In this document: piece by piece, positions 1 through 64,000 of the stretch | Position numbering within the stretch: the first letter of the stretch is position 1 | How the letters are laid out: the number at the start of each line of letters is the position of its first letter | DNA from: Rhynchopus sp. YZ270_cl-10 | Lineage: Eukaryota > Euglenozoa > Diplonemea > Diplonemida > Diplonemidae | Length of the DNA: 64,000 nucleotides | Assembly (NCBI GenBank): GCA_964035575.1 | Contig: OZ037896.1 | Coordinates: 1,271,165-1,335,164 of the forward strand | Direction of reading: 5' to 3' | Notes under the pieces: generated by a model | The model's input: only the letters and a program-made list of their open reading frames with translations | What the model was told of the DNA's origin: nothing | The model's database searches: none | Program-made: the position numbers and the translations under genes

Positions 1-805
1 CTCCTTAGCTCCTTAGCTCCTTAGCTCCTTAGCTCCTTAGCTCCTTAGCTCCTTAGCTCCTTAGCTCCTTAGCTCCTTAGCTCCTTAGCTCCTTAGCTCC
101 TTAGCTCCTTAGCTCCTTAGCTCCTTAGCTCCTTAGCTCCTTAGCTCCTTAGCTCCTTAGCTCCTTAGCTCCTTAGCTCCTTAGCTCCTTAGCTCCTTAG
201 CTCCTTAGCTCCTTAGCTCCTTAGCTCCTTAGCTCCTTAGCTCCTTAGCTCCTTAGCTCCTTAGCTCCTTAGCTCCTTAGCTCCTTAGCTCCTTAGCTCC
301 TTAGCTCCTTAGCTCCTTAGCTCCTTAGCTCCTTAGCTCCTTAGCTCCTTAGCTCCTTAGCTCCTTAGCTCCTTAGCTCCTTAGCTCCTTAGCTCCTTAG
401 CTCCTTAGCTCCTTAGCTCCTTAGCTCCTTAGCTCCTTAGCTCCTTAGCTCCTTAGCTCCTTAGCTCCTTAGCTCCTTAGCTCCTTAGCTCCTTAGCTCC
501 TTAGCTCCTTAGCTCCTTAGCTCCTTAGCTCCTTAGCTCCTTAGCTCCTTAGCTCCTTAGCTCCTTAGCTCCTTAGCTCCTTAGCTCCTTAGCTCCTTAG
601 CTCCTTAGCTCCTTAGCTCCTTAGCTCCTTAGCTCCTTAGCTCCTTAGCTCCTTAGCTCCTTAGCTCCTTAGCTCCTTAGCTCCTTAGCTCCTTAGCTCC
701 TTAGCTCCTTAGCTCCTTAGCTCCTTAGCTCCTTAGCTCCTTAGCTCCTTAGCTCCTTAGCTCCTTAGCTCCTTAGCTCCTTAGCTCCTTAGCTCCTTAG
801 CTCCT
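1..805. repeat. (CTCCTTAG)n octamer array
   Basis: About 100 nearly perfect tandem copies of the 8-bp unit CTCCTTAG, continuing beyond the left edge of the window. It ends at about 805 in CTCCTTTGCC. It has no coding potential. It shares the 8-bp period, though not the sequence, with the arrays at 43170-43380 and 54762-61437. Confidence 0.98.
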
Positions 806-925
806 TTGCCTGGTATGTATTGGGAAGAGTTCTGGAAGGTCATTTATGTCCTACTGTCTCGCCCTCTGTCTGTCTGTCTTTAGCTACTTCCTCTAGGCCT
901 TTTATTCGATATTTTTATTTATTTA

Positions 926-1805
926 TTTTTTTTTTTTTTTTTTGGTGTTGTTCAACTTAGCCCTAGGCTCGCTTTTTTTATCTACATCCAGTGACAGAGG
1001 GGGTACTTACTAGTCAAGCGAGTATGTAAACAGCTAGATGTCCAGACAAGGGCACTTTACTATTGTACTGGCAAGACAGTGCCTGAAAACACAGTTAGTG
1101 GCACTAAAATAGAAAGCATGTGGGACAACTACAACCAACACTTCCCTGCAAATAAGCAAAAGGGTCGTATGTGAGTGCAATTGTTCCCAAAAGGAAAAGG
1201 GGAGGGGATGGGACGGGAGGGTTGCTCTGTCTACCGGTGTAGTTTTATTTTGCTTTGTCTTGGGGAGGGGAGGGGAGGAGAAGGAGGGGATTGAGTGAGC
1301 CGTTTCCTCTGTAACACACAAACAAATACAAAGGAAGTTCCATACTCTTTTTAGTAGTTTTCTTTTTGGTGAAAATTTTTGAGAACTTCTGTAAGTGTGA
1401 CCTGACCCGACTGACTGACACCCAAAGGGGAAAGCAACAATAACGGACAACAAAATCAACAAAATCAACAACAACAATGGTGGGTCTCGTGCTTACCTGT
1501 GGTGGTTTTGAAAAATGAAAAATTGAAATTGACCTTCACAAGGTAAAAATGAAAACTAAAGGAGTGAAAAAAGGAACTCAAAGGACAAGAGTTCTGTACA
1601 AACTCTACTCTACTGCACAATCTATAAAAGTGGCCCAATGGCTCCTGATGCCACTGGCCTGGCTCTTAGACAGGTCTTACTCCGAGACTGCCCTCTACCC
1701 TCAGAGCCTCGTCCAAGGGGTAAGGGCCGTCGCTGGGGTAGACCCGTCCTAGCCAGCAGCCAACCAAAAATATTAACAAAAGGAAGGGGAAAGGAAAGGG
1801 GGGGG
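926..1805 (-). mobile_element. 5'-truncated LINE copy (3' UTR plus poly(A))
   Basis: Read on the minus strand, this segment matches the 3' untranslated region of the full-length LINE at 29450-30325 almost base for base. It ends in an 18-nt poly(A) (the T run at 926-943). Homology stops near 1805 in a G-rich stretch next to the foldback element, so only about the last 0.86 kb of the element was copied. That is typical of incomplete target-primed reverse transcription. I could not identify a convincing target-site duplication. Confidence 0.88.
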
Positions 1806-1812
1806 GCTAGGG

Positions 1813-4800
1813 GGGGTCATATCTATGTGAGAAAATGACATTTTTCAAAAATGCCCGAAAACCCCACAAAAAGGGTAAAAACCAAGAAAATCCACCCCAC
1901 AGGCCCAAAAAAATGTGGTGTGCCCCGCTTTCCACCCTTTTTGTGCCTCTCAGGTACCCAAATCGCGGTTTTTAAAAAATTGCCTACCAGTGGTACCTGA
2001 GGCAGGCTATTTGTGGGCAATTTGCAAAAACACCCTCCCACACCGGTTCCACACCGTTTTTTTGATGTTTTATGGGGCATGCGCCCCCACAGGTGCCCAG
2101 GACCACCCTGGAATCGGGTTTCTGCAACTTTCTGGGTGTTTGAAATAATATATGGGCGTTTTTAGGCCATTTTCAGGCTATTTTGGCCTATTTTGGCCTA
2201 TTTTCACTGCCTGACCGGTGTTTCAGGTTTTATGAGGTTTGAGCCCCAACAGGTGTCACGAAACACCCTAGTAACGGTTCTGTGGGTCTCCTGTGGGGTT
2301 TTGGGGGTGAAATATACCCTTTGCTCTATGTTCTGGGCCATATTGGGGTGTTTTCTGTTTCATAGTCAACCTGAAGGGCAAACCAAGGGGGCACTCAGGT
2401 ACCACATGTAGGCAATTTTTAAAAAACTGTGATTTGGGCCCCTGAGAGGCACAAAAAGGGTGGAAAATGGGGCACACCACATTTTTTTGCACGGATGCTG
2501 CCAGATCTGGCCAGATCTCCAGATCTGGGCCTCCCAGATCTGGCCAGATCTGGAAAATTTTTTTTTTTTTTTGAAAAAAAAAATTTTCCCAGACGTCCCA
2601 GATCTGGCCAGATCTGGCCAGATCTGGCCACATCTGGGAGATCTGGGACGTCTGGGAAAATTTTTTTTTCCAGGTACCCCCAATGACATAACGAAGTATC
2701 GCTTGAAGTACCGTTCAATATACGTTGCTCGTGTGTGCAAGTTACGAAGTAGGACACACAAGGTATACCAAACGATAAATCAATCAGATAAACGTTACAT
2801 CATTGGAAAATTGTTGGCACCGCCGCCCTGTCTTCGTATTTATTACGTCGACAGGCCAAACAGCGTTGGGCTCAGAAGAAGCAGTGCAAAACACTGGGGA
2901 TCAACATGAGAACCAACTCCCAACAACACAGGCTACCGAAGTAGCAGGTGGGGTGTTGCGGGTGTTTGGGGTGAAAGAAAATCGATTTTGGTAAGTTACA
3001 GCAGAAAATTCTTAAGTTTGCACAATTGAGAAGGGTGTTACCACTGCCTAATATTATTCGTACATGTGAACCGGTAAGGTCGAGAAGGGTGGACACGGCA
3101 TACAAGTACAAGTACAAGTAAGACGTACCTTCTACAAAGGCTGAATTCGCAATTCTTAAGGGATTGAATTCAGCCCCCACGTGGTGTTTTTGAGAAAATC
3201 ATTCCATGGTATACAGCTAATGGTTCCCGAAGAATGATTCGCCCCTCCTCGTTCATGCAAACTTAAGAAAATTCTGAAGTAACTACAACCTGGCGTGCGG
3301 GTACAGATGCATTGCTTTGTTCTTTCCTCAAAGTCATGTGTGATCTCTCGGGTCTGTACTAAAGTCAGTGTTTAGATAAGCATCCACTTGACTCGTTCTA
3401 ACAACCGTTGAAATCTAGAACAAAACAATACACTGCCCCTTCTCACACCAAGCCGCCATGCTTCAAGAGCATGCCCTGGGCAAAAATTACTCTGACAAAA
3501 ATTGGTTTTCTGGGGGAACGCAATATTTTCTTGTGCCTAGTCCTCCGCAAGCAGAGGACAGACTTTCCGGATCCCGAAGTCGAATTTCTTGCACTAGCTA
3601 TGCTCCCTGGATTAAACGGCTATAGCAGTGACTGACTAAGAGTTTCATAATAATTAGGGTGGTCTATGGGGTGGGTTAATGGAAAAGTTGGTATATAAAC
3701 CCGACTTTTACGATCGCCACCTGGTTTTCAAATAATTGCACCAGCTCTTCCATCGGCACTGCTTCGCTGTCACGATGAAGGGTCGTCGGTTCGGGTACCT
3801 GTTAAGAGAAATTGAATGTAAAAGTAGAGACTACAACAAAAAAAACAAACAAACAAACAAGAAGCCGCCCCGTACCCCTTAAACGTAAAAGTGACATTTT
3901 TGTTGACAAAAAAAAAAATAGCTAAAAAATAGCGGACATGTCGAAAAGGGAGAAAACCGGGGGGTTAAAAACATACCTTGCACTCGGCCCACTCTCCAGG
4001 TACAAAGAACATCACTGCACGACAAACCCACTACTACGATAGAAAATAACTATTTTTTACCGAACAGAAAGGTCGTTTTATTGATGAGTGTTTTCTGAGT
4101 GCACACTCAGTGGGGACAAAATGCAACACTTACCGAAAAAATTCTCCAATCGGACAAAAACCTTTCTAAACACCCAAAAAAAACACCTCAGTCCACATCC
4201 GCTGGGGTCGCGAGATGGAAATATATGGTTTTACAGCTTTTGGGGGGTCTAGCGTGGGTCCCAGATGCATTTTGCAACGGGTCTGTGTGTGTGTGTGTGC
4301 CTCAACGGCTTCACAGTACCCTTTTTTGTAACTGAAAACGACGCATCCTGTACCTAAGTGCACTGAAGCCTTGCTTGCGTCCTCCTTCGTGGTTTTGGGC
4401 GTTCGCATGCGAGAATCATTATCGCATTCACACATGTAATTCTCGCATCACGGAGAGGATTTTAGCGTTACGTGACCACAAAAAAAGTGCACAAAATTAG
4501 TTTGGTCAAAAATCACCTTGCACTTGTGAAGGCATTGCTAAGGAAATGTGAAATATGCGTGTTTTGGTACACAAAAGTGCGTTTTGGGTGGTTCTGAAGG
4601 GTCAAAACACCAAAAAAATGCGTTTTTTTGCATTTTTGGTCACCCAAGGACCCACTATTTTGGTTGATATTTTTTTTTTCCCTTTGCGAAAAAGTACCCA
4701 AAAAGCACGGCTATAAAAACGCTAAGGAAAAATCGATATTCATTTTTTGGGCAGAGAAGTGCGTTTTAGGCGCCCACAGATGGTCAAAACATCAAAATTT

Positions 4801-5580
4801 TTGTGTTTTTGGCATCTTTGGACACCCAAGGACCCACTATCAGGGGTGAATTTTTTTTGCCTGAGATTTGCCTTTGCCAAAAATCGAAAAAAAAAAATTA
4901 TGAAGGAAATTGCTAAGAAAAAGTCGAAATTGTGGGCCTGTAGTGCATATGGCGGTACCCCAGATCGTCAAAACACCCGACTCTTGCGTTTTTTTGCACT
5001 TTTTGGTGCACAAAAACCCTACTCAGGGGTCAAAATTTTCCCGGGAAAAAAATTTTTTTTTTCGAGATTTTTCAAAAATCGACTTGTCTTTGGTAAAAAC
5101 CACGAAATTTCGGGTGCGCGAAACCACGTTTTAGGCCCCCACAGATGCTCAAAAGTGTCAAATTTTGCTTTTAACGGCCTCAAATCGTCGAAATTAGCCC
5201 TTTTTAGGGCGAAAAAAAAAAATTCGAGAGTCCCTTTCCCTGGGAGACAATAGCCAGAAATCTGAGAAAAAAAAAAAAAAATGGCCAGATTTCCAGATCT
5301 GGCCAGATCTGGCCAGATCTGGGGGGTTTTTTTTTTTTTTGAAAAAAAAAATTTCCCAGATTCCCAGATCTGGCCAGATCTGGCCAGATCTGGAAACAAG
5401 ATCTCCACATCTGGAAAACAAGCCAGATCTGGGAAATTGGCCCCCAAATCTGGCCAGATCTGGCAGCATCCGTGTTTTTGGGCCTGTGGGGTGGATTTTC
5501 TACTTTTTTTTACCTTAGAATCGCTTTTGACAACATTTTGAAAAATGTCATTTTCTCACACTTTTAATACAGGATATGAC
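1813..5580. mobile_element. Foldback/MITE-like element with long inverted arms, split by a second insertion
   Basis: The left arm (about 1813-2010) begins GGTCATATC and runs through GTGAGAAAATGACATTTTTC. Its reverse complement is found at 5475-5580 continued by 2403-2489, so the right arm is split by the element at 2490-5474. Without the insert the element would be about 0.8 kb with arms of about 190 bp. The undisturbed left arm preserves the empty target site of the inner element (7 T followed by GGGCC on its complement). No transposase is present, so the element is non-autonomous. Confidence 0.75.
2490..5474. mobile_element. DNA element, short copy (2,985 bp; ends CACGGATGCTGCC)
   Basis: Both ends carry CACGGATGCTGCCAGATCTG in inverted orientation, followed by repeated CCAGATCTGG subterminal motifs and T/A-rich runs. 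It is flanked by the direct repeat TTTTTG (2484-2489 and 5475-5480), a 6-bp target-site duplication. Its reverse complement is homologous to both outer parts of the larger copy at 17871-34027 (2490-4690 with 34027-31630; 4700-5474 with 18640-17871). This copy therefore shows the element without the nested LINEs. The short reading frames inside come from AT-rich repeats and I do not support any as a gene. No transposase is recognised. Confidence 0.88.
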
Positions 5581-6640
5581 CGCCCCTAAGGGGGGGGGGC
5601 ACAGGCCTCTGGGTAATTTTTCGGCCGATGTTGGCCTTGGGGGGTGGGTGGTACCCCCCCCCCCCTACACGACGGTGAAGTAACGGGTGTTACAAGTGGA
5701 GTTACAAGTGAGTTACATGTAACTTTTGTTACATGTAACTCACTTGTAACTCACTTGTAACTCACTTGTAACCCACCAGTTACAACCTGATTTTGCCTGT
5801 AATTCATGTATCCCACTTGTAACTCACTTGTAACTCACTTGTAACGGTTTTTCACTTGTAACGTTACCGGCAAGACCTTCCCAACAGTGAACAGGTGATG
5901 CCATGATGATCACACCACATTGCCTTTTTTTATTGCCCCTTTCCACAATTCAAATAAAAAATGGGGGGAGAGAAGGGGGAAAAGGGAAAGGGGGGGGGGG
6001 GGGGTAGGGGATACGACTCCAGCCATTTTGGCTGGGACCAAACGCACGGAAAATTCATTTGGCATTATCTGGCCATCTCCAAGGCAACTGCGGGTGAAAA
6101 ACACCCTCAGAGTGGGTCACAGGGGGCCTGTGGGTCGAAAAACGACCCAGAAGCCACCCCAGAATACAAAAAAATGGAAAAAAATAGTGAAAAAACGGCT
6201 TTTTTCACGTTTTGGCCACTTTGGGCAAAATAGCGATTTTTCGAGAAAAAAATCAAAAACCGGGATATTTTTTGACATCACAAAGCCTCCTTTGGCACAA
6301 ATATACCCCAAAAGTGGCCTGTGAGTCCATTCCAACCTGTTTTGGACATATTTGACACTTTTGGAAGTGTTTTTTTGGTGTTTTTAGGTCAAAAAAATGC
6401 CCAAGACGTCCCCAAGACATCCCCAAGACACTTTGCACACCCCCTGTTACGGTCATATTTTTTTCGTTTTTTTGCCTGAAACCCCCAAAATACCCCTCCC
6501 GGACCCCACATAGTCCCGAATATCCATCACACACCCACTCAGAGTGAGTAGAAGCACCCCAAAAAAAATATTTTGTACATTCTGTACATTCCACACATCC
6601 CAAATAAATTTTCACTGGGAGTAAGTGATTAGGGCATGTG
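5581..6640. other. Intergenic DNA with short TTACAAGTGAG repeats
   Basis: At 5675-5860 there are many direct and inverted copies of TTACAAGTGAG and TTACATGTAAC, which can form hairpins. The rest is AT-rich with G runs. No gene, RNA or conserved motif is recognised. Confidence 0.6.
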
Positions 6641-7200
6641 TGATACTCCAATTTGCGGTTACCACTTCATAATGGATTCAGGAGCATCCAAACATCCCAT
6701 TTTCCCGTTAGTTTCCCATTTTTGACGATCTGGCTATTGCAGAATAGCGGTGAATATGACATTTTGCTGGGTCATTTTAGCCACCTCGATTAGGACACTT
6801 CTGATGCTCTAATTTGCGTTTACAACATCATAATGCATTCAGGAGCAGCCGAATAACCCATTATCCCAACGTTTTCGCGTTTTTGACCATTTTTGCTGTT
6901 ACGAAATATCCGGTGAAAAATGGGAAAATTCCATGTTTCACTGAGGATATGTGTGATACTCCAATTTGTGGTTACAACATCACAATGCATTCAGGAGCGC
7001 CCAAATAACCCATTTTCCCAACGTTTTTGCGTTTTTGGCCATTTTTGCTATTGCAGAATAGAGGCAAAAAAGACAGTTTACTGGGTCATTTTCGCCAAAT
7101 CGATCAGGGCACTTCTGATGCTCCAATCAAATCGTCCAACCTCATAATGCATTCAGGAGCACCCAAATAACACATATTCCCAACGTTTTCGCGTTTTTGA
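6640..7200. repeat. About 160-bp satellite, four degenerate copies
   Basis: Four diverged units carry the phrases TGATRCTCCAATTTGCGGTT, CATAATGCATTCAGGAGC and CCCATTTTCCCAACGTTTT at a spacing of about 155-160 bp. The same family occurs at 54010-54640 on the far side of the RNA gene cluster. Confidence 0.8.
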
Positions 7201-7253
7201 TCCTGTGTGAGCAATCCAGAACAACTTTGTGCTTCAGTAAAAAATAGTAAAAA

Positions 7254-7372
7254 GGATTCAAGCACCCGGACTTCCCAGCTGGTCACCCACGCCAGTACTA
7301 TCCAGGCCTGCTGGTGCTTAACTTCTCAAATCAGGCGGGATGAGGTGTATTCACCAGAGTATGGCCGAATCC
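7254..7372 (-). rRNA. 5S ribosomal RNA
   Basis: The 119-nt RNA starts GGATTCGGCCATAC and ends GGTGCTTGAATCC, so the terminal helix closes perfectly. The internal control region (AGAAGTTAAGCACCAGCAGG...GGATAGTACTGGCGTGGGTGACC) is intact and matches the 5S box A / intermediate element / box C arrangement. A T run (TTTTTACTA) follows the 3' end as a Pol III stop. It is identical in layout to the copies at 8578, 37197 and 37952. Confidence 0.96.
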
Positions 7373-7457
7373 AATACTGAGTCATGGTGGACAACATGTG
7401 AACAGGTTGTTTGTGACCTAACAACGGACTAGAAATAGAACAGTGAACAAAAAACAA

Positions 7458-7529
7458 GGCACTAGAGGGGATCGAACCCTCGACCTCTCGCTTACTGGGC
7501 GAGCGCTCTAACCACTGAGCTATAGCGCC
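7458..7529 (-). tRNA. tRNA-Thr (AGT)
   Basis: Complete cloverleaf with acceptor GGCGCTA/TAGTGCC. The anticodon stem CTCGC/GCGAG closes the loop CCAGTAA, giving anticodon AGT. Position 33 is C instead of the near-universal U. Confidence 0.93.
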
Positions 7530-7650
7530 ATGCTTTCTCTCCATCTTCTTTTCTTTGAAGGGGGTCTTTTGAAATGTACAGAGCACGCATCAAAAATTTC
7601 CTTCATACCTCCGCAATGGTGAAAAAATTTTTAACGAAGAAGCCTAGTAA

Positions 7651-7732
7651 GGCGAGGTGGCCGAGTGGTCTAAGGCGCTACGTTCAGGTCGTAGTCTCTT
7701 CGGGGGCGTGAGTTCAAACCTCACCCTCGTCA
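7651..7732 (+). tRNA. tRNA-Leu (CAG)
   Basis: Class II tRNA with a long variable arm (TCTCTTCGGGGGC). The anticodon stem CTACG/CGTAG closes loop TTCAGGT, and the acceptor is GGCGAGG/CCTCGTC. A T5 run follows. Confidence 0.95.
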
Positions 7733-7809
7733 CTTTTTCTTCGTTGTGTGATCATCTAAAACCTATTTCCGCCCAAAGCTTGTTGTTTTATAGAAGCATC
7801 ATAATTGTG

Positions 7810-7881
7810 GGGCTCTTAGCTCAGTGGAAGAGCGCCCGTTCCGCATACGGGAGGCCGAGAGTTCGAACCTCTCAGGGTCCA
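7810..7881 (+). tRNA. tRNA-Ala (CGC)
   Basis: Cloverleaf with acceptor GGGCTCT/AGGGTCC. The anticodon stem CCCGT/ACGGG closes loop TCCGCAT, so the anticodon is CGC with C at position 33. A T run follows. Confidence 0.92.
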
Positions 7882-7955
7882 CAGTTTTTTTTTCTGATTT
7901 GTTTCTCCTGTGTAAATTGGTTCTCAGAGCTTTCACACCTTGCTCCCTAAAATGT

Positions 7956-8027
7956 GGCTGTTTAGCTCAGTGGTAGAGCACATCATCCGTAATGATGGGG
8001 TCGTGGGTTCAATCCCCACAGCGGCCT
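7956..8027 (+). tRNA. tRNA-Thr (CGT)
   Basis: Acceptor GGCTGTT/AGCGGCC. The anticodon stem CATCA/TGATG closes loop TCCGTAA, giving anticodon CGT with C at position 33. The T-arm GTGGG TTCAATC CCCAC is intact. Confidence 0.91.
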
Positions 8028-8159
8028 AGGTTTTTTTCAGAGCTTTCCTTTCAGACCTTTACAACCTAACTTGGGGTTTGTGGGTTTGCGGTCACTGGTG
8101 CACACATGGCCTGTGGATGGGCAGGGGCAAAAAAAATTGGGTGCTTGCGTTGTGTGCTG

Positions 8160-8478
8160 GATCGGGACCACCAGTAAACTGGCAATCCCACATCCAGTTC
8201 TAATATTTGAAGTGTGAAATAGAACGCAATCGGAAGATTAGTTTACACGAATGTAAGAATAATATCGTCATGGTAATATTCTGTACAGATTGTACGGGAT
8301 TTACTATCATATGAGAGTAGTCCGTCGCAGGCCACATCGGGCCCGCAACATGACCGGTCTTCACACAAAATTGTAAAAGAATTTTCTCAGAAGAAATGTC
8401 TTTTTCAAGTTTTTGTTGTTGCTGAACGAGTTGTTTGGTTTCGAAGTAGCACACTAACTTAGCACCCAAACATACAGC
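8160..8478 (-). ncRNA. Unassigned structured ncRNA, copy 1
   Basis: On the minus strand this is a diverged copy of 34967-35300. Shared blocks include GGGTGCTAAGTTAGTGTGC, AAACCAAACAACTCGTTCAG, TGTACAGAATATTACC and TTCACACTTCAAATATTAG. Between these the copies differ in ways that largely keep a GC-rich hairpin (GCGGGCCC..TGTGGCCTGCG here). The snRNA-type upstream box lies just upstream (8489-8530) and a T8 run follows the 3' end (8134-8141 region). Size, duplication and promoter box argue for a transcribed Pol III RNA. I could not match it to RNase P, MRP, U3, U4, 7SK or telomerase RNA. Confidence 0.6.
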
Positions 8479-8488
8479 AAACATCGGA

Positions 8489-8530
8489 ACACAAGACAGG
8501 GTCGTCTTGTTGGAGATGGGTCAGGGTCTG
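8489..8530 (-). promoter_or_regulatory. snRNA-type upstream promoter box
   Basis: On the minus strand this reads CAGACCCTGACCCATCTCC followed by AACAAGACGACCCTGTCTTG. The same box precedes U6 (17447), SRP RNA (34203), the second copy of the unassigned ncRNA (34912) and an orphan position (37360). Its constant distance to RNA starts suggests a proximal sequence element for SNAPc-like factors; the function is inferred. Confidence 0.75.
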
Positions 8531-8577
8531 GACATCCTCAAAACCACACACCTAACACAACAGAAGAAAAGTAAAAA

Positions 8578-8696
8578 GGATTCAAGCACCCGGACTTCCC
8601 AGCTGGTCACCCACGCCAGTACTATCCAGGCCTGCTGGTGCTTAACTTCTCAAATCAGGCGGGATGAGGTGTATTCACCAGAGTATGGCCGAATCC
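8578..8696 (-). rRNA. 5S ribosomal RNA
   Basis: A 119-nt 5S gene with intact terminal helix and internal promoter, the same as the copy at 7254-7372. It lies head to tail with the unassigned ncRNA, both on the minus strand. A T5 run follows the 3' end. Confidence 0.96.
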
Positions 8697-8743
8697 AATA
8701 ATAGGTCTGGATAGAAAAGCTGGGAAGACTTATTAACAGTCCG

Positions 8744-8806
8744 TTTTTACCTGAGAAGTTAGACACCTCTAAGCCTGGATAGTACTGGCGTGGGTGACCA
8801 ACTGGA
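8744..8806 (+). pseudogene. 5S rRNA fragment
   Basis: The segment resembles the 5S internal region (CTGAGAAGTTAGACACC then CCTGGATAGTACTGGCGTGGG) but lacks both ends and has substitutions in box A. It is a decayed partial 5S on the opposite strand to the neighbouring intact gene. Confidence 0.75.
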
Positions 8807-8881
8807 TAAATACACCGAAAAATAGATTTAAATTGTCAGACCGGTTCTTAGCTGTGCGCATCCATAAAAAACTAAAAAAAT

Positions 8882-8962
8882 ACTTGCGTCAGAAAATCCT
8901 AGTGTGTTGTACCGTGGTCCGAAATTCTTTCGGTCCCGGGTTCAACACCTGAGACGAATAAT
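8882..8962 (+). repeat. tRNA-like sequence (possible SINE head)
   Basis: Contains a TCCTAGTGTGTTGTACC stretch like a B-box-paired tRNA D-arm region, and CCGGGTTCAACACC, a good Pol III B box. It does not fold into a full cloverleaf. Similar tRNA-like sequences occur at 48541-48615 and 48647-48725, suggesting a tRNA-derived dispersed repeat. Confidence 0.45.
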
Positions 8963-9059
8963 ATATTTTGGTTTTTCCAGATTTTTCTCATTTTTTTGTC
9001 TCCTCACTCTTTCTGAGGATCTTCAAAATTGTCAAAAGTGAGAAATTTTTGGGAAAATG

Positions 9060-10325
9060 GCATATTTAGGGGCTCTTGAATCCATTATGAGGTCAGATGA
9101 ATCAATCTGAGCATCACACATATCCTAATAGACAAAATGTCCGTTTATCAAAATACCTGAAAATGCCTCTTTATCCTATCTAAGGATGTCAGAAACCCTC
9201 AAAAGTGCAAAAATCTTGGGAATACAGGATTTTTGGGCCATTCTGAATCCAGGGGGTCGGACGATTTGATTGGAGCATCAGAAGTGTCCTAATCGGTAAA
9301 ATGTCGCAAAATTATGGGCAAAATGCCTTTATACCCTATCTAAGCACATAGAATATGCTCGAAAATGCAAAAATATTGGGTATATGGGGTTTTTGGGCAC
9401 ATCTGAGTTCATTGCGGGGTCGCACGATCAAATTAGAGCATCACATAATGTCTAGAATTTTACCTGTGTAACAAATACCTGTATTTTGGTGTAAAATGCA
9501 TACAACCATATCTGAATACCTCAAATGTGCACGAAAATGAAGAAATCTTGGGTATATAGGGTTTTTGGGCCAATCTGAGTCAATTGCGGGGTCGCACGAT
9601 CAGATCCGAGCATCACACAATACCTAGAATTTCAACTATGCAACAAACATGTCTATTTTGGGGAAAATGGCTTATAACCATATGTAAGTAGCTTAAAAAT
9701 GCTCGAAAATGCAAAAATCTTGGGAATATGGGGTTTTTGGGCACATCTGAGTTCATTTCGGGGTCGCACGATCAAATTAGAGCATCACATAATGTCTAGA
9801 ATTTTACCTGTGCAACAAATACCTGTATTTTGGTGTAAAATGCATACAACCATATCTGAATACCTCAAATGTGCACGAAAATGAAGAAATATTGGGTATA
9901 TAGGGTTTTTGGGCCAATCTGAGTCAATTGCGGGGTCGTACGCTCAGATTAGAGCATCACATAATGTCTCAAATTTTACAGGTGCAACAAACACCTGTGT
10001 TTTGGTGTAAAATGCATATAACCATATCTAAATACCTCAAATATGCACTAAAATGCATAAATCTTGGGAATATAGGGTTTTTGGGCCAATCTGAGTCAAT
10101 TGCGGGGTTGCACGGTCAAATCCGAGTATCAGGCCCTCTCTACAACTTAGCTGGTGCTCAAACATTGGGGTTACAGGCAAATTTACCTGTACACAGGCAT
10201 ATGACCTCTGTACGAACCTTATTTTCACTCTAAAATGCATTTTTCTTGGGTATATGGGGTATTTGAGCACATCTGAGTCAATTGCGGGGTCGTACGGTCG
10301 GATCCGAGCATCACACAATGTCTAA
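9060..10325. repeat. 172-bp satellite array
   Basis: Tandem units recur at about 172 bp, judged by the phrase GGGGTCGCACGATCA at about 9418, 9589, 9761, 9933, 10105 and 10287. Each unit also has TTTTTGGGCCAATCTGAGTC, GAGCATCACATAATGTCTA and TGCATACAACCATATCTGAA. The unit length is near a nucleosome repeat. Short reading frames in it are repeat artefacts. Confidence 0.9.
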
Positions 10326-12735
10326 CTGAGAAATATTTTGAAAAAAGTCGATTTTTTGGTGAAAATATTTTTCACAGAAAATCGAATTTTACTATTAAGA
10401 TTGGCTTTGGGCATGACCCAGTAAGGTTACTATGGGCCCCATGGGACATATACACCCGAATACCAGGCCGTATTTTCAAAAAGTTGATAATCCCAGTATA
10501 TGGTATGGCCCTGTGGTACGAAATTTTTGGCCGAAAAAATCGACCAAAAAATCGTCATTTTTCGGGGTCACGGTGACAAAAAGTTGCATTTTTTCACGAA
10601 AAATGGTCGGAATGTGACTTGAATGGGCTCTAATGGGTATATTATGCACATAACATACCTAAATTATGTCGATATTTCACCGGCGGAGCCGAAAAAATCG
10701 ATTTTCAGGGTGTGCAAAACTGTAAAAATGACGAAAATCGGAAAAATGACGATTTTTTGGTCAAAATATTTTTCACAGAAAATCGAATTTTACTATTAAG
10801 ATTGGCTTTGGGCATGACCCAGTAAGGTTACTATGGGCCCCATGGGACATATACACCCGAATACCAGGCCGTATTTTCAAAAAGTTGATAATCCCAGTAT
10901 ATGGTATGGCCCTGTGGTACGAAATTTTTGGCCGAAAAAATCGACCAAAAAATCATCATTTTTCGGGGTCACGGTGACAAAAAGTTGCATTTTTTCACGA
11001 AAAATGGTCGGAATGTGACTTGAATGGGCTCTAATGGGTATATTATGCACATAACATACCTAAATTATGTCGATATTTCACCGGCGGAGCCGAAAAAATC
11101 GATTTTCAGGGTGTGCAAAACTGTAAAAATGACGAAAATCGGAAAAATGACGATTTTTTGGTCAAAATATTTTTCACAGAAAATCGAATTTTACTATTAA
11201 GATTGGCTTTGGGCACGACCCAGTAAGGTTACTATGGGCCCCATGGGACATATACACCCGAATACCAGGCCGTATTTTCAAAAAGTTGATAATCCCAGTA
11301 TATGGTATGGCCCTGTGGTACGAAATTTTTGGCCGAAAAAATAGACCAAAAAATCATCATTTTTCGGGGTCACGGTGACAAAAAGTTGCATTTTTTCACG
11401 AAAAATGGTCGGAATGCGACTTGAATGGGCTCTAATGGGTATATTATGCACATAACATACCTAAATTATGTCGATATTTCACCGGCGGAGCCGAAAAAAT
11501 CGATTTTCAGGGTGTGCAAAACTGTAAAAATGACGAAAATCGGAAAAATGACGATTTTTTGGTCAAAATATTTTTCACAGAAAATCGAATTTTACTATTA
11601 AGATTGGCTTTGGGCATGACCCAGTAAGGTTACTATGGGCCCCATGGGACATATACACCCGAATACCAGGCCGTATTTTCAAAAAGTTGATAATCCCAGT
11701 ATATGGTATGGCCCTGTGGTACGAAATTTTTGGCCGAAAAAATCGACCAAAAAATCATCATTTTTCGGGGTCACGGTGACAAAAAGTTGCATTTTTTCAC
11801 GAAAAATGGTCGGAATGTGACTTGAATGGGCTCTAATGGGTATATTATGCACATAACATACCTAAATTATGTCGATATTTCACCGGCGGAGCCGAAAAAA
11901 TCGATTTTCAGGGTGTGCAAAACTGTAAAAATGACGAAAATCGGAAAAATGACGATTTTTTGGTCAAAATATTTTTCACAGAAAATCGAATTTTACTATT
12001 AGGATTGGCTTTGGGCACGACCCAGTAAGGTTACTATGGGCCCCATGGGACATATACACCCGAATACCAGGCCGTATTTTCAAAAAGTTGATAATCCCAG
12101 TATATGGTATGGCCCTGTGGTACGAAATTTTTGGCCGAAAAAATAGACCAAAAAATCATCATTTTTCGGGGTCACGGTGACAAAAAGTTGCATTTTTTCA
12201 CGAAAAATGGTCGGAATGCGACTTGAATGGGCTCTAATGGGTATATTATGCACATAACATACCTAAATTATGTCGATATTTCACCGGCGGAGCCGAAAAA
12301 ATCGATTTTCAGGGTGTGCAAAACTGTAAAAATGACGAAAATCGGAAAAATGACGATTTTTTGGTCAAAATATTTTTCACAGAAAATCGAATTTTACTAT
12401 TAAGATTGGCTTTGGGCATGACCCAGTAAGGTTACTATGGGCCCCATGGGACATATACACCCGAATACCAGGCCGTATTTTCAAAAAGTTGATAATCCCA
12501 GTATATGGTATGGCCCTGTGGTACGAAATTTTTGGCCGAAAAAATCGACCAAAAAATCGTCATTTTTGGGGGTCACGGTGACAAAAAGTTGCATTTTTTC
12601 ACGAAAAATGGTCGGAATGCGACTTGAATGGGCTCTAATGGGTATATTATGCACATAACATACCTAAATTATGTCGATATTTCACCGGCGGAGCCGAAAA
12701 AATCGATTTTCAGGGTGTGCAAAACTGTAAAAATC
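10326..12735. repeat. 401-bp satellite, six units with two-unit higher-order pattern
   Basis: Six copies of a 401-bp unit; the landmark GGGCCCCATGGGACATATAC recurs every 401 bp from 10434. Units 3 and 5 share private variants (GGGCACGACC, AAATAGACC, AATGCGACTT) that are absent from units 2 and 4, so the array is organised as 802-bp dimers. A 61-residue frame recurs in four units and is broken in the other two by the shared AAATAGACC change, so it is not a gene. Confidence 0.93.
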
Positions 12736-15700
12736 ACCAAAATCCCAAAAATCACGATTTTTTTTCAAAAATATTGTTTTCAAAAAAATCGATTTTAAAA
12801 TATTGGTTTGGCTTGTACGGGGACCTGAATCTGGGGCAACATACCCTGTGGGACATACTGGGCTCGATGCAAGGCCGATTTTTCAAAAATATGGTTGCCC
12901 CGGTAGACGGTATGGCCCTGCAGGTCAGTGCATCGGGCCAAAAATCATGAAAAAATCATGATTTTGGGGTCTGGCACCCCATGGGCACATATATCTGGGG
13001 GTGTGAAATATGCATGGAATCGACCGATTGGGGGTGTTATAGGTCCTGGGGGCCCACATGGGCCATATTTCACGCTATTGGGTCACGGGAAAGTGATTTT
13101 GACATTTTTTCATCGATTTTAGCTGTGAGAACCCTTCAAAAACACTGATTTTGGGGTGTTTCTGAGACGGTACGCTATACCCAGGGTCATATTAGGTATT
13201 AGTCCGGTCGACTTTTTGAAAAAACGACCCCGCAATGGACTCAGGGGTGCCAGATAGTGTATATGCACCAAAATGGATTCACGGGAAAAGTCAAAATCGG
13301 GTGTCAGATACATGCTGCCATAAGTGACGAATTTCAAAAGTTGAGATTTTTCGAAAATCAGGGTTCAGTACACGCTGTACCCAATCCTGGGGGCCAAAAT
13401 TTTCAACTTTTTGAAAAAACGGGCGGTATATGGCCCTAAATTGTCAAAATGAGTTAATTGCGACCTCGGACGGCCTCCGGAGATGAGTAGAAGTTTATTT
13501 ACTGAAAAAAAAAGTCAAAACACAGGCAAAATCCCACCTTCCACAGGTACAGTCAAAACTTTTATCCAGATCTCATGTTTTTTCAAAAAATTTTAAATTG
13601 TTTTTATGACTAACACCTCCGAAATTTTTCCTGATAAGATGGAATATGATCCTGTCGTAGTATGCAGTGTGTTTGCAGGCAAAAATTTGCATTTTCTCGC
13701 CCCAGACATTTTTTTATACATAAAAGTGCATAAAGGGACCCCTGACCCCAAAATCCGGGTTCCAGCTTTTTGAAGGGGTCACCCTACAGGCCACCTCAAA
13801 AAGTTGGCCCGTAGGGCCAGCTTTTTGAAAAAACGGGGTTGCGATGTGTCCTGGGGGCCCGAAGGGCCCCCAGGACACATCGCTGGGAAAAAAATATTAG
13901 GTTTTTGGGGGTCTATATAGGGTTGCTGTGGGGGTCACATGGCCGAAAAATGGCCATTTTTGGCCTATTTTTGGCCATTTTTTTAAGGTAAAAAATCCAC
14001 TTTTTTTTTGTACATCCCCTTGCCCCCGGTAAAATTTACCAAACATATGGCCCTGTTGGACATACTGGGCCCATGAGTCGGTCGCTGGATCACCAAACTA
14101 GTTGCCCTATTTGCTAAAATCATGTTTTCAGGGTCAAAAATAGGGTGTTTTTTAGGGTCAAAAATAGGGTGTTTTTCAGGGGTATGTTAACCACGTATGT
14201 GTCTTAGGGACCAAATTTTCCAGGAATGTGAACCAATCGGGTCGCAATGGGTCCAGGGGGCCCGGAGGGCCCCCATGCAGGGAAAATTTGCAACAATCCT
14301 GGGCAATGCTGGGGGCCGATAGGGTGTGCCTATACACGTGTTTTTACGTGTTTTTGGGCACTTTTCAGGATTTTCGAAAATTTTTGCAACACCAAAATCA
14401 AAAATTTCGGTCTAGGAGGCCCATATCTGGAAAAAATCGATATTCCAATGGCCTCATTGGGACATATTGGGCCCAGGACCCTATTTTCAGGTCCCAGGAA
14501 AAGCCAAAACAATAAAAAAAATAGCTCAGGCGACCCCCAAAAATAGGCGAAAAACAGCCATTTTTAGGGTGTTTTTTAGGGGTATTTTTACACACACAAA
14601 TTGTTTACCATAGCACACCCCCAGGCTGCCTCAAAATTTTATCTTTATTTGATTTTTCCAACCCACATAGGGGTATTGGAGGCACAACTTTCACCAAGCC
14701 TGGGGAATTCGGCACTGCACACACACAACTGAAAAAGGCAAAAATCACCTGTTTTTCAAGGTGTCGCAGGGTAAATGTTGTTCCTTAAAAACCAAATTTT
14801 TTCTAAAAAATCGGCCCTGCGGGTGAAAAAACGACACTATGGGGGGTATTCCAGGGTGTGGGGGCCCCAAAAATCCGGTTTAAGACCACGAGAGGGTCCG
14901 AATACACACCTGAGAAGGTCCCGGGGAGTAAAAAAATGGCCATTTTTGGGGGGTCAAAATCTCACTTTTTGGGGGGATGTTTGTATACCCAGTACCGACC
15001 CACTAGCTGGGATGCCCAACTTTTCGCGAATATGGGGGCCCGTAGGGCCCCCGGGGCCCAGGGGGCCCAAAATATCGTGTTGCAGATGCCAGGAGAACAT
15101 GTTTCAATATTTTGGATACATTTTTCCATAGGGTCATTTTCAAAAGCACTGATTTTAGGGGTATTGAGCGAGGTACCCATACCCATGGGTTATCCTATAT
15201 ATTAGTTTTCACTCGGATGTGAAAAAACGATGTCGCAATGGATTCAGGGGGCCCAAATAGGGTATATGGCCCAGGAAATTTTCAAAAAGTTGACCCAACC
15301 AGGTATACAGGCATACAAGCCGGTAGGTCAACAGATAGGGTGTTTTCCGCACCCAAAATATGGGGTCATGACCATGTGGGTCAGACCTGAATTGATAAAT
15401 GTTTCGCACAGGTTTTCGCGAATACCCCCTCTATTCCGAATGCGCTACAAGAGTTTTAAATTTTTGGCTATTTAGATTCACTTTTAAAAACAAAATGGGT
15501 CTCCAGAACACACATGAGGTTCACATGTACCTCTACAGAAACCTTGGTTTTGGTCGGATTTTGAGGCCAATTTTTGGGTTCCCACCAATTTCCTAGGGTA
15601 TACTGGGATATTGCCCGTGTGTCCAAAAGTGATTTTTGGGGCCTTAGGACCCCGGAGAATCCATTTAACGGTCGTTTTTGCACCGGAAAGACCTATCTAG

Positions 15701-15990
15701 TACCCAAAAATCGAATTTTCATATTTTTGAAAAAGTGACCAAAAATCGACTTTTTTTGGTAACATTGTATGGCATAAATTATTCTACATAATGTGTGATG
15801 CTTGAATAAAAACTTACGACCCCATAATGTACTCGGAACTCACCCATGTAATTGTTGAGAAAAAAAAACTTTCCGAAAAAATGAAATTTCAACCCGAATA
15901 TGCACATTTGGGTCATTTTACGGCTATGTAGGTCATTTTGTATGTGTTTTTCGATTATATAGGTGATTAGGATATGTGTGATGCTCAGAT
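12736..15990. other. Long non-coding tract, degenerate relatives of the 401-bp satellite
   Basis: AT-rich text studded with GGGGGCCC/CCATATGG blocks and GTTTTTGAAAA phrases that resemble the 401-bp unit in style but no longer align at a fixed period. An exact palindrome, TGGGGGCCCGAAGGGCCCCCA, lies near 13850 (split by one base at its centre). I see no supported gene or RNA. Confidence 0.55.
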
Positions 15991-16380
15991 TAAATCGTAA
16001 GACCCCGCAATTGACTCAAATGTGCCCAAAAACCCTATATACCCAAGATTATTAACTTTTCCAGCATATTGGACATCCTTAGGTATGGTTATAAGCCATG
16101 ATACGGCTATTGCTGGAAAAATAGCCGTAAATTGTGGTTGGTATTGATTTCAGAAATTATGTGATGCTTAGATCATGCCATAGACGCTTTTAATGGATTC
16201 ATATGAGCTCATACTACCCATATACCCCTTCAGAAGCCCCTTTTGACTCTTATGAATATCCTTATATAGGCTTCCACTTGTGCAGAACCTTCTCAGTGTA
16301 CAAGATGTTAGGTACAAAAAAACCATCATATTTTTTACACTACTGGCATGCTTCCCAGGACACGTCTGTACTCAGAACGT
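15991..16380. other. Satellite remnants upstream of the snRNA-like gene family
   Basis: Contains GGATATGTGTGATGCTCAGATTAAATCGT and GACCCCGCAATTGACTCAAA, diverged copies of the satellite family seen at 9060-10325. The same remnant recurs at 17025-17110. No gene is seen. Confidence 0.55.
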
Positions 16381-16516
16381 TGTAGAGAAAAAAGGCAACC
16401 AACGATTTCTAAAGCTACAGTTTCTGTACTTCATTGGTATGGAAGCATGAAGATTATATTCTTCTCACACAACTTTGTCAAAACATGGCCAGTTTCGAAA
16501 GAGACTGGCCTTTTTT
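16381..16516 (+). ncRNA. snRNA-like gene, family member 1
   Basis: Five copies of this sequence exist in the window. The conserved core has GGCAACCAACGATTTCTAAAG, a small hairpin TACAG-TTT-CTGTA, then TTCATTGGTATGGAAGC and a GAAGATTATATTCTTC hairpin. It continues with an Sm-like AACTTTGTCA and ends in a 10-bp GNRA-capped hairpin (GGCCAGTTTC GAAA GAGACTGGCC) followed by T6. The order GT-containing segment, hairpin, Sm-like site, terminal hairpin, T run matches spliced-leader and Sm-class RNAs. The TTTCTAAAG (TTTATAAAG in one copy) could be a TATA element, which would move the RNA start to near TTCATTGG. The identity is not established. Confidence 0.6.
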
Positions 16517-16819
16517 ACGTTAGCATCACCTTCTGCAAACCCCAAAAAACACACATGATTCCCATCACACACAAGTGCTTGCTGCAACCCATTTGTATAT
16601 CGCCTGCAAAACCATGTGTGCAACCATTTGTGGCACTGGTACCACATATACCCCTTCAGAAACCACTGTTGACTCTTATGAATATACTTGTGTAAGCCTA
16701 TCACCTAAGCATATTCTGTGCAGACCCTTCCCAGTGACCAATAGGTTAGGTACGAAAAAGCGACCATATTTAGGACACTGGAAGAAGGCTTCCCAGTTCA
16801 CGTTGGAGCTTAGAACATT

Positions 16820-16952
16820 GTAGAGAAAAAGGCAACCAACGATTTCTAAAGCTACAGTTTCTGTACTTCATTGGTATGGAAGCATGAAGATTACTCTTCT
16901 CACACAACTTTGTCAAAACATGGCCAGTTTCGAAAGAGACTGGCCTTTTTTA
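16820..16952 (+). ncRNA. snRNA-like gene, family member 2
   Basis: Same organisation as the copy at 16381, with the middle hairpin changed to GAAGATTACTCTTC. The upstream region shares GGCTTCCCAG and TTAGAACATTGTAGAGAAAAAGG with the other members. The T6 terminator is intact. Confidence 0.6.
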
Positions 16953-17236
16953 CGTTAACATCACCTTGTGCAAACCCAAAAAACACACATGATTCCCATG
17001 TTCTTCGAATATTTTGGTGATTAGGATATGTGTAATGCTCAGATTAAATTGTACGACCACGCAATTGACTCAAATGAGCCCAAATATCCCGTATTCCCAA
17101 GATTTTTGGACTTTCGAGCACATTGGGCATCCTTAGGTATGTTTATAAGCCACTCTACGGCTATGTTAGAAAAAAAACCCACCATAATAATGATACATAT
17201 GGCATGATTCCCAGAACATGTTGGCACTTAGAACAT

Positions 17237-17370
17237 TGTAGAGAAAAAGGGCAACCAACGATTTCTAAAGCTACAGTTTCTGTACTTCATTGGTATGGAA
17301 GCATGAAGATTATTCTTCTCACACAACTTTGTCAAAACATGGCCAGTTTCGAAAGAGACTGGCCTTTTTT
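17237..17370 (+). ncRNA. snRNA-like gene, family member 3
   Basis: Full-length member with terminal GNRA hairpin and T6 stop, and with the shared upstream phrase GATTCCCAGAACATGTTGG at about 17206. It lies 270 bp before U6 on the same strand. Confidence 0.6.
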
Positions 17371-17446
17371 ACGTTAACACGATCGTCTTGTGCACAAGAA
17401 GCAAAAAAACCCACACAACAACAGCAGAAGTTTAGAACCACATTCA

Positions 17447-17484
17447 GACCCTGACCCAACTCCAACAAGGGGCCCCTGTCTTGT
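17447..17484 (+). promoter_or_regulatory. Upstream promoter box of U6
   Basis: CAGACCCTGACCCAACTCC followed by AACAAGGGGCCCCTGTCTTG, a variant of the shared box, ending about 24 nt before the U6 start. A TTTTTA element at about 17500 fits a TATA-like position, as in Pol III type 3 promoters. Confidence 0.75.
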
Positions 17485-17507
17485 CAACCACCTTGTGCAT
17501 TTTTACT

Positions 17508-17608
17508 GGACCCCAGAAATGGGACATCCGTTAAAATTGGATCGATACAGAGAAGATTAGCATGGTCCCTGCGCAAGGATGACACGCATTAATCGAGAAA
17601 GTATCAAC
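17508..17608 (+). ncRNA. U6: U6 spliceosomal snRNA
   Basis: The core ATCGATACAGAGAAGATTAG followed by CATGGTCCCTGCGCAAGGATGACACGC is the diagnostic U6 sequence. It includes the ACAGAGA box that pairs with the 5' splice site, the AGC catalytic triad region and the internal stem-loop. The 5' hairpin is GACCCCAGAAATGGGAC. A T9-10 tract at 17609 is the Pol III stop. Within the core, the canonical GGCCCC is GGTCCC here. The 5' boundary is placed by the hairpin. Confidence 0.95.
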
Positions 17609-17815
17609 TTTTTTTTTGTCCCCCGGATCACACGTATTTTTTACACTGGTGTCTTCTTCATGCTTCCCAGACCAACACATATGTGCAGACATACCCATCA
17701 CCCACAGGTGGCAAGTGGCAGGCTGCAGTAACCCATTGAAATATTGGTTTCAAAAAACGACCATATGGTTTATGCTACTGGCATGCTTCCCTGAGCATAT
17801 ACATGTCGAAAGCTG

Positions 17816-17870
17816 TGTAGAGAAAAAGAGCAACCAACGATTTATAAAGCTACAGTTTCTGTACTTCATT
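17816..17870 (+). pseudogene. snRNA-like gene, family member 4, 5' part
   Basis: Carries the family upstream region and TTTATAAAGCTACAGTTTCTG up to TTCATT, where the 16.2-kb element begins. The remainder of the gene resumes at 34028 after a 6-bp TTCATT duplication. It is interrupted and therefore presumably inactive. Confidence 0.88.
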
Positions 17871-18643
17871 CACGGATGCTGCCAGATCTGGCCAGATTTG
17901 GGGGCCAATTTCCCAGATCTGGCTCGTTTTCCAGATGTGGAGATCTTGTTTCCAGATCTGGCCAGATCTGGCCAGATCTGGGAATCTGGGAAATTTTTTT
18001 TTTTCAAAAAAAAAAAAACCCCCCAGATCTGGCCAGATCTGGAAATCTGGCCAGTTTTTTTTTTTTTTCTCAGATTTCTGGCTATTGTCTCCCAGGGAAA
18101 GGGACTCTCGAATTTTTTTTTTCGCCCCTAAATAGGGCTAATTTCGACGATTTGAGGCCATTTAAAGCAAAATTTGGCACTTTTGAGCATCTGTGGGGGT
18201 CTAAAACGTGGTTTTGCGAACCCGAAATTTCGTGGTTTTTACCAAAGACAAGTCGATTTTTGAAAAATCCCGAAAAAAAAAATTTTTTTTATCCGGGAAA
18301 ATTTTGACCCCTGAGTAGGGTTTTTGTGCACCAAAAAGTGCAAAAAAACGCAAGAGTCGGGTGTTTTGACGATCTGGGGTACCGCCATATGCACTACAGG
18401 GGCCCACAATTTCGACTTTTTCTTAGCAATTTCCTTCATAATTTTTTTTTTCGATTTTTGGCAAAGGCAAATCTCAGGCAAAAAAAATTCACCCCTGATA
18501 GTGGGTCCATGGGTGTCCAAAGATGCCAAAAACACAAAAATTTTGATGTTTTGACCATCTGTGGGCGCCTAAAACGCACTTCTCTGCCCAAAAAATGAAT
18601 ATCGATTTTTCCTTAGCGTTTTTATAGACGTGGTTTTTGGGTA

Positions 18644-19308
18644 TTTTTTTTTTTTTTTTTTTTTTTTTTGGCCAAAAATGTGTAACGCTTGTGTAACGCT
18701 TTTGGGTCAATTTTCAATTTTTTTTTTTTTTTTTTGCGATTTTTTATTTAATAATCTGTATTCTGTAACCTCTCTCTATTTTACGGCAGGTGTGACCGGT
18801 TGAGGTGATACTTCCGGACTGAGGAAGGGCATTCTTTTACTTTTTTTTCTGTGTGTTTGTTTTCTTGTTGTAGTCTTTTTTTGGTGAAGGGGCTTGGCCG
18901 ACGACACTGAGAACCTCTTTGGTTCATAGCTGTTAACGACGTCTGGTCCTACCTAGCTGTACACTCTAATTCTAAAAATAAAATAAAATAAAACCAATAG
19001 GCAAAGGGGGAGGGGGGAGGCTAAAAGCCAAACAAAAGTAAAGAATGAAAAAGAAAAACTCAAGTGCTCTGGGACGGCCGCGAGTTCCTGCTCCGCTTTA
19101 GGCCCCGCAGACGGTTGTAGAGGGTGTAAGCCTCTTCCACCTCGTCGGAGCTCATCGACGGCTTCTTCGCTTCTTTCCACAGGTAGAGGCAGGTGAGGGC
19201 GTCATCCACCGACTGCCAATCCCCTCCCGCTGCCAGCGACTGGTGCTGAAGCGTGTTCGGGTAGAACGTGTCCTTCCACGCCTCGGCGGTCGCTGGACAC
19301 CCCATGTT
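18644..19308 (-). mobile_element. Older LINE fragment, 3' part with poly(A) and a possible 3' transduction
   Basis: On the minus strand this continues the LINE fragment that begins at 31627. It holds the last 82 codons of its reading frame (19308-19060; residues include GGDWQSVDDALTCLYLWKEA), then a 3' UTR. An A18 run (T run 18718-18735) is followed by about 50 bp containing two GTAACGCTTGTGTAACGC-like phrases and a second A-run of about 26 (T run 18644-18669). Two poly(A) tracts with unique DNA between them are the hallmark of read-through past the first poly(A) signal. The frame is split from its 5' part by the LINE at 19309-30325. Confidence 0.78.
19299..19308. repeat. Left target-site duplication of the full-length LINE
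   Basis: ACCCCATGTT at 19299-19308 is repeated exactly at 30325-30334, directly after the poly(A) of the LINE. It defines a 10-bp target-site duplication and the 5' end of the LINE at 19309. Confidence 0.92.
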
Positions 19309-19492
19309 TACAGGGGACCATTTTTTTACAGGGGACCATTTTTTTACAGGGGACCATTTTTTTACAGGGGACCATTTTTTTACAGGGGACCATTTTTTTA
19401 CAGGGGACCATTTTTTTACAGGGGACCATTTTTTTACAGGGGACCATTTTTTTACAGGGGACCATTTTTTTACAGGGGACCATTTTTTTACA
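19309..19492 (+). repeat. 18-bp tandem monomers at the LINE 5' end
   Basis: About 10.2 copies of TACAGGGGACCATTTTTT lie immediately inside the left target duplication, so they are the first sequence of the element. Repeated 5' monomers act as promoter units in some LINEs (mouse L1); the same role here is inference. They also keep two reading frames open by chance. Confidence 0.9.
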
Positions 19493-19603
19493 CATTACAA
19501 CACACTTGTCCTTTCTTTTTACCCTCCCTCCCTCCCCCTTTCCTTTGTTTTATTGTGAGCCTTGTACGCCTCCACGGGGCGGTCCCTGGGCAACGGTTGA
19601 GGA

Positions 19604-22600
19604 GTGCAGGCCGGCGAAGCGCAAGGCGTAGTGTGTTTTGTCCTTCTTTGTTTTCGTTTTTTGGTTTTTGCTTTTTTAAAAATGAGGAGGAAGGCCCTTT
19701 TGGGGGCGTTGTGGGTGGTGCTGCATGTCTGCATCAGCAGCAGCAGCAGGAGCTACACCAGCAGCAACAACAAGAGCAGCAACAGCAGCAACAGCAGCAA
19801 CAGCAGCAACAGCAGCAACAGCAGCAACAGCAGCAACAGCAGCAACAGCAGCAACAGCAGCAACAGCAGCAACAGCAGCAACAGCAGCAACAGCAGCAAC
19901 AGCAGCAACAGCAGCAACAGCAGCAACAGCAGCAACAGCAGCAACAGCAGCAACAGCAGCAACAGCAGCAACAGCAGCAACAGCAGCAACAGCAGCAACA
20001 GCAGCAACAGCAGCAACAGCAGCAACAGCAGCAACAGCAGCAACAGCAGCAACAGCAGCAACAGCAGCAGCAGCAACAGCAGCAACAAAAGCAGCAACAG
20101 CAGCAGCAGCAGCAACAGCAGCAACAACATATGCTACACCAGCTGCAACTGCAGCAGCAGCAACATCAGCAACAAGAGCAGCAGCAACAACAGCAGCAGC
20201 AACAGCAGCAACAGGAGCAACAACTTAAGCTGCATCAACAGCAGTAGCAGGAGCCCCCTTCCCCCCCTTTTTTACCCCAAAAAGAGGCCTCTTGAGCCCA
20301 ACAACCCAAGCAGCTGCAGCTTTGATAGCAGCAACAAAAACGTGTGTGGAGGCAACAAAGCAAAGAACTGTTGTCATAACAACCCACACCCCCCTTCCCC
20401 CCATGATATCCCCAAAAAGAGGCAATGTATGCCCAACCACATCAGTGGCTGCAACTGTGATAGCAGCAAAAACGAAATCTTCGGAGTCCTGGGTGGGGTC
20501 CCAGTATCACCCCTGGTGTGCAGCAGCAGCAGTTCCAAAGGCCTTTACAGCAGCAGTTCCAACAGCAGGCTCTACAGCTTTTTCACCAGCAGTTCCAAAG
20601 GCTTCTGCAGCAGCGGTTCCAACAGCAGGTCCAACAGCAGTTCCAACAGCAGGCACAACAGCAGTTTAAACAGCAGTTCCAACGGCTTCTGCAGCAGCAG
20701 TTCCACGAGCGTTTCCAAAAGCAGTTCCAGCAGCAGTTCCAACAGCAGGCACAACAGCAGTTTCAACTGCAGTTCCAAAGACTTCTGCAGCAGCAGCTCC
20801 AACGGCAGGTCCATCAGCAGTTCCAACAGCAGGCTCAACAACAGCAGTTTCAACAGCAAGGACTTCTGCGGCAGCAGCTCTAACGGCAGGTCCAACAGCA
20901 GTTCCAACAGTAGGCTTAACAGCAGTTTCAACAGCAGTTCCACAGACTTCTGCAGCAGCGGTTCCAACAGCAGGTCCAGCAGCAGTTCCAACAGCAGGCA
21001 CAACAACAGCAGTTTCAACAGCAGTTCCAATGGCTTCTGCAGCAGCAGTTCCAACAGCGTTTCCAAAAGCAGTTCCAGCAACAGGCACAACAGCAGGCAC
21101 AACAGCAGTTTCATCAGCAAGGACTTCTGCGGCAGCAGCTCCAACGGCAGGTCCATCAGCAGTTCCAACAGCAGGCTCAACAACAGCAGTTTCAACAGCA
21201 GTTCCAATGGCTTCTGCAGCAGCAGTTCCAACAGCGTTTCCAAAAGCAGTTCCAGCAACAGGCACAACAGCAGGCACAACAGCAGTTTCATCAGCAAGGA
21301 CTTCTGCGGCAGCAGCTCTAACGGCAGGTCCAACAGCAGTTCCAACAGTAGGCTTAACAGCAGTTTCAACAGCAGTTCCACAGACTTCTGCAGCAGCGGT
21401 TCCAACAGCGTCTCCAAAAGCAGTTCCAGCAGCAGTTCCAACAGCAGGCACAACAGCAGTTTCAACTGCAGTTCCAAAGACTTCTGCAGCAGCAGTTCCA
21501 ACAGCAGGTCCAACAGCAGCACCAACATCAACAGCAGACGCAGCAACAACATCAGCGACAACAACCTAGGGGGTGGTGAGCGAGGTATGCTGGTGTTCGG
21601 GGTCAGCCTTGCGGGGCGAGAAGGACAGAGTGGCTGTGTGATGATGCGGGTGTGGCAAAAGGGGTGTGTACAGATAGAGTTTTGGTTCGACTGGTGGTGC
21701 AACCTCTGGGAGGTCTTCACCTCCTTGCGTCAGCCTGACCCCTGCTGGGTAGCCGAGGCACCTGAGTGGGGAGTGTTTGTGTCGTTCGCGGTCCTGGATC
21801 TGTGGAAGGACAGACGCGCCCCTACCCTCAGTCATCTCATTTTGTGGCTGGTGGGCAGGAGGACCAGGAGGACGCGACGAGGACACCGGTCCTTGAACTG
21901 GACCAAGTCACAGGCGGGCAGGCTCCGTCGGCGCAAGGCGCCCTGCAATCGTCCGCCCTCCCCGGCAGCGCACCCAGTTTTCCGCAGGATCAGGGTCGCC
22001 GATGCGTTGAGAGGTGCTTTGCAGTGTGTGGCCATCTGGGTTCTGGTTTTTGTGGGGTCTGAGCTTGGGAGGTCAGCGCCACATGCTTTGGGTTGTGCGC
22101 TGTTTCGGGACGCGGAGGTGCTGGGGGTGGGTCTGCTGCGGGGACTGTGCCGCGCACGCAGGGGGTGGCGGTGGCTGGAAGGGGCGAGCGAGCGAGTGCA
22201 CCGATGGACCGGAGGGATCCGAGTGGCTGCCAGCTTGGTGAGAGCCAGTGTGATGGGGGTGGGTCAGTTGTCGGTGCGTGCAGCCGAGTGGGTGTGGGTT
22301 GCATGGTCCGCAGGTGGTTGTTTGGCGGGTTTTGTGGCACTGGTCGGCGTCGCGCGCCCACTTGGCTGGGTTCTTCTCTTGGAGGTGCGCCGTGTGGCAG
22401 CACGCAGGTGGACTCGTAGGATCGGGATGGCATTTGGCATGCTGGCGGTGTCCCTACTGGTCTTGCTGTCGTTGTTGTGGCGAGCGGTGACGCCCTGGGA
22501 CCTGCGCCCTGCCCCTGCTGATCCGGAGCACCCGGTAAGCTTGTCCCCGTTTGCGTTGACCGGTGGGTGCGCAAACGTGAACGCTCCTGCGTATACAGAG

Positions 22601-25600
22601 CAGGCGGTGTCTGTGGACGCGACTCTGGCGAAGTTTGGAGCTAAACGCATCCCCAACGTGTCTACTAATGATTGTGGTTATGTGGCACTACACCTCTGGG
22701 ACCACGACACGCAGCCGGACGTGAGGGCAATGCGCAAGCAGCTGTATGACACAGCAGTGGAGGTGTCGAACCGCCTGGTGCAGGTGCTGGGGTCGCAGGA
22801 GGCCATGACGGAGTTTGCCAATGGTGTGACCGGCGAGGCCCACCTCAACCACTTGGGGCTTCAGCTCACCGCGACAGCATCCCGCATCAACATCGTGGTG
22901 GTGCAGGCGTCGGAAGAGAACCCCCTCGTGCGCATCACCCCTGGTAGCAAAAGAGTCGCCAAGTCGTACGCGGAGAGCTTCCAAGCGAAACTTCCCACGG
23001 TCGTCATCGCTCTCTGTGACTCTCACTTTGAGGCAGTGGAGCTTGTCCCGGAGGTGGGGAAGACCAAGGAGGGGATGGCAGAGAAGATGAGGAAGGAGGC
23101 TCGGCAGGCAGTGCTGGACACAGCGCATTTGGATGGCATCATCCCCACCACCACCGCCCCCCTGGCTACCAAGCTGGGACACATCAATGCGGATCGGGTG
23201 TTCTGCCCCTTTGATGGATGCAGAGCGGGAATTTTGTCTTCGAGTGATGCGGTCGGGGGCCTGTCTCGTAAGGGCTTGCTGCAGCACATGCGTCGCCACC
23301 AGGCGGATGGGGCGTACATCCCCGACGAACTGTTGGGCCACTTGGGCATGTCGCGCTGTGCGAACGATCAGTGCGACATGCTATTGCCGCAGAGCAAGGA
23401 GGTCTGCAACACCTGTACGGTGCACTTTGGCGAAGAAGGCTTCACCGCTCCGTCTCCCTCCAGTCGAGGAATGCTGACAGATCAGGATGACCTCCCCTCC
23501 TTTGAAGTCATGGGGACCACCAGGATCCAGCTGAAGGGCGGGTGCCCAGACAAACACCTGCAGCTGTACAGCGAGCTCTTCCTGAGGGTTCTTATGGACA
23601 TCCTTGAGTACCAAGACGAGGTGGCATGGAAGCGCCTTGCACTGTTCTTCACTGTGTTGCACCGGACACGGACAGAACGAGGGGGCAAGGACCAGGAGCG
23701 ACGTTTTACGAGCACCTGGGGGAAGGACTTGGAGGCTTGGAAGGCTGGCCAGTATGTCGCCCTGTGGGAGCAAACGGTAGAGGAGCGGAAGCCAAGGCCC
23801 TCGGGGTGGTCGGATGAAGACACTGACGAAGGGAGACGGAAGCGCACCATCGCCAAAGCGAGAGCAGGACTCCCGAGCCAGGCCATGTCATGCGCTACCA
23901 GCGACGGCCTCGCCCCACAGACACCGGCGACGCTGGAAAAGCTTCAGACGAAGCACCCAGCCGCTGCCGACTCCAAGGCCCTGGAGCAGGCGGATTGGCC
24001 CCAGCCTCAGGAGGTCCCACCGGTGACAGTGGTGGAGGTGATGAAGGCCCTGCGGAGCATGCCGAAGTCATCGGCGGCGGGTCCCTCGAACGTGACGGGC
24101 GCGCACCTTCGTACACTTTGCCTACAGAGGCGGGCTAAGGGCACTTTGGCAGCGCTGGCCGCAGTGTTGACGTCTTTGGCACGAGGAAATGCTCCAGTGG
24201 AGGTGGCTGAGTTCTTCGCCGGCGCTAACTTGGTGGCTCTCCGGAAGCCTGCAAAGGGGCCGGGCCTGGAGGAGGACGTGCGACCGATTGCGGTTGGGGA
24301 CACTCTCCGCAGACTGGTGGGAAAGATTCTGTCGGCGCGAGTGCGGGTGCCTGCTAGGACGCTTCTTCTTCGAGGGAACCAGGTGGGGGTGGCAACGGCA
24401 AGGGGGGCGGCAGTGGCGACTGATGTTATCTCGCAGTACGCCGTGCGCAACCGCGGAAAAGGTAAAGTCATTTTGAAAATTGACTACCGTAACGCGTTCA
24501 ACTGCGTAGACCGCCTGTCGATGCTAAGAGCGGTCGACGCGAACCTCCCCGAGCTGGCCCCATGGGTGCGATGGTGTTACCTGGAGCCCTCCAGCCTGTT
24601 TTATGGTGGGGATACCATAAGGTCACAGCGCGGAGCTCAACAAGGAGATCCCTTGGGCCCGCTTCTCTTCTCCCTGACCATCCACCAGATGGCGCTAGAG
24701 CTGAAGGGGCACCCAGGCCTGGATGGGACTTTGTGGTACCTCGATGACGGCTCTCTGCGGGGGTCCCCTAAGGCGGTTTTTGAGGCGTACCAGGTTCTGT
24801 GCACTCGTAGCTCCGAACTGGGGTTGGAGGTGAACGCGAACAAGTGTGAGCTCATCTCCACTGGTGGCGTCTCCAAGGAGGATCTCGAGGCCGTGGGGTT
24901 CACGTTGAACGAGGGTGGACAGGACGCCATGGGTGAAGGCGGGTTCCGGCTGTTGGATGTGGATGGGTTCGACTTCTTGGGCATCCCCATTGGGTCTGTG
25001 GCTTTCTGCGAGGAGTACATGGCCCAGAAGGTGGACGATTCCCGCCGCAACCTGGAAGCCCTTGTGGACCTCGGGGACTCCCAGGCAGCCTTCTACGTAC
25101 TGAGATACTGCGAAGGCTACTGCCGCATGGTGTTCTACATGCGGGGGATCCCACAGTGCGCGGAGTACCTGACGGCCTTTGACGACCTGATCGACAGGTG
25201 CCTGGCTGCGCTTCTGCATGACCCGGATGGGGCGCTGCCGGAGTTGGCAAGGGCGCAGGCGGCGCTTCCTGTGGCGCTTGGGGGGCTGGGTATCCGTCGC
25301 ACCGTGGACCATCGGACAGCTGCGTCCCTCGCCTCTCAGTCAGGGAACCTGCAACTGTCGCAGGCCTTGGACCCTGCCTTCACCTGGGATGAGGAGAGAT
25401 GGAACAGCGCGGCTGAGGAGTACAACTCCAGGGTACCGGTGGCGTTTCACGTGGACAGGGCCCAGCCGAAGAAGATCCTGGAGCAGCAGAGTCTGTCATC
25501 TGCGGTGATTGACGCCCAGGCAGACAAGTTGATGCAACAGCTCTGCATGCGAGACCGAGCACGGATGAAGTCCCTTCTCCTGCCGCTTTCCGGGACGTAC

Positions 25601-28600
25601 CTCACGGCGACACCCTCAGCAAGGAACCAGATGTCTTCAGCGGATTTTGCGGTTGTGACCCGTTTCCGACTAGGGGTGGCCATCCATGCGGAGGGAACGA
25701 CTTGCTCGGCATGTCAGGGGGGGCAGAAAAGGGTTGTCATGGACTCCTTTGGCGACCACACCTTTGGCTGCCCCTACTCCAAACACCGCGTCGCCCGCCA
25801 CAACGCCTTGCGGGATTCGGTGTACCGAGCTGCTCAAGGGGCGGGCTTGGACCCTGCTTTGGAGGAGACCGTGCGAGTGGAGTTGGAGTCGAAGAAGCGG
25901 CCAGGCGACGTCTACCTCCCAGTAGGAGTGGCGGAAAATGGACCTCGTTGTTTGGACATCACCCACGTGTGCCCCACCTTGCCTTCCTACAGAACAGGGG
26001 CCTCGAAGTTTGTGGGCTGGTCGGCGAAGAACCAGGGCCAGGTCAAACGGGAGAAGCACGAGCGGGATTTGAACAAGATCAATACCAAGTTCTCCCCTAT
26101 TGTGTTTGAAGCCTTCGGGGGTGCAGGCGACGAGGCGAACCTCTTGATTGCGCAGCTTGGAGGCCTGACGACGGGACAGACGTCGCACCTGACAGGGTCG
26201 GCAGAGTTGCGCATCCGGGAGAGCATTGCGGTGGCGTACCAGAAAAAGGTCGCATCTTCCTTTCTGGAGCGGGGTGCTATGTGTGTAGGGATTGCCACCC
26301 TGAAGCGGGAGCCGTGTGTGGAGGTAGATGTGGCACCGTCTGCAGAGGACATGGACCGGTTTGGACGCCGCAGTGCAGGGGCCGTGGAACCTCTCTGTGA
26401 CGATGCGAACCCTGACGACGATATGAGTCGTCCTGCAGACCGAACGGAGGAGCAGCAGGGGAAGCGCAAGAGGGACGTGAAGCCGGACCACGTGGAGCCA
26501 CCGAGGAAGCGGACCGGGAGGTTCGATTCGGCCACCGTGATTCCGGAAGGGCCTGGTCTCGATGTGGTGCGTGAGTGGGAGTTTTTGCGTGAGTGCCCGG
26601 CAGCGCAGAGGCCTCGGGCGACGGAGCAGGCGGCCAAGCTGGGAGCCTCGAAGGTGACTTGGTCGTTTGTGGCGGGGGACTGTGCTTTTGAGGCTTTGCT
26701 CTTCGCCACCGGGCGCACGGATTTGACGGTGGAGGGTCTGCGCCAGGCGGCAGTGAAGAAGGTCCAGGGCCGCGCTGATCTGTCGAGTGCGGCTGTCCCT
26801 AATTTTGGGGTCTGGCAGCGGCTGATGACGAGTGGGGACAGAGGAGACGAGCGTACGTGGGCGGATGCCATTGCAGTGGCGGGGGCAGGGGAGGCTCTTG
26901 AGGTATCTGTGGTCATCCTCAACGAGTTCGCCCGCCCTTCTCTGATGGTGCCAAGAAAACGGCCTAAGGCAGTGGTCCTTCTCCTCCACTCGGGTGACCA
27001 GGATGCGGCAGATGGATCCGGCAGTATCCCGGGACACTACGAGCCCCTCACCATGGACCCGGCTCTGCAGCAGCACATCCTGTCTTTTGAGGCCACAGGT
27101 GGTAAGGGGGAGTGCCAGTCAGAGCGCCCCATGGCTTTTGTGGGAGCGAGGGAGGCGGAGGCGTCGAACACTTTCCTGCAGTGCGAACAATGCAGCAAGC
27201 TCTTCGATGCGTCGGACGCACACTTCTGCTGTCACACGTGTGGTGGCTTGGCATGTCTGCACTGCGCTCAGGGGTCCAAGCACTGCCCTCTGTCGCAAAT
27301 TGGCAGGGCGGAATACTTCAGTGCCCTGTCTTTTTTGCACTCGAATGTTCCGGCTCAGGCTGCCTCTGCGGAGGGGAGCGGAGACCCACCACCTAAACGG
27401 GCTCCTTCTCCAGCAGTGCCAGCTCCCGAGGGCGAGGACGTCGAGGAGGTAGACATGCCAATGGCGGGCGAAGAGGGGCAGCAGGCAGAACAGAAGCAGC
27501 AGAAGCACGAGAAGCAACGGAAACAGCAGAAGCAGCAACAACAAAAGGCGGACCAGGAGAAGAAGGAAGCGTTGCAGCGTGCGTCGGACGCGTGGCAGCA
27601 AGCCCTGGAGGTACGGCGGGAGCATCGTCGGTCGTGGGGACCGGATTTGGCCGCGCTTCGGGGCACTTTTGGCGACCGCCAGCAGGAGTTGAGTCGTTTC
27701 CTGGAGGAACAGAATGTGCGTCTGGACCAGGCGAAGGCGGCGGACAGGCATCGTGTGGAGGAGCTGACCGCCAGGCACAAGCGGGAACTCGCAGAGGACG
27801 CGAAGAAGATGCATGCGCAGTACTTGGAAGACTGCGATCGGCACCCCGAAGCAGGAGAGTCGCTCCGGGCGGAGTATGACAGGCAACGCTGCGAGAGGCA
27901 TTACGCCATCGCAGCTAAGCATGAGTCGGAGCAGAAGGCGACCACTCTGTTGTTGACGGCGGTGAACCTCTCCCGACAGCTGGAGGCAGAACGCATGGTG
28001 GCATACGGGCGGTGCTTTGGGGTGGTGTGCGAAGGGCGGCTATTCCTCCCCTGCCATGCGGTGCGGAGAGCGGTGGGCGACGACCCTGAAGGACTCGAAC
28101 CTGACTGTGTCGGCGACTGGATGGCTCTCTTTGGTCCTCAAGGTGCTTCTCCGTGCCCGGGCGAGTTCCTGTACTGCTGGGCGACACAGCAGCCGTGGAG
28201 TGGGAACGGGGAGGGGGACGGTGATTGCCCGGAGTCGGTGGTCGCCCGTCAGGCGGTTAGGAAGATAGCAGGGGAGGCCGGATACTGCGACACCTGGGGC
28301 AAGACCAGCGCGGTCATCGTCGTTCGGGAAGGCAGGGTCAGCTGGGGAACCCCTTCTCGGGATCAGCTGGAGGAGGAGGTGGGGCGACAGGCCGAGGCGG
28401 CAGACACCGAGGTGCGTGTGAAGGTGGAGGAGATGGATGATGATGAGCAGGAGCAGGAGGAGGACCTCGACACCGCGATGGAGGGGGCGGATCGCTCGCA
28501 TTCTCTGTCAGTGGAAGGCATCCCTGACCAGAAGAAGCAAGCGAGGGTGAGGGAATTGCTGAGGGCGCAGAGCGAGGCTTGGATGTGGACGGAGGAGGAG

Positions 28601-29293
28601 CGGACGGAGAGGGGGGGTCTTTTCCCGTGCCTCACCATGGGGTCGCCGGTGCCTTCTTCTGTGACGAAGTGGATCTCCCTGTTCCACTACCGTCAGGGAG
28701 AGAAACAGGATGGCAGACCCTTGTTGTCACTCCCCCTCTCTACCGCTACTTTCACTCAGTGGTATGAGGTGATGAAGGTGGTGGGTTTGCATGAGTGGTC
28801 GGTTCAGGAAAAGTGCAAGGCAAAGTCGACGTTGCATGCCCTGACGGACAACCGGAGCAGTAGGGGGCAGGCCTTTGCAGCGGAGAGTACAAGGAGGGAG
28901 AATGAGGCACGAGCGGCTCGAGAGGGAATAGGCCGACAACCTCAAGCCTCCTCTTCTTCTTCTTCTTCTTCCTCCACCTCTGCAGGCCGTGGCACTACAA
29001 CCTCCATCGCCCAACCTGCAGTCTCCACTTCTTCCTCCTCCTCATCGGCAGGCCGTGGCAATGCAACCTCCTCCGCCCAACCTGCTCCTTCCCCAGCTCC
29101 CAAAGGACCCCAGCGCCATGCAGCTCAGGGTAGGTCCAACACGTCGAACGTGTTCACCGACGCAGTGGCACAAGCGACGCAGCATGTGCTCTCGCCCCAG
29201 GAGGTGCAGAGAGGGCGCAATGGTCGCGGTGGTGGACAGAAGGGGAGACAGAGCGGAGGAAGGAAGGGGAAAAAGGGGAATAAAAAGAATTAG
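19604..29293 (+). CDS. LINE polyprotein: low-complexity N-terminus, OTU-like protease, zinc fingers, reverse transcriptase, RLE endonuclease, second OTU-like domain
   Basis: 3,229 residues. Residues 45-660 are Ser/Asn-rich, from CAG/CAA and TTCCAACAGCAG repeats. An OTU-like cysteine protease motif follows (NDCGYVAL, Cys1024; SHFEAV, His1141). Next are a C2H2 finger (C1201, C1206, H1228, H1232) and a Cys pair group from C1252. The reverse transcriptase spans about 1476-1760 (KIDYRNAFN at Asp1627, QRGAQQGDPLGP, YLDD at 1712-1715). A CCHC knuckle (C2034, C2037, H2052, C2056) precedes the endonuclease core (RPGDVYL Asp2102; LDIT Asp2118). A second OTU-like domain follows (VAGDCAFEAL Cys2360; GHYEPL His2478), then a Cys-rich finger at 2527-2561, a coiled coil at about 2610-2790 and basic Ser-rich ends. 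The catalytic residues look intact. The true start may be Met at 19604 or 19682. It is expected to nick DNA and prime reverse transcription at the nick. Confidence 0.92.
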   Translation: MQAGEAQGVVCFVLLCFRFLVFAFLKMRRKALLGALWVVLHVCISSSSRSYTSSNNKSSNSSNSSNSSNSSNSSNSSNSSNSSNSSNSSNSSNSSNSSNSSNSSNSSNSSNSSNSSNSSNSSNSSNSSNSSNSSNSSNSSNSSNSSNSSNSSNSSSSNSSNKSSNSSSSSNSSNNICYTSCNCSSSNISNKSSSNNSSSNSSNRSNNLSCINSSSRSPLPPLFYPKKRPLEPNNPSSCSFDSSNKNVCGGNKAKNCCHNNPHPPSPHDIPKKRQCMPNHISGCNCDSSKNEIFGVLGGVPVSPLVCSSSSSKGLYSSSSNSRLYSFFTSSSKGFCSSGSNSRSNSSSNSRHNSSLNSSSNGFCSSSSTSVSKSSSSSSSNSRHNSSFNCSSKDFCSSSSNGRSISSSNSRLNNSSFNSKDFCGSSSNGRSNSSSNSRLNSSFNSSSTDFCSSGSNSRSSSSSNSRHNNSSFNSSSNGFCSSSSNSVSKSSSSNRHNSRHNSSFISKDFCGSSSNGRSISSSNSRLNNSSFNSSSNGFCSSSSNSVSKSSSSNRHNSRHNSSFISKDFCGSSSNGRSNSSSNSRLNSSFNSSSTDFCSSGSNSVSKSSSSSSSNSRHNSSFNCSSKDFCSSSSNSRSNSSTNINSRRSNNISDNNLGGGERGMLVFGVSLAGREGQSGCVMMRVWQKGCVQIEFWFDWWCNLWEVFTSLRQPDPCWVAEAPEWGVFVSFAVLDLWKDRRAPTLSHLILWLVGRRTRRTRRGHRSLNWTKSQAGRLRRRKAPCNRPPSPAAHPVFRRIRVADALRGALQCVAIWVLVFVGSELGRSAPHALGCALFRDAEVLGVGLLRGLCRARRGWRWLEGASERVHRWTGGIRVAASLVRASVMGVGQLSVRAAEWVWVAWSAGGCLAGFVALVGVARPLGWVLLLEVRRVAARRWTRRIGMAFGMLAVSLLVLLSLLWRAVTPWDLRPAPADPEHPVSLSPFALTGGCANVNAPAYTEQAVSVDATLAKFGAKRIPNVSTNDCGYVALHLWDHDTQPDVRAMRKQLYDTAVEVSNRLVQVLGSQEAMTEFANGVTGEAHLNHLGLQLTATASRINIVVVQASEENPLVRITPGSKRVAKSYAESFQAKLPTVVIALCDSHFEAVELVPEVGKTKEGMAEKMRKEARQAVLDTAHLDGIIPTTTAPLATKLGHINADRVFCPFDGCRAGILSSSDAVGGLSRKGLLQHMRRHQADGAYIPDELLGHLGMSRCANDQCDMLLPQSKEVCNTCTVHFGEEGFTAPSPSSRGMLTDQDDLPSFEVMGTTRIQLKGGCPDKHLQLYSELFLRVLMDILEYQDEVAWKRLALFFTVLHRTRTERGGKDQERRFTSTWGKDLEAWKAGQYVALWEQTVEERKPRPSGWSDEDTDEGRRKRTIAKARAGLPSQAMSCATSDGLAPQTPATLEKLQTKHPAAADSKALEQADWPQPQEVPPVTVVEVMKALRSMPKSSAAGPSNVTGAHLRTLCLQRRAKGTLAALAAVLTSLARGNAPVEVAEFFAGANLVALRKPAKGPGLEEDVRPIAVGDTLRRLVGKILSARVRVPARTLLLRGNQVGVATARGAAVATDVISQYAVRNRGKGKVILKIDYRNAFNCVDRLSMLRAVDANLPELAPWVRWCYLEPSSLFYGGDTIRSQRGAQQGDPLGPLLFSLTIHQMALELKGHPGLDGTLWYLDDGSLRGSPKAVFEAYQVLCTRSSELGLEVNANKCELISTGGVSKEDLEAVGFTLNEGGQDAMGEGGFRLLDVDGFDFLGIPIGSVAFCEEYMAQKVDDSRRNLEALVDLGDSQAAFYVLRYCEGYCRMVFYMRGIPQCAEYLTAFDDLIDRCLAALLHDPDGALPELARAQAALPVALGGLGIRRTVDHRTAASLASQSGNLQLSQALDPAFTWDEERWNSAAEEYNSRVPVAFHVDRAQPKKILEQQSLSSAVIDAQADKLMQQLCMRDRARMKSLLLPLSGTYLTATPSARNQMSSADFAVVTRFRLGVAIHAEGTTCSACQGGQKRVVMDSFGDHTFGCPYSKHRVARHNALRDSVYRAAQGAGLDPALEETVRVELESKKRPGDVYLPVGVAENGPRCLDITHVCPTLPSYRTGASKFVGWSAKNQGQVKREKHERDLNKINTKFSPIVFEAFGGAGDEANLLIAQLGGLTTGQTSHLTGSAELRIRESIAVAYQKKVASSFLERGAMCVGIATLKREPCVEVDVAPSAEDMDRFGRRSAGAVEPLCDDANPDDDMSRPADRTEEQQGKRKRDVKPDHVEPPRKRTGRFDSATVIPEGPGLDVVREWEFLRECPAAQRPRATEQAAKLGASKVTWSFVAGDCAFEALLFATGRTDLTVEGLRQAAVKKVQGRADLSSAAVPNFGVWQRLMTSGDRGDERTWADAIAVAGAGEALEVSVVILNEFARPSLMVPRKRPKAVVLLLHSGDQDAADGSGSIPGHYEPLTMDPALQQHILSFEATGGKGECQSERPMAFVGAREAEASNTFLQCEQCSKLFDASDAHFCCHTCGGLACLHCAQGSKHCPLSQIGRAEYFSALSFLHSNVPAQAASAEGSGDPPPKRAPSPAVPAPEGEDVEEVDMPMAGEEGQQAEQKQQKHEKQRKQQKQQQQKADQEKKEALQRASDAWQQALEVRREHRRSWGPDLAALRGTFGDRQQELSRFLEEQNVRLDQAKAADRHRVEELTARHKRELAEDAKKMHAQYLEDCDRHPEAGESLRAEYDRQRCERHYAIAAKHESEQKATTLLLTAVNLSRQLEAERMVAYGRCFGVVCEGRLFLPCHAVRRAVGDDPEGLEPDCVGDWMALFGPQGASPCPGEFLYCWATQQPWSGNGEGDGDCPESVVARQAVRKIAGEAGYCDTWGKTSAVIVVREGRVSWGTPSRDQLEEEVGRQAEAADTEVRVKVEEMDDDEQEQEEDLDTAMEGADRSHSLSVEGIPDQKKQARVRELLRAQSEAWMWTEEERTERGGLFPCLTMGSPVPSSVTKWISLFHYRQGEKQDGRPLLSLPLSTATFTQWYEVMKVVGLHEWSVQEKCKAKSTLHALTDNRSSRGQAFAAESTRRENEARAAREGIGRQPQASSSSSSSSSTSAGRGTTTSIAQPAVSTSSSSSSAGRGNATSSAQPAPSPAPKGPQRHAAQGRSNTSNVFTDAVAQATQHVLSPQEVQRGRNGRGGGQKGRQSGGRKGKKGNKKN
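19738..21560 (+). repeat. CAG/CAACAG and TTCCAACAGCAG coding repeats
   Basis: 19738-20250 is nearly pure (CAGCAGCAA)n. 20520-21560 is a minisatellite of TTCCAACAGCAGGTCCAACAGCAG-type units, with repeat blocks duplicated in tandem (for example 20800-21090 with 21130-21300). Both lie in the LINE frame, where they encode Ser/Asn-rich sequence. They are open in several frames, so the Gln-rich, Ala/Thr-rich and Leu-rich frames here are shadows. Confidence 0.93.
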
Positions 29294-30281
29294 AGAGTTA
29301 GAGAGTTAGAGGGTGAGAGTGTGTGTGTAGAAGCGTGTAGAGAATGACAGTTTGCCCCATGTTTATTTTTAACCCTTTTTATTTTGTGTTTTTGGTTCTT
29401 TTCATCCTTTGGGGTTTGCCCCCCCCTTTCCCCCCTTTCCGCCCCCCTTCCTATTTGTTAATATTTTTGGTTGGCTGCTGGCTAGGACGGGTCTACCCCA
29501 GCGACGGCCCTTACCCCTTGGACGAGGCTCTGAGGGTAGAGGGCAGTCTCGGAGTAAGACCTGTCTAAGAGCCAGGCCAGTGGCATCAGGAGCCATTGGG
29601 CCACTTTTATAGATTGTGCAGTAGAGTAGAGTTTGTACAGAACTCTTGTCCTTTGAGTTCCTTTTTTCACTCCTTTAGTTTTTCATTTTTACCTTGTGAA
29701 GGTCAATTTAAATTTTTCATTTTTCAAAACCACCACAGGTAAGCACGAGACCCACCATTGTTGTTGTTGATTTTGTTGTGCGTTATTGTTGTTTTCCCCT
29801 TTGGGTGTCAGTCAGTCGGGTCAGGTCACACTTACAGAAGTTCTCAAAAATTTTCACCAAAAAGAAAACTACTAAAAAGATTATGGAACTTCCTTTTTAT
29901 TTGTTTGTGTGTTACAGAGGAAACGGCTCACTCAATCCCCTCCTTCTCCTCCCCTCCCCTCCCCAAGACAAAGCAAAATAAAACTACACCGGTAGACAGA
30001 GCAACCCTCCCGTCCCATCCCCTCCCCTTTTCCTTTTGGGAAAAATTGCACTCACTTACGACCCTTTTGCTTATTTGCAGGGAAGTGTTGGTTGTAGTTG
30101 TCCCACATGCTTTCTATTTTAGTGCCACTAACTGTGTTTTCAGGCACTGTCTTGCCAGTACAATAGTAAAGTGCCCTTGTCTGGACATCTAGCTGTTTAC
30201 ATACTCGCTTGACTAGTAAGTACCCCCTCTGTCACTGGATGTAGATAAAAAAAGCGAGCCTAGGGCTAAGTTGAACAACAC

Positions 30282-30282
<1 letters not shown>
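29294..30282 (+). other. LINE 3' untranslated region
   Basis: The roughly 1-kb 3' UTR of the full-length LINE, also present in inverted orientation at 944-1805. A 144-codon frame at 29758-30192 has a 147-codon counterpart in the truncated copy (1034-1477, minus), but it is probably chance. A CAGGTAAGC at about 29737 and a TTATTTGCAGGG at about 30075 look like splice donor and acceptor; use is untested. It ends TTGAACAACACC before poly(A). Confidence 0.85.
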
Positions 30283-30325
<43 letters not shown>

Positions 30326-30327
<2 letters not shown>

Positions 30328-31627
30328 CCATGTTGTTGAATCCTGGGCAGGGCGCCATACCGGCATAGAACGGCACGTTGGTCGGGAGGGCTGTAGGTGC
30401 GGGTTGAGAGCCACTCTCCGATTGCGTGTACGTGCTGGGGGCCGAAGTGGCGTCAGACATGGGGACTGCGAGTTCTGATTCGTCGATGAGGTCCATAGAG
30501 AACTCGCTGCCCTGCGATGCGGCGGGCGGCTGCTCTCTCGGGTGGACGGAAGAGGGAACTGCCTCAGAGGAAGAAGATACGGGGAGGGCTGAGTGGGTGT
30601 TTGAGAAGCCACTCTCCGTACCGGTCTGAGGTTGTGTTGCCCCGTCCGAACCAGGGTGTGTCTGCGCAGAGGCGCCGGGACGGGCAACTGCTTGTACGAC
30701 AGGGGGCACCGAGGACGCGACCGGAGTAGGGAGGGCTGAATGTGTGGTGGAGTAGCCGCTCTCTTGTCCCTGGACGTCTGATGATGCCTGTCTCATGTTG
30801 CGTTGCGTCTGTGCCCTCCGCGCCTTTGCAGTCTCCACTTGGCTGGTCACGCGAGCTTCACGCTGTACCTTCACCAAGTTAATGCTCTTGGGGTCAATCA
30901 TCTCGTGCGCGCGCGCAATGATCCTCGCCGCGCATGGCTTGCTGGACACAGGCAGGGCCCGCGGGCAGGTTGAGGGGAGGGAACGACACGGCACACACAC
31001 CCAAACTGAGCACTCCCGACACTCCCAATGACGTTCACGACCGAGGACCGCAGCCGAGCACAGCTCGCATTTCCCGAAATCCGCCCGTGAGTCTTCCAGG
31101 GGGCAGTCCAGAAGCCCCTCGCGTGACACACAAGTGAGAGGCGGCAGGCGCGGGGTCGGTTCATGCATGAGGAGGAACTGCGTCAGCTTCTCGGGGATAT
31201 TGACCGGCGTGAAGTGACCTGCGGTGCGGCCATCGTGGGCTAGTGCGAGCACCTGACGGTATCCCACTTCGCCTGAGGGGGTGAAGACCGACGGTCGATG
31301 GCCACCAATGAACACCACCACCAGGGAATGCAGAGCTCGGGCCAGGCCGCTAACCGTCACCATGTCAGCCCAAGTGTCAGGACGCGCACACCCAGCGATG
31401 CTCATCTGTCGCGCCCATACTCCGACACTTGGTTCAGCGCGAGCCGCTAAGTCCTCGTCTTGGACCACCTGTGCAATCGCCGCCTGTCTCAGGGACCCCG
31501 CACTCCTCCCGCACTGGTACGCCACGGCATCGAAGCAACAGTCGCCCACTGTGTAGCGGAAGTCCGCGGGAACGGAGCACCCGAGGGAGGACAGCTGTAG
31601 CGGCAGGGCCGGCGGGGGGTCACATGT
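30326..31627 (-). pseudogene. Older LINE fragment, OTU-like plus zinc finger coding part
   Basis: The minus-strand open frame from 31690 has its first residues from the flanking DNA element. LINE-derived sequence starts near 31627, so the element is 5'-truncated and lacks its reverse transcriptase. It contains an OTU-like domain (YTVGDCCFDAV, Cys at 31540; TAGHFTPV His) and a Cys-rich finger (CELC...CRECSVWVCVPCRSLPSTC). It ends in a Ser/Thr/Pro-rich tail with a repeated GxESGxSxTHSALP motif. The arrangement parallels residues 2350-2561 of the full-length LINE, so this is a distinct related family. The plus-strand LINE interrupts it at 30325; the frame resumes in register at 19308. Confidence 0.82.
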
Positions 31628-34027
31628 CTCATTTTTTCGCAAAGGGAAAAAAAAAATATCAACCAAAATAGTGGGTCCTTGGGTGACCAAAAATGCAAAA
31701 AAAACGCATTTTTTTGGTGTTTTGACCCTTCAGAACCACCCAAAACGCACTTTTGTGTACCAAAACACGCATATTTCACATTTCCTTAGCAATTCCTTCA
31801 CAAGTGCAAGGTGATTTTTGACCAAACTAATTTTGTGCACTTTTTTTGTGGTCACGTGACGCTAAAATCCTCTCCGTGATGCGAGAATTACATGTGAGAA
31901 TGCGATAATGATTCTCGCGTGCGAACGCCCAAAACCACGAAGGAGGACGCAAGCAAGGCTTCAGTGCACTTAGGTACAGGATGCGTCGTTTTCAGTTACA
32001 AAAAAGGGTACTGTGAAGCGGTTGAGGCACACACAGACCCGTTGCAAAATGCATCTGGGACCCACGCTAGACCCCCTAAAAGCTGTAAAACCATATATTT
32101 CCATCTCGCGACCCCAGCGGATATGGACTGAGGTGTTTTTTTTTGGGTGTTTAGAAAGGTTTTTGTCCGATTGGAGAATTTTTTCGGTAAGTGTTGCATT
32201 TTGTCCCCCTGAGTGTGCACTCAGAAAACACTCATCAATAAAACGACCTTTCTGTTCGGTAAAAAATAGTTATTTTCTATGGGTTTGTCGTGCAGTGATG
32301 TTCTTTGTACCTGGAGAGTGGGCCGAGTGCAAGGTATGTTTTTAACCCCCCGGTTTTCTCCCTTTTCGACATGTCCGCTATTTTTTTGATAAAACAACTT
32401 GTTGTCAATTCTAAAAAGATTGGAGGCAGCGCTGCAGGGCAAACAAAACGGATTGAAAAAAACAGAAGCTTGCTTGTTTTCTTTGAGTACTCAATTAACC
32501 ACAACAACCGTACTTCAGTTTAACATATTTTTTCACCTTTTTGTTTTCCCGGCTTTGAGCGCACAAACAAAAGACCCGATCTTTTTAGCTATTTTTTTTT
32601 TTTTTTTTTTGTCTACAAAAATGTCACTTTTACGTTTAAGGGGTACGGGGCGGCTTCTTGTTTGTTTTTTTGTTGTAGTCTCTACTTTTACATTCAATTT
32701 CTCTTAACAGGTACCCGAACCTACGACCCTTCATCGTGACAGCGAAGCAGTGCCGACGGAAGAGCTGGTGCAATTATTTCAAAACCAGGTGGCGATCGTA
32801 AAAGTCGGGTTTATATACCAACTTTTCCATTGTTAACCCATAGACCACCCTAATTATTATGAAACTCTTAGTCAGTCACTGCTATAGCCATTTAACCCAG
32901 GGAGCATAGCTAGTGCAAGAAATTCGACTTCGGGATCCGGAAAGTCTGTCCTCTGCTCTTGCGGAGGACTAGGCACAAGAAAATATTGCGTTCCCCCAGA
33001 AAACCAATTTTTGTCAGAGTAATTTTTGCCCAGGGCATGCTCTTGAAGCATGGCGGCTTGGTGTGAGAAGGGGCAGTGTGTTGTTTTGTTCTAGATTTCA
33101 ACGGTTGTTAGAACGAGTCAAGTGGATGCTTATCTAAACACTGACTTTAGTGGACCCGAGAGATCACACATGACTTTGAGGAAAGAACAAAGCAATGCAT
33201 CTGTACCCGCACGCCAGGTTGTAGTTACTTCAGAATTTTCTTAAGTTTGCATGAACGAGGAGGGGCGAATCATTCTTCGGGAACCATTAGCTGTATACCA
33301 TGGAATGATTTTCTCAAAAACACCACGTGGGGGCTGAATTCAATCCCTTAAGAATTGCGAATTCAGCCTTTGTAGAAGGTACGTCTTACTTGTACTTGTA
33401 CTTGTATGCCGTGTCCACCCTTCTCGACCTTACCGGTTCACATGTACGAATAATATTAGGCAGTGGTAACACCCTTCTCAATTGTGCAAACTTAAGAATT
33501 TTCTGCTGGAACTTACCAAAATCGATTTTCTTTCACCCCAAACACCCGCAACACCCCACCTGCTACTTCGGTAGCCTGTGTTGTTGGGAGTTGGTTCTCA
33601 TGTTGATCCCCAGTGTTTTGCACTGCTTCTTCTGAGCCCAACGCTGTTTGGCCTGTCGACGTAATAAATACGAAGACAGGGCGGCGGTGCCAACAATTTT
33701 CCGATGATGTAACGTTTATCTGATTGATTTATCGTTTGATATACCTTGTGTGTCCTACTTCGTAACTTGCACACACGAGCAACGTATATTGAACGGTACT
33801 TCAAGCGATACTTCGTTATGTCATTGGGGTACCTGGAAAAAAAAATTTTCCCAGACGTCCCAAATCTGGCCAGATCTGGCCAGATTTGGCCAGATCTGGC
33901 CAGATCTGGCCAGATCTGGGACGTCTGGGAAAATTTTTTTTTCAAAAAAAAAAAATTTTTTTTCCAGATCTGGCCAGATCTGGGCGGCCCAGATCTGGAG
34001 ATCTGGCCAGATCTGGCAGCATCCGTG

Positions 34028-34112
34028 TTCATTGGTATGGAAGCATGAAGATTACTCTTCTCACACAACTTTGTCAAAACATGGCTAGTTTCGAAAGAGA
34101 CTGGCCTTTTTT
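34028..34112 (+). pseudogene. snRNA-like gene, family member 4, 3' part
   Basis: Resumes TTCATTGGTATGGAAGC after the DNA element and carries the Sm-like AACTTTGTCA, the terminal hairpin (GGCTAGTTTC GAAA GAGACTGGCC, C-G changed to U-G) and a T6 stop. Its 5' part lies at 17816-17870, 16 kb away. Confidence 0.88.
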
Positions 34113-34202
34113 ACGTTAGCATGATTGTCTTTGTGTGTCTTTGTGCAAAGCAAAAAAAAAACACACACAAGAAGTGAGGATCTTCAAAACCACGTTTTTG
34201 AC

Positions 34203-34237
34203 CTGACCCACCTCCAACTAGACAACCCTGTCTTGTA
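34203..34237 (+). promoter_or_regulatory. Upstream promoter box of SRP RNA
   Basis: CTGACCCACCTCCAACTAG followed by ACAACCCTGTCTTG, ending about 22 nt before the inferred SRP RNA start, with a CAATATGG TATA-like element between. Confidence 0.75.
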
Positions 34238-34258
34238 TTCCGACAATATGGTATCTAT

Positions 34259-34570
34259 TGAGCCGGGATGTGTTGGCTGCATCCTGAAACCCCTAGCTTC
34301 TGGGGGGGCAAGCTTCTCCAGAACTGGGCACTCTTTGAGGTGGACCAAAGGCACCTTCAACTTCTGTGTTGATGTGTTGTCCGTGTTAGTCTACTGTCCT
34401 GTTTGCGGCCTTGGTGTAAACCAGGGCAACAATCAGAGTGAAATGGGGTGAACCGGGCCAGGCTGGTCTCACAGAGCAGCTCATAACTCCTGCAGTGGAC
34501 AGTTCAAGGATCGCAGCACAGAGCAGAGTGAGGGTGTTTCCAACTCAATGGCTTGAACTGGAGAAGCGTT
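34259..34570 (+). ncRNA. Signal recognition particle RNA (7SL)
   Basis: The S domain GGGGTGAACCGGGCCAGGC, then CACAGAGCAGCTCATAACTCC and GGATCGCAG, matches the conserved helix 8 / helix 6 region of eukaryotic 7SL RNA. The 5' end GAGCCGGGATGTGTTGGCTGC matches the Alu-domain start. Long-range pairing AAGCTTCTCCAG with CTGGAGAAGC closes helix 5. T6 follows. The helix 8 loop is GGTCTCAC rather than the animal GNAR tetraloop, which resembles the plant form. The ends are inferred. Confidence 0.9.
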
Positions 34571-34723
34571 TCTTTTTTACATTTTTCCATGTGAACATTG
34601 CTTCCACATCACCATACACATGTGTTGTTGATACACCCCACCACGTTGCCCAGACCATTCCTACCCACATTATTCACCACAAGTGGCATGTTTACCAGTA
34701 CATGTTGGTGCTTAGAGCAATGT

Positions 34724-34855
34724 TAAGAAAAAGGGCAACCAACGATTTCTAAAGCTACAGTTTCTGTACTTCATTGGTATGGAAGCATGAAGATTATATT
34801 CTTCTCACACAACTTTGTCAAACATGGCCAGCCTCGAAAGAGACTGGCCTTTTTT
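34724..34855 (+). ncRNA. snRNA-like gene, family member 5
   Basis: The most diverged full-length member. The middle hairpin is GAAGATTATATTCTTC, as in member 1, and the terminal hairpin is GGCCAGCCTC GAAA GAGACTGGCC, where one U-G pair has become C-G. The T6 stop is kept. It stands between the SRP RNA gene and the second unassigned ncRNA. Confidence 0.6.
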
Positions 34856-34911
34856 ACGTCACCATGAGAAAAAACATTCACACATATGATGCATGTACAA
34901 AGTGTGTGTCA

Positions 34912-34948
34912 CCCTGACCCACCTCCAACAAGACAACCCTGTCTTGTT
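34912..34948 (+). promoter_or_regulatory. Upstream promoter box of unassigned ncRNA copy 2
   Basis: CCCTGACCCACCTCCAACAA followed by GACAACCCTGTCTTG, about 20-24 nt before GGGTGCTAAG. It is the same as the shared box of U6 and SRP RNA. Confidence 0.75.
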
Positions 34949-34966
34949 TTCCCATACTCTCCCTAT

Positions 34967-35300
34967 GTTTGGGTGCTAAGTTAGTGTGCTACTTCGAAAC
35001 CAAACAACTCGTTCAGCAACAGCTAAAACTTGAAAAGACCTTTCTATTTAAGAAAATTCTTTACAATTTTTATGATGCGGTCCTGCTGTTGGGCCTGATA
35101 TGGCCCAAGGCGGAACTACTTTCATATGATGTAAATCCCGTACGTTCGTACAGAATATTACCCATGATGATTATTCTTACATTAGCGTGTAACACTAATT
35201 CTGACTGCGTTCTATTTCACACTTCAAATATTAGAACTGGATGTGGGGCTGCCAGTTTACTGGTGGTCCCGATCCAGCACACAACGCAAGCACCCTTTTT
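34967..35300 (+). ncRNA. Unassigned structured ncRNA, copy 2
   Basis: Plus-strand counterpart of 8160-8478. Conserved islands are GGGTGCTAAGTTAGTGTGC, TCATATGAT, GTACAGAATATTACC and ACTTCAAATATTAGAACTGG, with the 3' block TGCCAGTTTACTGGTGGTCC, which can form a hairpin. A T6 run follows at about 35297. The GC hairpin is TGGGCCTGATATGGCCCA here and GCGGGCCC...GGCCTGCG in the other copy, suggesting pairing is preserved. The identity is unknown. A TGATGA box and CTGA occur in this copy only, so a C/D snoRNA assignment is not supported. Confidence 0.62.
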
Positions 35301-35557
35301 TATATTTTCCCACCCAGCACCCCCCCTGTGTCTGTGTTGTTGCCTAAGCATCGCCTTTTACAGGCTTCCTTGCAGGGAGTGTTCGGTCAAGTGATAGTGA
35401 TGAAGAAGGACAGGGGCGAGTTTTCTCGTGAAATGCTTTGAAGCCTCTGACATTGAGAGGCTCGCTCCGACCTCTGTTTTTAATAACCCACATCACAGTG
35501 GTAACCACTGTGTATGTATGGTATGTATGGTATGTTTGTTTTTGTTTTGTTAAAAAA
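35301..35557. other. Spacer before U2
   Basis: Contains GTATGTATG microrepeats near 35515. No gene or RNA is recognised. Confidence 0.5.
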
Positions 35558-35747
35558 GAGGGTATGCCACTCCTGGATGTTGTGCAGCTCCAGGGCAACA
35601 TGTGTGAACGGACCAGGTTGCCCTGGCGACCCGTCACCCCAATGAGAAATTGCGTTAATATCATCAGTGCACAAGGCACTGTATCAGATATTAAGCTGAT
35701 AAGAACAGATAATACACTTGATCTTAGCCAAAAGGCCGAGAAGGTAT
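35558..35747 (-). ncRNA. U2: U2 spliceosomal snRNA
   Basis: The minus strand begins ATACCTTCTCGGCCTTTTGG then CTAAGATCAAGTGTATTATC, the diagnostic U2 5' end. The branchpoint-pairing region within CTTAATATCTGATAC and the 3' stem-loops (GGGTCGCCAGGGCAACCTGG and the long CTGGAGCTGCACAACATCCAG hairpin) follow. The Sm-like site is weak (GCAATTTCTC). A T6 run lies just downstream. The 3' boundary is approximate. Confidence 0.95.
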
Positions 35748-36545
35748 GACTTCTTTTTAGTCCATACCGAATTCGACACCCATGTACAGGGAAGCATGAT
35801 TATGATCAATATTACTAGGAAACAACAAGGCAAGCAGATTACACACCCATGTCACAGGGAAGTAAGTGAAAGTGATGATCAATCTTATTAGTAAAAACAA
35901 GGCCGCCGAAGCAGCTACACAAATTGCCAATGTGGCAACGCCGAAGCGGCCCATGGCGGGAATTGGGTAGTTTTCAACCAGCAATCTCTCCACAGCGTCC
36001 CTATTTGGTCATTGCTTATGGAATTATCCCGAGCGCAAGAATACCTCCTTTTCTCCCAGTCGTGTCACAAAGCTATGTCAACAGGGAAGCGTGTTGGGGT
36101 GGTAACATAAAGACACCACGTAAAGCTAACACACCAGAACTACCACCACCAATGTGCCTCCCTGTAGACATCTGTGCAGCCGATAGGTGGAACAAACAAG
36201 GGCAAGACTGTACTCCACACAGGATCTGTTTTTGAGTGCATTCGTGTTGAAGATTGTTTTCTTCGGCACAAGACCAAAGCTGGATGATGACATAGGTTGG
36301 GCATGTGCAGCATGAGCACTTGCGATGATTGTCACATACTTCTTGTATTGTTTTGTCTCTCCCCTGTATGGCGCAGGGAAGAGTACCAGGCACAGCCCTT
36401 CCACTTACAGCTTGTTTTTAAGAAAAACCTCAAAAAAGGCTTCACATTACTTTTTTCACCTTCAAGGACATCTTGATCAATCAAGAAGTTACCACACTAT
36501 CCTCGCTCTCAACATGCTTCCATGTGTAGCAAAGTGCATACAGCA
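35748..36545. other. Spacer between U2 and U5
   Basis: Two imperfect copies of ACACCCATGT-CACAGGGAAG followed by ATGATCAAT-TTACTAG lie at 35777-35900, upstream of U2, and may be part of its promoter. A segment near 36005 (ATGGAATTATCCCGAGCGC) vaguely recalls a kink-turn, but no further U4 features are present. No other gene is recognised. Confidence 0.45.
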
Positions 36546-36555
36546 ATAGAACAAA

Positions 36556-36690
36556 ACAGAGCCATATCACGGTTCTTGCCCATATCGAACTCATCTTTCG
36601 CCTTTTACTAAAGATGACCGTGGGTAAGAGCCACTAAGTGAAAGCATAATTTTTGAAGGGGCCTTTGTGTCTCATCTGTTTTTAAGTCTT
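36556..36690 (+). ncRNA. U5: U5 spliceosomal snRNA
   Basis: Contains the invariant U5 loop 1 CGCCTTTTACTAAAGATG. The flanking stem GGTTCTTGCCCA/TGGGTAAGAGCC follows, then an Sm site AATTTTTGA at 36648-36656 and a 3' hairpin. U5 holds the two exons in the spliceosome through this loop. Both boundaries are approximate. Confidence 0.93.
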
Positions 36691-36756
36691 GACAACCACT
36701 ACGCTTCCCTGAAGGTGTTGGAGTTTCGCATGTTGTTAAACTCAGCTAGAGGTTAC

Positions 36757-36912
36757 ATACCTTACTGGTGTCTGACCTGATCAACAAGGGCGTCGACACA
36801 CCAGTGGCCCTTGCATTGCACTGCGCAGGGGATACTGGTGGCACTAGCTTCGGCTGGCTTGCACAGTGAAATTTTTGACAGCGGCGGTGCTGTGCTTTGC
36901 ACAAACCCGCCT
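36757..36912 (+). ncRNA. U1: U1 spliceosomal snRNA
   Basis: The 5' end is ATACCTTACTGGTG. Stem-loop I has CTGATCAACAAG (the GATCA loop that binds U1-70K). Stem-loop II has GCATTGCACTGC (the ATTGCAC loop that binds U1A). An Sm site GAAATTTTTGAC and a 3' hairpin end at CCCGCC, followed by T5. Length is about 156 nt, close to the usual 164. The first nine bases differ from the canonical ATACTTACCTG: a C is inserted after ATAC and one C of ACC is missing, altering 5' splice-site pairing. Confidence 0.87.
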
Positions 36913-37196
36913 TTTTAAACAAACAAACCAAAACAAACGTGATCACACAAACCATCATGTTACCCAGTAAACCCAGTAAACCCAGCACACTGGTCTAGAG
37001 GGATCGACCACTGAGTGGTGACCTGTGAGCACACAGGCACCTGCTCCGATGCAGTAGTGCAGCGCACTAAGTGCTGTGCTAAGGACTGGCCAAACTTGTT
37101 AAACCTGCTGACCCACAAACCGGTTTTCACAACCGAAGCAAAAACAAGCTCAGAAATAAAAAGCTCTTCAAAGGTTTTCGAACCTGACTCAGTATT

Positions 37197-37315
37197 GGAT
37201 TCGGCCATACTCTGGTGAATACACCTCATCCCGCCTGATTTGAGAAGTTAAGCACCAGCAGGCCTGGATAGTACTGGCGTGGGTGACCAGCTGGGAAGTC
37301 CGGGTGCTTGAATCC
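37197..37315 (+). rRNA. 5S ribosomal RNA
   Basis: A 119-nt 5S gene identical in layout to the two minus-strand genes at 7254 and 8578, with intact ends and internal promoter and a T5 stop. Its 5' flank (CAGAAATAAAAAGCTCTTCAAAGG) is shared with the next 5S gene. Confidence 0.97.
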
Positions 37316-37359
37316 TTTTTGCTTTTCTTCCGTGTTGGTGTGTGGTTTTAGGACATCCA

Positions 37360-37398
37360 GACCCTGACCCACCTCCAACAAGACAACCCTGTCTTGTA
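37360..37398 (+). promoter_or_regulatory. Orphan snRNA-type upstream promoter box
   Basis: CAGACCCTGACCCACCTCC then AACAAGACAACCCTGTCTTG is a perfect copy of the box before U6, SRP RNA and the unassigned ncRNA. It predicts an RNA start near 37421. Confidence 0.75.
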
Positions 37399-37420
37399 TC
37401 CCTGTGTTTGTTGCACTATC

Positions 37421-37797
37421 CAGAGAGCAGAAATGAGGGGAGACTACACCACCGACGGTGCTTCAGCCTACAGGAGCATGCTGGAATGTGAATGCTGCAT
37501 GACAGCATTCACAATTTCACCTTTGGTGAGATGGAGATGAGCGCAAAGGTGCAAAAATGCACAACAAAAACTGAGGAAGAGGCATCCATACTCCCCAGAA
37601 GGGACGTGCGCACCTGCAGCCAAAAATTCTCCTGTGCTTAATATCATGCGCGCTGGGGATGCCGAAATAGCTAAACTGTTGCAAGAAGTGGGACTAATTC
37701 CCAGGCAGTTGCCCTGTACAACATGCAAGTCCACAATGCCAGAAACACTGTACTGGACACCAAGATACTCCAAGAAGATCGCAAACTGGCCTTATTT
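37421..37797 (+). ncRNA. Predicted ncRNA downstream of orphan box
   Basis: Support is positional only: the upstream box ends 23 nt earlier and a T4 run at about 37794 could terminate Pol III. The interval has hairpins (GTGAATGCTG...CAGCATTCAC near 37485-37512; GGTGCAAAAATGCACAACA) and no coding frame. Size would suit RNase P or MRP RNA, but I could not find their conserved CR-I/CR-V blocks. Confidence 0.35.
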
Positions 37798-37951
37798 TAG
37801 GTGAAATGACCTAATGCAGAGTGCAGCGGAACAGGGGAGACAAATAAAGTTTCCTGTACCATGCAACACCCAAGACCTTTTGCACAAGTGAAGCAAAAAC
37901 AAGCTCAGAAATATAAAGCTCTTCAAAGGTTTTCCACCCAGACCCATTATT

Positions 37952-38070
37952 GGATTCGGCCATACTCTGGTGAATACACCTCATCCCGCCTGATTTGAGA
38001 AGTTAAGCACCAGCAGGCCTGGATAGTACTGGCGTGGGTGACCAGCTGGGAAGTCCGGGTGCTTGAATCC
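37952..38070 (+). rRNA. 5S ribosomal RNA
   Basis: The fourth 119-nt 5S gene, with intact terminal helix, internal promoter and T6 stop. The 5' flank repeats AGAAATATAAAGCTCTTCAAAGG, shared with 37197. Confidence 0.97.
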
Positions 38071-38153
38071 TTTTTTCCTTATTTGTGGTGTAACACACAG
38101 AAGTTGGTTGAAAAGTGAACTGATAGTATTCAGCGCAAAGCATGATTATTGAA

Positions 38154-38225
38154 GGGTATATAGCTCAGTGGTAGAGCATTCGGCTGCAGTCCGAACGGTC
38201 CCTGGTTCGAACCCGGGTGTGCCCT
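38154..38225 (+). tRNA. tRNA-Cys (GCA)
   Basis: Acceptor GGGTATA/TGTGCCC. Anticodon loop CTGCAGT closed by TTCGG/CCGAA. Position 33 is U. Confidence 0.95.
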
Positions 38226-38326
38226 CTCTTTTTGTTTCAAGACCAGATTTTCTCTTGAGTGTTACTTCTCCCTTTTTGGTTTTGAATTCCATCCCCACCT
38301 TGTAAAGATTCGTTTAAGAAATGTAA

Positions 38327-38399
38327 GGGGGTTTAGCTCAAATGGTAGAGCGCTCGCTCAGCATGCGAGAGGTAGAGGGATCGATACCCTCAATCTCCA
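38327..38399 (+). tRNA. tRNA-Ala (AGC)
   Basis: Acceptor GGGGGTT/AATCTCC with two G-U pairs. Loop TCAGCAT closed by CTCGC/GCGAG; C at position 33. Confidence 0.93.
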
Positions 38400-38490
38400 A
38401 ACATTTTTTGGCTTGGAAACACTGTTGTGATATTTCCAGATCTCGATTCTTTTTGGTACCAAAGAAAAAGAAGGAAGCGACAGAATTGTA

Positions 38491-38562
38491 TCTCCTATGG
38501 TGTAGTGGTTAGCACTCGAGACTCTGAATCTCGCGACCGCGGTTCGAATCCGCGTAGGAGAA
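38491..38562 (+). tRNA. tRNA-Gln (CTG)
   Basis: Acceptor TCTCCTA/TAGGAGA. Loop CTCTGAA closed by CGAGA/TCTCG. Confidence 0.95.
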
Positions 38563-38655
38563 CTTTCCTTTTTCTCCGTTTCGTCCCTTGTTATTCTCCT
38601 CTGTGACTGGTTGAAACGCATTCCCACTTCCATATTCTTGTTGGCTTTTATTGAA

Positions 38656-38737
38656 GGCGAGATGGCCGAGTGGTCTAAGGCGCCAGGTTAAGGCCCTGGT
38701 CCCTTCGGGGGCGTGGGTTCAAACCCCACTCTCGTCA
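38656..38737 (+). tRNA. tRNA-Leu (AAG)
   Basis: Class II with long variable arm. Loop TTAAGGC closed by CCAGG/CCTGG; acceptor GGCGAGA/TCTCGTC. Confidence 0.95.
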
Positions 38738-38826
38738 CTTGTTATTCTTTTTCATTTTCATTTTCAATCTATCCCTTTTGTTTTGTTTTCAAGATTGTGC
38801 AAAACACAAAAAGCACACTTGTCAGG

Positions 38827-38899
38827 TCCTCCTTGGCGCAGTCGGTAGCGCGTCAGGCTGTTAACCTGCAGGTCGTTGGTTCGAACCCAACAGGAGGAG
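38827..38899 (+). tRNA. tRNA-Asn (GTT)
   Basis: Acceptor TCCTCCT/AGGAGGA; loop CTGTTAA. It has an identical copy at 52519-52591. Confidence 0.95.
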
Positions 38900-38958
38900 A
38901 CTTTTTTCCCTTCTCAAACCATTTTCTGTTCTTTGCAAAAGTCATAAAAAACTGGGAA

Positions 38959-39040
38959 GGCGAGATGGCCGAGCGGTCTAAGGCGCCAGGTTTAGGCCCT
39001 GGTCTCTTCGGAGGCGTGGGTTCAAACCCCACTCTCGTCA
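38959..39040 (+). tRNA. tRNA-Leu (TAG)
   Basis: Class II. Loop TTTAGGC closed by CCAGG/CCTGG. It is a near-duplicate of the Leu(AAG) gene 300 bp upstream, differing mainly at the anticodon and variable arm. Confidence 0.95.
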
Positions 39041-39104
39041 CGTTATTACCATTTTTCCGCAGAAAACCCACCTCTTGTGGAAAACAGTTCCGGTCATTAT
39101 TGTA

Positions 39105-39177
39105 GCAGCTATCGTCTAGTGGTTAGGACGCTCGCCTCACACGCGAGAGATCGTCGGTTCAATCCCGACTAGCTGTA
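39105..39177 (+). tRNA. tRNA-Val (CAC)
   Basis: Acceptor GCAGCTA/TAGCTGT. Loop CTCACAC closed by CTCGC/GCGAG. Confidence 0.94.
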
Positions 39178-39267
39178 ATTTCTTTTTGAACTTTCCTTCA
39201 CATTTTCGTTCAATGCAACGATCGAAAAGATGTCCCCATGCAGATAATAGTTTTGCCTACTATCAGA

Positions 39268-39339
39268 TCCGCTGTAGTATAGTGGTTAGAACAGCCGGCT
39301 CTCACCCGGCAGACCGGGGTTCAATTCCCCGCAGCGGAA
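39268..39339 (+). tRNA. tRNA-Glu (CTC)
   Basis: Acceptor TCCGCTG/CAGCGGA. Loop CTCTCAC closed by GCCGG/CCGGC. Confidence 0.95.
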
Positions 39340-39433
39340 AATACTTTTTTTTAGACCAAGTTTTGGAGAGAAGAATTTCTGACTTTTGAATATTAACGCC
39401 ATCATGTAAATCTGGATGAAGAAAATAATCAGT

Positions 39434-39505
39434 GGCTTAGTGGTCTAGTGGCATGATTCTCGCTTCGGGTGCGAGAGGTCCAGGGTTCGATTCCCTGCTG
39501 AGCCC
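39434..39505 (+). tRNA. tRNA-Pro (CGG)
   Basis: Acceptor GGCTTAG/CTGAGCC. Loop TTCGGGT closed by CTCGC/GCGAG. Confidence 0.95.
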
Positions 39506-39719
39506 CTCTTTTTATTTAGGTAGTTTCTTGCTTGGGAATTGTTTAGAAAAATTATTTCCACATCTTTTCGACCACCAAAATCCCAAGATGAAGAAGTTTG
39601 GAAAAGTGCATTTTTGTGAAAGTATTTTGCCATATCTTTGTTGTCACCAAAATCCCAAGATGGTGAGAGAATCTTGAAAAATCATTTTCCATATTTTCAC
39701 TTCCCAGTGAAAAAGAGAA

Positions 39720-39792
39720 TACCCATGGTGGGGATCGAACCCACAATCTTTCGCTTAGGAAGCGAACGCCTTATCCATTGGGCTACACGGGC
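39720..39792 (-). tRNA. tRNA-Arg (CCT)
   Basis: Minus strand. Acceptor GCCCGTG/CATGGGT; loop TTCCTAA closed by TTCGC/GCGAA. The 5' neighbour region 39540-39720 holds two imperfect copies of CACCAAAATCCCAAGATG. Confidence 0.94.
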
Positions 39793-39898
39793 CTAATAGT
39801 TTTACCTTCTTTCCTTTTCTCTGGGGTGGTCAAATTTAGGACAAGAGACTTTTCTGCATGACCACCCCACAATGATTCTTTGGTTTAAATGAATGTGA

Positions 39899-39971
39899 GC
39901 CTCCCTAGCTCAGTCGGTAGAGCGCAAGGCCCTTAACCTTGTGGTCGCGGGTTCGAGCCCCGCGGGAGGTG
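39899..39971 (+). tRNA. tRNA-Lys (CTT)
   Basis: Acceptor GCCTCCC/GGGAGGT. Loop CCCTTAA closed by CAAGG/CCTTG; C at position 33. An identical gene lies at 53146-53218 on the other strand. Confidence 0.94.
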
Positions 39972-40249
39972 CTTTTCTTTTTGAATGTTGACGATTTTGC
40001 AGGTTTCTGAGATTTTGAGGCAAATGAAAACCAAAAAATATTTCCTCCACTTGATCTCAGTTCTGTTTCGTTGGCAAGTTGAGAGTGGAATTTGGGTGAA
40101 AATATGTGTTTTCCGAACCAACACAGGACTCCCACCGACCGGTGTAGGTTTTGCGTTCAACCAGGTGTGAACTGCTTCCACTCGCGAAAAGTGCCAGACC
40201 CTTTTGCTGGGGATAGCACGTTTCAGCCCCACAACTTATCTCCTTTCTG

Positions 40250-40760
40250 GGCATGTCCAGTGTGCTCAGCTGCCGCTTCTTGGCGACTCACCAGTACAGA
40301 GTGGTGGAATCCAGCACAGAATGGAATGGCTGGGAAATCCTTAGCAATCCATAATTCAGATGGAAAAACTCCTGACCCGGCTATTGAATTTTCGGATCAT
40401 TTTCTCAGTCACAATGCAAGCACAGAATGGAAACCAAAACCAAGCACAGAATGGAACACGGCTATAAGACTCCAGCCATTCCATTCTGTGCTGGTTTTTC
40501 GTTTCCATTCTGTGCTTGCATTGTGACTGAGAAAATGATCTGAAAATTCAATACCCGGGTCAGGAGTTTTTTTTTCCACTCCTAACAAATCCTTACAGTA
40601 AGCCTATAAGTCTCCAGCCATTCCATTCTGTGCTGGTTTTTGGAGCCCATTCTGTGAGCACTCGCTCGGGCCTGTACTGGAGTATAGCGGCCAGGCCATC
40701 TCCCTTCTGCGTTCCTGCCTGTCACATCCAGTGCTCAGTTGCTGCTTCTTCAGCACAACC
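40250..40760. mobile_element. Foldback element related to the tRNA-Asp insertion
   Basis: Starts near 40282 with GGCGACTCACCAGTACAG and ends near 40692 with CTGTACTGGAGTATAGCGGCC, imperfect inverted ends like those of the insertion at 41659-49776. Inside, 40366-40470 and 40475-40575 are inverted copies (CAAGCACAGAATGG against CCATTCTGTGCTTG). Imperfect direct repeats TCCAGTGTGCTCAGCTGCC and TCCAGTGCTCAGTTGCTGC flank it. No coding region. Confidence 0.65.
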
Positions 40761-40789
40761 GCATCACATCACATCACCAAAAAATAGAA

Positions 40790-40861
40790 AGGCAACTGGG
40801 GGGATCGAACCCCCGACCCTTGGTTTACAAGACCAATGCTCTGCCACTGAGCTAAATCGCC
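40790..40861 (-). tRNA. tRNA-Thr (TGT)
   Basis: Minus strand. Acceptor GGCGATT/AGTTGCC; loop CTTGTAA closed by TTGGT/ACCAA. Unlike the other two Thr genes here it has U at position 33. Confidence 0.94.
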
Positions 40862-40944
40862 GCTGATTAAGATGCTTTTGCTGTTTCTCCTGCGAAGAAG
40901 TTTTTCAAGACAACACAGAAAGGAAAGTGTGTAAAAAAAGAAAT

Positions 40945-41008
40945 GACCCTAGACGAACCGCCGTTGATGGATTTGGAATCCATAGTGCTACCGCTACACC
41001 ATAGGGCC
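40945..41008 (-). pseudogene. tRNA-Trp (CCA) with shortened T-arm
   Basis: Minus strand. Acceptor GGCCCTA/TAGGGTC and the anticodon arm ATGGA TTCCAAA TCCAT are intact, but only 64 nt separate the ends. After CGGCGGTTCG the 3' strand of the T-stem is missing, about 8 nt short of a normal gene. Either it is a pseudogene or it encodes a T-arm-deficient tRNA. It is the only Trp gene in the window. Confidence 0.75.
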
Positions 41009-41093
41009 CATGATTTAGGGCTTCAATGCGTTTAGCATGAAGGTGGAAATTTTGCTGAAAATCCCACACAAAGGAAAAAGACACACAAAAAAG

Positions 41094-41166
41094 TGCGAGG
41101 TGCCAGGATCGAACTGACGACCTTAGGATTATGGGACCTACGCGCTCCCGACTGCGCCAACCTCGC
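41094..41166 (-). tRNA. tRNA-Met (CAT), elongator type
   Basis: Minus strand. Acceptor GCGAGGT/ACCTCGC; loop CCCATAA with C at position 33. The stem TAGGT/TCCTA has a U-U pair next to the loop. Without the GGG/CCC stem of initiators it is assigned as elongator. Confidence 0.88.
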
Positions 41167-41290
41167 CTTGATATTATCGTATCATTAAGAAATACATGGG
41201 GTGCAAATTTCTACAGGTTTGTGTGGCAAAAAAATTTTTTTGAGCCAAAAAATTTTATGGGCTTCTGTGAAAACAATGACAGTTGTAGAA

Positions 41291-41374
41291 CCTCTCGTAG
41301 CTCAATTGGTAGAGCGCTCGACTGTAGAATACTCGGTTATCGAGCGGTCGCTGGTTCGATTCCGGCCGAGAGGA
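41291..41374 (+). tRNA. tRNA-Tyr (GTA) with 11-nt intron
   Basis: Acceptor CCTCTCG/CGAGAGG. The anticodon stem CTCGA/TCGAG encloses CTGTAG, an 11-nt insert (AATACTCGGTT) one base 3' of the anticodon, then A. Position and presence of the intron fit nuclear tRNA-Tyr genes spliced by the tRNA endonuclease. Confidence 0.94.
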
Positions 41375-41451
41375 TTTTTTTCGTTTTCGTGTTCCAGATT
41401 ATTTTCTGCAAACAGATGACTGCCTAAAAACAAAGAACGGTGAGAATTACA

Positions 41452-41533
41452 GCAGTCGTATCCAAGTGGTTACGGAGGTGGACTAGAAATCCATTGGGCT
41501 CTGCCCGCGCAGGTTCAAGTCCTGCCGACTGCG
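41452..41533 (+). tRNA. tRNA-Ser (AGA)
   Basis: Class II. Acceptor GCAGTCG/CGACTGC, loop CTAGAAA, variable arm TGGGCTCTGCCCGC. Confidence 0.95.
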
Positions 41534-41631
41534 ATTCATTTTTTGTTCACAAAATTTCGTGCATTTTCGTCATTTCTGTGCTCATTTTGGACCATTTTAA
41601 TGCGCGAAATTAAATCAGAGTAAAGATTGTA

Positions 41632-41658
41632 TCCTCGGTAGTATAGAGGTCAGTATTT
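41632..41658 (+). pseudogene. tRNA-Asp (GTC), 5' part, split by insertion
   Basis: TCCTCGGTAGTATAGAGGTC and CAGTATTT form the acceptor 5' strand and D-arm. The 3' remainder is at 49777-49829. CAGTATTT is duplicated on both sides of the 8.1-kb insert, so the gene was intact before insertion. Confidence 0.95.
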
Positions 41659-41787
41659 GGCGACTATCAAGTACATTCGGACGCAACCAAGCACATTCTG
41701 GAAACGAAAACCAAGCACATTCTGGACGGATCCAGACTTGACCCACTTACAGGCCAAAAAAAATTTTTCTACACGGCGGGGCTGTGT

Positions 41788-42050
41788 CACACCTGTTACA
41801 CAGCTGAGGGTGTGTAACTTTCAATGATATGCGACATTTTGTGACAGTGTCACCGTGACACTCTCAGAAACCTGTGTGACACTGTCACAAATCGTGTGAC
41901 ACTGTCACGGAGACAGTGTCACAAGTCGTGTGACACTGTCACGGAGACAGTGTCACAAGTCGTGTGACACTGTCACGGAGACAGTGTCACACGACTTGTG
42001 ACACTGTCTCCGTGACAGTGTCACACGACTTGTGACAGTGTCACAGTGGC
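41788..42050. repeat. Left subterminal palindromes (GTGACACTGTC family)
   Basis: Repeated GTGTGACACTGTCACGGAGACAGTGTCAC units, each self-complementary, alternate with AAGTCGT spacers. The matching right-end array uses AAAATGT spacers instead. They are probably transposase-binding repeats (inference). Confidence 0.85.
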
Positions 42051-42329
42051 TATTGCCTCCCAGGGAAAGGGACTCTCGATTTTTTTTTTTTTGCCCTATA
42101 TAGGGCCAATTTCGGCGATTTGAGGCCATTGAAAGCAAAATTTGGCACTTTTGAGCATCTGTGGGGGTCTAAAACGCAATTTGCGCACCCGATTTTTCCA
42201 AAAAAAAAATTTTTCCTTCAAAAAGCCAATCTGAGGTTTCCTTTGGATTTTTTGGGCCATTTTATGACGTACCGCGCCCGAGTTTGTGCGGGGAATTTTT
42301 TTTTTTTTTTCCCCCCCGATCCTCTTCCA

Positions 42330-43911
42330 TGAGGTACCCAAACGCCCCTGGAAGCCCCGCCGCCAACCTGTCTTCCGTCTCGTTCAGAGCGACTCTTGCG
42401 CGAAAGACCAAGCCCCAGACCTGTCCTCTTCTTGTGCAGCTTGTTGAGCAGCGCCAACTTACTCTGGCTCATGTCCAACTGATGGCGGAACTCCAACAGG
42501 GTCTTCCCCACCTGAAGCACCGCCGCCGCCTCAGCACTACGCATGATCTTGCGGAATTGCTTCGTGTATGTCATTGTGTGGCGTGAATGTGTCCCTGTAG
42601 GGTTGGGAGATGATTATAAGTAGTGAAAACAGAATATGTGTGGTTCAACTCACTCCCATTGCACGCTATCATGGCGACATTGTGACATCCACACGGGTAT
42701 TTTAAGGGGATCGGTTTGCAATCCTGTGGAACCAAAAAAAAAAGGGTGGTGGGTATCTTTGAATAGCTCTGTCTGTGTATCGTTTTAAAAGGGGTGGAGA
42801 CAAAAAAAAGCAGATGAAGAAGAAAACAAGTAAAGTATTATGAAATTATTATTAAATGAACAACATAACCAAAATACACTCTATAATTCTAAGGGAAACA
42901 AGGGGGAATTAATGAAAAAAAAGTCACAAATGTTGAAATGCCTCCAAACTACTACAAGCGTCCGACGTCACCTTGCTGTTGTTTTGAGGGGTAACAACAC
43001 TGTCTTGTGTGCTGGGTGTACCTTCTGGGCCTGTTCGTACTACCCCGAGAAGTGCGTGAAAAGCTTCGAGGTCTTCCTTCTTTGTGAAGTCCTCGATGCA
43101 GAAGGTCTGCTTCACCTCGCAACTCTTTGCCGAAGATGGGGATGGTGACCACGGGGTTTGATCCCACCAGTGTACACAGTATACACACGTACACACGTAC
43201 ACACGTACACACGTACACACGTACACACGTACACACGTACACACGTACACACGTACACACGTACACACGTACACACGTACACAGGTACACACGTACACAC
43301 GCACACACGCACACACGTACACACGTACACACGCACACACGCACACACGCACACACGTACACACGTACACACGTACACACCTGCCGATCACTCACAGTCA
43401 CATTCTGAACGCCCCTCTATCATGACGGGGAAAGGATTTGCTTCCGTAGGCTGTTTCTCGGGCACAATGTTGGGGAAACGATTGGGTGGGGTGAGGGGTC
43501 GAGTGTCGAAGATACCTCTTTACCGTCGTCGTTGTCGTTGTCGTTGTCGTCATCCTTCGCCAGTGCCTCTTCATATATCATAGACATTTTGCTTTTTTTG
43601 TACTGCTCCACAATACCGTCCACCACCGTGCAGTAGAGGTCGTATTGCGCGTGGTTGTTGTTCTTCCAGTCGCGGATAACATCGTCTCTCACCTTGATAC
43701 CGTGCACAAACGTCGTCTTCGGCTGCCCTCTCTTGCGAATTCTGGGTCGCAGATAACGTCGTCTCTCACCTTCAGACCACCAAAATGCACTGCTTCTTCT
43801 CCTCGATACCAAACAGCTTGTCGAGAGCCTTCGCCACTTGAGGGCTTTGCTTGTTCATCTTCATACCAGTAGCTTTATTCACCAAAATGCGCAAAGCAGT
43901 CATTTCAACCT
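42330..43911 (-). pseudogene. Degenerate inverted copy of both element genes
   Basis: The minus strand reproduces, in order, the 43973-45202 gene with large deletions (its KATGMKMNKQSPQVA, GQPKTTFVHGIKVRDD and [19 protein letters not shown] blocks), the intergenic region, and the first 57 codons of the 45719 gene. The 43170-43380 octamer array replaces a middle section. A 20-bp deletion after GLGL shifts the frame of the second gene. Opposite the first gene the differences are largely at third codon positions, whereas the second is almost identical. The two halves may therefore have different histories. Confidence 0.82.
43170..43385. repeat. (ACACGTAC)n octamer array
   Basis: About 27 copies of an 8-bp unit, ACACGTAC with CACACGCA variants, inserted in the degenerate gene copy. 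Reading frames through it (TYTRTHVH on one strand, VCTCVRVY on the other) are artefacts. Confidence 0.93.
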
Positions 43912-43972
43912 TTTCAAACATTTTTTTTCAGATCTTTGCACTCACGACAGACTTTCTACACCAGAATTAAAA

Positions 43973-45202
43973 ATGTCTGATAAGATTGAGTTTGCGTACC
44001 TGCTGGAATTCTTGCAGTGTTACGTGTGCAAAGCGCCGAAAAAAGTGTCGGAAAAGGTGGAAATGACTGCTTTGCGGCTTTTCGTGAACAAAGCGACGGG
44101 CATGAAGATGAACAAGCAAAGCCCCCAAGTCGCGACGGCTCTCGACAAGCTGTTTGGTGTCGAGGAGAAGAAGCAAAAGGGCAGTGGGAAGAAGAAGAAG
44201 AAGAAGGACGACGACGACGACGACGACGACGACGAAGACGACAAGAAGATACCCTTCGTGTCCGTGACAGATCAGAAAAAAACGACACGCCCGGCGGATG
44301 TGTACAAGACCAGTATTCGCAGGAGAGGGCAGCCGAAGACGACGTTTGTGCACGGTATCAAGGTGAGAGACGATGTTATCCGCGACTGGAAGAGCAAAGG
44401 CCACGCGCAATACGACCTCTACTGCAGGGTGGAGGACGGTATTGTGGAGCAGTACAAAAAAAGCAAAATGTCTATGATATATGAAGAGTCACTGGCGAAG
44501 AATAAGGATGATGAAGACGAAGACGACGACGACGACAACAACGACAACGACAGCACTCAGTGTTGCTCTACCCCTCAGCCCCCGCAGAAGAGGCGTCGCC
44601 TTGTATCTTCGACACCCGACGGACCTGCCGTCAAGTACCTTACCCCACCCAATCGTTTCCCCAACGTTGTGCCCTTACAGCCGCAGGAACAAAACACCTT
44701 CCGCGTCCTGATAGAGGGGACGTTTCAGGATGTGAGTGTGAGTGTGGGTGATCGGCTTGTGACGTTGCTGATGCGTCGGGTGATTGGGGAGGGGTCGGGG
44801 TCCCCTCCAGGGGATTATACGCAGGAGTTTGAGCTCCCACGTGCGTGGGACCCCAGTCGTACCATCACGACTATGGTGGTGGGATCAAACCCCGTGGTCA
44901 CCATCCCCATCTTGGCAAAGAGTTGCGAGGTGAAGCAGACCTTCTGCATCGAGGACTTCACAAAGAAGGAAGACCTCGAAGCTTTTCACGCACTTCTCGG
45001 GGTAGTACGAACAGGCCCAGAAGGTACACCCAGCACACAAGACAGTGTTGTTACCCCTCAAAACAACAGTGTTGTTACCCCTCAAAACAACAGTGGTGGT
45101 GGTGAAGCCGGAGGTGGTGAAGCCGGAGGTGGTGAAGCCGGAGGTGGTGAATCCGGAGGTGGTGAAGCCGGAATTGGCGAAGGTGACGTCGGGCGCTTGT
45201 AG
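43973..45202 (+). CDS. Element gene A: charged protein of unknown function, 409 aa
   Basis: The start is placed at the Met of MSDKIEFAYL (43973) because similarity to the inverted copy begins just inside it. The open frame runs further upstream to 43838 through untypical sequence. An upstream TTTTTTTTCAG could be a splice acceptor. Residues 1-75 are globular (LLEFLQCYVCKAPKKVSEKVEMTALRLFVNKATG). A Lys-run/Asp-run follows at about 77-100, then a basic conserved block (RRRGQPKTTFVHGIKVRDDVIRDWKSK) and a second acidic stretch. A C-terminal domain follows (FCIEDFTKKEDLEAFHALLG), and finally six GGGEAG-type repeats. No known family is recognised. A related, mainly silently diverged copy exists at 42930-43911, which suggests past selection on the protein. 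Unlike a transposase, it shows no DDE-type motif. Confidence 0.75.
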   Translation: MSDKIEFAYLLEFLQCYVCKAPKKVSEKVEMTALRLFVNKATGMKMNKQSPQVATALDKLFGVEEKKQKGSGKKKKKKDDDDDDDDDEDDKKIPFVSVTDQKKTTRPADVYKTSIRRRGQPKTTFVHGIKVRDDVIRDWKSKGHAQYDLYCRVEDGIVEQYKKSKMSMIYEESLAKNKDDEDEDDDDDNNDNDSTQCCSTPQPPQKRRRLVSSTPDGPAVKYLTPPNRFPNVVPLQPQEQNTFRVLIEGTFQDVSVSVGDRLVTLLMRRVIGEGSGSPPGDYTQEFELPRAWDPSRTITTMVVGSNPVVTIPILAKSCEVKQTFCIEDFTKKEDLEAFHALLGVVRTGPEGTPSTQDSVVTPQNNSVVTPQNNSGGGEAGGGEAGGGEAGGGESGGGEAGIGEGDVGRL

Positions 45203-45718
45203 TTTCCAGGCATTTCAACATTTGTGACTTTATTTATTCATGAATTCCCCGTGTGTTAGTTACCGACAATACGGAGAATTTCTTGTTATTTGCGTTATTT
45301 GCGTTATAATACTTATTTTGTTCATTTAATATTTTACTTGTTTTCTTCTTCATTTGCTTTGTTGCGGTGTCTGTTCGAAGCCGTTGATTTTGTCCAACAG
45401 CACCGGTTACCGACAATACGGAGGATTTTCTTTTTATGTTGTGCTCACACCCGTTGAGTTCCCCCCGGGAACCCAGCTTGCATTTTGTGCAGTACCTTTT
45501 TAAAAAAAAACGATACACAGACAGAGCTATTCAAAGATACCCACCACCCTTTTTTTTTTGGTTCCACATGATTGCAAACCGATCCCCTTAAAATACCCGT
45601 GTGGATGTCACAATGTCGCCATGATAGCGTGCAATGGGAGTGAGTTGAACCACACATATTCTGTTTTCACTACTTATAATCATCTCCCAACCCTACAGGG
45701 ACACATTCACGCCACACA
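45203..45718. promoter_or_regulatory. Intergenic region between element genes A and B
   Basis: The 516-bp spacer contains two copies of GTTACCGACAATACGGAG (near 45261 and 45407) and a GATCCCCTTAAAATACCCGTG region that is strongly conserved in the inverted copy (42690-42720). Conservation outside coding sequence suggests gene B's promoter lies at 45540-45718. Confidence 0.5.
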
Positions 45719-47755
45719 ATGACATACACGAAGCAATTCCGCAAGATCATGCGTAGTGCTGAGGCGGCGGCGGTGCTTCAGGTGGGGAAGACCCTGTTGG
45801 AGTTCCGCCATCAGTTGGACATGAGCCAGAGTAAGTTGGCGCTGCTCAACAAGCTGCACAAGAAGAGGACAGGTCTGGGGCTTGGTCTTTTGCGCAAGCG
45901 GGTGAGGGGGTTGGAGAGAGTCGCTCTGAACGAGACGGAAGACAGGTTGGCGGCGGGGCTTCCAGGGGCGTTTGGGTACCTCATGGAAGAGGATCGGAAG
46001 AGCGGGGCTGCGCTTGTGCGGGACAGCAGATTGCCCCTTGTGGGGGTAATGTTTACGGATGGGTACACCCCCCGCAACTCGCTCCGAACCCGGAATGGCA
46101 GGATCCGCATGTCCTTCGGTCTTCTCAACTTCGAGACCGGGGCTTACAGCCCACCCATAACGGTAAAGGACACGACAAAAAAAAAATGGGGGCGCTACGA
46201 GCACGTGACGTTGCAGGATGACATCCTGAATCTGCATCGTTCGGCGTGCGAGGCGAGCGAGAGGTTGGTTTCCGTTCTGTTGGGGAGGCTCACCAACGAT
46301 CATCTAGATCGGTGGTTGAAAGTGGAGGGATGTGGCGGCCGTGCGCACCGTTGTTGCATTTGCCCCATACCCAGCTCCCAGTGGTTGCTCCACCAGCACA
46401 ACTGCCCCCACCTCAGCCTCCAAGAAATGCATGCGAACGGCTTCCCCTCACGCCTTGCCCTGGTCACCCCGCACGCCCGGTTTGTCTCCCCCGCTTTGCA
46501 TGATCTCAGGGGAATGATTCTCCACATTTCGGAGATCCTTGACGATCATGCAAAGCCTCTTCTCCACGAGCAATCGCGTGCTTGCCATTGTGACATCTCG
46601 CAGAACGCCACTTGTGCGGATGCTCGCAAAGTCGCAGAGAAGATGGCGGGGTGTTCCGACCTGGAAGGGACATGGCGGTGGGTGTACGTCTGTGTCAGTG
46701 AACTGGCATCCTTCCGGTACCGGAACGTCCCCTGGAGGTACCACATCCTCGAAGAACCTGGGACCCTGTATCCGTTCCTCAGGGCCCGACTTGCTGGCCA
46801 CCTCTTCATTTTTTTGATGGAGTACCAGCAGGCTGGCAGCACGAAGAACGCTTACATGCATTCTCTGCAGCACTGGTGGAGCAGACACGATGCTGTACCA
46901 TTGGAGGTGAACGATGAGCGTGAAGAGGCGCAGCAGGGGCAGAGGAAGGCGAGGGCTCAGGGTTTTACTAGCCCTCAGACCTACGAGAGAGACCTCGCCC
47001 TCCTCGAGCACAAAAGTCGCCAGCCTGGGAAGCATTGGGACGCTCCCGCGCTTAATGATCGTGGCTTGTTGGGGTTCAAGGAGATCTTCCTCTGCAGCTG
47101 CATCAGCAACACCCCCATACAGAAGCTTGCAACATATCGTCTTCTCTCTCAGCTGCACGAGCTGTCCCCCTCCTTCATCAGTGTTCCTGAGGATACAAGC
47201 CAACATCACGTTCGCTTTGTATTTCCGCAGGGGGTGAAGAAGGCTCTCGTTTGTGTTTGCAACACAGAACTCGCGACATTGTCGTACACCAACTTCTCCC
47301 CGGACCCTGCAGTCCTCGCATCTCTGGAGAGGGCTGCACAGGAGGAGTGGGATAAGTGTGGACATGATGGGGTTGGGGTGGAAGAGGACAAGGCACCAGA
47401 GGAAGACAAGGCACCAGAGGAGGATAAGGGGGAAGAAGATGAGGACGAGGAGGACGACGACGACGACAGTGAGGAAGAGGTGATGGTGGTGTGTGATTTT
47501 TGTGGAGGGGACCTCTGGGAAAGAGGCTTATCGGCGCATATTGATGCCCCTAACACGGCTTTATGCACGTGCACAGGTGCATGTCGATTTTGCCCCAAAA
47601 AATTGAACAGAGTGGACATGACCCAACATGTTTCACTACAACATCCCCATATTTTTAACACAGCAAACTATTGCAAGCTGTGTTGGGAAAAATGCCCGAG
47701 TAAGGCAGCTTTTCGTCTTCACTTTGAAGATGTTCATGTGAGCTTTGGAGCATGA
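45719..47755 (+). CDS. Element gene B: 678-aa protein with C-terminal zinc fingers, candidate transposase
   Basis: Starts MTYTKQFRKIMRS. The same start and 57 following residues are kept in the inverted copy. Residues 20-80 are basic and helical. Residues 105-140 read LPLVGVMFTDGYTPRNSLRTRNGRIRMSFGLLNF with omission of nothing between, where Asp114 in a hydrophobic strand resembles the first catalytic Asp of DDE-type transposases. A Cys/His cluster lies at 205-231 and another around 290-320. An acidic run (EEDEDEEDDDDDSEEE) at about 570-585 precedes three fingers: CDFCGGDLWERGLSAH, CRFCPKKLNRVDMTQHVSLQH and CKLCWEKCPSKAAFRLHFEDVH, the last a classical C2H2. It is the largest product of the element and the only one with nucleic-acid-binding modules. 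The family is not recognised; transposase is an inference. Confidence 0.72.
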   Translation: MTYTKQFRKIMRSAEAAAVLQVGKTLLEFRHQLDMSQSKLALLNKLHKKRTGLGLGLLRKRVRGLERVALNETEDRLAAGLPGAFGYLMEEDRKSGAALVRDSRLPLVGVMFTDGYTPRNSLRTRNGRIRMSFGLLNFETGAYSPPITVKDTTKKKWGRYEHVTLQDDILNLHRSACEASERLVSVLLGRLTNDHLDRWLKVEGCGGRAHRCCICPIPSSQWLLHQHNCPHLSLQEMHANGFPSRLALVTPHARFVSPALHDLRGMILHISEILDDHAKPLLHEQSRACHCDISQNATCADARKVAEKMAGCSDLEGTWRWVYVCVSELASFRYRNVPWRYHILEEPGTLYPFLRARLAGHLFIFLMEYQQAGSTKNAYMHSLQHWWSRHDAVPLEVNDEREEAQQGQRKARAQGFTSPQTYERDLALLEHKSRQPGKHWDAPALNDRGLLGFKEIFLCSCISNTPIQKLATYRLLSQLHELSPSFISVPEDTSQHHVRFVFPQGVKKALVCVCNTELATLSYTNFSPDPAVLASLERAAQEEWDKCGHDGVGVEEDKAPEEDKAPEEDKGEEDEDEEDDDDDSEEEVMVVCDFCGGDLWERGLSAHIDAPNTALCTCTGACRFCPKKLNRVDMTQHVSLQHPHIFNTANYCKLCWEKCPSKAAFRLHFEDVHVSFGA

Positions 47756-47963
47756 AAGGGTGGTGGGGTGTGGGGCGTGTAATTTTTTGTTCGTAGTGAA
47801 GGGATGGGGCGGGCCGGGTTACAAGCAAACAGTGTGCAATATCTTCTTTACCGGGGTTTCTTGTGGGGGCGGGTGTGGTCTTTACCGGGGTTTCTTGTGG
47901 GGGCGGGTGTGGGGTATTGGGTTTTTTCTTAGTGCAAACCTTGGTTCCTGGGTATTCCTCACA

Positions 47964-48165
47964 GCTTGTGACAGTGTCACACTGGTGTGTGACACTGTCA
48001 CAAAATGTGTGACACTGTCACGGAGACAGTGTCACAAAATGTGTGACACTGTCTCCGTGACAGTGTCACACATTTTGTGACACTGTCTCCGTGACAGTGT
48101 CACAAAATGTGTGACAGTGTCACATGTGACACTGTCTCCGTGACAGTGTCACATGTGACACAGCC
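47964..48165. repeat. Right subterminal palindromes (GTGACACTGTC family)
   Basis: Same palindrome family as the left end, with AAAATGT spacers. Just upstream, CTTTACCGGGGTTTCTTGTGG is tandemly duplicated at 47848-47915. Confidence 0.85.
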
Positions 48166-48289
48166 CCGCCGTGTACACAAAAAAAATTTTTTTTTCACAG
48201 AACAAGATTTTTGAGAAAATTTTTCACGCCAAAACTTTGTCTCACCTGAAAATGACAAAAAATGTAACCTACACCAGCCAGATAACACA

Positions 48290-48540
48290 ACCTAGAACCT
48301 GCAGGTTCCCGCACACCCGCACAACCACACCAGCCAGATAACGCTGCCAGAACCCCGCACACCCGCACAACCACACGAACCAGCTAAGGACCGCAAACCC
48401 GCGCACCCGTCAACCCGCAAACCCGCACAACCACCAGCCAGATAACGCAACCTAGAACCAGCAGGTTCCCGAACACCCGCACCCAACAGCCAGTTAAAAC
48501 AAACCAGGCAGACAACCTTAGATCCATAATTCACTTTTCG
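48290..48540. repeat. Degenerate ACCCGCA-rich tract
   Basis: Irregular AACCCGCACA/AACCCGCAAACC phrases interleaved with CCAGCCAGATAACGC. It looks like a decayed or nascent relative of the AAACCCGC octamer arrays at 54762 onward. Confidence 0.7.
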
Positions 48541-48615
48541 GGTTCTGGGGTTTGAACCTCCAACACCGAAGAAACTCTTATGTGTGGAACCTGCGTGCTA
48601 CACACTAGGACACTT
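48541..48615 (-). repeat. tRNA-like sequence (SINE-like), left of a head-to-head pair
   Basis: On the minus strand, GTGTCCTAGTGTGTAGCACGC followed about 35 nt later by GGAGGTTCAAACCCCAG, which is a good Pol III B box. The anticodon region does not fold normally. It pairs head-to-head with 48647-48725. Confidence 0.5.
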
Positions 48616-48646
48616 AGTCCTTAGTGAAAATCCTTATGGAAGACAT

Positions 48647-48725
48647 AGTGTCCTAGTGGGTACCACACAGGTCCCTTACAGTGTGGATTCTTATTGGTTG
48701 GAGGTTCAAACCCCTGAGGGAGCAG
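48647..48725 (+). repeat. tRNA-like sequence (SINE-like), right of a head-to-head pair
   Basis: GTGTCCTAGTGGGTACCACAC followed by GGAGGTTCAAACCCCTGAGG, the same arrangement as 48541-48615 and 8882-8962. Likely tRNA-derived. Confidence 0.5.
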
Positions 48726-48739
48726 TTTTTGTTTCCACC

Positions 48740-49776
48740 AATGAATCCTTAAGGATTTGTTAGGGGAAAAGTGAATTCTGGATTGCTCAGGATTTCCCAG
48801 CCATTCCAGAATGTGCTTGCATCTCAGAAAAGGGCACTTTTTCGTTTCAAACCAAAAAGTGCCCTTTTCCAAGATGCAAGTACATTCTGGAATGGCTGGG
48901 AAATCCTTAAGGATCCAGAATTCACTTTTCCTTAAGGATTTGTTAGGGGAAAAGTGAATTCTGGATTGCTCAGGAATTCCCAGCCATTCCAGAATGTGCT
49001 TGCATCTCAGAAAAGTGCACTTTTTCGTTAAAAACCAAAAAGTGTCCTTTTCTGAGATGCAAGCACATTCTGGAATGGCTGGGAATTCCTGAGCAATCCA
49101 GAATTCACTTTTCCCCTAACAAATCCTTAAGGAAAAGTGAATTCTGGATCCTTAAGGAATTCCCAGCCATTCCAGAATGTACTTGCATCTCAGAAAAGTG
49201 CACTTTTTCGTTAAAAACCAAAAAGTGCACTTTTCTCAGATGCAAGTACATTCTGGAATGGCTGGGAATTCCTTAAGGATCCAGAATTCACATTTCCTTA
49301 AGGATTTGCTAGGGGAAAAGTGAATTCTGGATTGCTCAGGAATTCCCAGCCATTCCAGAATGTGCTTGCATCTGAGAAAAGTGCACTTTTTGGTTTTTAA
49401 CGAAAAAGTGCACTTTTCTGAGATGCAAGTACATTCTGGAATGGCTGGGAATTCCTTAAGGATCCAGAATTCACTTTTCCTTAAGGATTTCACTGCAGGA
49501 AAATACCGGAAAATTTCTGACCCGGGTATTGAATATCCGGACCCTATTCTCAAAAAAATGCAAGCACATTCTGAAACCAAAATGCAAGCACATTCTGGAA
49601 ATCGTTATTTTTCTGAAAACCAAGCACATTCTGGAAACGAAAACCAAGCACAGTCTGGAACACGGCTATAAGGCCCCGGCTATTCCAGAATGTGCTTGGT
49701 TTTCGTTTCCAGAATGTGCTTACATTTTGGGGTCCAGAATGTGCGTATTCGCACCAGGCTGTACTGGAATATGGCC
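48740..49776. repeat. Foldback array of CATTCTGGAATGGCTGGGAATTCC units
   Basis: At least five alternating inverted units of about 150 bp built from GGAAAAGTGAATTCTGGAT, CCAGCCATTCCAGAATGT, CATCTCAGAAAAGTGCAC and ACTTTTTCGTT. The whole tract can fold into long hairpins. It forms the right-hand part of the 8.1-kb insertion. Confidence 0.85.
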
Positions 49777-49829
49777 CAGTATTTCCGCCTGTCACGCGGA
49801 AGACCCGGGTTCAATTCCCGGCCGGGGAA
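49777..49829 (+). pseudogene. tRNA-Asp (GTC), 3' part, split by insertion
   Basis: Begins with the duplicated CAGTATTT, then the anticodon arm TCCGC CTGTCAC GCGGA, T-arm and acceptor CCGGGGA, which pairs with TCCTCGG at 41632. With the left part it makes a normal 72-nt tRNA-Asp, so the insertion is the only defect. Confidence 0.95.
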
Positions 49830-49891
49830 TTCTTTTTTGTACAGGGCTCCCATTCATTGTTTCGTTTCTTTTCTGATGAAAATCAAATCAG

Positions 49892-49964
49892 GCCCCGTTG
49901 GCGCAATGGATAGCGCGTTGGACTTCGAATCCAAAGGTTGCGGGTTCGAGTCCCGCACGGGGTT
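49892..49964 (+). tRNA. tRNA-Arg (TCG)
   Basis: Acceptor GCCCCGT/ACGGGGT. Loop CTTCGAA closed by TTGGA/TCCAA. Confidence 0.95.
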
Positions 49965-50237
49965 AACTTTTTGAACATTGTTTTTTTGAACTTTTTTGAA
50001 AACACAAAAAAGTGAGAGATTGGTGTCAAATGAATTACAGTGACAACAGATAAAAACATTGGGTCCAGTGGGAAGGGGGGTAACCCAGGGATTTTGGATT
50101 TTTTGGTAGTCAACCCACCCGTAAGAAAGTTGAAAAATTTTTGGGGAAAACTTGAAAACTGGAAATTCTTTGAAAAGTCGACATTTCAGAAATATTTTCT
50201 GAACATGAAAATTTTGCTTCCCCCTAAAAAAAAGAAC

Positions 50238-50309
50238 TGCACTTACCGGGAGTCGAACCCGGGCCGCTCGCTTGGAAGGCGAGAATACTAACCGTTATAC
50301 CATAAGTGC
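50238..50309 (-). tRNA. tRNA-Gly (TCC)
   Basis: Minus strand. Acceptor GCACTTA/TAAGTGC; loop CTTCCAA closed by CTCGC/GCGAG. Confidence 0.95.
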
Positions 50310-50398
50310 TGTTACTTTCATGCAAAGTGTTTTCCTTGTGGGGGGCGATTTCAAAATGAAAATAATTTGAAATTGTTCAAATTGTTTAAAAAAAGAAG

Positions 50399-50470
50399 CA
50401 ACCGTGGCAGGACTCGAACCTGCAACCGCCTGATCCGTGGTCAGGCGCTCTTCCATTGAGCCACACGGTC
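50399..50470 (-). tRNA. tRNA-Arg (ACG)
   Basis: Minus strand. Acceptor GACCGTG/CACGGTT; loop CCACGGA closed by CCTGA/TCAGG. Position 33 is C. Confidence 0.93.
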
Positions 50471-50557
50471 CATGTCTTTAGGCAATAGTATTTTTTATGT
50501 GGCCTGCATATTTTTGGAGTTGGAAAAAATGAAAATGGTTGATTGTACAGCTAAAAA

Positions 50558-50629
50558 AGCGGTTACCGAGAATTGAACTCGGGTCTCCCGTGCCACAAAC
50601 GGGTGTTCTAACCACTAAACCATAACCGC
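50558..50629 (-). tRNA. tRNA-His (GTG)
   Basis: Minus strand. Acceptor GCGGTTA/TAACCGC; loop TTGTGGC closed by CCCGT/ACGGG. The extra 5' G of tRNA-His is not encoded, as usual in eukaryotic nuclei. Confidence 0.94.
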
Positions 50630-50745
50630 TTGAATACTCCCACTTATTGGGATCTCAGAAAGGGTTTTATTTCCCGGGACATTGTGAAATATTTTTCAAC
50701 TATGCAACGAGCGGCAACTCGAGCACAATTTCGACTAATATCGTA

Positions 50746-50816
50746 GCGTAATTGGTCTAGTGGTAGAATGGCCCCCCGCCACGGGGTCGGCCCGGGTTCG
50801 ATTCCCGGATTACGCA
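50746..50816 (+). tRNA. tRNA-Gly (GCC)
   Basis: Acceptor GCGTAAT/ATTACGC; loop CCGCCAC closed by GCCCC/GGGGT, with C at position 33. Confidence 0.92.
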
Positions 50817-50989
50817 CTCTCTTTTTGCGATTGGAAAAAGCAAAACAATATGGTTTCGGACAGTTTCAGGTCGGTCACAAACTCGTTCAAAACGAAAAAG
50901 TGGAAATGATATGTACTCTTTCTTGTGTAAGGATTCTTAGTGGAGAAAGAATTTTTTTGTCTGATGCGGGTTTTTGCTCGACATAGTAA

Positions 50990-51370
50990 GTCAGTTCAGT
51001 CACAACTTCCGTCACAATCGAAAAAAAATTTGACTCACATGTTTATAAACCCATACTGACTTACATGTTTATTTGTTCACAAAAATCCCAGTTCATAAAC
51101 ATGTAAGTCAGTATGGCCGCTCTGGTGGCCACATGTTTTTGGGTTAACTTACGTGTTTATGAAAAACCTGACTTACATGTTTATTTGTTCACAAAATTCC
51201 CTGGGTTAATAACCATGTAAGTCAGGTTTTTCATAACCATGTAAGTCAGGTGTTTTCATAACCATGTAAGTCAGGTTGGGACTACGACATGTTCATAAAC
51301 CCAACCTGACTTACATGTTTATTTCTTCACAAAATTCCCAGTAAATAAACATGTAAGTCAGTATGGCCGG
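50990..51370. repeat. Inverted GACTTACATGTTTAT repeats
   Basis: Six or more alternating copies of CTGACTTACATGTTTAT and ATAAACATGTAAGTCAG with TTGTTCACAAAATTCCC spacers. They form perfect hairpins and look like a small foldback element. No gene is seen. Confidence 0.8.
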
Positions 51371-51404
51371 TGCGCTGGTCAGAGGTAATATGATCATCAG
51401 GTTT

Positions 51405-51720
51405 GCGGGCCGACCCCCCTGTGCGCCCGATTAGGGACCCCCTGTGCGCCCGATTAGGAATCCCCCTGTGCGCCCGATTAGGAATCCCCCTAGTCACTGT
51501 GACCAGGTGCCCCTACTAATATGCCTTACCAATATGGCCTGGGCTGTGGTATGTCGGGTGTACTACATGCTGGGACCTAAAGAGGAACCACATGCTGGAA
51601 CACGGCTTTAAGCCCCCACCCATTTCAGCTGTGGTTCCTACTGTGCCCAGTCACTGTGACCAGGTGTCTGGTCAGATCTGACCAGGTACCCTTACTAATA
51701 TGCCTGACCAATATGGCCAG
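51405..51720. repeat. TGTGCGCCCGATTAGGAATCCCCC tandem repeat and flanking duplications
   Basis: Four copies of CTGTGCGCCCGATTAGG followed by NATCCCC lie at 51419-51490. The phrases GTGACCAGGTGCCCCTACTAATATGCC and GACCAGGTACCCTTACTAATATGCC recur at 51500 and 51680. Nothing is recognised between here and 51969 either. Confidence 0.7.
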
Positions 51721-51968
51721 GGGTGGTATGTCGGGTGCACAAGGGAGTTTCACGATGGGTTATCTTATGCACAGGTACAGTGGATGTAGAAAACCCGCAA
51801 ACCCATTGTGTGTGGGTTTTCTGGCATAGGACTGTATGGAAAGTGCACGGGTCCACCACAGTACAACCAGTCATGCACCAAGGGACACTGGCTGTTTTAT
51901 CACTTTTTGAACTTTTTTAGACACTGCCAAACCTTCTCCATAATCTGAGATCTTGGGAAACAAGATAA

Positions 51969-52040
51969 GCTCGCGTGGCGCAATGGAAGCGCGTCGGTTC
52001 CCGACGCCGGAGGTTGCGGGTTCGATCCCCGCCGCGAGTA
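51969..52040 (+). tRNA. tRNA-Arg (CCG)
   Basis: Acceptor GCTCGCG/CGCGAGT; loop TCCCGAC closed by TCGGT/GCCGG. Position 33 is C. Confidence 0.91.
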
Positions 52041-52167
52041 CTTTTTGTTCATTCCAAAATATTTTTAGATTTCCTCCTTTTGTCACAAAACTTTGCCAAA
52101 TTGAAAATTCAGAAATGCGAAAATATCAAAAAAAACAGCTCCGAAATTTGAAAGCAATCAAAAAGGA

Positions 52168-52239
52168 TTCCCCCTCCGGGGTTTGAACCCGGGTCGCCTG
52201 GGTGAAAGCCAGGTATACTAACCACTGTACTAAAGGGGA
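52168..52239 (-). tRNA. tRNA-Glu (TTC)
   Basis: Minus strand. Acceptor TCCCCTT/AGGGGGA; loop CTTTCAC closed by CCTGG/CCAGG. Confidence 0.95.
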
Positions 52240-52332
52240 GGTGATACTTAGGCACAATCCAAAAAGGGTACTTTTGTGCAAGCAACACGGAATTTCAAAC
52301 GAAAAAATAAAAATGAAAATCCAAAAAGACAA

Positions 52333-52404
52333 GGGCTCGGCGGGGAATTGAACCCCGGACCTCTCGCACCCTAAGCGAGAATCATGCCACTAGACCACCG
52401 AGCC
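52333..52404 (-). tRNA. tRNA-Pro (AGG)
   Basis: Minus strand. Acceptor GGCTCGG/CCGAGCC; loop TTAGGGT closed by CTCGC/GCGAG. Confidence 0.95.
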
Positions 52405-52518
52405 ACGAATTCTCTCGCATTCTCTTCGTAACGCGGCCATAAGTTTCCGTCATTCCTTGTGTGTGTTTTCGTTTTGAATAAGGTCCCCATGTAAATGCTG
52501 TCTTCGCTAACAATCAGA

Positions 52519-52591
52519 TCCTCCTTGGCGCAGTCGGTAGCGCGTCAGGCTGTTAACCTGCAGGTCGTTGGTTCGAACCCAACAGGAGGAG
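52519..52591 (+). tRNA. tRNA-Asn (GTT)
   Basis: Identical in sequence to the gene at 38827-38899, but the flanks are different, so the pair is not a recent segmental duplication. Confidence 0.95.
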
Positions 52592-52844
52592 ATTTTTCAT
52601 TTTTTTTGAGTTTTTGAGTCCAATTTTAATTTTGAGCAAAAAACCCACGTTGTGTGTCATCTTGATGTTGAAACTATTTTTCAGGACTTCCAAGGTTGTC
52701 TCACCAAAAAAACCAAACATCTTGAATGCTGTCCTAACTTGGAGATTCTTGACCTGAAGATAAAACAGATTTTGCCAGGTTTTTTTTGAGTTTGAAAAAG
52801 TTCAGAAAAGAATGAAAAAAGGGATCGATGCAGTGTATAAAAAA

Positions 52845-52926
52845 CGCGAACGGCAAGGTTCGAACTTGCGCATGCAGAGCACACTCGCTTAGCAGGCGAG
52901 CCCCGTAACCACTTGGGTACGTCCGC
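52845..52926 (-). tRNA. tRNA-Ser (GCT)
   Basis: Minus strand, class II. Acceptor GCGGACG/CGTTCGC; loop CTGCTAA closed by CTCGC/GCGAG; variable arm TGTGCTCTGCATGC. Confidence 0.94.
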
Positions 52927-53145
52927 TTAATTACCTGTCAGTACTTAGGACGAAGCTTGTACTTTGTTTAACGACACGTTAGTGATCACTTGCGTGGTCA
53001 CCAAAAATCATTGCGATTGTGACCACCAAAAAAAATTTTTGGGCACGATTTCGCACGATGGCGGGCTCACTGCACAACGACCGACACACCATGTTTTCCA
53101 ACAAATAAAAAAATTTCAGAAAAATTCAGGTATCAATACAAAAAG

Positions 53146-53218
53146 CACCTCCCGCGGGGCTCGAACCCGCGACCACAAGGTTAAGGGCCTTGCGCTCTAC
53201 CGACTGAGCTAGGGAGGC
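53146..53218 (-). tRNA. tRNA-Lys (CTT)
   Basis: Minus strand and identical to 39899-39971, including C at position 33 (loop CCCTTAA). Confidence 0.94.
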
Positions 53219-53320
53219 TCATATTAACTTAAATCGAAGAATCAACGTGGGGTACTTGTGTGTACCTGCAACCACCAAATTTTCCATCGTTGTTGTGTGA
53301 ACAAAAGGATCCGGATTATC

Positions 53321-53392
53321 TCTCCTATGGTGTAGTGGTTAGCACCCTGGACTTTGAATCCAGTAGCCGCGGTTCAAACCCGCGTGGGAGAA
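53321..53392 (+). tRNA. tRNA-Gln (TTG)
   Basis: Acceptor TCTCCTA/TGGGAGA; loop CTTTGAA closed by CTGGA/TCCAG. A paralogue of the Gln(CTG) gene at 38491. Confidence 0.95.
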
Positions 53393-53509
53393 CTTTTCTT
53401 TTTCCAAGTGTTTTCAATATTTTTTGGAGCTTTGTCACACACACATCTTCAATCTTTGCATTTGATGGCAAAAACATAAATCCCAGAAATCAAACGAAAA
53501 GGTAAAGAA

Positions 53510-53591
53510 CGCTGACGGCAGGGTTCGAACCTGCGCGGGCAGAGCCCAGTGGATTTCAAGTCCACCTCCGTAACCACTTGGATACGTCAGC
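53510..53591 (-). tRNA. tRNA-Ser (TGA)
   Basis: Minus strand, class II. Acceptor GCTGACG/CGTCAGC; loop CTTGAAA; variable arm like that of Ser(AGA) at 41452. Confidence 0.95.
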
Positions 53592-53670
53592 ATAGTTGAG
53601 GAAGTACAACGCCCCAGATCCTGAAAATGAGCACAAAAAAAAGAGAATCCAATTGATCCAAAAAAGTAGG

Positions 53671-53742
53671 CACCCGCCGTGGGGATCGAACCCACGACCA
53701 TTGGATTAAAAGTCCAACGCTCTACCGCTGAGCTAGGCGGGC
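53671..53742 (-). tRNA. tRNA-Lys (TTT)
   Basis: Minus strand. Acceptor GCCCGCC/GGCGGGT; loop CTTTTAA closed by TTGGA/TCCAA; U at position 33, in contrast to the two Lys(CTT) genes. Confidence 0.95.
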
Positions 53743-53855
53743 ATTCGTTTTAAAGGAAAGAGTCAATTTCAAGGCTTGTTGCGTTCTTGAAAAAATTGAC
53801 AAAATAGACGAACAGAACGTGCCCCAAGTACCTCTCCTTGAGGGACATTTATCAG

Positions 53856-53927
53856 GGGCGTTTAGCTCAGTGGTAGAGCGCCCGTTCTGCATACGGGAGG
53901 CCGAGGGTTCGAACCCCTCAATGTCCA
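53856..53927 (+). tRNA. tRNA-Ala (TGC)
   Basis: Acceptor GGGCGTT/AATGTCC. Loop TCTGCAT closed by CCCGT/ACGGG, with C at position 33, as in both other Ala genes here. Confidence 0.93.
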
Positions 53928-54009
53928 TTTTTTTGCAATATTTTGTTGATTATTTTTTGGTTGGGCCAGTCAAACACACAAAAATATGAACTGACATCAT
54001 TGTGCAGTG

Positions 54010-54640
54010 CCTGCGATGAGGATGTGTGTGATGGTCCAATTGGCGAGTCTGACCTCATAATGCGTTCAGGAGCATCCAAATGACCCATTTTCCCAACGTT
54101 TTCACATTTTTGAGCATTTTGCTATTGCGCAATAGCAGTACAATAGGCATTTTACTGGGTCATTTTAACCAACTCTATCAGGACACTTCTGATGCTCCAA
54201 TTGGCGATTCTGACCTCATAATGGCTTCATGAGCAGCCGAATAACCCGTTTTCCCAATATTTTCACATTTTTGAACATTTTGCCATTCGTGGCATGGTGG
54301 CACAAAAGTCATTTTAGTGGGTCATTTTCGCCAACTCGATTAGGGCACTTCTGGTGCTCCAATTTGCGGTTCTGACCTCATAATGCGTTCAGGAGCGCCT
54401 AAATCCAACCCATTTTCCCAACGTTTTCGCCTTTTTGACCATTTTTTCCTTTGTGGAATGGCAGTACAATAGGGTCATTTTCGTCAACTCGATCAGGATA
54501 CTTCTGATGCTCTAATCACATCGTTTAACCTCATAATGGATTCAGGAGCACCCAAATAACCCATTTTCCCAACATTTTTGCATTTTTGACCATTTTGCTG
54601 TTGCGGAGCATTGGTACGAGGAGGTCATGCAAATACAGTT
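54010..54640. repeat. About 160-bp satellite, four copies
   Basis: The landmark GACCTCATAATG recurs at 54051, 54212, 54373 and about 54526. It is the same family as 6640-7200, so the two RNA-gene islands are bounded by the same satellite. Confidence 0.85.
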
Positions 54641-54703
54641 TTGTGCAAAATAGAAAAAAATAGTGTGCACCCCAGGTAGGCAATTCCTTTCGTCATTATT
54701 GTC

Positions 54704-54762
54704 GGTCGTGTAGCTCAGTCGGTAGAGCATTGGTCTAATAAGCCAACGGTCCCAGGTTCGAA
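54704..54762 (+). pseudogene. tRNA-Ile (AAT), cut in the T-loop by a satellite array
   Basis: GGTCGTG, a D-arm (TAGCTCAGTCGGTAGAGC), the anticodon arm TTGGT CTAATAA GCCAA and the start of the T-arm (CCCAGGTTCGA) are intact. At the TTCGA the sequence changes to AAACCCGC repeats. The 3' T-stem strand and acceptor are absent here and do not reappear at the end of the array. Confidence 0.88.
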
Positions 54763-55986
54763 AACCCGCAAACCCGTAAACCCGCAAACCCGCAAACCCG
54801 CAAACCCGTAAACCCGCAAACCCGCAAACCCGCAAACCCGCAAACCCGCAAACCCGCAAACCCGCAAACCCGTAAACCCGCAAACCCGCAAACCCGCAAA
54901 CCCGCAAACCCGCAAACCCGCAAACCCGCAAACCCGCAAACCCGCAAACCCGCAAACCCGCAAACCCGCAAACCCGCAAACCCGCAAACCCGCAAACCCG
55001 CAAACCCGCAAACCCGCAAACCCGCAAACCCGCAAACCCGCAAACCCGCAAACCCGCAAACCCGCAAACCCGCAAACCCGCAAACCCGCAAACCCGCAAA
55101 CCCGCAAACCCGCAAACCCGCAAACCCGCAAACCCGCAAACCCGCAAACCCGCAAACCCGCAAACCCGCAAACCCGCAAACCCGCAAACCCGTAAACCCG
55201 CAAACCCGCAAACCCGCAAACCCCGCAAACCCGCAAACCCGCAAACCCGCAAACCCGCAAACCCGCAAACCCGCAAACCCGCAAACCCGCAAACCCGTAA
55301 ACCCGCAAACCCGCAAACCCGCAAACCCGCAAACCCGCAAACCCGCAAACCCGCAAACCCGCAAACCCGCAAACCCGCAAACCCGTAAACCCGCAAACCC
55401 GCAAACCCGCAAACCCGCAAACCCGCAAACCCGCAAACCCGCAAACCCGCAAACCCGCAAACCCGCAAACCCGCAAACCCGCAAACCCGCAAACCCGCAA
55501 ACCCGCAAACCCGCAAACCCGCAAACCCGCAAACCCGCAAACCCGTAAACCCGCAAACCCGCAAACCCGCAAACCCGCAAACCCGCAAACCCGCAAACCC
55601 GCAAACCCGCAAACCCGCAAACCCGCAAACCCGCAAACCCGCAAACCCGCAAACCCGCAAACCCGTAAACCCGCAAACCCGCAAACCCGCAAACCCGCAA
55701 ACCCGCAAACCCGCAAACCCGTAAACCCGCAAACCCGCAAACCCGCAAACCCGCAAACCCGCAAACCCGCAAACCCGCAAACCCGCAAACCCGCAAACCC
55801 GTAAACCCGCAAACCCGCAAACCCGCAAACCCGCAAACCCGTAAACCCGCAAACCCGCAAACCCGCAAACCCGCAAACCCGCAAACCCGCAAACCCGCAA
55901 ACCCGCAAACCCGCAAACCCGCAAACCCGCAAACCCGCAAACCCGCAAACCCGCAAACCCGCAAACCCGCAAACCCGCAAACCCGC
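54762..55986. repeat. (AAACCCGC)n octamer array 1
   Basis: About 153 copies of AAACCCGC with scattered AAACCCGT variants and one length change (AAACCCCGC near 55221). The G-rich strand is (GCGGGTTT)n, in which GGG runs recur every 8 nt. Open frames of over 400 codons on the minus strand (LRVCGFAG repeats) arise because 8-bp repeats read as 24-bp, 8-residue cycles. They are not genes. Confidence 0.97.
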
Positions 55987-58203
55987 ACAAGAAGAAAGCT
56001 CGCTAATATGTGGTTTGGTTATACCTACTTTGTGTTGATGCGATTAAGGTATGAGTAATGATATGTAAACACGCAATGTAACCTAAAATTCACTGGAGAA
56101 CCTGAATGGCACGGAAAAGCATGCATGAGGCATGATGGGGTGGGTATGAGGCATTTTGCTCCGCCGTGAATTATTATGAATACAGCTGACATGAGTGATT
56201 AATATGTACAGAGTAATTGATTATAGTAACGTGTTATAAACTGTAGCAAGATGGTATAGTTTAGAGGTATTTCGCTCTGCAGCTTATTTATGGCAGGATT
56301 TGGGCTCTAATAACAACTGATTGCACTAAATACTGCTAAAAACAGCAGGTTTGTGTAGTTGAGAGGCTATTTGGCTCCGCAGAGAATATTGACTGCAATA
56401 AGCTGGTGTGGCCACAAACGCGAAAAGAGCTTGCTAAAATGGTGTGGTTGAGGCATTGGTGGTAGTAGTACAGAAAAGCTCACAAACGGAGGCATGGTCT
56501 GCGCGCAACGTTGGGATCTGACGCAATTTATACTAATATTTGTTCCTCTACGAATTTTTTAGATTTCTATGAAAATTGAAAGCTCTAACACTAACATTTG
56601 GCAGGAGGCTCTGGGTGAGAAGACATTTGAGTTTCCCCACGTACCACTTAACTGTGGAGATATTGGGTTCACAATTTGGGTATAGGATATAAAATCTACG
56701 AGGATGTAGCTTCTAATATTATGCTAAAAACAGCAGGTTCGTGTTATTGAATATTTGGATATTTTGCTCACGCAGCAAATATGCTGCCACATAACAGACT
56801 GGTGTGGTTGTGAACCTATTTGGCTCAATATCACTAATATGTGAGAAAAAAGCTCGCAACGTTTCACCATGTAAATAATATGGTGGATAAAAACTGATAC
56901 ATGCATTTTTAGGTTAAGAATATACCCTTTTCGCAGCGTAAATTGACCCCATCACAGCACGCACAGACTACGGAGAATCAAAAATCAAAATCTTTCAATG
57001 AATAATGTGGTTGAGTCTCAATGAGAGACTATTTTATTTCTATGATATTAATACTGACATATTCGAATAGAGAAGATAGTTTGCTAAAGTGTTGGCGGAT
57101 TTATTTCATTTGTGCATGGAAGAAAGGTTGCTAAAATGTAGGAGCAGGAGGGTGTGGTTGAGAGGCACTTTGCTCCACCGCTTATATTCACTGCTAATGT
57201 AGAACAGGCTGATTGTTATTAGGCTATTTAGATCCGCCGCTAATAATGACTGATTCTCAGAAAAATTATGTGTCGCAGGATGGTGTGGTTCAAAGGCTCC
57301 TCCGCTAATAATAACATAAAAATACGTCTGCAGTTCGCTTTTAGTGCCAGGTTTTTGACAGAACTTTTGCTCATAATATTCAGGAGTGAAGAAAGTCGGT
57401 AGATTATTTCACGGTGTGGGTGTGAAGATAATTTGCTCTTCAGGTAATGGTAGATAATGGTACATGTGTATGTAAGAAGTCTTGGTAAAAATTGGCAGAG
57501 AGTTGTACCGACCGGTTTAGTCCAGAAAAACTCTTCCATAATATTCCATTATAATAAAGCTCGCTGAAACATGACATCTCAGGTGTGGTTGAGAGACAGA
57601 CTATTTGGCCACTACCAATAATGAGTACTACCAGATAGCTATTGGTTAGAGCTGGTTTTGAACCTCATTTGGCCCCATATCATTTCTGAGTCTAATGTCT
57701 ACAAATTATCTCGCTTTTTTGTGGCAGGTTTGTGTGGTTCAGCACCGCAAATGCTGACTTTCACATATTTCAATTTGGTGTAGTCTTAAAGCCATGTATC
57801 TATAAAGGCAATTACTCATAGATTTACCTGCACTTACTCATGCATGTACACGTAGAAGGACTCTTACATATGTTAATAGAGGGCGCTTGTGAGTATAAAT
57901 AGCTCTGACACTACTAACGCGAACACAGTAACCTTACCTAAAGTACCTGACATCCTGGTGAGCACCCTCCTCGCTTCACTGATATGTTCTCTCTCTCGAG
58001 CATTCCCTCACCCAAAAATACATACAAATCTACAAAAAAACTCCCAAATCAGGACTGCCTAACTTCAAAAATTTTTCTGGGGGGGCACTGCCCCCCCAGA
58101 CCCCCCGTGCTCCACTCGCCTTCACGCTGCGCGTAAAGGCTCGCTCCGCTCTCCCTCGCGCCCCCACCACGCTGCGCGTGGTGGGTGCGCTCGGTCGAAA
58201 TTT
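55987..58203. repeat. Macrosatellite block, copy 1
   Basis: Repeated nearly exactly at 61438-63650, 5,452-5,453 bp further on; the only difference noted is a short insertion (GACAGGATG for GAGGATG) near 56700/62152. Inside is a degenerate shorter motif, GTGTGGTTGAGAGGCTATTTGGCTCCGC followed by GCTAATAATGACTG, that recurs irregularly at least ten times. No credible gene. Confidence 0.92.
58060..58200. repeat. GC-rich hairpin cluster in the macrosatellite
   Basis: Perfect inverted repeats TGGGGGGGCA/TGCCCCCCCA and CCACCACGC/GCGTGGTGG lie within a GC-rich island in otherwise AT-rich DNA. The copy is at 63513-63653. Confidence 0.8.
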
Positions 58204-58987
58204 TGTACCCCTCAAACCCGTAATAATTAGATACCCAGAGGCAGAAATAGTGAAAAAAAATTATTTTGACCAAATTTTAGGTGCTCTAAAGTGGAATCTG
58301 ACCCCCATGTCCAGGTTATAAAAATGCTCTATGAGTCCATTAAAGCAACAGATTTCACATTTTGAGTAGTTGTGGTTAAATGTGGCGTAATTTTACGGCT
58401 ATTTTATACAGAATACATGGTAGTACAGGGTATTCGTACTCATTTTTAATTTTAAAATATTGCCAGAAAATGCTAACATCCAAACCCAGTACATTACGTC
58501 GTTTTTGGGCCCCAGTCTACCGGAGTGTCATATCAGAAATACTGGGACCACGCGATCCAGCAATCCCGCAGCGTCGCCATTTTGTACCCCTCAAACCCGT
58601 AATAATTAGATACCCAGAGGCAGAAATAGTGAAAAAAAATTATTTTGACCAAATTTTAGGTGCTCTAAAGTGGAATCTGACCCCCATGTCCAGGTTATAA
58701 AAATGCTCTATGAGTCCATTAAAGCAACAGATTTCACATTTTGAGTAGTTGTGGTTAAATGTGGCGTAATTTTACGGCTATTTTATACAGAATACATGGT
58801 AGTACAGGGTATTCGTACTCATTTTTAATTTTAAAATATTGCCAGAAAATGCTAACATCCAAACCCAGTACATTACGTCGTTTTTGGGCCCCAGTCTACC
58901 GGAGTGTCATATCAGAAATACTGGGACCACGCGATCCAGCAATCCCGCAGCGTCGCCATTTTGTACCCCTCAAACCCGTAATAATTA
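58204..58987. repeat. 379-bp tandem duplication leading into array 2
   Basis: GTACCCCTCAAACCCGTAAT begins at about 58207, 58586 and 58967, giving two full 379-bp units plus the first 22 bp of a third. The third is cut at AATTAG, where the AAACCCGC array begins. Each unit contains one AAACCCGT octamer. Confidence 0.92.
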
Positions 58988-61437
58988 GAAACCCGCAAAC
59001 CCGCAAACCCGCAAACCCGCAAACCCGCAAACCCGCAAACCCGCAAACCCGCAAACCCGCAAACCCGCAAACCCGCAAACCCGCAAACCCGCAAACCCGC
59101 AAACCCGCAAACCCGCAAACCCGCAAACCCGCAAACCCGCAAACCCGCAAACCCGCAAACCCGCAAACCCGCAAACCCGCAAACCCGCAAACCCGCAAAC
59201 CCGCAAACCCGCAAACCCGCAAACCCGCAAACCCGCAAACCCGCAAACCCGCAAACCCGCAAACCCGCAAACCCGCAAACCCGCAAACCCGCAAACCCGC
59301 AAACCCGCAAACCCGCAAACCCGCAAACCCGCAAACCCGCAAACCCGCAAACCCGTAAACCCGCAAACCCGCAAACCCGCAAACCCGCAAACCCGCAAAC
59401 CCGCAAACCCGCAAACCCGCAAACCCGCAAACCCGCAAACCCGCAAACCCGCAAACCCGCAAACCCGCAAACCCGCAAACCCGCAAACCCGCAAACCCGC
59501 AAACCCGCAAACCCGCAAACCCGCAAACCCGCAAACCCGCAAACCCGCAAACCCGCAAACCCGCAAACCCGCAAACCCGCAAACCCGCAAACCCGCAAAC
59601 CCGCAAACCCGCAAACCCGCAAACCCGCAAACCCGCAAACCCGCAAACCCGCAAACCCGCAAACCCGCAAACCCGCAAACCCGCAAACCCGCAAACCCGC
59701 AAACCCGCAAACCCGCAAACCCGCAAACCCGCAAACCCGCAAACCCGCAAACCCGCAAACCCGCAAACCCGCAAACCCGCAAACCCGCAAACCCGCAAAC
59801 CCGCAAACCCGCAAACCCGCAAACCCGCAAACCCGCAAACCCGCAAACCCGCAAACCCGCAAACCCGCAAACCCGCAAACCCGCAAACCCGCAAACCCGC
59901 AAACCCGCAAACCCGCAAACCCGCAAACCCGCAAACCCGCAAACCCGCAAACCCGCAAACCCGCAAACCCGCAAACCCGCAAACCCGCAAACCCGCAAAC
60001 CCGCAAACCCGCAAACCCGCAAACCCGCAAACCCGCAAACCCGCAAACCCGCAAACCCGCAAACCCGCAAACCCGCAAACCCGCAAACCCGCAAACCCGC
60101 AAACCCGCAAACCCGCAAACCCGCAAACCCGCAAACCCGCAAACCCGCAAACCCGCAAACCCGCAAACCCGCAAACCTGCAAACCCGCAAACCCGCAAAC
60201 CCGCAAACCCGCAAACCCGCAAACCCGCAAACCCGCAAACCCGCAAACCCGCAAACCCGCAAACCCGCAAACCCGCAAACCCGCAAACCCGCAAACCCGC
60301 AAACCCGCAAACCCGCAAACCCGCAAACCCGCAAACCCGCAAACCCGCAAACCCGCAAACCCGCAAACCCGCAAACCCGCAAACCCGCAAACCCGCAAAC
60401 CCGCAAACCCGCAAACCCGCAAACCCGCAAACCCGCAAACCCGCAAACCCGTAAACCCGCAAACCCGCAAACCCGCAAACCCGCAAACCCGCAAACCCGC
60501 AAACCCGCAAACCCGCAAACCCGCAAACCCGCAAACCCGCAAACCCGCAAACCCGCAAACCCGCAAACCCGCAAACCCGCAAACCCGCAAACCCGCAAAC
60601 CCGCAAACCCGCAAACCCGCAAACCCGCAAACCCGCAAACCCGCAAACCCGCAAACCCGCAAACCCGCAAACCCGCAAACCCGCAAACCCGCAAACCCGC
60701 AAACCCGCAAACCCGCAAACCCGCAAACCCGCAAACCCGCAAACCCGCAAACCCGCAAACCCGCAAACCCGCAAACCCGCAAACCCGCAAACCCGCAAAC
60801 CCGCAAACCCGCAAACCCGCAAACCCGCAAACCCGCAAACCCGCAAACCCGCAAACCCGCAAACCCGCAAACCCGCAAACCCGCAAACCCGCAAACCCGC
60901 AAACCCGCAAACCCGCAAACCCCACAAACCCGCAAACCCGCAAACCCGCAAACCCGCAAACCCGCAAACCCGCAAACCCGCAAACCCGCAAACCCGTAAA
61001 CCCGCAAACCCGCAAACCCGCAAACCCGCAAACCCGCAAACCCGCAAACCCGCAAACCCGCAAACCCGCAAACCCGCAAACCCGCAAACCCGCAAACCCG
61101 CAAACCCGCAAACCCGCAAACCCGCAAACCCGCAAACCCGCAAACCCGCAAACCCGCAAACCCGCAAACCCGCAAACCCGCAAACCCGCAAACCCGCAAA
61201 CCCGCAAACCCGCAAACCCGCAAACCCGCAAACCCGCAAACCCGCAAACCCGCAAACCCGCAAACCCGCAAACCCGCAAACCCGCAAACCCGCAAACCCG
61301 TAAACCCGCAAACCCGCAAACCCGCAAACCCGCAAACCCGCAAACCCGCAAACCCGCAAACCCGCAAACCCGCAAACCCGCAAACCCGCAAACCCGCAAA
61401 CCCGCAAACCCGCAAACCCGCAAACCCGCAAACCCGC
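58988..61437. repeat. (AAACCCGC)n octamer array 2
   Basis: About 306 copies, twice the length of array 1, with fewer AAACCCGT variants and single AAACCTGC and AAACCCCAC changes. The minus-strand frames of over 800 codons are artefacts. Confidence 0.97.
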
Positions 61438-64000
61438 ACTAGAAGAAAGCTCGCTAATATGTGGTTTGGTTATACCTACTTTGTGTTGATGCGATTAAGG
61501 TATGAGTAATGATATGTAAACACGCAATGTAACCTAAAATTCACTGGAGAACCTGAATGGCACGGAAAAGCATGCATGAGGCATGATGGGGTGGGTATGA
61601 GGCATTTTGCTCCGCCGTGAATTATTATGAATACAGCTGACATGAGTGATTAATATGTACAGAGTAATTGATTATAGTAACGTGTTATAAACTGTAGCAA
61701 GATGGTATAGTTTAGAGGTATTTCGCTCTGCAGCTTATTTATGGCAGGATTTGGGCTCTAATAACAACTGATTGCACTAAATACTGCTAAAAACAGCAGG
61801 TTTGTGTAGTTGAGAGGCTATTTGGCTCCGCAGAGAATATTGACTGCAATAAGCTGGTGTGGCCACAAACGCGAAAAGAGCTTGCTAAAATGGTGTGGTT
61901 GAGGCATTGGTGGTAGTAGTACAGAAAAGCTCACAAACGGAGGCATGGTCTGCGCGCAACGTTGGGATCTGACGCAATTTATACTAATATTTGTTCCTCT
62001 ACGAATTTTTTAGATTTCTATGAAAATTGAAAGCTCTAACACTAACATTTGGCAGGAGGCTCTGGGTGAGAAGACATTTGAGTTTCCCCACGTACCACTT
62101 AACTGTGGAGATATTGGGTTCACAATTTGGGTATAGGATATAAAATCTACGACAGGATGTAGCTTCTAATATTATGCTAAAAACAGCAGGTTCGTGTTAT
62201 TGAATATTTGGATATTTTGCTCACGCAGCAAATATGCTGCCACATAACAGACTGGTGTGGTTGTGAACCTATTTGGCTCAATATCACTAATATGTGAGAA
62301 AAAAGCTCGCAACGTTTCACCATGTAAATAATATGGTGGATAAAAACTGATACATGCATTTTTAGGTTAAGAATATACCCTTTTCGCAGCGTAAATTGAC
62401 CCCATCACAGCACGCACAGACTACGGAGAATCAAAAATCAAAATCTTTCAATGAATAATGTGGTTGAGTCTCAATGAGAGACTATTTTATTTCTATGATA
62501 TTAATACTGACATATTCGAATAGAGAAGATAGTTTGCTAAAGTGTTGGCGGATTTATTTCATTTGTGCATGGAAGAAAGGTTGCTAAAATGTAGGAGCAG
62601 GAGGGTGTGGTTGAGAGGCACTTTGCTCCACCGCTTATATTCACTGCTAATGTAGAACAGGCTGATTGTTATTAGGCTATTTAGATCCGCCGCTAATAAT
62701 GACTGATTCTCAGAAAAATTATGTGTCGCAGGATGGTGTGGTTCAAAGGCTCCTCCGCTAATAATAACATAAAAATACGTCTGCAGTTCGCTTTTAGTGC
62801 CAGGTTTTTGACAGAACTTTTGCTCATAATATTCAGGAGTGAAGAAAGTCGGTAGATTATTTCACGGTGTGGGTGTGAAGATAATTTGCTCTTCAGGTAA
62901 TGGTAGATAATGGTACATGTGTATGTAAGAAGTCTTGGTAAAAATTGGCAGAGAGTTGTACCGACCGGTTTAGTCCAGAAAAACTCTTCCATAATATTCC
63001 ATTATAATAAAGCTCGCTGAAACATGACATCTCAGGTGTGGTTGAGAGACAGACTATTTGGCCACTACCAATAATGAGTACTACCAGATAGCTATTGGTT
63101 AGAGCTGGTTTTGAACCTCATTTGGCCCCATATCATTTCTGAGTCTAATGTCTACAAATTATCTCGCTTTTTTGTGGCAGGTTTGTGTGGTTCAGCACCG
63201 CAAATGCTGACTTTCACATATTTCAATTTGGTGTAGTCTTAAAGCCATGTATCTATAAAGGCAATTACTCATAGATTTACCTGCACTTACTCATGCATGT
63301 ACACGTAGAAGGACTCTTACATATGTTAATAGAGGGCGCTTGTGAGTATAAATAGCTCTGACACTACTAACGCGAACACAGTAACCTTACCTAAAGTACC
63401 TGACATCCTGGTGAGCACCCTCCTCGCTTCACTGATATGTTCTCTCTCTCGAGCATTCCCTCACCCAAAAATACATACAAATCTACAAAAAAACTCCCAA
63501 ATCAGGACTGCCTAACTTCAAAAATTTTTCTGGGGGGGCACTGCCCCCCCAGACCCCCCGTGCTCCACTCGCCTTCACGCTGCGCGTAAAGGCTCGCTCC
63601 GCTCTCCCTCGCGCCCCCACCACGCTGCGCGTGGTGGGTGCGCTCGGTCGAAATTTTGTACCCCTCAAACCCGTAATAATTAGATACCCAGAGGCAGAAA
63701 TAGTGAAAAAAAATTATTTTGACCAAATTTTAGGTGCTCTAAAGTGGAATCTGACCCCCATGTCCAGGTTATAAAAATGCTCTATGAGTCCATTAAAGCA
63801 ACAGATTTCACATTTTGAGTAGTTGTGGTTAAATGTGGCGTAATTTTACGGCTATTTTATACAGAATACATGGTAGTACAGGGTATTCGTACTCATTTTT
63901 AATTTTAAAATATTGCCAGAAAATGCTAACATCCAAACCCAGTACATTACGTCGTTTTTGGGCCCCAGTCTACCGGAGTGTCATATCAGAAATACTGGGA
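61438..64000. repeat. Macrosatellite block, copy 2 (runs off the window)
   Basis: Repeats 55987 onward at about 99 percent identity by eye, including the GC-rich hairpins (63513-63653) and the first 379-bp unit. The array-plus-block repeat is therefore a tandem macrosatellite of about 5.45 kb, which continues to the right. Confidence 0.95.

Follow-up and report, generated by a model that had tools for sequence, protein, structure and literature searches.

Ten diplonemid tRNA isoacceptors with cytosine encoded at position 33: edited to U33 or kept as C?

Described C33 tRNAs and C-to-U editing in tRNA

Uridine 33 is a near-universal base of tRNA that helps the anticodon loop to make its turn. 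The encoding of a near-universal U as C in many tRNAs of one lineage has a parallel in the archaeon Methanopyrus kandleri, where CDAT8 converts C8 to U8. In M. kandleri, however, the base is at position 8, C8 is edited in 30 of 34 tRNAs, the orphan enzyme CDAT8 is known and the editing was shown by RNA-Seq (PMC3695527), whereas the diplonemid case concerns position 33 in the genes of a eukaryote, for 10 of 45 isoacceptors.

Another comparison is provided by TRM140 and ADAT2/3 in Trypanosoma brucei, where ADAT2/3 edits C32 of tRNA-Thr(AGU) after methylation. This system shares with the diplonemid a euglenozoan host, nuclear-encoded tRNAs, the anticodon loop, a base beside 33 and ADAT2, but it acts at position 32 of three tRNA-Thr isoacceptors, and the available text of that account does not describe an edited 33 (PMC6382703). 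C32 editing also occurs in two nuclear tRNA-Ser of Arabidopsis, with an unknown enzyme (PMC6382703). In contrast to trypanosome C32 editing, the odd base in the diplonemid is 33 and six amino-acid families are affected. In Vibrio cholerae, TrcP reportedly acts at position 32 of tRNA-Tyr. This fused deaminase-pseudouridylase likewise deaminates C to U in a tRNA anticodon loop, but the product is pseudouridine, and only one tRNA (tRNA-Tyr) and a position other than 33 are involved (PMC9553926).

Genuine C33 tRNAs have been described as well. One is an initiator tRNA-Met (PMC9023262), whereas in the diplonemid C33 belongs to elongators and the initiator carries U33. In Sulfolobales, tRNA-Cys(GCA) has a clade-typical C33 elongator gene, the mature form of which was not isolated according to the available text; this is one isoacceptor in archaea, compared with ten in the diplonemid, including all Ala found (PMC7668247). 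Neither C33 in a nuclear elongator set nor C-to-U editing at 33 was found in the accessible literature searched, which included subscription journals only in small part; a previous sequence-only reading of this DNA likewise knew of no described C-to-U editing at 33 on this scale. The published account of Diplonema papillatum structural RNAs does not mention base 33.

C33 genes in the window and in the assembly

The window (the whole 64-kb stretch of DNA analysed) contains 34 tRNA genes according to ARAGORN and 36 Rfam tRNA matches. The sequence-only reading had listed 11 loci with C33 in otherwise perfect cloverleaves, and ARAGORN, Rfam and the loop readout agree with it on all of them (Table 1): each has C directly 5' of the anticodon, a 7-base loop, an intact cloverleaf and oligo-T on its 3' side. 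Its total of 37 loci, 26 of them with U33, compares with 34 from ARAGORN, where the other 23 have U33. The difference probably corresponds to three damaged T33 copies skipped by ARAGORN: a Trp copy at 40944 whose T arm has lost 6 bases, an Asp copy near 49780 with a truncated 5' end, and an Ile-AAT copy at 54704 cut off by a AAACCCGC array. The 'Ser-AGA' reported by ARAGORN at 41291 was rejected, as it is really Tyr-GTA with an 11-base intron and U33. The Met(CAT) gene in Table 1 was called elongator from G1, the T-loop TTCGATC, U31-U39 and the contrast with the initiator.

Table 1. Coordinates of tRNA genes with C33, small-RNA blocks and spliced-leader RNA genes in the window
Feature	Position	Strand	Details	Source
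Small-RNA block	7253..8696		5S rRNA (7253-7372, 8577-8696) flanking Thr-AGT, Leu-CAG, Ala-CGC, Thr-CGT	ARAGORN, Rfam
tRNA-Thr(AGT)	7457..7529	-	loop CCAGTAA, C33 at 7497	ARAGORN, Rfam 67.1 bits
tRNA-Ala(CGC)	7810..7882	+	loop TCCGCAT, C33 at 7841	ARAGORN, Rfam 58.9 bits
tRNA-Thr(CGT)	7956..8027	+	loop TCCGTAA, C33 at 7987	ARAGORN, Rfam 62.0 bits
Spliced-leader RNA gene	16399..16436	+	exon CCAACGATTTCTAAAGCTACAGTTTCTGTACTTCATTG, then GT	
More spliced-leader RNA copies	starts 16836, 17255, 34739		broken copy at 17834	
Small-RNA block	34262..53927		SRP RNA, SL RNA, U2, U4, U5, 5S x2, tRNA clusters	ARAGORN, Rfam
tRNA-Ala(AGC)	38327..38399	+	loop TCAGCAT, C33 at 38359	ARAGORN, Rfam 53.8 bits
tRNA-Lys(CTT)	39899..39972	+	loop CCCTTAA, C33 at 39931	ARAGORN, Rfam 63.4 bits
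Elongator tRNA-Met(CAT)	41093..41166	-	loop CCCATAA, C33 at 41134	ARAGORN, Rfam 55.9 bits
tRNA-Arg(ACG)	50398..50470	-	loop CCACGGA, C33 at 50439	ARAGORN, Rfam 62.0 bits
tRNA-Gly(GCC)	50746..50817	+	loop CCGCCAC, C33 at 50777	ARAGORN, Rfam 54.0 bits
tRNA-Arg(CCG)	51969..52041	+	loop TCCCGAC, C33 at 52000	ARAGORN, Rfam 57.9 bits
tRNA-Lys(CTT), identical second copy	53145..53218	-	C33 at 53186	ARAGORN, Rfam 63.4 bits
tRNA-Ala(TGC)	53856..53927	+	loop TCTGCAT, C33 at 53887	ARAGORN, Rfam 65.8 bits

In a comparison of 481 distinct loci from 11 contigs, with a few damaged copies counted, base 33 is C in 110, T in 371 and a purine in none. Tabulated per isoacceptor, as had been proposed from the window, it is C in 10 of 45 and U in 35 of 45, and no isoacceptor varies. 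The ten with C33 are Ala-AGC/CGC/TGC, Arg-ACG/CCG, Gly-GCC, Lys-CTT, elongator Met and Thr-AGT/CGT, and all 110 of their loci carry it. The initiator Met (loop CTCATAA) has U33 in 8/8 calls; only one kind of elongator methionine tRNA was found, and it encodes C33. Six amino-acid families are affected, including every alanine tRNA found, which extends the earlier claim that all three Ala genes of the window are involved; C33 and U33 isoacceptors coexist not only within Thr and Lys, as noted before, but also within Gly and Arg. Since base 33 is constant per isoacceptor over the 481 loci, C33 is not due to chance or decay, in line with what the identical Lys copies had suggested. Moreover, T8, A14, T55, C56 and A58 are present in 45/45 isoacceptors, and 33 alone deviates among the positions checked.

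The genome-wide counts of T33 and C33 come from exact-pattern searches of the 152-Mb assembly, because the family-based tRNA search of this genome gave scores for no more than 63 of 7713 candidates. In a local check, the patterns in their C form recovered 114/114 C33 calls; the genome-wide positive control is Ala only, with 271 C33 matches vs 0 for T33. No match in the assembly was obtained with the T33 patterns of Thr-AGT/CGT, Lys-CTT and Arg-ACG/CCG, nor with the narrow one of Gly-GCC. The Met T33 pattern gave 86 matches, all with the initiator arm. Retrocopies of mature tRNAs with T33, which would be a trace of editing, were not found with the T33 patterns either. With the Lys-CTT pattern left open at 33 (one mismatch allowed), there were 168 matches, with C33 in all of the first 100 listed. 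Ten of the isoacceptors found have, then, a fixed C33 without a T33 gene by pattern search, and the U33 paralogues elsewhere that would have marked these loci as minor pseudogenes did not appear in the assembly with exact patterns.

The few damaged tRNA copies in the window could suggest that the C33 loci are pseudogenes, misaligned anticodons or assembly errors. This is extremely improbable, given the intact structures, the Rfam scores of 53.8-67.1 bits, the oligo-T and the 110/110 C33 loci; for Ala it is contradicted, within the pattern's reach, by the absence of a T33 match from the assembly. None of the usual marks of tRNA pseudogenes (damaged positions, low scores, a functional paralogue) was found, and the C33 genes look active. 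Two features expected of C-to-U editing are present: a genomic C at a near-universal-U position in intact genes and, within the reach of the patterns, the absence of a functional U-encoding paralogue.

Editing, tolerance or signal

The DNA is compatible with both options named in the sequence-only reading, C-to-U editing at 33 and wide tolerance of C33. Editing is slightly favoured, because C32 and C34 of tRNAs are known to be edited in euglenozoans, as is C8 of 30 tRNAs in Methanopyrus. Under editing, the C33 of the transcripts would be deaminated to a normal U33 ahead of translation, which is given an even chance. The enzyme would most likely be the wobble deaminase ADAT2/3, acting by itself or together with a partner, as in trypanosome C32 editing; another cytidine deaminase could serve instead. 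With a deaminase in place, a T-to-C change at 33 would do no harm, so that one isoacceptor after another could acquire it, and purines would still be purged since deamination cannot make them U, although a simple requirement for a pyrimidine would explain their absence just as well. Deamination is documented at 114 sites in the mitochondrial RNA of D. papillatum (PMC12699882). The more specific proposal falls just short of an even chance: a new cytosolic diplonemid system for editing C33 to U33, with ten elongator isoacceptors as its substrates, on which more than a quarter of the codons in two tubulin ORFs (244 of 897 are read by C33 tRNAs) would depend.

Alternatively, the mature tRNAs could keep C33 and be accepted by the ribosome and elongation factor, a serious candidate whose probability is somewhat below one half. 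The C could be modified or protonated, or compensated by other loop modifications; T-to-C drift would have been fixed, a pyrimidine being sufficient, and the lack of any purine in the 481 loci is consistent with this. In yeast suppressor and tRNA-Phe studies, C33 tRNAs are said to be partly or largely functional. Natural C33 tRNAs, namely the initiator Met (PMC9023262) and the Sulfolobales tRNA-Cys (PMC7668247), point in the same direction, as does the failure to see a dedicated deaminase with PF00383. Furthermore, C33 occurs in tRNA arrays on viral contigs of IMG/VR, presumably from phage (11/131 tRNA calls in 10 loci, 2 of them picked up by a C33 pattern), so C33 may be usable unedited. The Ala pattern matched 2 C33 and 8 T33 stretches in IMG/VR and 0 C33 and 27 T33 stretches in genome_contigs, and the Lys-CTT pattern had 0 matches in IMG/VR. 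Against tolerance, exceptions at conserved positions in surveyed genes generally have other mutations and low scores as well and are most likely pseudogenes, with C33 of the initiator Met noted as an exception (PMC9023262); this suggests that C33 is selected against in elongators. In the diplonemid, moreover, C33 is found in tRNAs under heavy demand. One of them is Lys(CUU), with the 168 open-pattern matches given above and a codon, AAG, that accounts for 33/33 Lys codons in the two tubulin ORFs.

C33 could also be a functional signal, unedited or specially modified, with a role in decoding speed, mitochondrial import or resistance to a nuclease of the anticodon loop, the split being kept by selection. 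The division into C and U is exact, with no variation inside any isoacceptor, it divides Thr, Lys, Gly and Arg internally, and the U33 initiator with a C33 elongator Met is the reverse of the known C33 initiator (PMC9023262). Nevertheless, this reading is very unlikely: no codon, amino-acid or sequence rule separating the two groups was found, and the copies are near-identical through cassette duplication, so their uniformity does not independently argue for selection. Among several hundred associations of C33 with other positions, the best was A23 (8/10 vs 8/35, uncorrected p 0.0017, Tyr aligned with its intron left in), and the C33 tRNAs have no convincing common sequence determinant.

A lineage in which every Ala tRNA gene found lacks U33 would imply either an unreported essential RNA-editing step or C33 elongators that work at scale, and either outcome revises what the U-turn is thought to require. 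It would also show how editing can free an otherwise constrained base to change. Diplonemids are described as one of the most abundant groups of microeukaryotes in the sea (PMC10161547), and genetic manipulation is possible in one species (PMC12621601). The published D. papillatum assembly has 211 tRNA genes (PMC10161547), and draft genomes exist for six diplonemids (PMC12621601).

Deaminase genes, genomic setting and host

The PF00383 search, which also served as the search for a CDAT8-type enzyme, gave four loci, all of ordinary kinds and interpreted as an ADAT2, a dCMP-type deaminase, a RibD and a cytidine deaminase; PF14437 added one sub-threshold match. The expanded tRNA deaminases that the sequence-only reading expected were not seen in these searches, and the lack of an expanded or new deaminase among the four PF00383 loci would count against editing. 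This negative is weak, however, because ADAT3 was also missed by both PF00383 and PF14437 and intron-split genes can escape. The genome does encode ADAT2, in which HAE and PCVMC are intact. As described for ADAT2, a splayed-out base 33 can touch the enzyme next to its active site (PMC9643335).

The tRNA genes sit in repeated small-RNA cassettes, with 86 initiator-Met copies. In the larger block of the window, tRNA clusters lie at 38154-41533 and 49891-53927, and non-tRNA DNA interrupts the block. The spliced leader of the window is taken to be of diplonemid type by comparison with the published leader; the dinoflagellate leader had 0 matches in the window, and the euglenozoan leader 0 in IMG/VR. 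After itself, ADAT2 is closest to a Rhum_-labelled protein (68%), read as Rhynchopus humris, and to D. papillatum (67%); three further proteins are at 59-62%, and named non-diplonemids reach at most 51% among the 120 matches listed. Both features looked for in a member of Diplonemea, a diplonemid-type spliced-leader RNA and an ADAT2 closest to named diplonemids, were found, and the spliced-leader RNA genes together with the ADAT2 relatives identify the host as a diplonemid (Euglenozoa).

Base 33 in the window and across the genome

The window, G000:C64:1271165-1335164 of the organism's own assembly (152.4 Mb, 126 contigs), carries 34 tRNA genes according to ARAGORN, together with 5S rRNA (four copies), U2, U4, U5, U6 and SRP RNA identified by Rfam. 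Reading the base before the anticodon in the ARAGORN genes gave C33 in 11 of the 34. The sequence-only reading had located C33 at 11 positions, and all were borne out, with C directly 5' of the anticodon at each; its total of 37 tRNA loci would be reached by adding three more damaged copies, all with T33, to the 34.

Damaged tRNA copies, repeats and a LINE-like element in the window
Feature	Window position	Base 33	Description
Trp tRNA, damaged copy	40944-41008	T	6-base deletion in T arm
Asp tRNA, damaged copy	about 49780-49827	T	5' part replaced
Ile-AAT tRNA, damaged copy	54704-54776	T	runs into AAACCCGC array
8-mer AAACCCGC	54762-55987 and 58989-61438		two long arrays
CTCCTTAG	1-806		100 copies
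LINE-like element	19604-29293		long ORF with reverse transcriptase domain (PF00078) and long CAG-type repeats; between small-RNA blocks

Beyond the window, 32 further stretches of the genome were added, giving 503 ARAGORN tRNA calls (481 distinct loci on 11 contigs once overlaps were removed) and 45 isoacceptors, with initiator and elongator Met kept separate. Base 33 was constant inside every isoacceptor across the 11 contigs, being C in 10 of the 45, T in 35 and a purine in none. The ten are Ala-AGC, Ala-CGC, Ala-TGC, Arg-ACG, Arg-CCG, Gly-GCC, Lys-CTT, elongator Met, Thr-AGT and Thr-CGT, while the initiator Met (A1, T-loop ATCGAAA) has U33. Since the copies arose by cassette duplication and are near-identical, it is the ten isoacceptors, and not the hundreds of copies, that count as independent evidence; some of the ten may in turn go back to one common event, for example the sister isoacceptors Ala-TGC and Ala-CGC.

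U33 paralogues elsewhere, which would have made the C33 loci minor copies, were not found for any of the ten within the reach of the search patterns, which a T33 gene deviating at a pattern's fixed letters would escape. In the assembly, generic patterns returned no T33 match for Ala, Thr-AGT/CGT, Lys-CTT or Arg-ACG/CCG, and a narrow pattern none for Gly-GCC; the same generic Ala arm pattern with C33 gave 271 matches, and all 86 Met matches with T33 had the initiator arm. As a control, the C forms recovered 114 of the 114 C33 calls in hand, the genome-wide positive control being Ala only.

Gene integrity and codon use

The C33 tRNAs of the window scored 53.8 to 67.1 bits with Rfam, and oligo-T lies within the 25 bases read downstream of 11/11 genes. 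T8, A14, T55, C56 and A58 are retained in all 45 isoacceptors (numbering shifted one base in three genes with an extra 5' base) and T54 in 43, Ala-AGC and the initiator having A54.

In two tubulin ORFs (loci L051 and L052), obtained by Pfam match and read as one alpha and one beta, C33 tRNAs would serve 244 of the 897 codons under ordinary wobble rules, both start codons counted. AAG accounts for 33/33 Lys codons and CGC/CGT for 42/44 Arg codons; the exception is Gly, where 44/72 codons are GGA, for which the tRNA has U33. C- or G-ending codons are preferred for most amino acids, Gly aside, and Gly-GCC is a C33 tRNA whereas Gly-TCC has U33.

Small-RNA cassettes and lineage

The spliced-leader core ACAGTTTCTGTACT, which we take to be that of diplonemids and kinetoplastids, has five copies in the window; the leader exon is CCAACGATTTCTAAAGCTACAGTTTCTGTACTTCATTG, followed directly by GT in four of them. 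Apart from its self-match, ADAT2 of this genome is closest to a Rhum_ protein, a label taken to stand for Rhynchopus humris, at 68% and to Diplonema papillatum at 67%; among the 120 matches listed, named non-diplonemids are at 51% or less. Leader type and ADAT2 relatives therefore indicate that the host is a diplonemid other than D. papillatum.

One repeated cassette carries tRNA isoacceptors with 5S, U2, U4, U5, U6, SRP and SL RNA genes. Its arrays lie within positions 7253-53927 of the window and on other contigs, some close to contig ends and others internal; in C1:1414400-1457399, on another contig, an Rfam scan that took in all of the cassette but SL gave identical families, and the initiator Met has 86 copies in the assembly. 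The SL-5S-U2 unit described for D. papillatum in the cited passages is smaller (PMC10161547). No Leu-UAA tRNA gene (Leu-TAA) was present among the 481 loci, TTA is absent from both tubulin ORFs, and Lys-CUU tRNA is in high copy number; passages of the same source report the Leu-UAA gap and the Lys-CUU abundance in D. papillatum too.

Editing or tolerance of C33

Two explanations are compatible with the C33 genes. Deamination of C33 to U33, which would take place in RNA, has in our view about an even chance, slightly ahead of tolerance, in which C33 would be used as such, without conversion; the absence of purines at 33 fits both. Counted for editing, in the passages cited, are the editing of C32 of tRNA-Thr by TRM140 and ADAT2/3 in T. 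brucei (PMC6382703), that of C34 of imported tRNA-Trp in trypanosomatids (PMC12699882), and the ADAT2/3-tRNA structure, where a splayed-out base 33 can touch ADAT2 beside the active site (PMC9643335). A possible C-to-U activity of D. papillatum ADATs was proposed by its authors for another tRNA problem (passage in PMC10161547), and in Methanopyrus kandleri most tRNA genes are described as having C where U is universal, with the correction made in RNA (passage in PMC3695527).

The expanded tRNA deaminases envisaged by the sequence-only reading were not seen with profiles PF00383 (four loci, all ordinary kinds) and PF14437 (three matches over the cut-off, one under), which speaks for tolerance, though both profiles also missed ADAT3. 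Neither C-to-U editing at position 33 nor C33 across a group of nuclear elongator tRNAs was found described in the open-licence papers searched. Tolerance is also favoured by natural C33 in initiator tRNAs (passage in PMC9023262), in Sulfolobales tRNA-Cys (passage in PMC7668247) and in tRNAs on viral contigs. C33 occurred in 1/123 tRNA calls from 27 prokaryote loci and in 11/131 from 10 IMG/VR loci, the latter share being biased upward because L041 and L042, which hold 8 of the 11, were chosen for carrying C33 Ala. Five IMG/VR contigs (L041, L042, L044, L045 and L050), presumably phages, have C33 tRNAs in tRNA arrays, with examples such as Val-GAC (loop TCGACAC, three contigs) and Ala-GGC (TCGGCAT, two contigs).
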